NCBI RefSeq assembly: GCF_019059575.1
Contig: NW_024881700.1
Span: forward strand, 248,001 to 312,000
Source: Amphibalanus amphitrite
Taxonomy: Eukaryota; Arthropoda; Thecostraca; Balanomorpha; Balanidae
Reading direction: 5' to 3'
DNA: 64,000 nt
The notes below the pieces were generated by a model. It searched no databases, was not told the origin of the DNA, and saw nothing but the letters and a program-made list of their open reading frames with translations. Both the position numbers and the translations under genes were made by a program. Positions 1-64,000 of the stretch are shown here, piece by piece (positions within the stretch are counted from its first letter, which is position 1; every line of letters begins with the position of its first letter).

Positions 1-1663
1 GATGTGGTGGCAGTGGCACACCATTCAAATGAATAAGCTTAAAAAATACAATAAGGCAAGTCTGCGCCTTAAAAATACCTGCGCATCAACATGCAGGGTG
101 TAGTTGAAGTTATCCACCCTTTCCCCAAGGGTTTAGTTAACATTGTAAAAAACACTGCATAGTGCCGCAAAGTTTGGAATTACTATTGCCTAATGCCTCA
201 ATTTAACACATTGCATTCAAGTAACAGTCTCCTAATTTCTCCCACTGATATACCATATTTTCTCCTTTGAATAAAAGGAATGATGTACGAGAACCAATCC
301 CTTTCCTGATTTTTCAATCTTATAAATGGTTATGACCCAGCCCACTCTATTCTATAATCTACTCTAATCTATTATTGATTTATCAAAATGTAGATTGATG
401 CCAAATAAAAAAGGCCAAAAGTAGCTTACCTTGGTGAGCATCTTTATTTTAAATTGTTATGGGTGGGCCACTAAAATCACCTTCCTTGCTGTAATGATAT
501 AGGCCTGCCGATGTTGGCTCACTTGCTAGTGTCTTGTATTTACTATGAAAATGCCAAAATTCCTACATAACTCGCATGCATACCCCTGTGTGTTTCGATG
601 CATGAAAGAGAGATGTTTGGATAAAGGATAAAGCACCGTCACACAGGTCACACACGACAGTTGGGTTTCTGTTCGGAGCGTTCGGATTACTGTCAATTTT
701 GCCATATTTGGAAGTTCGGTGATGCCATTTCTCAGCGTCTCATTGGCGGATTGCACGAACTACGAGGTTTGACCAATGAAAAGCCGATAAATGCAAGCCA
801 GGGTGTAGCACGCTGATCATAACAAACAGCTTGCGAACAGCGCTAGGAAATTGTTCGTGGCGGGACGATTCGACCTTCGACCAACCGAATTCAGGAGGAA
901 ACATTTCCTATATCAATATAGTTTTCTAAGAATCTTGTATAGCAATTGTTCTCTGTAAACCGTCCGAAATGACCTTCATTGAAACCGCTACATAAATAAC
1001 ACGTGACCGCGATTTATGAGCCTTCACCTCCCACCTTATTCTCCCAATACGCACGCCATACATCCACGACTGTGTCAAGTTGTCAATATTGACATTTCCA
1101 TAAAGCATTTTCATCTGAAGCGCCGCCGCCAATGCTCGATAGCATCGGGTAGCGGCGTCCCGTAAAACAGGGCTAGGTCGTAAGCAGATGCCTCGAGCCC
1201 TGGGTGATACTTGATAGTGACCAGGACTACATGAGCAGCGTAAAACGTGCTACAAACGGATTGCAAGTGAGCGAGTAGGAAAATCCATTCCTCATTTACT
1301 TGCTCATGTATTCGTAGTCAGTGATAACCGTGACATCTCCACAATGTGTACACGACACGATACCAGTGCGAAATATTCCCAAGCAGCAGTGAACAGAAAC
1401 ATCCCCAGATGATAAGTGTATTGGTGAATAACTTCTCAGTAGCAGACACAATCATGGGAATGCGGGTATGATGTTAACACGTGAAATGACCTACCCCGCA
1501 GTCCGCTATCCACACCACGGAGCTCATAGAGGTCGGCCTGCCGGTGGCGAGCCCCTACAGTCACAGACATACACCGAGCCGCGCGGTTCATCGGTGGCCG
1601 GCCGGCCGCGCCGCCCCGGCGCGACAGGTCGACAGGGGGGAGGGGGGGGGGGGGGCGGCGCCA
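1..1663. other. Downstream flank of the SR splicing factor gene
   Basis: No coding exon, RNA gene or clear mobile element is seen here. It holds whatever 3' UTR the minus-strand SR protein gene has. The only exact AATAAA on the minus strand is the complement of 443-448, more than 1.2 kb past the stop codon, so it is a weak candidate poly(A) signal. A long G run (about 1636-1655 on plus) starts just after the stop and would be a C run in the transcript. The short open frames look like chance frames. Confidence 0.5.
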
Positions 1664-1802
1664 TCAGTCGTCGGCGCCACGAGACCCCGACCGAGACCTG
1701 GACCGGGATCGGGAGCGGGAACGGGACCGAGACTTGGAGCGAGAGCGCGACCGGGAGCGCGGGCGGTCGTCACGGCCGCGCGAGCCAGACCGGGACCGAG
1801 AC
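1664..1802 (-). CDS. B52: SR factor last coding exon (RS tail and stop)
   Basis: Residues 295-340 and the TGA stop at 1664-1666. It reads [19 protein letters not shown], more RS dipeptides, then GSRGADD. Acceptor CCGGCAG|GTC. The strongly biased purine-poor/CG-rich codons match the rest of the RS domain. Confidence 0.9.
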
Positions 1803-4800
1803 CTGCCGGGCACAGAGCGCACAAATGTCAGCGAAAAAGAAAGGCACGGCCAGCCGCCTTAGAACAGCAGGCTCATGAACTGTGATTTCTATTTACTTTC
1901 AGTAAGATATGATGATAAAAGTACATCGTCATCGAACTTATAACAGGCTGTTGAGAAATCTGAATCAACGGAAACATTGAAATCAATATGAAGAAGCTTC
2001 TTGAGCACTAATTCTTTGTGAAATCTGGGAAAATGATAACAAAGAAAAAGCAAACTAAAAATCTTACCGAGACTTGCTCTTTGAAGCAGACTTCCTGTCC
2101 GCATCCCTTTCCTTTGATTTAGACCTGGACCTGGGAATACACAAATGAGTTAGCACTTAGCAATACGTCAGAAAATCATTTGAAAATCACCTGAGTATGT
2201 GAGCAATGAACAGCTGTTGACGTTACTGAGGAACAAGATTAGAAGGTAAAGGATGTCGTAACTATCGAGCTGTCATTCTAACAGCAAAAATCGAGCATCA
2301 ACAACATTGAACAAAGCTCCCCAGCTCACATTATTTCATTATTCCAGCCCTGAATAATGTCGCGGGAGTCGACGGGTATGACTCATACCTGTCGCGAGAT
2401 CCGTCGCGACCTCTGTCGGCGCTGGCCTCACGCTCCTTGGACTTAGAGCGCGACTTGTCCCGTCCGTTGGACCTGGTCTTGGAGTCACGGTCCTTGGAGT
2501 GAGAGCGCGACTTGGAGCGGCGGTCCTTGGAGCGAGAGCGAGACTTGGAGCGAGACCTGCCGGCAGGGGAGCTACGGTCAGACACAGTACAGTCTGCCAC
2601 GGCGCAACCGCGGCGAGAGAGCGCTGCCGCAACTACGAACACACTGACAGCACGCACCATCGCCCTAAAAAAGGGCCATCAGACAGCGGAGTCAACAGCC
2701 CGTTTACACTACTCCGCGGCCGTTTCCCTTCACCGCCATTCTCACCTGCTGCGGGAACGGGAACGGCTGCGGCGCCGAGACCGGCTGCGCGAGCGGCTGC
2801 GGCTCTTGCTGCGGCTGCGGCGGCGGGCGCGGCGAGTGTCGTCAATGACGCGGATGCGGCGTCCGTTCAGCTCGGTGTCGTCCAGCTTGTCCAGGGCGTT
2901 CTTCATGTCCGAGTAGCAGGCAAACTCCACCACACTGCCGGACGGTCAGACGGGTGTGACTCAGTACAAATAGCACACACCAGTTGTACAAGTTAGTTAA
3001 ATAATTGGGGCTTAAGGGCGCGCCGACTACTGAGGTCATTTTGCGCCCATAACGTCGGATTAATAAAACAAGTGTGCCACAAGATAGAACCTTCTAGATA
3101 CAAAGACTAGAAAGTGAGACTCGATATAAAAGAGAAAGGTAAGATAAAACAGCGCAAAAGTGTCGTGCTAGACAGCACCAGTTGTATAAAATTCGGGCCG
3201 TATTTACAGCAATGGGAGAAATGGTGAATGCAAACCGCAAAATAAGTTTTCGAAATTGAATGCAACACGTAGAATCGACACAAATTATACGAAGGAACTA
3301 AATACGAACAACGGACAAAGATAAAAAACTATTTTAAATAGCTGCTCGGTCCCCCGCGTTTGACACTTACCCCTCGCCACGTCGGTCCTTGTGTGCGTCT
3401 GCGTAGGTGACCTCGCCGGCCTGACGCATGTAGTCTTTCAGGTCCTGGACGCGAGAGCAGGGCGTCAGTGGGGCCGGGGCGAATAGGAGACAGGCCGCTG
3501 ACCCTCCCTGGGATTTGGAAGGACAGCCAGCCTGCCCCCGGAGGACGAGGGCGAGCAACTGCTGCGTCCTCCGTCAGTGAGCTATGCAAAGGAGCAGTTA
3601 CTGCACTAATCAGTAGCAAAGGCTGAATATGACATACTGGGGGACGCGGACTAAAAGGACTCATTGCACACTAACCAACTGATAGCCGCACAAAAATTAT
3701 GGCGGCGACGCACACGGAAACACGCGGTCAGTTACGGAGATTCAGTAAAACCAAACCACCATTTGGCCCCCGGCGTGGCAGCAAAACAATGATGGGCCCG
3801 GGAAATAACACGGATCAGGCGCCGATGCAGGATTAAAGACTCCAACGGGTCAGAGAAGAGGGACGATGTAAATCAGGTTTTTAGAGCTCGTCCCTGCCTG
3901 CAGAGGTTACCGACACCCATATAGGGGAGAGAGACGGCTGGGAGAAAATCGAGTCGGCGGGCGGGAAGACAGAGGTCGGCCGGCCAGCGGGGGAGAAAGG
4001 GGCCGGCCGGCCGGCGATAGCGGTCATACCTGGCGCCCTGACGAGAGCTGCCGAACCAAGAGCTGCCGAACCAGTCATCCGACCCTCAGACCACTAACAC
4101 ACGCGCCTGACCGCCTCGCATCCAACACGCGCCCGGTCGGCCGGGCCATCCCAGTGCGCACTGTGCGCCCCACGCGGCGGCCCGCGCCCGAGCCGCGCCC
4201 GAGCCGCGCGCCTCGCCCCCGGCCTGGGGCTCGCATCGGCCGCCTGACTGCGCCTCGGACGGCGCTCTTGAAGAGAATTGGTCAACGTTTAGGGGACACT
4301 TCAGATACAGCACACTTGTCGGGAGCCGACAGCAGAGCAACCCATATTATACTAATCGGATGAAAAAATGTTCAAAATTGAACAGGTATGGGGGAAACTG
4401 TGGCAAACAAAGGAAAGTTCCATTACTGAGTAAGCGTAGCGTACTTTTTATAGCATCGGCCTAAGTGGCCAGCAAGCACTGCCGACGGCAGAGTAACGTT
4501 AAGGTAAGCCGTAGTGTCTGGCTGCTGTGCCCAGGAGCGGATGTCGCCGCGTCAGCCGCTGTTGGGAGGACCAGTGCCGCGGGCGCGGCGTCGCCCCTCT
4601 GCCGCCGCCGTCAGACCACCGCGGCCGGCGCGCCGGGCCCACCAGACCAGACCAGACCAGACCAGACCAGAGCTCGGCCGCCGGGCCACATCACACACCT
4701 GTCCGAGCGGGAATACTGTGAGCGCGCGCCCCTGTGCCGGCCTCGGGAGTCACAGCGGCGCCGGCCGCCACCCGCCGGCAGCGCGGTACACTCACCTGCC

Positions 4801-7688
4801 AGCTGACTCGCGAGCTGAGGTTCTCGATCAGCAGCCGGTACTCGGTCCTCGTCGGCGGTCCAAACCTGCTGAAACAACCGACCAGAGCGTTACGTGGCTG
4901 TCAAACGCTCTCAGCGAGACCTCGTCTGAATACATGACACCCTACGACAAGGCAATGCCAAACAATACAACACATAGCCTTTGTCACTCGCTGTTTGTAA
5001 GATGGGTAGAAACTGATCCTATTCCACTGACCTGGTGGGTCTCCTGCTGCGTCCTCCTCCAAATCCGCCGCCGCCGCCGCCGCCGCCACGCCAGTCGTCG
5101 TAGCGACGAGACGGTCCACGAGCCGATTCCATCGTAATCCTGATGACACCGACCGCGGTAACGTGTCACAAAGATCGTAAAATCGGGACGAATTGCTGTC
5201 CATACATGACACAATGTGATGTGATTATGTAGTATTTTATGTAAGGTGGATGCTTTATCTATTGTAGAATGATGCTGGAGTTTATTTACATTCAAAATAA
5301 GCCTTGCCCAAAGCATCTCATCATACACATCAGTAACTCTTCTTGCAAAAAAAATTTAGACAAAAGAAAGCACCCTCTACTTAACCCGCGCCCTGCTGGG
5401 GGGTTGACCCCTTGTGGTTTTTCGCGAATATCTAAAAAACGGCGTGGTACACCTTATCACACATCAATTCTACACATGTTGTAAAAATTTCAGACCAAGG
5501 TCATTCAAGGTCAGGTCACCAGGTCACTTAAAGTGACCTCACCTCATAAAAAGTTTCAATGTCTGCCATAGCTACACCGAGTGGCGAGTGACCGATCGCT
5601 TTGAAACTTTCAGCGACTTCTAAGAGCAATAGCATGTACAAAATGTATATCTCAGAATTTTGATATCGATGACCTAAGGTCAGGTCAATTTTGCGACCTC
5701 CCCATTATAAGTCAATGGGAGAAAATTGAAATGCGCCTCTTTTGGACGAAAGACATTATAAACACTCCCAAACACTGAATTACAAGTGGTTAAAGGGACC
5801 CTCCCACCTTAACATTAGTTTTGAGTTGAGATAGCCAAGTTTGCGGCCAGGCTCAGAAACCACCATTTATCCTGGTCGCAACCCCCGCAGCTTTATGGTG
5901 TTCAAGAAATTTCTTCCCTTTACTTGCAGGGTGGGACCAGCGTGGTCCCTATCTCTTAACCATTACGGGAATCTGATGACGTCATCAGGCTTTCGAACGT
6001 CCATTAATTGTTTGACTAAAACGTTTTGTAGCACGCGGTGGTATATGCTGCTTTGCGCGCAACAAATGCCGCACTTTCAAATAAAGTCGCTAGGAACAGC
6101 GGAGATCCCAAAAAGTACACAAAAGTAAAAGTCTAATATCTTGAAAACCGGTGAATATTTTTCGATGAAATTTGGTAGATATTCGTTTTTGCTCTTTCTG
6201 AACCGAGCGACATCACTTTCATGCCAATTCATTAACTTTTTTGAAGGTGGGAGGGTCCCTTTAAGACACACTGAACATGAAAATGGTGTCCGTGACCCCT
6301 GTTTATGCCCCTGAGGTCATCTTAGGTCACGAATGGTATCTAACAGTTTTTCGCAAATAACTTTTGATAGAGGCATGCTAGAGCGATAAAAACGCCTTAG
6401 ACGTGTTTAGCTCGACGATACGGATCGACTGATATGCAACATGACCCTTTCCGGTCAGGTCATGACCTTGACCTGAGGTCAAATTTTCAAGTTGACCTTT
6501 CAAGGTCAAGTTATAGTTCATTCGATGCGCCTTGACGAGAGGAACACGATGCCGGTAAAAGTAAGCTCGTACAAGGCTCGGGTCAAAAGTTATTGCAGAA
6601 AAACTGTTTCCGAAAAAATCGGCTATTTTTGCAGTTTTTGCCCCCTGCAGGCAAAACCGTTGACGTTAGGTCAAATCTGAGAAAATCACTCAGAAAGGGC
6701 GTTAAAAGGGCTATCGAATGCGCTTTTCCGCGGCGCTGTAGCTCTATTGGTTCCCGAGTTATGCGTTGGCTTCTTGGAAATTGTCGACATTCGACCTGGA
6801 AATCGGCAAAATTTTGCCTTCAATGACCTCTGGTGACCTGACCTTTTAACCTGACCGAAAAATTGACCGAAGTGATTTCATCATTATTTTTGACGCTCTT
6901 TCGAACGCCGCCTTCCGCGTATCGCTACGTGGCCCAGGAGCCGAGTTAGAAGGGGGGGGGGGGTGTTCAGACACCCCCCCCCCCAGCAGGGCGTGGAAAT
7001 CCAGGACCCCCAGCCGGGCGCGGGTTAAGATGATTATTGGTTAACTCAAACATCCTCACAAAACACACTACCAGCCATTGCCAATGAATGACATTAAGAG
7101 TATGCATAGAACATACCTTTCTCCCATCAAATCACGGCCATTAAGTTCATAGCAGGCATCTTCAGCATCTCTAGGGTCATCAAATTCCTGAAGACATAAA
7201 ATGTGGATGAGCAACAATTGATAATAATTTATATCTGGATAAAAAAATGTAAAATAATAATAGTTAAACAAAGAAAAAATGTGATAAAGATGTCCAATGT
7301 AACAAATTTCATGTGGACCAATAAACTACCATTCCAAAATGAGCAAGCAATTTAAAAAGTTGAACTACATATCATTGATACATGTTACGCAGTGATGTGA
7401 GATAATATCAGACAGCATTCTGACTTCATCATGAGCACTATGAAAAAATGATACAATAAATATTGCAGCACCTAAGCCAACACCTATCCATTTCTTTATT
7501 CCACATTCATTCCTTCACTAGGTATGATAGGTACCTAGGTATTTAACTATTTAGGTACTTACAATAAAACCAAAACCATTTTTTAAAAGAATGTCTCTGA
7601 GTCTTCCATAGCCCTTGCAGAATCTCTCCACATCCCGCTCTCTGACTCCTTGAGGAAGACCTCCAATGTACACTCTGGTGCCAGGCAT
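1664..7688 (-). CDS. B52: SR splicing factor, B52/SRSF4-5-6 type (nine coding exons)
   Basis: This gene encodes a nuclear serine/arginine-rich pre-mRNA splicing factor that binds exonic enhancers and recruits spliceosome parts. Nine exons (7563-7688, 7117-7187, 5032-5139, 4796-4865, 3371-3444, 2746-2934, 2389-2571, 2068-2130, 1664-1802) join in frame to 340 residues. RRM1 carries RNP2 RVYIGGL near residue 5 and an RNP1-like GFGFIEF at about 39-45. A glycine-rich linker follows at about 84-95. The second RRM has the pseudo-RRM signature SWQDLKD at 123-129, split by an intron. From about residue 187 to the end there is an RS domain rich in RS/SR, KSR and SKD units, ending GADD. Two RRMs with SWQDLKD and a long RS tail place it with SRSF4/5/6 and Drosophila B52 rather than the short SRSF1. 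The order of the exons and their phases was derived by eye from GT-AG borders. A host gene, apparently intact. Confidence 0.93.
2068..2130 (-). CDS. B52: SR factor coding exon 8 (RS domain)
   Basis: A 63-nt exon, residues 274-294 plus two bases of Arg295: [20 protein letters not shown]. It lies in an AT-rich setting and is recognised by the acceptor TTCCCAG, the donor TCG|GTAAGA and frame fit with both neighbours. A second AG six bases in gives an in-frame alternative acceptor. Confidence 0.85.
2389..2571 (-). CDS. B52: SR factor coding exon 7 (RS domain)
   Basis: Residues 213-273 plus two bases of Arg274: [17 protein letters not shown] followed by [15 protein letters not shown] and an acidic/basic mix ending RGRDGSRD. 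Acceptor CCGTAG|CTC, donor ACAG|GTATGA. Confidence 0.9.
2746..2934 (-). CDS. B52: SR factor coding exon 6 (RRM2 end, start of RS domain)
   Basis: Residues 150-212 plus two bases of Ser213. It starts [19 protein letters not shown], runs through [11 protein letters not shown] and passes into RS repeats ([12 protein letters not shown]). Acceptor CGGCAG|TGTGG, donor CAG|GTGAGA. Confidence 0.94.
3001..3062 (+). repeat. SINE-like repeat fragment, GGGGCTTAAGGGCGCGCCGA core
   Basis: Reads TTGGGGCTTAAGGGCGCGCC, then GAC-ACT-GAGGTCATTTTGCGCCCAT. The same core occurs in reverse orientation at 44925-44985, there next to an (AAAC)n tail. Two independent copies with a shared core and a simple-repeat tail suggest a SINE. 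This copy is in the intron between SR exons 5 and 6. Confidence 0.55.
3371..3444 (-). CDS. B52: SR factor coding exon 5 (RRM2, [12 protein letters not shown])
   Basis: Residues 126-149 plus two bases of Gly150: [20 protein letters not shown] and RRGE. The acceptor TCCAG|GAC and donor GAGGG|GTAAGT are strong. This is one of the most conserved segments of the SRSF4/5/6 group. Confidence 0.94.
4641..4670 (+). repeat. Pentanucleotide microsatellite (ACCAG)6
   Basis: Six perfect ACCAG units inside the intron between SR factor exons 4 and 5. Confidence 0.9.
4796..4865 (-). CDS. B52: SR factor coding exon 4 (start of RRM2)
   Basis: Residues 102-125, from [16 protein letters not shown] to SWQ, the first half of the SWQDLKD signature. 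The acceptor is a tandem TTTCAGCAG; the distal AG is used in this model, while the proximal AG would add one residue in frame. Donor CAG|GTGAGT, phase 0. Confidence 0.93.
5032..5139 (-). CDS. B52: SR factor coding exon 3 (RRM1 end and Gly-rich linker)
   Basis: Residues 66-101 plus two bases of Arg102. It opens R-ITMESARG, matching the family's GERVVVEPARG position, then a run of eight glycines and an RSRRPT end. An internal ATG (Met at 5132) is not the start: the frame is open upstream to the TCATCAG acceptor and the phase fits exon 2. The long intron before it (5140-7116) holds a TTAA element. Confidence 0.9.
5385..7024 (+). mobile_element. TTAA element copy E1 with AGGTCA-rich body
   Basis: Bounded by TTAA at 5381-5384 and 7025-7028. 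The left tip is CCCGCGCCCTGCTGGGG; the inverted right tip is CCCGCGCCCGGCTGGGG. After a 15-bp spacer the right side repeats CCCTGCTGGGG, then a G-run/C-run hairpin around TGTTCAGACA. The body starts GGTTTTTCGCGAATA and holds many AGGTCA/TGACCT hexamers. It contains no long open frame, so it is non-autonomous. TTAA plus ends starting CCC fit a piggyBac-like transposition mode, but no transposase is seen. It lies in the SR factor intron 5140-7116, and a second TTAA element is nested in it. Confidence 0.8.
5794..6260. mobile_element. Nested TTAA MITE with perfect 17-bp inverted repeats
   Basis: Left end AGGGACCCTCCCACCTT (5794-5810) and its exact complement at 6244-6260, flanked by TTAA at 5790-5793 and 6261-6264. 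The related copy E2 (about 40240, reverse orientation) runs straight through the corresponding position without this DNA, which makes it an empty site. The 467-bp interior has no convincing coding frame. Confidence 0.85.
7117..7187 (-). CDS. B52: SR factor coding exon 2 (end of RRM1)
   Basis: Residues 43-65 plus two bases of Arg66: [19 protein letters not shown] and MGE. The acceptor CTTCAG|GAA and donor AAAG|GTATGT fit, and joining to exon 1 rebuilds the GFGFIEFDD RNP1 region. Confidence 0.93.
7189..7562 (-). other. SR factor first coding-region intron, nothing else seen
   Basis: AT-rich intronic sequence between coding exons 1 and 2; no repeat or other gene recognised. Confidence 0.6.
7563..7688 (-). 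CDS. B52: SR factor coding exon 1 (start of RRM1)
   Basis: Encodes residues 1-42: [11 protein letters not shown], then the RRM1 helix and strand up to GFGFI. The start is chosen because family members begin a few residues before RNP2. The ATG lies at once after a polypyrimidine-CAG 3' splice site, so the 5' UTR must come from an upstream exon. The donor is ATT|GTAAGT, phase 0. Confidence 0.92.
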
Positions 7689-8275
7689 CTGAAAAATCAA
7701 CAATAAAAATGTCAGTCCATGATACAGCCATGAAAAATATCATGTCATGCATCTAAAATATCAACAATGATCTCTTACCACTGAACCATAGGTAATCCCA
7801 AAAATAATAACTTATAGTCTGTTTTTCGTATCTTCTACCTTCACTCAAAGACGGTAAACTCTCTAATCACGTGCTCCAGCGAACATCTAATTAAATCAAC
7901 ACCGCTGCAAAGTCAATTTTTATCTCGAACGCAACTCGAACGCAAGATCTGCGCAAGATCGAACGTCTGTCCCCTTGGCCTAGCTGTTCAAAAAAAAATG
8001 CAATGTTCATTGTCAAGTGAAATGTATTTGCATAAAAACGTGTCATCATATTTTCATTTTGGCAAAATTATCCCTTTCTAATTTCATTATGTTTTCAAAC
8101 AACAGAAGGGCTTGGTCTCAGACAAGACAAAATGATCGTAACGTTTTCCTGCAACGTTTCAAAGCAAAAGAAATGTGGGTTAGGTGACTGAAATAAGGCG
8201 GTGAAGAAGGAGCACAACCAACGAATATCGCCAGAATAACGAACTTACTTCCTTGGATACCAGAAAGAAAAGTGT

Positions 8276-10089
8276 TGAAGCCCCGACGGCGCACAGTGGG
8301 CGATCCGGCCGGTGTAGCCTCGCGAAACCTATCGGCATTCATAACATCCATGTTTTTGAAGCTAGAACCACAATATTTAGGAGCAACCTTCTTGAATATC
8401 CAATGAGCATATGTTTTAAATAAGGACTATCTCTTATAGGATTTGTGCTCTGTGGCGAGCTTGCAATTTGCCTAATTGCTGCTCGAATAACGCATGAATA
8501 CTTTTGAGGGTAGGTCGAAATTTATGACGGTATGAGCTGGGTAGGACATTGAAATGGTGTGTACCTCCGTAGAAAATTGCTTCCAAACCAATTTTTTTTA
8601 TTCAAACAATTATGCCCTACCTATTTATACATATCATGAAACAGCGTAAATCTCGCCCGGCAAGGCCCCATTTCATAACGTGACCCAAGCAGCGGGTTTG
8701 GTTTTTGGCAAATAACTTCGCAAAAATGGCCGCAGAACCACGATTTTGACATCGTCGTGTTCGCCTTGCTCAGGCGCGTCGAATAGTATACTTTTGTTCA
8801 GGTGAGGCCACCGTAAGGTCAACCTGACCTTGACCTCGAGTCAAGGTCAGGTCAGAGGTCTTCAAATCACGAAGTTGGTCGAAGGAGGTCATATCGCATA
8901 TCATTCGATTCGGCAGGTCTTCCGGAGTCCATTGGTGACCTTGTCGACTCTCTAGCTCAATGTGATCGGGAGTTATTGACGAAAAACTCGTATGACCCTA
9001 GTGACGTCATAAATGACGTCATGCAAGGTCAACAATGCAAAAATGCAGCATCAGATCTTGCAAGGAGTGCATGAAGTAACGATTCCATGTACTTGAGACA
9101 ATTGAATATCATTCCTGGCGCCAAAATAACATTTTTCATATTTCCCCATTGACTTATAGGTGAGGTCACGTGACCAACCTGACTTTATGTGACATTTAGG
9201 AAAAATCTGAGATATACAAGTTGTAAGACCTCTGAAGGACAATAAGTCCTGCAAGTCTCACCTCCCTGTGAAAGTTACTCTGGCACTGAGAGCGTTGCAA
9301 GGTTGCGACATCTGAGGATCGTGCAGAGGTTCATGTATGACGTCATAGGTCAGTGACCTGACCTGTCTTGAAAGTGCGATTGGTGTCACAAGATCCAGCG
9401 TGCATCAAAGGCCAGGTATGCCAGGTTGCAGCTCTCTATTGCCTGGGTGTTTTGAGCTATCGTGAAAACACCCTTTGGGGCATTTACCACTTGTGCTCAA
9501 GTGCACCAAGCCACGGCCAACCCTTAGAAGAAAAAAGTGTCTGGATGCCAGGGCTGCAAGTGGCTGCAAATTTTCACTGGCTCCCCTAATAGATAGTGTC
9601 TTAGTGCATGCGATACAGCATTATTTTCAGTTCATCCTCGTAAAACTTTTTTTGCTGGGCTTGGTTAATTCAGTGAACTTAATGTTCAGTGGTAGAAAAA
9701 ATATAAAAAGTTAACCTAATTATAAGACATTTTGAACTGATTTTGTCTACTTGCTTTCTATTGCGGAATCGTCTAAACATCTAAATTTCACTTTCCATGC
9801 AAAATGGATGCTCAACACCTAGCAATTTCATCGTTCCGCAAAATATTCAAAGAGCGTAAAAATCAGCTGTGATTATCCCCCTTATGAAGTGTTACGGAAC
9901 ACCGTCTTTAACGACACTTTTGTCTACGAAAAAATGTCTCCGGAGCCATGCAAATGCACTAATCGTAATCTTTGATGAATTTTCTGTCGACTAGTATGCG
10001 TTGTTTTCCAATTTTCGGAAAAAAGTGTCTTTGAGGTTTCGCGAGGCTAGACCGGCCCGATCGCCTACCGTGCGGCGGTGGCACCGTTT
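8276..10089. repeat. Inner inverted-repeat pair around GGCCGGTGTAGCCTCGCGAA
   Basis: The left arm (about 8276-8332) and right arm (about 10034-10089) are inverted with a few mismatches; both contain AGCCTCGCGAAACCT and GGCGATC. The arms probably mark another element nested in the 7813-11086 unit. No target duplication found. Confidence 0.5.
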
Positions 10090-10636
10090 AACTCCGTCAT
10101 GCTTTCAGCGGAATATAATACGAAAAATGCATACCTACGTGGGTGTTATTGTTGTTATTACCTGCATTTGTGTATCATAATATAAGCCCTAAGGCGTTGG
10201 TGATTGCCAGTGGTCAAAAAGTCAGGTCAGATGATAAAGATCACCAGCAGCTTTCGACAATACCTAATAGCTGCTAGAACTAAAAATGTTTCGACGGCGC
10301 TGTAGTTCAATCGGCGCCGATGACCGCTGTAGTCCGGGCGCCCCCCCCCCCCGGAGTTCAATCGGTTGGCAAGGTTTGGTCAGATTTGTCCAAACATGTT
10401 GAACTCGGGAGTTTTTTAAATTTATGACCTTCAGTGGCCTTCACTATTGATCTCATCAAAGTGCGGTATATACTATATACGTATACTGCTGAAAGTATGT
10501 AATTGTTGAGAGCCATCGATTCTTGCCCGCGTCTTCGTATCTTTCTTACTTTTCGGGATGATCGCGTGAGGCAGATAGGAAAACTATAAGATGAAGCAAA
10601 TCTGCCTGGGGACCCCCAAGCGGGCGTGGGCTAAGA
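8680..10636 (+). mobile_element. Decayed copy E6 of the AGGTCA-rich TTAA family
   Basis: The body shares TTTTTGGCAAATAACTTCGC, the GGCGCTGTAGTTCAAT segment and dense AGGTCA/TGACCT sites (8810-9370). The right tip reads GGGGACCCCCAAGCGGGCGTGGGCTAA, with TTAA changed to CTAA. The left limit is uncertain. Confidence 0.5.
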
Positions 10637-11086
10637 CAATTTTGTTATTCGTCAGTGTAAAATTTATCGCAACGTAAATAAAGCAAAACATAAATTAAGC
10701 ATTTGAAAAAATATGGCAGAACATAATAACACATTTCGTTTCTTTTGTCCAATGAAAAGGAAGTGCAAGCTTTAAACTATTCTTTAAATGTTCTTAGCAA
10801 GAGCGCTTCGCACAATGCAAGTACCTATGAACAGCAAAACGTCCTTGTGTATAGGTCGGTATGCAGTACCAATTAACCGTGGTAACGATAATACAAGCGA
10901 TGCTCTAGCTTAAAGGTTTCTTTTCCGATTTTATCTGCGCAGCGAAGGCGAACTCCAACACGAGCAACAAACTCCTGCAATGAGTGGTGGGCCATGCGGT
11001 CAATATTTGAAAACTATACCCTAAAAACGTGCTGGAGGGGCAAAACATCTTTGAGTGAAGGTAGAAGATACGAAAAACAGACTATA

Positions 11087-13400
11087 GTAGGAAGGTACCT
11101 ACTTGCACACCAGAAAGAATGGTTACATAAGATGTACCTACCTAAATATGCCTAAAATGGGATAGTCCTGGACCTTTCATAGCTGAAAAAAGACTATTAA
11201 AAGAGACTAAGACCATTTTTTCTGTTTAGAATTAAAGTATTAACAGAGCAAAAGAGGAACAAGAAATTAGAAAACACTGGCTTGGCAAGGTATCTAAGTA
11301 CTTACACAGCTGAAACACTCAACACTCCATGAAAGTTTAGATAAATGACTAAAAATCAAGACCATGTTGAGCATAACAAAGACTCATCACAGACATCAGC
11401 CCCTCTACCTGTCATGTTCAACATTGACATGACGCAAATTTGAAGCCCAGCGAACACCCAGAATGAGAAGAAGGGAACTTTCCATTCATAATAACAAGAA
11501 GTTTCAACACTAAGTAGGCATGTAGCTACATAATAAAGAACATAGAACAACATCTCTTTTACCACTCAAGCTAATTCAACTCAGTTTCAATGCATAATTA
11601 ATGCAGCAAGAATGTATTGGTATGATTAATGATACATAACTGGCGCACCCTCGAAATAAAAAACTGGCTAGCCTCAAACAAGAAATGCTTAAACGGGGTA
11701 GTACATCAAAGGGTAAGAGCTGAATCCTTACCTCTCTTTCCCCTCAGTGACTTTCAGTTTTCAGAGCTTATTTGATAAATCGCAGCCGTACTAAAATAAC
11801 AACCAAACAACACACACGCCAGCTTCGGAAACAAGATGGCGTCTTGCGCCAACAAAACGGGTGGCGATGGAATTTTGTTAGGGGGATATCGTCCCGGTTC
11901 TTCCCATGTATTATTCGCCAATCAGCTTAACACTACCGGTGACGTCACTGGAGGACCGCCAATCGGGGCCGGCCGGCCGGCCGGCCGGGCCCGTAGCAAC
12001 TAGCAGGCCAAACGCAGACGTTTTCAGAAAAGCGTAAGCCGTATAGATACAGTCGTGGATGGAGTTTTGCTGTGATTCGGCTCTCCAAGAGTGCGTCAGG
12101 GTACCAGGACCCGGACAAAGGTCATAGTGAACCGGCATCTGATAAAATCCGCTCACCACTTAGCAGCCGACTTCGACCCTTCACCCTCGTAAAACACAAA
12201 AGCCTGCCGGTCATCAATCCACCTGCATCTCTGCATCTGCTTACTACCTATATCGACCAGTTACTGCAGCCATTTTGGAGCGGCTCACGGCCCATAACAC
12301 ACCGGGCGTGCGCTTGTGGCACGGCTGAGAGTAGCCGATCTCCACTTGAACCGCTAGCAGTGTATACCGCTAGTAGTTCACCTCTCGTTGTGAGAGGGAG
12401 TGAAAGGATTGTCAAGGCAGAGACTACCATCCGCCACCGTCGGCACCACACAACTCCAAGGGAGGAGGAGACTCCCGATGTGGGCCCGTGTCGGTAGCTC
12501 TGAGCTTGACTAGGATGAACGAGTTACCGATCGTGGATCGTACTGATTTATTGAACTTGTTTGTTTTGTTTGTTTGTTTTGTTGGGTTAGGCCCTTTCGG
12601 TCGACAAGACCATTGCAGAGCCGGAAGGATGATAGGAATTAGGGGGAGACATTGGTCTGGGCAGGCACCCTAGTGAGTCGCCGGGGCTGAGCCCGTCCGA
12701 AGACAGGCCACCCAGCCCCAAGGCACTCACTGCACCCGGCTACGGGGTGCGCTCCCTCGGGGGCAGCGGTGCCGCTCCAAGGGAGCAGCCCGCATGAGAT
12801 AAAGTTGCCTGCCCAGCCCAGAAGGGGGTTGTGGCGTGGAGGAGAAGGATTTCAGTATCCTTAGGATAGAAGCACGGACAGGTGATTTATTGAACAAAAA
12901 TTGGCACACTATATTTCTAGCAAGGCTACCTTGCATAGGTAGTTTCAGCGTCTAAATGGTAATATTACAAATTACAGTGACAGTTGGACAAAGAAAAATT
13001 ACTCCACACCTGCGCTCCTAGATTACCCTCTTAAGGCGTGACAATACAACGGCTACGGTTACAAGAGATAACATATAAGGCAGAAAACAATCACAAGACA
13101 TATGTGTCAATCAATCACTGACATCTGCGTGCATCAAAAGGATTTACTAGTTTACGACGCCGCCGCTGGGTTGCACACGCTACGGCGCCGTCGCTAGCAA
13201 CGGAGCGCTGTTGCACCCGCTACACGCTAGCCGCCGGTGATAAGCGCTAACCACTGAGTGCGCGTGGCCGACTGCCGCCCCGATGGCGCTGGCCCCCGGC
13301 ACCGGCGCGGCGCTGCTGACCCATGGAGGGGGGTGGGGGTGGGGGCTGATAATTAGTTGAGCCGGAATTGGGATAGAAGCCGGTATGGGATTGGGATAGA
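11087..13400. repeat. Intergenic repeats, including a SINE-like GTTGGGTTAGGCC core
   Basis: Between the two minus-strand genes. 11940-11990 carries a CCGG-rich run. 12072-12497 is open for 141 codons on plus but resembles nothing I recognise and is followed by (TTTG)n and TTTTGTTGGGTTAGGCC at about 12576; the same string recurs at about 16829-16846, which suggests a SINE family. The rest is unassigned. Confidence 0.4.
11732..11870 (-). promoter_or_regulatory. Candidate non-coding first exon and promoter of the SR factor gene
   Basis: Reading the minus strand, a stretch ending GAAAGAGAG|GTAAGG gives a good 5' splice site at 11730-11731, and no coding exon of the gene lies upstream of 7688. 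Close by, CAAGATGGCGTC (plus strand, about 11832) resembles the YY1 motif common in housekeeping promoters, here in the reverse orientation to the gene. The first intron would then run from 11731 to 7689 and would contain the 7813-11086 element. Inference only; transcript data would decide it. Confidence 0.35.
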
Positions 13401-13414
13401 AGCTCAGCGAGACT

Positions 13415-14345
13415 AAGGGATTGTGTGGTGCCTTCGGTACGCCCCTCAAAATCACCCGTGTAGGGCCCTCATGGCCGCCGGTTATGAAGCCTTTGGAGGC
13501 ACTGGTGTGGGCCCTCACAGGTACCGGTGTGATGCTCTCAGAGGCATGCGCCCACAGCGGCACCCAGAGGTGCCGCTGTGGGCCCTCAGAGGCGCCGGTG
13601 AGGATCCTCACAGTTGCCGTTGTGGGCCCTCAGAGACACTGCAGTGTGGGGTTGTCACAGTCGGGTGTGGGACCCTTAGAGCTGCTGGCTCGAACCCTTT
13701 ACAGGCCGACAGGGGCTCTCAGAGACCGACAAGGGGCTCTCAAGAGGGGTCTGCGGTGCCTTCGGGAGCCCTGTGGAGTCCTTAGAGACCAGCAAGGTAC
13801 ACTCAGACGCCAGTGGGGCCCTCAGAGTCGTCGGTGTGGGGCCTCAAAAGTCACCGGTGAGTGGCCATCCGATGTGGCTCCGGCGTTGAGCCCCCAGAGC
13901 CGCAGATATATGGCCTTAAGAAGTACTGGTTTCGGGACCTCATTCAGGGGTGCCGGTTGCACTCAGAGGTGGCAGTGTTGGGCCCTCAGCTAGGCACCGG
14001 TGTGGGGCATTCACAGCCGCCGGTGAGGGCCCTCGCAGGCGCCGTTGTGGGGGCCTTCAACCATTGGTTTAGCTGGTCATCGCAGGCGTGTGTGGAACCT
14101 CAGAGCTGCTGGTCCCTGATAGGCCGGTAAGGGCCCTCAGAGTCCGGCAAGTAGCCCTCAGAGGTCGCCTAAGCCCTGAGAAGCCGGCAAGGAGCCCTCA
14201 AAGGCCAACAAGGGACACTAAAAAGCCGGTGTGGGGCTCTTATGGAGATAAGTGTGGCTCTTCGGAGCACATAAGGTGTTCTTCCGAGCCCTGTGGGGCC
14301 CTTCTGAGTCGAAAGATGCCAGCATGGACCCTCAGCCGCCAATTG
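13415..14345 (+). repeat. GC-rich degenerate array A (GGCCCTCAGAGRCCGG units)
   Basis: Dozens of imperfect copies of a short unit with GGCCCTCAGAG followed by a variable GCCGGTGTGGG-like part. The same unit type builds array C (about 56900-57440) and a related one builds array B (36440-37140). The long open frames here (143-190 codons) are by-products of a repeat poor in AT, not genes. Confidence 0.75.
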
Positions 14346-16094
14346 GCGTCGCAAGGCCCCTCTGGCCCGAGAGGCCCCCTGATCCGATGGGGGCACGTGC
14401 CCCCTGCATCCCCTCCCCCCGGTGCAGATAGAGAATGCAATCGGCGGTGCGGAACACAACAATTGCAATCGTTCCTCCTCCCGTCGCGAGGTCGCCCATC
14501 CGACCCATATCCCATCCCATGATTGTCAACCCTGGGGCTCGGGTCGGCAATGTACCGGCAAGGAAATCAGCTCTAGGTGAGTAAAAAAGTTATTAAGAGT
14601 GATTAGTTGTCGTTACGTTCGTCGTTCAGTAATAACAACTATACGGTGCCAAATGTTACCCGACGTACAGCTTGGAGCCGGGCGCCGCCCGGTCTCCACC
14701 AGTGACGTCACGCTAATGCTTAGCGACCGGTCCATTGGAAATCGCGGGATGATTCTACCTCTCTTATACGGCCTTGGTTATTCCCGAGGAAAAATACAAC
14801 CATTTGCAAATCACACAAATCCTTCATTCGCATATTTATTTGAGATCTCTGCTGGCTTTTTTCATGTAACGAGCTGCAAATTTAAAAATAATTTACTCTG
14901 AAGTGCACTATGCATAGACCCTTATTTTGTTCAACCGCATTCCAATTTGTAGGAAGGGTCAAAATCTAGAGCCGAAGCGTATCTCGGTGTGGAGCGACGG
15001 GCCGGAAAACCACTACCAGTACCGCCGTAGAACGAACGTTCTACGGCGTTCGTAGAACGTTACGGTAGAACGTTACGTTCTAGCCGTAGATCGGCGTAGA
15101 ACGATCTTTTACTACGCCGCAGTGCCCAGGCGCTGCGGAAGTCCTGGATTAAATCTTGGACCTGCGGAACCCAGGTCCTGGATTTTATTTGGCTTCCGAC
15201 CCGTCGTGCAAACAGCGGCGGGCAGTGGCTCCCGGTTAATCCAGGACCGCCCCTCGATTGGGTGCTTTCGGCTTTGTGCTTAAGTTTTACAACCGTTATG
15301 TCGACAGTTACTGATAGGTACCTAAAGGAAGGCACAAAGCCGAATAGCTCCCGATACCGTATTTTTTATTTTTATCTTTTCGGCTAACATGAGAATGAGA
15401 GCAGCAATATTACTTTTTATTATTTGCATAGTGTCTCTCAAAATAGTCCTCAAAACCATTACAATGAACACAATGTATTTCATTCGGGGTGACCGTCTAC
15501 AGATGCGTTCAGCTTCATTCACATGCCTTCGCAATATATAGATCGAACTGCGCGTGGATTGTCAAACAGCTGAACGGCACATTTTATGGCATTATATATC
15601 GGCGTCATGGTCAAATACAATAGCAAATGGTACAGATGTGACAAATAATAAATTCGACTCTGCAGCGGCCTTCATAAATCATAATACATTCGGCAAGTCT
15701 AGGGACATTCCACCGTCTCAAAATTGGTCGTCTTCAAAAGCTTTGCTGAAATCGAAGGAGGCATAAGCACAACATCAAAAAGTGGTAGGTATGTACTTTC
15801 GATATAACGTACCGCATTCCACAAGACAACCTGAACGACGAGCCAACTCACTTCGTGTTCTAAAGCTCCCAACTACGTAGTTAAAACATTTCTTCAATAA
15901 GCGACCTGAGAGATTTAAATAACAAAGAACACAATAGTCTCGACATCGAGTAAATAAAACACATTGCAAATGAAACGCTCATCTATGTTTACCTAAACGT
16001 TCACCATCTGACGTTCAGTGAAGCGTCCCTTGCATATGAAAAGTAAAGTACTGTCAGAGATGTCTTCCATGAATCCAACGTGTCGTGGGTCGGA
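14346..16094. other. Intergenic stretch between array A and DNAL1
   Basis: No gene recognised. A local run at about 15020-15110 repeats CGTAGAACG several times in both orientations (a small palindromic repeat cluster). The remainder is AT-rich and includes the DNAL1 3' flank. Confidence 0.5.
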
Positions 16095-16204
16095 TCAGTG
16101 CATTATAACTGGAGCCCCATCCAGGCGCTTGATGCTGGGTAGCCTCTTGATGGCCTCTTCTCGCCAGGTACCCTCCGCTGCGTACCTCTCCTCCAGCGGG
16201 TTCC
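16095..16204 (-). CDS. DNAL1: DNAL1 last coding exon
   Basis: Residues 151-186 and a TGA stop at 16095-16097: [20 protein letters not shown], then [16 protein letters not shown]. Acceptor TTCCGCAG|GGA. The usual acidic C-terminal tail of the vertebrate protein is missing; the protein ends soon after the RLDG motif. Confidence 0.94.
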
Positions 16205-19200
16205 CTGCGGAACACGGTGAGTCGGATACATCAGGCGCGATTGACGGCAGGTAGGTAATGTCGCTGCACTGAATTTAAACTCGGGAGCACTCGCATGAAA
16301 TGGCGTACGGGGCGGTTCTTTGGGGACAAACAGCGACTTTATAGCTCGATCGAGGCCTAGTCCTCATCCGCGTACAGATGCGGGAAAGGGCCAGGTATCG
16401 CTAAACTGAAACGGTGCCACAATTGCGGCGTCAACGGTACGGCAACCATACACCTACTTTTGTAGTCACTGCACTGTCGACGTGGATAAGCGAATCTCAT
16501 TTTTACAGTTTGGGAGTCGTTCACTATATGAACATCAATATACGTACCAACAAACTTGACTAAAAATGTACAAATGTTCACTTGATTAAAAAAGCGTTAG
16601 GACTTACCCACAAAGACAAGGTCGACCAAATTCGGCAGCTCGTTCAGCTTTGTGAACTCCGACCAATCTTTGACGATGTTATTTGACATGTACAAGACAG
16701 CAAGTTTTCTAAGTGCGTTGATCCCTTTCATTCGTTCTATATTATTGTAAGAGATCCAGAGTTCTTCCAATGTATCAGCAACGACCTCCTGAAAATGCAT
16801 AATTAGAGCCATAATTAGAGCTTGTTTTGTTGGGTTAGGCCTAATTGGTCTGTTTAGACCATTTAGGATCGTGGTTCTAGTACCTTAGAGAGGATAAAGT
16901 GGTGGCATTTTGAGGTGAGCGGACCAACGGTCGTGTGTCGCACTCACAAACACATTTTTTCATGTTTATTTTCCAGACCCTGAGGAAGCTATTGCCTAAA
17001 GCCTGTTAAAGCCAAACATCGGGCAATTGATGAGTCTATTTTTTAACGATTAACAACTAACGATTTACGATTCGACATTTTATGACCAGTTCTAGAGACT
17101 AGAATAACGATTTACAAAAGCTCTTCGCTGCATTTCCTTTCTCGACTGAACCGATTCCGTCTTCGAAGAGCGTTTCGCCTGGGACGGGACAACCAGTCGT
17201 TAAATGGTTAACCCTATTCCTGGCGGGGGGGGGGGGGCCTCAGGAGCCCCCCCCTGAGGTTTTTTGGTTATATCTCCCAAACGCGTTGAGCTAGGAAGCT
17301 CAAATTTTGTGACTTTTCCTAAAAGGCTTCTACGCAACGTGTCTGAAAATTTTGAGTTGATCTGACCTCAGGTCAGGTCACCAGAGGCGGTTTGGTGACG
17401 CTACCTCAGAAAAGTTTGCAATCACACCAGAGCTAGAGTTTTTGACCGATCAATTTCTTCTCTTCAGGGTTTAGTTAGGGTACCAGTATGTGCAATTTGT
17501 ATATCTCGGAATTTTGATATCGGTGACCTAAGGTCAGGTCAATTTCGCGACCTCCCCATTATAAGTCAATGGGGGAAAAATCAACTCCCTGTTTTTACCA
17601 CTAAAACGGGTCGGAATGGCCCCATATACCATACATGACTTCATATACGATCAACCTTCACTACCTTGAGGTCTGTTTTGCTGTTGGGCAGCTGTGAGGT
17701 CATGTGACGTCATCAAAGGTCACCAAAGGTTTTTGGCCAATAACTCCGTACAGGAACAAGATACAGACGCGTGGATGGTCTCATTGTGTTCAGCTCGTCA
17801 AGACGCATCGAATGATATACATGATGACCTCGAGGTCACGTGACCTGAGGTCAACCTATGACCTTGACCTTTCGAGGTCAACATATATATCATTCGATGC
17901 GGATTGACGAGAGGATCACGATGATGCCCTTAGTTTGTTCCTATCTTGACTAATTCGAAAGTTATTCGAGAAAAACTCTCCATATCTAGTGCCGCCATTT
18001 TGACTTTTTCGACCCCTGTGACGTCATCTTTGACCTGACCTGAAAATGACCTTAGTAAAAATTGTAGATCTTGGCCGTGCGTATCCGATGCCGTTTACCG
18101 CTTGTCGCTATCTTGCTTCGTTCTCGAGATCTCAGGGGGGGGGGGGCCGAATCGGCCCCCCCCCCGCCAGTTTCTTGTCCCGGCGGAGCCCGCCAGGAAT
18201 AGGGTTAAAACGGCCACCCCGAAGGACTACTCGTTCCCGCTGGAGCTGCCATCCAGGCTCCATCGGTTGTCCGGGTACAGTGCCAGTCAGTCCGGAACAG
18301 GATAAGCTTGCGTTCGGCATCTGGAAAATGAGGGATAATTTACCGGGATCACCGGTAATTATTTGGTATTGCAGGGACCATCGATGCAATTAGTCAAGTT
18401 TTTACCGGTAATTATTTGGTATTGCAGGGACCATCGATGCTTGCCTCGCTAATGGTTCCGTTGTAATGTCTATTGTCCGTTGTTGGTCCGTTGTGCACAT
18501 TGACAGCCTAAAATACCGATTGATCCCGGTGTTCCGAGAAAATTATCACTCATTTTCCAGATGCCGAATACACGCCAAGAATGATAGTGTGCTTGAGAAG
18601 AATGGAGTAAGCTGAAGGATAAGAACGGGTTAACACTGATGATTTAGAGGACCGATGTGGTTTCTCGCTCGTCCAAGGAAGAGGGCCGTTACAACTCTTT
18701 GATGTCTTGATTGATTGCTTGATTGTTTGATCTCGTTGATAGCCGAAACTACAGCACCGAGCAAGCCAAACATTAACTGGGCTGTGACCGCTGTAACACA
18801 TTGTTCTTGTTGACGCTAAAGAGCAACGAAGGGCGAGGAGGCATGGCATATCTCAAGTCATCAATGCACACGCTACACCACTCCATGAGAACAGCACGGA
18901 AACATCAAAACGAGAATCACAGCACGAAAAAAATAACGATGGTTATTATATGCGACCACAAATGAGCGACTGGTTCATCAGTAACTACCCGTTATTCATT
19001 TGTAGCGATAACTGGTGAATTTGTGCAACACTCCATTGCTCATCGACATGCATATTGCATATACTTACTAGGCCAGTAAAACTTTTGATGCAATTCCGTC
19101 CCAAGGAGAGTATCTTCAGGTTCTTGAGGGCATTCAGGTTTGCAATTTTTTCAATGGCGTTGGTTGAAAGCGACAGTTTCCTGAAAACATTTCTTGAATA

Positions 19201-22200
19201 TATTACCAAACATTTTATTGCATCTACAATAACGACTATTTATAGGTACAATCGCTTAGAAACGCAACGAAATCGGAATTTTTAATTTTGCGGGAAACGA
19301 AATATATAACCGAGACTTTATTGGTTGGCACACAAAATAGTAATTGAGAGCAAGCAAAATGAGTCACTATAAAGAATAGACACTCACAGCGGCGTATTTA
19401 GAAAATCGCGAAGGGGGGGGCCAAGGGTTTGGAGGGCGCCACCTCACCCAAGGAGGGCGCCATACGGTCGCGAGATAAAAAATCACTCAACGGGGGGGGG
19501 GGGGGTTGGGAGGCGTTTTTTACCATGCCACCAGTTTTTTTTTGCGTAACCTCGTATAGGTCGTGCTGCATTGATTTTGCATCGTGTGTATTCTTTATAC
19601 TCCAGGTCACAAAAGGTCAAGTGGTCTTGAAATGCTGCGCCGAAGGCGCGCGAAATTTTTGAAAACAACCTTTTCCTCCGCTTTTTAGGCACGCCTTTTA
19701 TACGATCACTGTTCAAAGCTCCTCTCGCTCTTTTACCAAATTTGAAGGTATAAAAAATACCTAAGGTTTGGTCGGGCCGCTGCCACACAAACTGTATAGA
19801 AAGCTTGGCTCATGGGTGTCGATGTATAAAAGTTTATTGGCGGTGGCATATCTACGCACCAGATCACCGTATCGGATTGATACCGGAGCGCGAGATGCGT
19901 AAACATCATCCAAATTACCTCAGACCAGCCTTCATAGCCTTCTCACAGGTGCATACAGTGTACCCACATAACCAGTTTCAATCACCGAAACTTCAGATGC
20001 CTGCTGTTGCGGCCGAACCTGTTGACAATACTTAATCGTAATACATATAGATGCCATGATGCACGTAAAGTAGGATCAATCCGTTAAGACCAAAGACGTG
20101 TTTTATGCATCGTAGAGCGTAGATAGTTTTGGTAGGTATAGGTACTTCATTCATTGTGCTGAATGCACGTTCATTTGTGGCAGTTTTCACAGGCAAGACA
20201 TCAACTATGTGCAATAGAACGACTAAGTTGAAGAACATGCCAAAGGAGTAAATAAATGATAGGAGGGCAGCGATCAACGGATGTTGCCAATAGGTAGAAG
20301 GGCTGCGATCCACAGGAGGGCGCTAATAGGTAGAAGAGCCCCGATCAACATCCCGAGTTTCGACAGTAGGGCACCGATAGGTAGGAAGTTGGCGAGCAGC
20401 AGGAGGGCGCCAATGGATAGAAGGGCAGCGATCAACAGGAGGGCACCAATAGGTAGGAGGGCCCCGATCAACAATCAACAGGAGGGCGCCACCAGGTAAG
20501 AGGGTGGCGAGGAACAGGAGAGCACCAATAGGAGGGTGGCGATCAACAAGAGGTCGCCAATAGGTGGGAGGGCGGTCATCAACTGCAAGTCGCCAATGAG
20601 CGGAAGGGTGACGATTAAAATGGGGGTGGCAATGGTGAGGAGGGCGCCTTTGCTCAAGAGGATGACACGAACAGGAGGGCGTCTGTGCGGAGGGCGCTGG
20701 TCAACAGGAAGGTGCCAGTAGATAGGAGGGCGGTGATCAACAGGAAGGTGCCAGTGGTTAGGAGGGCGGCGATCAACACGAGGGCGCCAATAGGAGAAGG
20801 GCCCCGATTAGCATTCAACAGGAAGGACTAGGGAACCAATAGGTAGGAGGGCGGCACTGAACAAGAGGGTGCCAAAAGGGAGAAAGGCGGCCTTCAAAAT
20901 TTCACATGAGGGCGCAATAGGTAGAAGAGCGCCAATAATTATGAGGACGCCGATCAGCAGAAGGGCGGCAATGTGTAGCAGGGTGGCGACCTACAGGAGG
21001 GCGCCTTCGGGTGAGAGGGCGCTTATTTACAGGACAGCGGCTTACATAGGCGACCACCGTTACGCTTAGAGAGCTACAGCCTACAAATGTGGTTGGAGGG
21101 CGCCCGAGGGAGCCCTCCAAGCGTATTTGGAGGGCGTATTTGGAATGGGCGTCCTCCGAGGGCGCCTTCCATCCGTATTTTCCCTGTAAACACATTCGCG
21201 ATTGGAGGGCGCCCTCCAGTCGCGATTGTTTTTCGATTCGATTATATCACAATTGCATTTGCGATTGGAGGGCGCCTTCGGCGCCCTCCAATCGCAAAGG
21301 GCGCCTTCGGCGCCCAAGGGGGGGGGGGCCATGGCCCAGTGGCCCCCCCCCTGCCTACGCCCCTGGACACTCAGAAAACACTTTGAGAACATTTTTGAAT
21401 AAGGGCTCATATGAGTGCCAAAACAGGGCTCAAATCTGTATGATTTTAAAATCGGGATCAGTTAGGCGCCCTTTTCGGGCTCAAAGTACATTAGCCCCGA
21501 AAGCGGCATCAGTTCGTCTTCCTTTTCGGGCTCAATTCGAGCTGCGTTTTAGGGCTCCATACGACATTCCGCCATTCCGTCTTTTGCTGTTTTCAGTGCC
21601 ATGTGTTGGTGTACCTACCGCCGTGATTTCAAAATGAATGGTAAGTTATTAGTTATCAGTTATCGCTATCTTTTAGAAAAAATCAAGATGTTGATGCTCA
21701 TGCCATTTTAATCCCTTATCAATTAAAATTGTGGTGGCATTTGTTCAGAAAAGGTCTGATCTACAATTGTGGCGCCGTTGATACGAATACGCACGGGTTT
21801 GATTATTCGTTTTTCTTGTATTTGCGCCACATGAAAGCATCATATCTGGATTCAGGATGTCAAATAGTGTAAGAATGTGCAAAAATTTTGTCTGGTTCTT
21901 CGTGATGATGTGATTGAAGCAATGCTTTCAAGGGTAGGTAAGGATTTTGTTACTTGTTCGTAATGGTTATCTTGATGCTCAACTAAAATTAATCCTAATC
22001 TTGCCTACTAACCTATTAAGTTAAACTTAGTACCAATACCTACCAACCTACAACCTATTTGGATCTTTCATATACTTATAACATGCTGCTGCTTCTGCTA
22101 ACATGCTGCGGAATGCTGGTTGACATGATGGAATGCTGGTATGACAGTGTTCCATGTTTCAGAATTTTAGGTGAATAACCTGTGGCGTGATACCGGGGTC

Positions 22201-25200
22201 GTGGTATCCCGTCCCCGGCGCCGATGTTAGAGACGGTACCTGGTCCGGGCTGTACCGGGCCCCGGACTGTACCGGGCCTCACTGTCAGAGGCGGGACGAC
22301 AGGGGGTCTGGGGACGGAAGGACCGGGTGGGCTCTCGCGCTGTGTGACTGGGGGTGTGCGGTGGCCCGTCTCGCGTGTGCAGTGGCCCGTTTCGCGCTAT
22401 CGGACGAATACAAGCTATTTCGGCCTTACCATGGCTGGAGACGAGGTGCCATCAGTGTCCGCGAGTGCAGTGAGCGCGGGTGCCTTGGACGTCCGCGTGA
22501 TAGCGGAGTTTGACGGCACCACAGACGTGGTAGAGTGGTGGACCCGCGCGGAACTGTTGTGCGCCCACCGTGGCGTGGACTTTGGAGCGGTGGTCCCCCT
22601 GCGTCTCACCGGTGGAGCCTTCGCCGTGTGGGCTCAGCTGCCGGTCGATCATCGAGCCTCCCTGGCAGCCGTCAAGTCTGCCCTCTTTGCGGCGTTCGCC
22701 CTGGACAGCTTCGCGGCTTACGATGCCTTCGTCACTCGTCGTCTTCAGCCGGGCGAGTCCGCCGACGTCTACCTGGCGGACCTGCGGCGGCTGGCTGAAC
22801 TGTTCGGTGGCGTGCCGGACCGGACTCTGTCCTGTGCATTCGTGAACGGGCTGCCGGACGCGGCAAGACAGGTGATTCGCGCCGGCTCGCGCGCCGAGGC
22901 GTTGGACCTTCCCAGCGTGGTCGCGCGAGCGCGCGCCGTCCTCAGTGACGACCGCGTGGCAACGGTGGCGGCGGCGACGGCAGCGCCTCCACGCGGAGGG
23001 GGCGGAAACCGCGGTGGAACGCAGGACGCGGAGGCGGTGATGGCGGCGCGCGTCCCGAGACGGCCGCGCTCGCGCCGGTGCTGGGCGTGCGGCCGGCTGG
23101 GCCACCTGGCGGCCGGCTGCCCGCAGGGAAACGGCACAGGGAGCGGTGCGTCAGCGCCAGCGCCGTCTCCTGCGCAATAAGAGGAGCGCTGCCCATAATC
23201 AGGTTGCCGCTGAATGGAGGACTACGAGACGTGCTTGTCGACACGGGTTGTACGCATAACCTCGCTCACGTGGACATTTGTGATCAGTGGGACCGGCAGC
23301 GCTTGCTGATCACGACAATGGGTGGTCACGCTGTTCAGGCACTAGGCGTGGGAGTCGTGACGGTTGGCCGCGTCGGTGGCGACAGTGTCTTGCCTGTGGC
23401 GCGCCCAGGTGGTGTCGCGGGGGCGGCAGTGCGCTCGGCCCCGGCTACGCAAGGACACGGCGGGGCAGTGGCGCAGCCAGGCGAGGCGCCGGCGGCGGCG
23501 CGTCCAGCCCGGGCGGCGCAGGTGATCGGCGGGACAGTGGGGCGCCCAGGCGGCGGCGAGGCAGCGGCGGCGGGCCCGGCCCGGGCGGCGCAGGTGATCG
23601 GCGGGACAGTGGCGCGCCCAGGCGGTGGCGAGGCGGCGGCGGCCGGCCCGGCCCGGGCAGCGCAGGCGATCGGCTGTGTAGCGGCGCGCGCAGGCGGCGG
23701 CGAGGGAGCAACGGATCGCCCCGCTCAGGCAGGCCAAGTGACCGGCGGAACAGTGGCGCGTCCAGGCGGCGCCAAGGTGGCGGCGGTGGAGCCGGCCAGG
23801 GCAGCCTCGGCATCGCGCGGAGAGGGGGCGGGGCTTGGTAGCGCCGCAGCGACTGCGTCACAGGACCCGGCCGGCCCGGCGACCGGGCACACCATGCCCG
23901 GGCCCAGAGTGGGCGGGGCACCCACCGCGGAGCTAGTGGCCGACGCGAAAGACTTCACGGCGAGGTTCGATGTTAATACACGCAGTTGGACAGTGGCCTG
24001 GAAGTGGGCGGACGGAGTCGCACCAGACTGTCTGACCAACCGGGTCGCCGAGTACCGCGTGCCACCGTCAGCGCGGCAGGAGTATGACGAGGAGCTCGAG
24101 ACGTGGCTGAGGAACGGCTGGCTGCAGCCCTACAATGAAGCAGAGGACGGTCCGCCGCGCGGCCTCGTGCCCTTGATGGCCGTCCCACAAGCAAAGAAGG
24201 TGCGCCCTGTACTGGACATGCGAGAGCTGAACGGTCACGTAGCTGCATACACCGCCGACTCGGACGTGTGCGCCGACCGCCTGCGGAAATGGCGCCGCCA
24301 CGGCCGGCGGGTGGCCGTCGTAGATCTGCGGCGAGCGTACCTGCAGCTGCGTCTCGACCGGAAGCTGTGGCCGTATCAGACAGTGATCATCCGTGGTGAG
24401 CGATTCTGTTTGACCCGCCTTGGTTTTGGACTTAATGTAGCGCCGGCCGTGATGAAGGCGGTGGTGCGGCTCGTCATGGCGCAGGATGCAGCAGTGGAGC
24501 GCGCCGTCTGTCCGTATGTGGACGACCTGCTTGTGGATGAGGCTGTCGTCAGTGCTGAGCACGTGATCGAGCACTTTGAGCGTTTTGGGCTCGAGTGCAA
24601 GCCACCGGCACGCGCCGAGGACGGCGCTCGGATGTTGGGACTCCACGTGCGGCGTGTGGCGGGTGAGCTGCGGTGGTCTCGTGACAGTGCTGTCCCCGAC
24701 CCGCCCGACCGTGTGACGCGCCGATCGGTATTTGCATGGTGCGGCAGGCTGGTGGCGCACCTCCCCGTCTGCGGCTGGCTGCGACCCGCCGCCGCCTGGG
24801 TGAAACGGCGCGCCAATGCCGTCACGCGCGGCTGGGATGACGTCACGACCGACGCGCTCCTGCAGTCTCAGATCTCACACGTGCACTCCCGGCTGCTAGC
24901 GGCGGACCCGGCGCGGGGCCAGTGGTGCTGGACCGGGGATCAGGCAATCGTCTGGACAGACGCCAGCTCGATCGCGGCTGGAGTGGTCATCGAGACACCG
25001 TGCGGTGGCGTGATGGAGGACGCCTGCTGGCTCCGGCCCGGCGATGCAGCAGCGACCCACATAAACATGGCCGAATTGGATGCCGCCGTTCGCGGCTTGA
25101 ACCTGGCCGTGGCGTGGGGCGTGACAAACATCGACCTAAGGACAGACTCGGCGACAGTGCACCGCTGGGTGGACGACGCGCTCAGCGGCCGCGCCCGCCT

Positions 25201-28200
25201 CCGGACGAGAGCGGCCGGTGAGATGCTAATCAGACGCCGTGTCGACCTCATTCGACAGCTAGCCAACGAACTGGAGCTCAAGGTCACCGTCACGCTGGTT
25301 CGCTCGGAGGAGAACCTCGCCGACGCCCTGACGCGAGTGCCGAAGGAGTGGCTGCGTGACGAGTGTGAAGAGAGCAGGATGTCGGTGATGGCTGATGACG
25401 GAGCCGGCGACTCGGCCGCCCGTGGGCAGGTGGTCGTTGGTGCTGGTGCAGCAGATGCCGTCAGGTCGTCTGTGCAATCGGTGCACGAGCGGGCCGGTCA
25501 CCCTGGCGTTCGTCGGACGCTGTTTTTCGCGCGGCGAGATGTGTCTCGAGACGTGACGAGGGCTCTGGTGCGCGCGGTCGTGACGACTTGTGATGTGTGC
25601 CGATCGATAGACCCGGCGCCTGTGCGGTGGCGGCACGGCTCGCTAGAGGTGGCGGCAGTATGGGAGCGCGTCGCGATGGACGTGACCCACCACCAGGGGC
25701 GGAGCTACCTAACCGTCATCGACTGCGGGCCCACGCGGTTCACCGTCTGGCGCCCGCTCGGCCGTGCCGACGCAGTGGAGGTCACCGGCCACCTGGAACA
25801 GATCTTCCTTGAGCGCGGCGCGCCCAAAGAAATACTGGCGGACAATGACACGGTGTTTCGGGGCCGGCGACTCGCCTCGCTCGTGGCACGGTGGGGCATT
25901 GCCCTGAGATTCCGCGCCGTGCACGAGCCGGGCGGCAATGGCGTAGTGGAACGGTGCCATCGAACTGTCAAGGTGATCGCGGCTAGGAGGCGGTGCCCTG
26001 TGTCCGAGGCCGTCCACCTCTACAACGTCACTCCTCGTGACGGCCGGACGGCGGACACCGCGCCAGCGGCCGGGGTGTACCGCTACGCGGTGAGAGACTG
26101 CGTCCGCCCAGGGCATACGCCAGTCGATACCGACGGGGATGGTGCCCATCCTGCGCCAGCGCTGACTCAGCCGACCGACACCCGGCTCCGGGTAGGGGAC
26201 CGTGTGTGGGTGCGGCGCCGCGGCACCCGCTGTACCGAGACGTCTCAGCGCGGGACGGTTACGGGCGAGCTCTCAGAACAGGTGCTGGAGGTGGACGGCG
26301 TTCCGTGGCACGTCCGTAACCTGCGACCGCGGTACGAAGCGTCCTCGGACAGCGGGGATGACAGTGAAGAGGCCGACGAATCGCCGCCACTGCTCGTTGG
26401 CTCCCCGCCGGCCGCACTGCGAGCTGAACATGACGCGCTGAACGGGGCGGCGCCCCCCGATGAGCCACAGACTGAGTCACACGGGATAGATGGGACGGTG
26501 CCGCCTGGCGAGGGGTCGGAACCGTTTTCGACGGAAGGGGAGCCGGCGGAAGCGGCAAATATCCCCCCGCCCCGTCACAGTGAGCGTGCCCGGCGACCGC
26601 CGCCGCCGTGCAGCTGCTGCACCCAGCCGGAGTGATGACTCTTACGTGAGCGGTGAGCACATGTGCGTTTGATATTGCATGATATTGTGTTGTTTGTTTG
26701 TATTGTTTGTATTATGTGTTTGTATTGCCGTATCGTGTGTTTGTATAATTGTATGTATGATTCTTGAAAATCAGGGGGAGGTGTGGCGTGATACCGGGGT
26801 CGTGGTATCCCGTCCCCGGCGCCGATGTTAGAGACGGTACCTGGTCCGGGCTGTACCGGGCCCCGGACTGTACCGGGCCTCACTGTCAGAGGCGGGACGA
26901 CAGGGGGTCTGGGGACGGAAGGACCGGGTGGGCTCTCGCGCTGTGTGACTGGGGGTGTGCGGTGGCCCGTCTCGCGTGTGCAGTGGCCCGTTTCGCGCTA
27001 TCGGACGAATACATAACCACACATGATGGGGAAAATGTTTTCATCCTAAAAATATGACAAGTGGCTTTATTTCATCTTTGCTAAAAAAATATGTCAAAAG
27101 TTTGATTCAACAGCCAGCTGCCAGGTTACGCATGACTTGACAGTTGATGCATCTACTCTACATCATTTCATTTCAGATCCTGTGAAGGTTCTGACAAAAT
27201 CTGAGGTAAAAATCGCATTATGCAGTTTTGCGGAAAGACTAAATCTATCTCATTTTGTCTTCAGATTTTTTTTTATTGGGACACCCAATTGAAATCCAAT
27301 TTTAGAAGACTGTGACACCATGCCTGTGTGCCAAGTAAGAGGAAGGGTCTACAAGTATACATCAAGATAACCAATTATGGACAAGTTGAGACTTGAGTCA
27401 TGAGCTCTTATTTGTGGTTACAATACCTTCAACTGCATGATTTTGCACAACTTCCATACAGGCATCCAGACTGGAAAAGGTTCAAGTCCATACTTATTCT
27501 GGTGCTTGAATATGGCAGTTCAAAGATGGAAGGCATATGATGCTACAAAATGAAAAAATAATTCAACTTACAAAAAATAGGTACCGTAAAATGGGGTGTT
27601 AAGGGACAGTGGGGTGTTAAGGGACAGTTGCATGAGAAAAACTTTGAGTCATATTAACTTCCTAATTTGAGAAGGTTCAATAAAAACTTCAGTGTGGTAG
27701 TTGACACTGTTTTGCTCTTGACCATAGGAGAAAATGGTATGGTTTTTCATGCAAGTAATTTGGTTCAAAAATGGATTTGAAAATCAAGCTACATTTTCAC
27801 AAAATTGAAACATCTCCAAAACTCTGTGTGTACCACATAAACTAGTGGGTGTACAGGGAAAATGAATGCATAAGTGTATTGTCACATGTATTGCACATGT
27901 TTCCTGAAAAACTTGTGCAAATCCACCCATTCATTTATCATCCTCTTCCTCTTTTCCGGATACATGCATATTTTGAGGTGGATGTGGGGTGCCAAGGGAC
28001 AGGGAAGAAAAAAAAATAACATCTAAATATAATTTAATTAAGTAGGCATGGAAAACACCAAATTCCACATAAAATGCTGGCGAGTTTATGCTTTTATCTC
28101 TAACACATCTTAAGTTATGTAACAAAACATCTCAACACTCTCTTTTACAATGATGGGTCAATGGAGACTGATGTAGGTAAATGTGATGTCATCATAAATA

Positions 28201-31200
28201 GGCTAAAACAAAGAGGGCAACATAATGACAAGTGACTACCTTCAACATGGGTTTTTATTGATGACAGAAGATTACTTTTTGGTTCTGTTTACCTTATAAT
28301 TAGCACATTTTCCACAAGCGTAAACTGCATTACACGTAATTGGCTAAAAAGATCATTAGTGGTGAATGAACCTGACTTGTTTTGTGACAGAATATGCAAA
28401 ACATTTCAATAAATAAATTGTGTGCCCTTCCACACCCCAATTGTGGGCATTTGATGACCATTTCTTGGAATAATATAGGTGTCCCTTAACACCCCACATT
28501 GGGGTGCTAAGGGACAGTGATGAAAAATAATGAAAAATAATATGCAGGTATAAATCTTAAAAACTTTAATGTGGCAGGCATGTAAAGCACCAAATTCCAC
28601 ATAAAATGCTGACAATTTGATGCTTCTATCTCCAACCCTTCTTGAGTTATATAACAAAACACCTCAAAACTGTCCCTTAACACCCCGTTTTACGGTATTC
28701 ATATCTATCCTAAACTAAACTAACCTAAACTTACCTAACCTAATCCAACCCAACCCAACCACCCCAACCAGCCCAGCCCAGCCCAACCCAGCCCAGCCCA
28801 GCCCAGCCCAGCCCAGCCCAGCCCAGCCCAACCCAACCCAAAACCTACAGTCTAAAACCTAGAGCTAAAACCTGCAGCCCAAACTGGAAAACATCCATAT
28901 GGTACGCCGGACGCCCGTGAAGCCGTCATGCGCCGAAGTTCGGCGCAAGCTATTTTGCAATTTGCGCTGAAATTTCTGCATTATTTGCGCCGAAGGTTAG
29001 TGCCCTTTTGCGTCAAAATTAAGCCACTTATACAAAAAGCACGTTTACATCTGCTGGCCAAGGTTTTATAAACCAGACAGAACGCTCTGGGCCTTAACCA
29101 CTCCTGACTCCCATGTTTGAGCGTCCAAATTAGTTGATGTTTCCATGGAAGCTGAATACCACAATACGTGTAGCGCACTGTAGCATCGTGCCGTGAAATA
29201 AGGCTCGGGACGGAAGTTCCGGGGTCACAAAAATTGGTGTGGCGGTGTTGTCGCGGCTGGCGGGCTCCAGCAAGGGGTTTAAGTTTACGACACCACTCTT
29301 GTTTCAGGAGAGGTGTCAGCGATTCGAGACTACTTGGGCATGCGGGCAGCGGGGTCGGCGTGGCTGCCTGCGGCTGCGGCCACACATCTTGGCGTCCTGG
29401 AGGCGGAGATGCTGATGGTGGCATGAGTCATCACTGGCTGCCCGATTTCCATGCTCCAAGACTCGCCGTGAGGGCCGAGGCGGGCGTCGTGCCGATGGAG
29501 AGATGAGGAGGGATGCGCTGGCATCGCGCCTACTGGCGAAGGCGCTCTCCCTCCCGTCGGAGGACCCGCCGCGTCGTGGCGGAAGCCCCCCCCCCCAACC
29601 GTGACTGAAGTCAGTGACCGGCTGGAGAGAGCGCGGGGGAGCGGTGTGGGACCACTGGAGTGGCGCTGCCCGCCGAGGCGCGCTTATCCACGAGACTGCC
29701 CCCGTAGACGCCAACAGACGGCGTCACGGTCCACCTGGACCTGCTGCCGATCGGGGCGTCCGCGACAGCGAGGAGGAGTGCTGCGGAGGCGTGACTGGGA
29801 GCGCTCCCCCAGCGTGCGACGTGGGCCTGGGTCGACGGGTCTGCGACCGGGGGAGTAATAGGAAGGCGGCGCTGGGGTCCTCACCGAGCACCCAGACAGT
29901 ACAACATTGGTACTGCGGGAGGCGGCGGGGAGGATTTGCTCCATTTACCGATCTGAGATGGTGGCGCCCAAAACGGCAAAGCAACATCTCCTGAAGCGCC
30001 CGTCCTTCGAGGAAGACCCCATAATCATTTGCTCCGACTCGCAGGCGTCGCTGGCGACGCCACGAGGTGGACAAGTGGCCCAGACACCCCCCCCCCCTCA
30101 TCCCCTAGGTGCCGTCATCTGGGAGTATATGATGGCCCTAGTGGCTGTAGGGGGCCGAAGAATCCACCATAGAAGGAGGGCGGCGATAGCCCGATTAAGC
30201 TGGGCGTCCAGTGGAGCCTCGGCTCTATCATGGGCATTGGGCAAGGACTCTGCGAGCACCCCCGTCTCCTCCATCTTCGACGGCACTCCAGTCAGAATGC
30301 TGTCCCCACCCGAGTTTCCCAGCAGCATGGGCCACATGAAACCGAACAGCGCCGAGCCGCTCGACGCTGAGGACCAGGCGAGAGTAACAGTGAAAAGGTG
30401 AAACGCTCGAAACGGCGCGCGCCGCCGGCCGAGGGCGCCGAGCCGGCCCAGGCCGGCTGCGGGTCAAACAGAAGCCGTCTCCGCGGCGGCCGCCCAGTGA
30501 CAGCGACTCGGACTGACGTCGAGGCACCGCTGCCGCCTCCGCCGACCAACCCGCCGCCCAGCAAGGGCAGTTTGAAGGCGGCTGCGCCGGTGAAGGTGGC
30601 GCGGCCTGGCAGGGGCCGCGGCCGGCCCACTCCCAGCTACCCGTCCCGCGAGGTGCTCAGTACCACCGACTCGTCCGATTCTGAGGCAGCGCCGTCGGCG
30701 GGCCGCCGCCAGCAGTGACGACGACCGGCTGGCGGCGTTCGCGCGGGACTTGTCCGACTCCTGGTACTGGGACTTGCCGCCCAAACTGGACGCCGGCGGC
30801 GTGAGCACCAGCAACGCCAATAAAAAGTCCACCTTCATCCGGCTCTTCTCGCACCGTGTCAAAAGGACTACGCCGCGCGGCCGGCCGGCCAACTCGAATG
30901 AGCGCAGCGAAGGGCACACGTCCCCGACGGCGGCACTGGCGCCTCCCGCCGCGCCGCTGCCGGCGTTGCTGGCAACGCCGATCCAGGCCCATCGATTTCT
31001 ACTGTTTTGTTGCCTACGTGCCGCTGCCGCCGCTCAGCCAGCACAATGGCGTGCCGGTGTTGCGCTGTCGGATCGAAAAGCGGCTCGTGCAGCGGACGGA
31101 CGGGTGCGGCCCGCGCGATGAGCCGCCGCCGCACACCGAGCTGCGCCGCGCGGACGTGAAGGTGGAGCTGGCAGCGGCCTGCTCAGTCCCCTCAACGGCG

Positions 31201-34200
31201 TCGACCGGCTCTCCGGCGATTTGTGGTCAGAAACGCCGCCGCTTCTGGGACCAAGGTGTCAGAGCGCGGCGCTGCCCGTGAGACGTTAAGTTAGCACAGG
31301 CAATGTCGTCTGCACTCCTTGCAGTTCATGTTGAATACACAACCATGTTGCGAAGTAATAGGCGCCGGGTTTTTCAGTTCATAGAACTTTTTCCCTGGCT
31401 ATTACACCCCACAACCGAACACTGACACCTTGCACAAGTATGACTGTGTGTATGAATGTTAATAAATACATGAACCAATGTTGTGTTTTCGGTTCCAGTA
31501 CCTTCTTTGGGCACCTCGGCAACAAGTAAGTAATCCGTTAGCTTTGCCACACCTAAGATAGGCTCCCACGTTGTTATTTGCTCCCGGGTTAACATAAACC
31601 GGTTTAACGTAACTTTTGCATCCCGGCCAAAATTGCCGGTTAACTGTCCCACCGCTCGAGACTGGCGCTAGGCTGGCCGAGCAAAAAAAAAAGTTTGTCC
31701 GCGGCTTCGTCTTATTCGCAGCTGCTGGACACGGGGGAGGGGGAGGAGGGGCCGCATCGGACGAAAAGCGGGCTCTGGTATTAACTGGATTTTTTGCCAG
31801 CTGGCGCCGTATGGTGGCGCTAGCAGAGCTTCTTACATATCAATGCTAGATATAAAAGAATGAATATTTACCAATCAATTTTTCATTTAAAGCCATTTGA
31901 AATATTTATGTCCATCCTACTACCGCGCTTAGGTATATCTAAAATTAAATACCTTTCGTGCGTCGCCAGCTGGCCAGCCAGCTGACGCAATCCAGCTTTT
32001 ACCAAAGCCCCGAAAAGCGATGACGTGAGCCCTAATATTGGCTTCACCACACAATTTGAGCCCTCAAACTGGAATCAGGTGAGCTCGAAAATGGGGATCA
32101 GGCTGAAAACTGGTATCATAGTGAGACTAGTTTTAGAGCTTGACACCGATAATGGGTACTGACTGAGCTCTGTTTCTGCGATCAATGATACCGATTTAAG
32201 GGATCGTATGAGCCCATGTGGCGCTAGCTCAGAAAGTATTCTCGAAATGTGCTGTCTGTTTTGAATATGGTACATTAGCCCGAAAACTGGTCTCTGAGCC
32301 CGAAAATCGGGACACTGTTTTCTCAGTGGACGGTCTCGATCAATCCGTGGAGTCGATCGAAAATAAAGCAACAATCCTGCAGCGCTGTTCCATTTCGACC
32401 GAGCGACAGACATCCTTTACAGGACTTTTCTACTGTGCGAAAGCCGTCCCGGACCAAACTATTCTACAGAACGATAATCGTCTGAAGGACTATTCTACCA
32501 AACGATAGTCGTCTCGGACAGTACTTTTTTACCGAACGATAGTCGTCTTGGACAAGACTATTCTACCGAACGATAGTCGCCACGACAGGACTACGAGTAT
32601 TCTACTGAATGATGACTGTATGTACCCTTAGAGCAAAGGTACCGTTTCGTCGTATGTATGTAAATAGCGGCCGTTCCACGGAACACTAATTGTCTGTCAG
32701 TCTCATTCCTTCCACCATGAAGGACGGCCGTTTCACCGAGCGATAATTGTTCGACGGTACTGTTCTGCCGTATCTATGTGAAATCTATCGTAAAGAACCG
32801 CGGTTTATCCGAACAGTAGCTGTCTAACGGTAGTCAACTGATGTCAATTCCAGATACCTACTTTGGAAACCGATACCGACCGAAGTCATTAAACAATACC
32901 AAAAACCAAACGAGCATAAGATATTGAGAATTTATCAGATTAGATCATCGTATTCACTATCGAGGCTTCATAACAACTAACAAACATGCCTAAAAAATGC
33001 AAATTTTGAAATAACAAATATCAAGGTCGTTTCGGTTTGGTATCGGCATGTCGGTGCCGACACCGGTTTGATTTTATCGTTAGTATCGGTTTTGCGGCGT
33101 TAGACTATTATTCCGTGGTATCGGTAAGTGTAACCGATTGATATTACTAGACGTTACCGTTCACCGAACATGTTTGACGGTACCGCTTCACCGACGATTA
33201 CTGACGAGGGGCGATACTGTTCTGGCACCGAATAAACAGAGGCCGTTCCATTGAACGGTAACTGTTTGACGGCGGTTGGTAACGTTCTATCAAAAAGTCC
33301 CAATCAGTGAACGAACATAAAATGGTAATTCGCTCAGCGGTCCCGTTTCGTGTTCATAAGTCAATGCATACATAAAAAACTAATCAACCCAGAAGATAAT
33401 TCAATAAATCTAAAATCACACAACTCAATACAAATAAAATGACTAGCTGCGGCCATCTAGCGATGTCTGTGCCCAATGCCAATCGATGCCGATTCCACTC
33501 GTACTGACTGGCAGCAGACGAGCTGATTGAGCGCCGAGTCCATCTTCTCGATCGAGGGGAACATGCCGTTCAGCTTGACCTCGGCGGATTCAGCTGCCTT
33601 TTTGCCAGTCTTCTCCTCCCACAGCCGAAGTGCCTCCTTTATCATCATACTTGTCGCGCTGCAATTAAAACGGAGACAATTACACTACGATATATTTAAC
33701 AATGATCTCACCGAAATTTGTTTGGTGCCAACTTTATAGTCACACAGTGCCTAAGCGGCGTTCGAAGTGTCAAAATCATATGAGGAGAGTACCTCAGTCA
33801 TTTTTCGACCAGGTTAAAACAATATTGGTTAAAGGAAATAGTTCACTTTTAACATGGGGGTTTTGAACTGGATTAGGGGTTCCGTAGCTTGAGCTGAGAC
33901 AAGCACAAATCAGGAGCTTTTACGGCCCAACGATCAGATCACCCTAGGCAAAGATATTCCATTTCTCGTCCAGAAAAAGGTGCCTTGCTGAGGAATGTGT
34001 GCCTTGCAGGGGTCAATTCCCTCTTTTAACCCGCGAGTTGCTGGGGGGGGGGGGGGCGTTGAACGCCCCCACTTTTTTCGCCGCGCTATAGCATAAAAAT
34101 GCGCCAAATTCTAGGTACCTGTAGGGAATTTATTGAAGTTTGTTGTGCCAGTTTCAAAAAAAAAAAAAATCGGTCGGAAAAATTTTGAGATATTGAGGTT

Positions 34201-37200
34201 TTAGTGACGTCATGATTTCTGAGTTTTCAACCAAAAACGGCATATGTTCAAAAAATCATATAAGATCACAGAATAGACATACAGACATCGCGGCGCTGTT
34301 GGTCTAGTCTAGTGCAAGATCTAGTGGCTCCCGAAAAAAATGGGCAAAGTTTTACCTTTGATGACCTTTGGTAACCGGACCTTTGACCTGACCTAAAAAA
34401 AAATGGCTGATGCACCTAATTTCGTCATTTTTAACGTTCTATCGAGTGCCGCCTACACGTGGCCCAGGAGCCGAGTTAGAAGGGAGGGGTGCTCTGCTCA
34501 CCCTCCCCCGCCCCAGCGATGTTCTTTAAACTACTCCCAGCAGGGCGTGGAAATCCAAGAGCCCCAGCGGGGCGCGGACTCCCGATTTGAGGTCGTCGTT
34601 ATGGCTTCTGATTCTCCTATGTGGATAAACGTTTCAGAATCTTGTCACTCTCATCAGCTGCCGACAGTTCCAAATCGCTAATCGATCACTAATCGCAGCT
34701 ACCTAATCGCTTAGTTGATATAGCTTAGCTGCGACTTGGCTGCGACGGGCATTTAGGTACCTACTTTTTTACGGTGAGGTCACGACGTGACCTGGTGACC
34801 TGCAGTCAGAGTCTTGCACTGACCTGGGCCTGAAAATTTCACAACAAACAGGCGCATCATAAGGCATCGGAAAATGATCCCGCTTTTTAAATTTCACAAA
34901 GGGGGGGGGGGCGAAAACTATCTCTAGGAACATTGGTGAAAACCAGAGCCCCCGTCGAGGCTAGTGCCTGGCAAGTACGGCGCCGGGCACCGGCAAGGGT
35001 GCGGCAGAGGGCAACAAACAAGTAGGTACAGGGTGTCCCAAAATTAATGTCACACCCTCCCACAACCTTTGTTTTGCCTTCTACTGCGCAATGTCAATAC
35101 AATGTCACCGGTACTGGCTCCCATACCATATTGGCTGCATTCTAGTCACGTGACCTTCGAATTTTTGCGACCCTGACCGGTCAAGGGGTTACGGAGGTCA
35201 TTTCCGGGGCAGTACCCAGCGCGCGCGGACCAGGTGTCCAGGATGGCGAAACTGCAGAGCAAATCGCCCCGCAGCGGGGCAGTCGGCATGGTTGCTGGTG
35301 GCATGACCCACGGCCAGGTCGCCGAGGTACTGGGCATGAGTTGTCGCACGATTTGGCGCTGGTTATCACGCGACAGAAGCGGATAGACGCCTGGGAAGGA
35401 AGACTTCCGCCAGCCGGGTATAGCGCAGATCGTCATCGCGAAGTGCGGAGCTAAAGACGGGCTTATCCACAAGGAAACTGGCAAGGAGGCTGATTCATCC
35501 AGCCTTCAAATTGATAATCCATCGGTACCGGAGGATGTCTCTAAAGCTTAAGCCCAACAATGCCACGTTTCCAGCCAAAAACCTCTGCTGAACATGCCCA
35601 GGGCCATCTTTCAACAAGTCGGCGCCCCGGCTCATCGAGCTAGAACGACGAAGGACTGGTACAGTACAGATCGAACTTCCCAGCATTCTGGGAGGACAAT
35701 TCGGTGAATAGCCCCGACCTGTCGCCGATAGAAAATCTTTGGGCGATCGTCCTGTAACAGGTAAGCAAAACGGCGTTAGGATAACCTGAACGCACGCTGA
35801 CCAGGAACGTTCGATCTCTCTGGTCCAAGATGATAAGATCAGTCCACAGAAGCTGGACATGTTGATGTCTGATGTCCCGGACCGTATGCTTGCCCGCATC
35901 AGGGAGAAGGTGGGATGCATATGTAAGAAAAGTGCGCCTCTGCCCTCTCATGATTGTTATTTTCATGAAATTGACGCTGGGAAGGTGTGACGTTATTTTT
36001 GGGACACGGCAAGGCTATATAAACCAGGTAGAACGCTCCCGACGAAAAAGTGGTGACAAGCGATAATTAGTAGCCGCGACCTTTTTTTGTTCAAAACTGT
36101 ATCCGCAAGCAGCATTTACAGGCTAGCGGAAATCGACCAATCGGCGTTCGGCAATACTCAACGCTGATTGGCCCGATGCTCGTGACGAAATTGCGGGGGA
36201 CTGCAGCTATTCCCCTATGGCGTTTAATAGACTTACGGCTTTTGAAGGGGATTTATACCAGTTTTTGTTGGGTTTGAGGCCATTTTTGAGCTTGGTTATT
36301 CTTTCTGTGACTTTTGACTGTGTAATAACGGCATTTAATCATAACATTTCTATATACTACCGGTGTCACAACGGCCTAAAAGACCGTAAGTACATGGGAT
36401 AGACGGACCACTGCTGATGGGGCCACACTTGCCGGCGTGTGGTCATTGGAGGCCCATGAGGGCTCGACATAGGCCCTTCATGGGTCGGTATAGGCCCGGT
36501 GGGTCCAGTGCAAGCCCATCAGGGGCCGGTGCTGACCCAACAGGGCCCAGTGGCATATAATGTAAGGCCGTCTAGGGACGTTGAGGGCTCATGGGGGCCA
36601 TATAGGACCATTAGGGACCACATAAGCCAATCAGGGGCCCATTTAGGCCAATAAAGGCACTTCAGGGGACTCGAAGAGGCCATCTAAGAGCCGTGGTGGG
36701 GCCATGAGGGGACGGCATTGGTCCATCAGGTGCAGTCAGGGGATGTTGTACGGGTTTCTCAGTGGCCCATTTGGGCATATCAGTAACCAATTTAGACCCA
36801 GCAGGGGGCTTTGTAGACCTATCAGGGGCTGGTGATGGTTCATCAGGGGCCAGCGTTAGTCCATCGGGGCACGGCATATGCCCATCAGAGGTAATTGCGA
36901 GCCCACGCTGAACAATGATGGCCCTTCAACGGCCCCTAATGGATCTACATTGACCCATGGGCCATGATGTGTCATGTATGCCCCTATGACAGGCCTACTC
37001 AGACCCCTGATGGACGTTCCCGGCCTCTGATGACCCTATACTGAATGCTGATGGGGCTCTAAGAGTCTCCTATAACCCTTCGTCAACCCATTATTACCAT
37101 GCGCTGGCACTAGGGGCCCCACATCAGCCGCAGGGCAGTCCGTGCCATGACAGCATGTCTTTTCGGCCGATATTACATCGGTAATATTTATTAAAATCAT

Positions 37201-37613
37201 GATGTTATGGTGCCATTATATAGCTAACAATCATAAGAAATATATTTCAACTCGAAAACAGCTCGAAACAGCATATAATTTTAAAAGAAACCCCTCCGAA
37301 ATCCAAAAGCCTATTCGGGTCCATAGAGAATAACTGCGGTCCCCCGCAATTTCGTCACGAGCGTCGGACCAATCAGCGTCGAGTACTGCCGAGCGCTGAT
37401 TGGTGAATTTTCCGCTAGCGTGTAAGTACTGCTCGCGGAACAAGAGTTCGTCGACAATCCTCCACAAACGTCTGTCACCATTTTTCGTAATGCTAAACAG
37501 CCGGAGCGTACCCCCCTGGGACACGGGACACCCTGTAGAGTAGCGTGGGCACAGGAGAACCTGAAAACACCAGAAAAGTGCTCGGATACAACACCACAAT
37601 TTCACGTAGGCAT
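16095..37613 (-). CDS. DNAL1: Axonemal dynein light chain 1 (leucine-rich repeat protein)
   Basis: DNAL1 binds the motor domain of outer-arm dynein gamma heavy chain and microtubules in cilia and flagella. Exons at 33509-33658, 19069-19180, 16608-16788 and 16095-16204, with a predicted 8-nt first exon at 37606-37613, join in frame to 186 residues; the family is about 190. Seen directly: [15 protein letters not shown] near residue 10, [14 protein letters not shown] units [20 protein letters not shown] and [11 protein letters not shown], then [43 protein letters not shown] and the tail [10 protein letters not shown]. These are DNAL1 hallmarks. Phases match at every junction. Intron 2 (19181-33508) carries an LTR retrotransposon, a hAT-like element, a MITE and a LINE piece. 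An RFX X-box lies upstream. Presence implies an organism that builds motile axonemes. Confidence 0.93.
16608..16788 (-). CDS. DNAL1: DNAL1 exon 4 (central leucine-rich repeats)
   Basis: Residues 91-150 plus one base of Gly151: [48 protein letters not shown] and [10 protein letters not shown]. Acceptor TTTTCAG|GAG, donor GTGG|GTAAGT. Confidence 0.96.
16826..16900 (+). repeat. SINE-like fragment sharing GTTGGGTTAGGCC
   Basis: TTTTGTTGGGTTAGGCC followed by GGTC and AGACCATT, the same order as at 12576-12620. It lies in DNAL1 intron 3 just upstream of exon 4. Confidence 0.4.
17212..18204 (+). mobile_element. TTAA element copy E3 (993 bp)
   Basis: TTAA at 17208-17211 and 18205-18208. Perfect 16-bp ends: CCCTATTCCTGGCGGG and its complement at 18189-18204. 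The right side has a second CTGGCGGG after an 18-bp spacer and a G/C hairpin around CCGAATCGG. I count 18 exact AGGTCA/TGACCT hexamers. At 17825-17853 four alternate in orientation, beginning TGACCT-CG-AGGTCA. The body is near-identical by eye to E4 (reverse orientation), including about 200 nt at 17704-17907 with very few differences, but the tips are different. It lies in DNAL1 intron 3; no coding capacity. Confidence 0.85.
18311..18571. mobile_element. Small foldback element with internal 37-bp duplication
   Basis: Inverted arms of about 31 bp (18311-18341 beginning CGTTCGGCATCTGG, and 18540-18570) flank two perfect direct copies of a 37-bp unit beginning ACCGGTAATTATTTGG (18351-18387 and 18404-18440). 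Confidence 0.6.
19069..19180 (-). CDS. DNAL1: DNAL1 exon 3 (first leucine-rich repeats)
   Basis: Residues 53-90: [20 protein letters not shown] then [17 protein letters not shown]. Acceptor TTTTCAG|GAA, donor CTA|GTAAGT, phase 0. Confidence 0.95.
20265..21060 (+). repeat. Degenerate minisatellite, AGGAGGGCGCCAATAGGTAG units
   Basis: Repeats alternate GGAGGGCGCCAATAGGTAG and GGGCGGCGATCAACA with many substitutions; the unit is roughly 35-40 bp. Predicted peptides such as [11 protein letters not shown] reflect the repeat and are not genes. Confidence 0.8.
21261..21295. repeat. Perfect hairpin GCGATTGGAGGGCGC with short loop
   Basis: A 15-bp arm, a CTTCG loop and the exact complement, followed at once by GGGCGCCTTCGGCGCCC, a second hairpin. 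It lies near the right end of the hAT-like element. Confidence 0.8.
21374..22175. other. Intronic DNA between the hAT-like and LTR elements
   Basis: AT-rich DNAL1 intron sequence, no feature recognised apart from short TTTTCGGGCTCAA repeats near 21460-21540 that echo 32080-32310. Confidence 0.4.
22181..22412 (+). repeat. 5' LTR (232 bp)
   Basis: Begins TGTGGCGTGATACC, ends GGACGAATACA. GC-rich, with a CCGTCCCCGGCGCCG stretch and tandem CTGTACCGGGCC-like copies; no TATA box or AATAAA seen. No primer-binding site starting TGG follows directly. Confidence 0.95.
22431..23180 (+). CDS. Retrotransposon Gag
   Basis: 249 residues. The start is the first ATG after the LTR; the open frame runs back into the LTR, but that part is not expected to be translated. 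Central residues have the helical pattern of a Gag capsid ([46 protein letters not shown]). A zinc knuckle C-X2-C-X4-H-X4-C ([14 protein letters not shown]) lies at 217-230. Gag packages the element RNA in cytoplasmic particles. The frame ends at a TAA inside the overlap with Pol; a GGGAAAC heptamer at 23126-23132 lies in the right register for a -1 shift. Confidence 0.9.
   Translation: MAGDEVPSVSASAVSAGALDVRVIAEFDGTTDVVEWWTRAELLCAHRGVDFGAVVPLRLTGGAFAVWAQLPVDHRASLAAVKSALFAAFALDSFAAYDAFVTRRLQPGESADVYLADLRRLAELFGGVPDRTLSCAFVNGLPDAARQVIRAGSRAEALDLPSVVARARAVLSDDRVATVAAATAAPPRGGGGNRGGTQDAEAVMAARVPRRPRSRRCWACGRLGHLAAGCPQGNGTGSGASAPAPSPAQ
23078..26635 (+). CDS. Retrotransposon Pol (PR-RT-RH-IN)
   Basis: Open frame in the -1 register relative to Gag, read through the frameshift near 23130 and ending at TGA 26633-26635. 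Protease motif VDTG with DTG at 23240-23248. A linker with five 24-residue repeats (23459-23818). Reverse transcriptase with [28 protein letters not shown] and YVDD at 24515-24526. RNase H with WTDASS, the Asp at 24959. Integrase with an HHCC zinc finger (HERAGHPG ... CDVC) and the catalytic triad AMD (25679), ADND (25841), VVE (25949), giving D-35-E spacing for the last two. A GPY/F-like region ([11 protein letters not shown]) follows, then an acidic, proline-rich tail. No broken motif is seen, so it may be active. Confidence 0.93.
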   Translation: MLGVRPAGPPGGRLPAGKRHRERCVSASAVSCAIRGALPIIRLPLNGGLRDVLVDTGCTHNLAHVDICDQWDRQRLLITTMGGHAVQALGVGVVTVGRVGGDSVLPVARPGGVAGAAVRSAPATQGHGGAVAQPGEAPAAARPARAAQVIGGTVGRPGGGEAAAAGPARAAQVIGGTVARPGGGEAAAAGPARAAQAIGCVAARAGGGEGATDRPAQAGQVTGGTVARPGGAKVAAVEPARAASASRGEGAGLGSAAATASQDPAGPATGHTMPGPRVGGAPTAELVADAKDFTARFDVNTRSWTVAWKWADGVAPDCLTNRVAEYRVPPSARQEYDEELETWLRNGWLQPYNEAEDGPPRGLVPLMAVPQAKKVRPVLDMRELNGHVAAYTADSDVCADRLRKWRRHGRRVAVVDLRRAYLQLRLDRKLWPYQTVIIRGERFCLTRLGFGLNVAPAVMKAVVRLVMAQDAAVERAVCPYVDDLLVDEAVVSAEHVIEHFERFGLECKPPARAEDGARMLGLHVRRVAGELRWSRDSAVPDPPDRVTRRSVFAWCGRLVAHLPVCGWLRPAAAWVKRRANAVTRGWDDVTTDALLQSQISHVHSRLLAADPARGQWCWTGDQAIVWTDASSIAAGVVIETPCGGVMEDACWLRPGDAAATHINMAELDAAVRGLNLAVAWGVTNIDLRTDSATVHRWVDDALSGRARLRTRAAGEMLIRRRVDLIRQLANELELKVTVTLVRSEENLADALTRVPKEWLRDECEESRMSVMADDGAGDSAARGQVVVGAGAADAVRSSVQSVHERAGHPGVRRTLFFARRDVSRDVTRALVRAVVTTCDVCRSIDPAPVRWRHGSLEVAAVWERVAMDVTHHQGRSYLTVIDCGPTRFTVWRPLGRADAVEVTGHLEQIFLERGAPKEILADNDTVFRGRRLASLVARWGIALRFRAVHEPGGNGVVERCHRTVKVIAARRRCPVSEAVHLYNVTPRDGRTADTAPAAGVYRYAVRDCVRPGHTPVDTDGDGAHPAPALTQPTDTRLRVGDRVWVRRRGTRCTETSQRGTVTGELSEQVLEVDGVPWHVRNLRPRYEASSDSGDDSEEADESPPLLVGSPPAALRAEHDALNGAAPPDEPQTESHGIDGTVPPGEGSEPFSTEGEPAEAANIPPPRHSERARRPPPPCSCCTQPE
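23126..23132 (+). promoter_or_regulatory. Predicted -1 ribosomal frameshift site GGGAAAC
   Basis: In the Gag frame it reads G-GGA-AAC, the X-XXY-YYZ arrangement. It lies 48 nt before the Gag stop and inside the Gag/Pol overlap. The downstream GC-rich DNA (GGAGCGGTGCG / CAGCGCCAGCGCC) could form a structure, but I did not fold it. Confidence 0.75.
23459..23818 (+). repeat. Five 72-bp tandem repeats in the Pol protease-RT linker
   Basis: Each unit encodes 24 residues of the type [24 protein letters not shown]. Units 2 and 3 are nearly identical; units 1, 4 and 5 are diverged but keep length and frame. Confidence 0.85.
26773..26781 (+). promoter_or_regulatory. Polypurine tract of the LTR retrotransposon
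   Basis: AGGGGGAGG directly before the 3' LTR, the usual primer for plus-strand DNA synthesis. Confidence 0.85.
26782..27013 (+). repeat. 3' LTR (232 bp)
   Basis: Identical by eye to the 5' LTR. Preceded by the polypurine tract at 26773-26781 and followed by the TAACC duplication. Confidence 0.95.
27019..27583. other. Intronic DNA between LTR element and MITE
   Basis: AT-rich DNAL1 intron sequence; nothing recognised. Confidence 0.5.
27584..28695. mobile_element. TA-flanked MITE with 27-bp inverted repeats
   Basis: Left end CCGTAAAATGGGGTGTTAAG (27584 on) and inverted right end with a single mismatch over 27 bp, flanked by TA at 27582-27583 and 28696-28697. The left end repeats GGGGTGTTAAGGGACAGT in tandem. 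An internal palindrome lies at about 28482-28517, and about 110 bp near 28030-28140 is repeated at about 28565-28680. The TA duplication suggests the Tc1/mariner superfamily; no transposase. Confidence 0.8.
28700..28860 (+). repeat. Degenerate CCTAA/CCAAC tract and (CCAGC)n array
   Basis: CTAAACTAACCTAAAC passes into ACCTAACCTAATCC, then CCAACCCAACC and many GCCCA units (about 28765-28830). The CCTAA part resembles the arthropod telomere repeat TTAGG on the other strand but is too irregular to call telomeric. Confidence 0.75.
28861..29720. other. Unassigned intronic stretch turning GC-rich
   Basis: No gene recognised. Composition changes sharply from AT-rich to GC-rich at about 29230, where the LINE-related segment begins. 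A 147-codon minus frame (28981-29424) has no family signature that I know. Confidence 0.35.
29730..30200 (+). pseudogene. Non-LTR retrotransposon fragment, RNase H domain
   Basis: Reading across frame breaks: [11 protein letters not shown] (Asp of the first RNase H motif, about 29828), [19 protein letters not shown] (the Glu motif, about 29905-29960) and [13 protein letters not shown] (the second Asp motif, about 30020). The order and wording match the RNase H of I/jockey-type LINEs. Frameshifts and a poly-C insertion at about 30086 break it, so it is a dead fragment in DNAL1 intron 2. Confidence 0.7.
30398..31280 (+). pseudogene. GC-rich coding-like segment with frameshifts, unknown source
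   Basis: Three frames in series look protein-like: [20 protein letters not shown] with TTDSSDSEA (to 30718), then [20 protein letters not shown] and [13 protein letters not shown] (about 30710-30890), then [17 protein letters not shown] and RIEKRLVQR (about 30985-31100). The Ser/Asp run and basic stretches weakly recall nuclear AF4/FMR2-type proteins, but I cannot name the family. It may be a decayed retrocopy or DNA carried by the LINE fragment before it; a real host exon is not excluded. Confidence 0.35.
31281..32456. other. Intronic stretch, no gene recognised
   Basis: Contains repeated GAGCCCGAAAA(C/T)-like strings at 32080-32320 that also occur at 21450-21540, and a G-rich run at about 31730. 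No conserved coding signal. Confidence 0.4.
32457..32615 (+). repeat. Minisatellite with CTACCGAACGATAGTCGTC units
   Basis: Four imperfect copies, about 40 bp apart, of ACTATTCTACCGAACGATAG followed by TCGTCTCGGACA. Looser relatives (CGAACGGTAACTGTTTGACGG) continue to about 33270. Confidence 0.75.
32616..33508. other. Intronic DNA upstream of the DNAL1 exon 2 donor, loose repeats
   Basis: Scattered relatives of the preceding minisatellite and TATCGGT-like strings; no gene. Confidence 0.4.
33509..33658 (-). CDS. DNAL1: DNAL1 exon 2
   Basis: Residues 3-52 plus two bases of Gln53: [20 protein letters not shown], then [19 protein letters not shown] and QLVCC. Acceptor TTGCAG|CGC, donor TGCCA|GTCAGT. 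The split Gln codon joins exon 3 exactly before KLSLS. Confidence 0.93.
34030..34577 (+). mobile_element. Short TTAA-family copy E5
   Basis: TTAA at 34026-34029 then CCCGCGAGTTGCTGGGG and a G/C hairpin around CGTTGAACG. The right side has GGCCCAGGAGCCGAGTTAG as in E1 and the E1-type spacer GCGTGGAAATCCAAGAG between inner CCCAGCAGGG and outer CCCCAGCGGGGCGCGG. The right TTAA is lost. About half the body is deleted. It lies in DNAL1 intron 1. Confidence 0.7.
35029..36007 (+). pseudogene. Dead Tc1/mariner-type transposon and transposase
   Basis: Ends GTGTCCCAAAATTAATGTCA (left) and, inverted, GTGTCCCAAAAATAACGTCA (right). Inside on plus: a helix-turn-helix piece [20 protein letters not shown] then [12 protein letters not shown] (about 35270-35370), [16 protein letters not shown] (about 35610-35660) and [15 protein letters not shown] (about 35705-35755), which matches the third DDE motif. 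Stops and frameshifts break the frame, and the middle is shortened. Confidence 0.8.
36440..37140 (+). repeat. GC-rich degenerate array B (CCATCAGGGGCC units)
   Basis: Repeated AGGCCCATCAGGGGCCGGTG-like units, in both orientations near the right end, between the inverted arms of the foldback. Similar in style to arrays A and C. Confidence 0.7.
37606..37613 (-). CDS. DNAL1: Predicted 8-nt first coding exon of DNAL1
   Basis: ATGCCTAC followed by GTGAAA. Joined to exon 2 in phase it gives [13 protein letters not shown], close in length and position to the short N-terminus before IKEAL in the family. The donor is weak, and no transcript supports it. The alternative is that translation starts at one of the two Met codons inside exon 2 (ATGATG at about 33647). 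Confidence 0.4.
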
Positions 37614-37726
37614 CTTGATTTCACCCACCAGATCAGCGATATCAAAATCAAAGCAATATGCTCTGACGCCAAGGCCCTATCTCCCGCGCTTTCCTCTTCA
37701 CTCGCTTCACTCAATCAGTAAACGCT

Positions 37727-37740
37727 GTTTCCATGGTAAC
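37727..37740. promoter_or_regulatory. RFX X-box GTTTCCATGGTAAC
   Basis: Matches RYYNYY-AT-RRNRAC at every position. It lies 114 bp upstream of the predicted DNAL1 ATG, the usual place for X-boxes that drive ciliary genes. Confidence 0.75.
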
Positions 37741-37762
37741 CGAAAATACTGAAGAAATCATG

Positions 37763-37770
37763 TGACGTCA
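37763..37770. promoter_or_regulatory. CRE palindrome TGACGTCA
   Basis: Full CREB/ATF consensus between DNAL1 and PPP2R5. Confidence 0.55.
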
Positions 37771-38059
37771 TAGCCGTAACCTTTCCTTAAAATATACATC
37801 AACGAAACCAACGAATGTTTTAAGCATTTTCAGGCCAATCTAATAAATATATTTTTTTAATGTATCAAATTTGCTAGTAAGTTTGCTTCAAAAGCAGCTA
37901 AAATCAATAGCAACCAAGGGAACAGTTAAACTATTTCCTCCCACAAATAGTGTTTTCCTACGGCAAACAAGTTGTATGAGTGCTGTTCTAGTGTTTATTC
38001 GATTGTTTTTTATAATTTTAAAAGCTGAATTCACTTGTAAAGACCGATATTGATTAAGT

Positions 38060-38067
38060 TGACGTCA
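38060..38067. promoter_or_regulatory. CRE palindrome TGACGTCA
   Basis: A second full CREB/ATF consensus, 144 bp upstream of the PPP2R5 start codon. Confidence 0.55.
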
Positions 38068-38180
38068 GTAAATCGATCCGAACATTTATTCGATTTCTTC
38101 ACAGTGCAGCTTCATTTCTTTCAACCTTGGAGCGGTTAGTTGTGGATGTTGGATGTTGTGTGTCGGAGTTGTGTGTGCGT

Positions 38181-38195
38181 ATGGGCGGTGGTTGA
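38181..38195 (+). CDS. Short upstream ORF (MGGG) before PPP2R5
   Basis: ATG GGC GGT GGT TGA, ending 15 nt before the PPP2R5 ATG. It would be in the 5' leader if transcription starts upstream of 38181, and could lower translation of the main frame. Confidence 0.35.
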   Translation: MGGG

Positions 38196-38210
38196 GAGAA
38201 ACGCAAAAAT

Positions 38211-62933
<24,723 letters not shown>

Positions 62934-64000
62934 GTGAGACTGGGTTTCATTGTGTTTGTGGTCGTAGTTGAGTTCGTTCCAACCGGCTCGGCGACTGGGG
63001 TGATGTGCAACTGCACACTGCTCATAGAGCGATGTAACTCTTCAGGCCCTTTACCTTTGCGGGCGAAGGATTAAATTATGTGGATGGTTACCAGGGTGGG
63101 GTAAGGTTGCAACATAGCAAGCTGCATTGTGCCGGATGAATCCGTCACAGTCATTCACCATTCATCCCATCCCATCCCCCATCAGACCCTGCACTGTTCG
63201 TGACGTCACCACCCCACACCGTCTGTTCCGTGACGAACCGTTACTAATGCTGGCACCGGACGTCGCACCGCGACTGAAAACGAACATTAACTGAAGGAAA
63301 ACGGCGTACGGCGGCGCCGCGGACTGCCCAGAGCAGTTGATGCCAACCGGTTGCCACTTGTAGATCATTGTCCGTTGCGATCCAAATTGACAGCGCAATG
63401 GCGGCGCAACCGAAAAACACTCCGTTTTAGCCGGCGCGGCCGGCCGTATCGTGGACAATGGCGTGGACGCCGCGCCGGCCACGCGGCTGGTTTCACGGCG
63501 GTGCTGGGCCGACGGCATAAACAAAAATCGGGCCGGCCACAACGGGTTAGGAGTGGCTGACGTGGCTACGGTGGCGGACGGTGGAGGCGGCGGCCGCTTG
63601 CCCGATTTGTCCGATCGAAGCGGCACGGTTGTGAGGCCGACCGGCTGCCAGCCGGGCGCCGGGCCGTGGGTCCTGAACAGCGCTGGATAGCAGTCATATC
63701 GACCCCGCCCGCCGCCGGCTGCTCAAGGCTGCAACGGCGACGGACGGCGGTCGGGGACTGGTGGATGACGGCTGTCGCGGGCGGCGGATGACGCCTGTCG
63801 GAGCCGGCTGATGGCGGCTGATGACGGCTGTCTGTAGCATCTAATGACTACTAGTCACTGATGACGCGTGACGGATTCCGCCCCGTCCCTGGCGCCTCTC
63901 GACCACCGGTCTACTGTTATCCATTGTCCCCCATCATGTGTGTCATACCCTGTTCTGCCACATTAGGCCCGAAAGGAGCCCCGATTTCGCGTATACGTGG
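62934..64000 (+). other. PPP2R5 intron 5 (incomplete)
   Basis: No exon found before the window ends. GC-rich from about 63400, with CTGATGACGGCTG-like repeats at about 63760-63830. Confidence 0.45.

Follow-up and report, generated by a model that had tools for sequence, protein, structure and literature searches.

The window, which is the whole stretch of 64,000 nucleotides analyzed here, contains four complete TTAA-bounded elements of the barnacle Amphibalanus amphitrite (A, B, C and D), located where an initial annotation of the sequence had placed them. All four are flanked by TTAA on both sides and have CCC at both tips. Within each copy, the first 20 bases of the two ends match at 18 to 20 positions (D 20, B 20, A 19, C 18). 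The elements and related sequences are as follows:

5381..7028, + strand: element A, probably non-autonomous piggyBac-like, TTAA to TTAA; body type 1
5790-6264: nested TTAA element inside A
8686..9490, - strand: G, an old copy without recognizable tips
17208..18208, + strand: element B, a mosaic with a D-subfamily body, a foreign shell and tips CCCTATTCCTGGC
17498..17573, + strand: 76-bp box, with 91-100% identity in all six A-D pairs
34026..34577, + strand: E, a degenerate copy with TTAA gone from its right tip
34605..34935, - strand: F, a left-arm fragment
39479..40674, - strand: element C, body type 1, inverted
40733..41749, - strand: element D, body type 2, inverted

The tags of copy E, judged by eye, match only partially. 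No stop-to-stop ORF of at least 110 aa lies inside A-D; one ORF (18034-18393) runs across the right boundary of B. A scan of the window against Rfam at the gathering threshold gave no matches. In IMG/VR, the body pattern had no matches and the tip pattern matched two contigs (L001 and L002), with no element in the 301 bases around each match; the box pattern had no matches in GTDB genomes. Since these two collections represent viruses and prokaryotes, few matches were to be expected.

When AGGTCA words were hidden from the aligner, they coincided between the body types in 34-37 columns, more than after random displacement (null means of 5-7 and a null maximum of 25). The idea of stronger conservation of these words relative to flanking sequence was dropped, as word-touching columns scored 0.52-0.53 between body types versus 0.65-0.68 for the others.

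Arrangement of the terminal tags

According to the initial annotation, each copy carries its tag three times, namely at both tips and again on the right after a spacer of 15-18 bp. The threefold layout is present in all four copies: one end has a single tag and the opposite end has two, the two 11-bp tags being 15-16 bp apart. What did not hold is that the doubled end is always on the right, as in window coordinates it is on the right in A and B and on the left in C and D. Since C and D are inverted, the doubled tag is nevertheless always at the same end of the element. The tags occupy the following positions, counted from the left (LE) or right (RE) element end:

5391..5401, + strand: A, left tag (LE bp 7-17)
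7008..7018, - strand: A, right outer tag (RE bp 7-17)
6981..6991, - strand: A, right inner tag (RE bp 34-44)
17218..17228, + strand: B, left tag (LE bp 7-17)
18188..18198, - strand: B, right outer tag (RE bp 7-17)
18162..18172, - strand: B, right inner tag (RE bp 33-43)
40654..40664, - strand: C, tag of the single-tag end (LE bp 7-17)
39489..39499, + strand: C, outer tag of the double-tag end (RE bp 7-17)
39515..39525, + strand: C, inner tag of the double-tag end (RE bp 33-43)
41729..41739, - strand: D, tag of the single-tag end (LE bp 7-17)
40743..40753, + strand: D, outer tag of the double-tag end (RE bp 7-17)
40770..40780, + strand: D, inner tag of the double-tag end (RE bp 34-44)

The sequence at LE bp 7-17 is found again at RE bp 7 in A (10/11), B (10/11), C (9/11) and D (11/11), so that the outer tag is exact in D only, one base off in A and B and two bases off in C. 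The second recurrence starts at RE bp 34 in A (11/11) and D (10/11) and at bp 33 in B and C (9/11 each); thus, the inner tag keeps a register of RE bp 33-34 in 4/4 copies. At both ends of A-D the tag is followed by a palindrome, although the left palindrome of A is degenerate.

We compared the true within-copy pairing of tags with the other 23 possible pairings. For the inner tag, the true pairing (37 matches) was ahead of all others, giving rank 1/24, the smallest value attainable with four copies. For the outer tag, the true pairing also ranked 1/24 (52 matches, with 48 for the next best), but as the copies have inverted repeats, this result merely restates them.

Correspondence with piggyBac ends

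The tips of T. ni piggyBac are CCC, the same as in A-D. Moreover, T. ni piggyBac (LE35/RE63), as described in PMC7351741, resembles A-D in having a TTAA target and a single motif with a palindrome at the left end. In the same account, its right end has the order motif, insertion, motif, palindrome, with a 17-bp insertion and a duplicated motif, the repeat starting from bp 34 compared with 33-34 here (PMC7351741). In other words, the layout itself is not new but is the published layout of piggyBac ends. The opinion that no described family has it has to be given up, given these ends and the coral CMITEs that are also in print (PMC2872659).

The resemblance is one of anatomy. The motif and palindrome sequences of the barnacle elements are variable and unrelated to those of T. 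ni piggyBac, the palindromes consist of G/C runs, with the G-run palindromes bearing no sequence resemblance to the T. ni palindrome, and a transposase gene is absent. Tips of the piggyBac type are given as CC[C/T]T in the CMITE description (PMC2872659); the fourth tip base is G in A, C and D and T in B, and therefore only B has this longer form. Furthermore, piggyBat, another member of the superfamily, is without this repeat pattern in the account of its ends (PMC11707139), indicating that the layout does not define the superfamily. In A. amphitrite itself, five piggyBac types have been reported, three of them with an intact transposase, according to PMC10813416.

Elements A-D thus combine a 4-bp target duplication that is mostly TTAA, CCC tips, asymmetric ends of the T. 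ni type in register and a palindrome after the motif. The DDD transposase of an autonomous member is not part of this set, as A-D contain no ORF of sufficient length. TTAA is also used by other superfamilies, such as Kolobok or Sola3, and the AGGGA tips of the nested element in A are reminiscent of Kolobok MITEs. Together with the lack of a transposase in the elements, this leaves room for an origin in another TTAA-using superfamily, in which case the likeness to piggyBac ends would be convergent. We consider such an origin unlikely, because A-D agree with piggyBac in their CCC tips and, in the same register as in PMC7351741, in the unusual difference between left and right ends. No transposase bearing A-D-type tips was seen among the sequences surveyed, so the piggyBac assignment rests on anatomy. 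On this basis, A-D are very probably non-autonomous piggyBac-like elements of A. amphitrite that have subfamily-specific ends and have undergone at least one body exchange.

If so, the tag would be the motif at which the transposase binds the tip. In piggyBac terms, the end with one tag would be equivalent to the left end, reading tip, motif, palindrome, and the end with two tags to the right end, reading tip, motif, spacer, second motif, palindrome. The G-run hairpin would probably occupy the place of the palindromic internal repeat of piggyBac. We propose that the three tags of a copy agree because one transposase must recognize all three.

Element B and the D subfamily

Element B consists of a D-subfamily body within a foreign left arm, spacer and tips:

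17212..17484, + strand: B, foreign segment at the left (tip, hairpin and left arm)
17493..18143, + strand: exchanged tract of B, near-identical to D
18144..18204, + strand: B, foreign segment at the right (hairpin loop, inner tag, spacer and tip)

The bodies of B and D are identical at 556/561 positions (99%). Near-identity reaches past GAGATCTCA and ends within the G run of the right hairpin, and the left junction is just ahead of the 76-bp box; outside this stretch the sequences diverge. That the two bodies agree up to GAGATCTCA had been recognized in the initial annotation, which limited the difference to tips and spacers. The difference is in fact larger, since the left arm of B, about 280 bp, is also foreign. 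Among the four left arms this one stands apart, with z 6.9 to D compared with 22-63 among A, C and D, and its similarity to the left arm of D is near that of shuffled sequence, with a sharp edge to the shared body. Left-arm identity by gap-permissive alignment was dropped as a measure because shuffled sequence reached 0.72.

A genome search with a 446-base query returned 1875 candidates. All 40 that were scored proved to be D copies, so that the D subfamily has at least 40 copies with 98-100% identity over the query. In the 30 of these 40 that were examined, the tags are nearly fixed, and variation in the tips is similar to or lower than that in the body. Target duplications are TTAA/TTAA in 26/30 copies and another matching 4 bp (TCAA, GTAT or ATAA) in 3/30, while the right end is absent in 1/30. 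Two neighboring elements, at L007 and L019, have unrelated bodies, additional tag types and a left segment similar to that of D.

The body of B differs from the D consensus at 7/650 positions, and D copies themselves differ at 0-14 (median 4). Because the body of B is inside the variation of the D subfamily and its shell is outside, B, the sole mosaic found, supports the suggestion that a conserved cargo was transferred from one terminal module to another; the sampled copies include no other with the B shell. The companion suggestion that tips vary more than bodies applies between subfamilies but not within the D subfamily. Similarly, a check of whether tags follow body subfamilies showed that they do so within the D subfamily and that B breaks the rule.

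Could these patterns have arisen by plain subfamily divergence, with tags and bodies mutating together, no exchange taking place and the B/D pair being an extreme case? Tags do track the body within the D subfamily, and A and C differ in their tags while their bodies are identical at 626/742 positions. On the other hand, B and D combine 99% body identity over about 560 bp with a left arm near the shuffled level and a sharp edge between the two. A rate contrast of such size along a non-coding element is implausible, and the B body falls within the D-subfamily spread. We therefore regard divergence without exchange as very unlikely.

Even less credible, to the point of being highly improbable, is homogenization within copies, in which one end is copied to the other so that each copy acquires self-matched tags, as the initial annotation had also entertained. 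Tags do agree better within than between copies (1/24, n = 4). Yet a second A-type copy (L023:154-1360) has a left/right tag difference identical to that of A in the window, meaning that the difference is kept in two A-subfamily copies. Right-end tag changes in two single D copies (L004 and L029) have no counterpart at the opposite end, and the D tag is common to the whole subfamily rather than private to single copies. Homogenization also leaves the B-versus-D left-arm difference unexplained. An exchange that placed a D-subfamily body between foreign ends is the reading we retain for B.

Precedents and a possible route of exchange

Coral CMITEs and Galileo chimeras are precedents for the mosaic. 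CMITEs of Acropora, as presented in PMC2872659, are TTAA-flanked and piggyBac-related, have differing TIRs around a conserved internal region and include one copy that holds the internal region of another family, as B does. Differing TIRs around a conserved internal region are likewise seen in B versus D, and the 76-bp box is present in all four elements. Unlike A-D, CMITEs are about 100 bp long, and no tag repetition is known from their description in PMC2872659. When the 60-base CMITE consensus was compared with both strands of A-D, in the best case 20/200 shuffles scored equally high. Kinship with CMITE bodies through the common CCCCATTGAC word was rejected, being no better than shuffles.

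In Galileo, a Drosophila element of the P superfamily, sequence is exchanged between subfamilies as in B (12/170 copies are chimeric), and ectopic recombination or conversion has been proposed as a source of new subfamilies in the accounts given in PMC3573991 and PMC4168063. These accounts also show the differences: Galileo has long foldback-like TIRs and belongs to a different superfamily, and the target duplications of its chimeras do not match, in contrast to the TTAA on both sides of B (PMC3573991, PMC4168063). A further parallel is Pack-TIR formation by gap filling or FoSTeST, described in PMC8277862, in which template switching at short homologies replaces the interior of a TIR element. 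The inserted sequence comes from the host in Pack-TIRs (PMC8277862), whereas that in B is a body belonging to a related transposon subfamily.

The tag types may represent separate subfamilies, presumably with different transposases. The bodies, which appear to carry no transposase coding, would have no tie to one set of ends. Element B most likely acquired its D-subfamily body through gene conversion or template switching during gap repair.

More tentatively, end switching may be recurrent here, with the bodies of non-autonomous piggyBac-like elements being taken up by new end modules time after time; we think this possible but rather doubtful. The left tag, right outer tag, spacer and right inner tag would then travel together as matching parts linked to one transposase, with the conserved box and the G-run hairpins acting as putative homology hinges. 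The elements at L007 and L019 fit end switching, but a single clear mosaic does not amount to a pattern. If end switching is true, a successful body changes its transposase while itself remaining unchanged.

The asymmetric piggyBac right end, known in detail from one moth element, reappears in the same register in a barnacle, whose elements retain the geometry while the letters of the recognized motif are quite different. The B/D pair represents a clean recent case in which the ends around a transposon body were changed. If such exchanges are common, they would provide a natural series of matched putative transposase-binding sites from which the evolution of piggyBac specificity could be read.

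Elements of the window and their end layout

We scanned the whole window for pairs of TTAA sites (spacing 60–4000 bases, at least 16 of 20 end bases matching) and obtained five pairs: the elements A, B, C and D, and one element nested within A. The ends of the nested element match at 20/20 bases (TTAAAGGGACCCTCCCACCT), and we take its tips to be reminiscent of Kolobok/T2 MITEs.

Features of the window
5381-7028, element A, complete
5790-6264, TTAA element nested in A
8686-9490, degenerate relative
13465-14234, internally repetitive stretch (self-comparison)
17208-18208, element B, complete
20258-21005, internally repetitive stretch (self-comparison)
22181-27013, LTR retrotransposon, identical 232-bp LTRs, pol domains by Pfam
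23396-23805, internally repetitive stretch (self-comparison)
34026-34577, degenerate relative
34605-34935, degenerate relative
39479-40674, element C, inverted, complete
40733-41749, element D, inverted, complete
62718-62936, exon, protein phosphatase 2A B56 regulatory subunit

Over the 601 residues scored, the pol of the LTR retrotransposon shows 100% identity with a predicted A. amphitrite protein, which places the host in this species or in one very near it.

With A–D placed in one orientation, every left end reads TTAA-CCC-tag-palindrome and every right end TTAA-CCC-tag-spacer-tag-palindrome. The tag comprises the 11 bases at left-end bp 7–17, which are found again in the right end from bp 7 (outer tag) and a second time at bp 34 (A), 33 (B), 33 (C) and 34 (D) (inner tag). 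The tag is thus present at the left tip, at the right tip and once more after a spacer, as the initial annotation had described. Its view that such a layout is undescribed does not hold, because piggyBac ends, as published, are built of these parts in matching order and register. As given in the available part of Chen et al. 2020 (PMC7351741), right-end bp 34–63 of T. ni piggyBac are almost identical to left-end bp 7–35, and a palindromic internal repeat at left-end bp 17–33 is bound by a C-terminal domain dimer. Unlike A–D, piggyBat has ends without this pattern in the portion of PMC11707139 consulted, so the asymmetric layout is not universal across the piggyBac superfamily.

Tags pair better within copies than in any of the other 23 pairings of the four copies, outer and inner tag alike. 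With four copies, 1/24 is the strongest outcome attainable; the outer-tag pairing amounts to a restatement of the inverted repeats, and the result is silent on the origin of the match. A ready reason for the three tags of a copy to match would be that one transposase recognises all three, the barnacle tags being putative transposase-binding sites. The alternative that tips are copied from one end to the other is unsupported: outer-tag changes in two genome copies of D (L004 and L029) have no mirror at the left end, and another copy of A type (L023:154-1360), which shares 92.7% identity with A, repeats the left/right tag difference of the window's A.

Each of A–D also contains 18–20 AGGTCA/TGACCT words, compared with shuffled means of 0.46–0.74 and a maximum of 3 (200 shuffles each); AGGTCA is the nuclear-receptor half-site. 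A–D hold 77 of the window's 141 such words, and their positions partly coincide between both body types, even with the words hidden from the aligner. Comparison of A–D did not find the words to be more conserved than their surroundings. Seven such words cluster at 54361–54560, outside A–D and the degenerate copies, possibly marking another unrecognised relative.

Variation within the D subfamily

A 446-base query made up of D's left arm and left tip was run against the 807,550,619-base assembly, in which the window occupies C203:248001-312000. Among 1875 first-look candidates 40 were scored, and all 40 match the whole query at 98–100%; the other 1835, left unscored, may include further tag or body types. 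Of the 40, we analyzed D copies at 30 loci, the window's own D among them. Both ends are kept in 29/30 (L023 has lost the right end) and TTAA stands on both sides in 26/30, while three copies are flanked by a different 4-bp duplication that agrees on both sides: TCAA (L009), GTAT (L016) and ATAA (L028).

The initial annotation had regarded the tips as the variable part, which is not so within the D subfamily. Relative to the D consensus, the left tag is substituted in 0/390 cells, a constancy partly selected because the left end lies within the query, and the right outer tag, which lies outside it, in 10/390; L023 accounts for eight of these ten changes, leaving 2/377 without it. Substitutions number 69/7050 in the left arm, 6/2400 in the box (a 76-bp segment common to A–D) and 127/16648 in the body, or internal part. 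The spacer (20/449, 0.045) and the right inner tag (7/267, 0.026) exceed the body (0.008), and this excess derives partly from a shared AGTACC/CGCACC variant and from L023.

The mosaic element B

B and D are nearly identical over 17493–18143 and diverge on either side. The middle of this shared body is a long imperfect palindrome (17781–17924 in B, 41019–41162 in D), which in self-comparison matches its own reverse complement over about 148 columns at 78%, or 74% in D. Beyond the box, bodies are identical at 556/561 positions between B and D and at 626/742 between A and C. The four cross-type pairs reach 63–65%, near the 59–61% obtained for shuffled sequence under the same scoring, yet in local score they exceed shuffles by a wide margin (z 35–47). 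The left arms of A, C and D are mutually related (z 22–63) and that of B stands apart, with z of 6.9 against D, 9.5 against A and 11.9 against C. D therefore groups with A and C by left arm and tips, and with B by body.

Set against the 30 D copies, the body tract of B differs by 7 substitutions over 650 positions (three lie at the left edge) and by a single 2-base deletion, which is also present in one D copy; substitutions among D copies in the same tract range from 0 to 14 (median 4). Judged by its sequence, the body of B is a D-subfamily body; its position in the body tree was weakly supported and was not relied on. The left junction lies just ahead of the box, which is 91–100% identical in all six pairs of A–D, and the right junction falls within the hairpin G run. 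Both sit in sequence that donor and acceptor have in common, which is what conversion or template switching would be expected to produce; the accessible part of PMC8277862 describes gap filling and template switching for TIR elements. Transfer of a D body into the B shell (tips, hairpins, left arm and spacer) would be the simpler direction because B falls within D variation, but the D copies were picked by the D shell and B is the sole B-shell copy sampled. The proposal that a conserved cargo has moved between end modules is supported for B, which combines a D-type body with a foreign left arm and tips.

Related ends with other bodies

By the word used, the flanks of the 30 loci contain eight more tips of non-D type. 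One of them belongs to D copy L029, whose tag is altered, and three are of A type (one at L005 and both ends in L023). Neighbour elements from L007:2509 and L019:28 onward carry new tags, CCCTAGAACGCC and CCCTCGCCCTGGC, and have a stretch resembling the D left end just inside the hairpin (87% over 62 bp in L007, 74% over 103 bp in L019). Past this stretch, blastn at E 1e-5 gave no match to A–D in the sequence examined. The pattern, seen in two cases only, suggests that the related ends form a large group associated with various bodies.

Comparable situations appear in the portions of the literature available to us. Coral CMITEs are piggyBac MITEs whose TIRs differ around a common, highly conserved internal region, which in one copy is that of another family (PMC2872659); a shuffle test detected no relation between the CMITE internal consensus and the barnacle bodies. 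For Galileo, 12/170 copies are chimeric and one subfamily has a proposed chimeric origin (PMC3573991). In A. amphitrite, five piggyBac types are reported, three of them intact and one of those possibly active, in a survey that left MITEs out (PMC10813416). We recognised no description of the present elements in the literature searched, with subscription journals sparsely covered. A–D are ordinary non-autonomous piggyBac-like transposons with the known asymmetric piggyBac ends, subfamily-specific tags and one well-supported mosaic.
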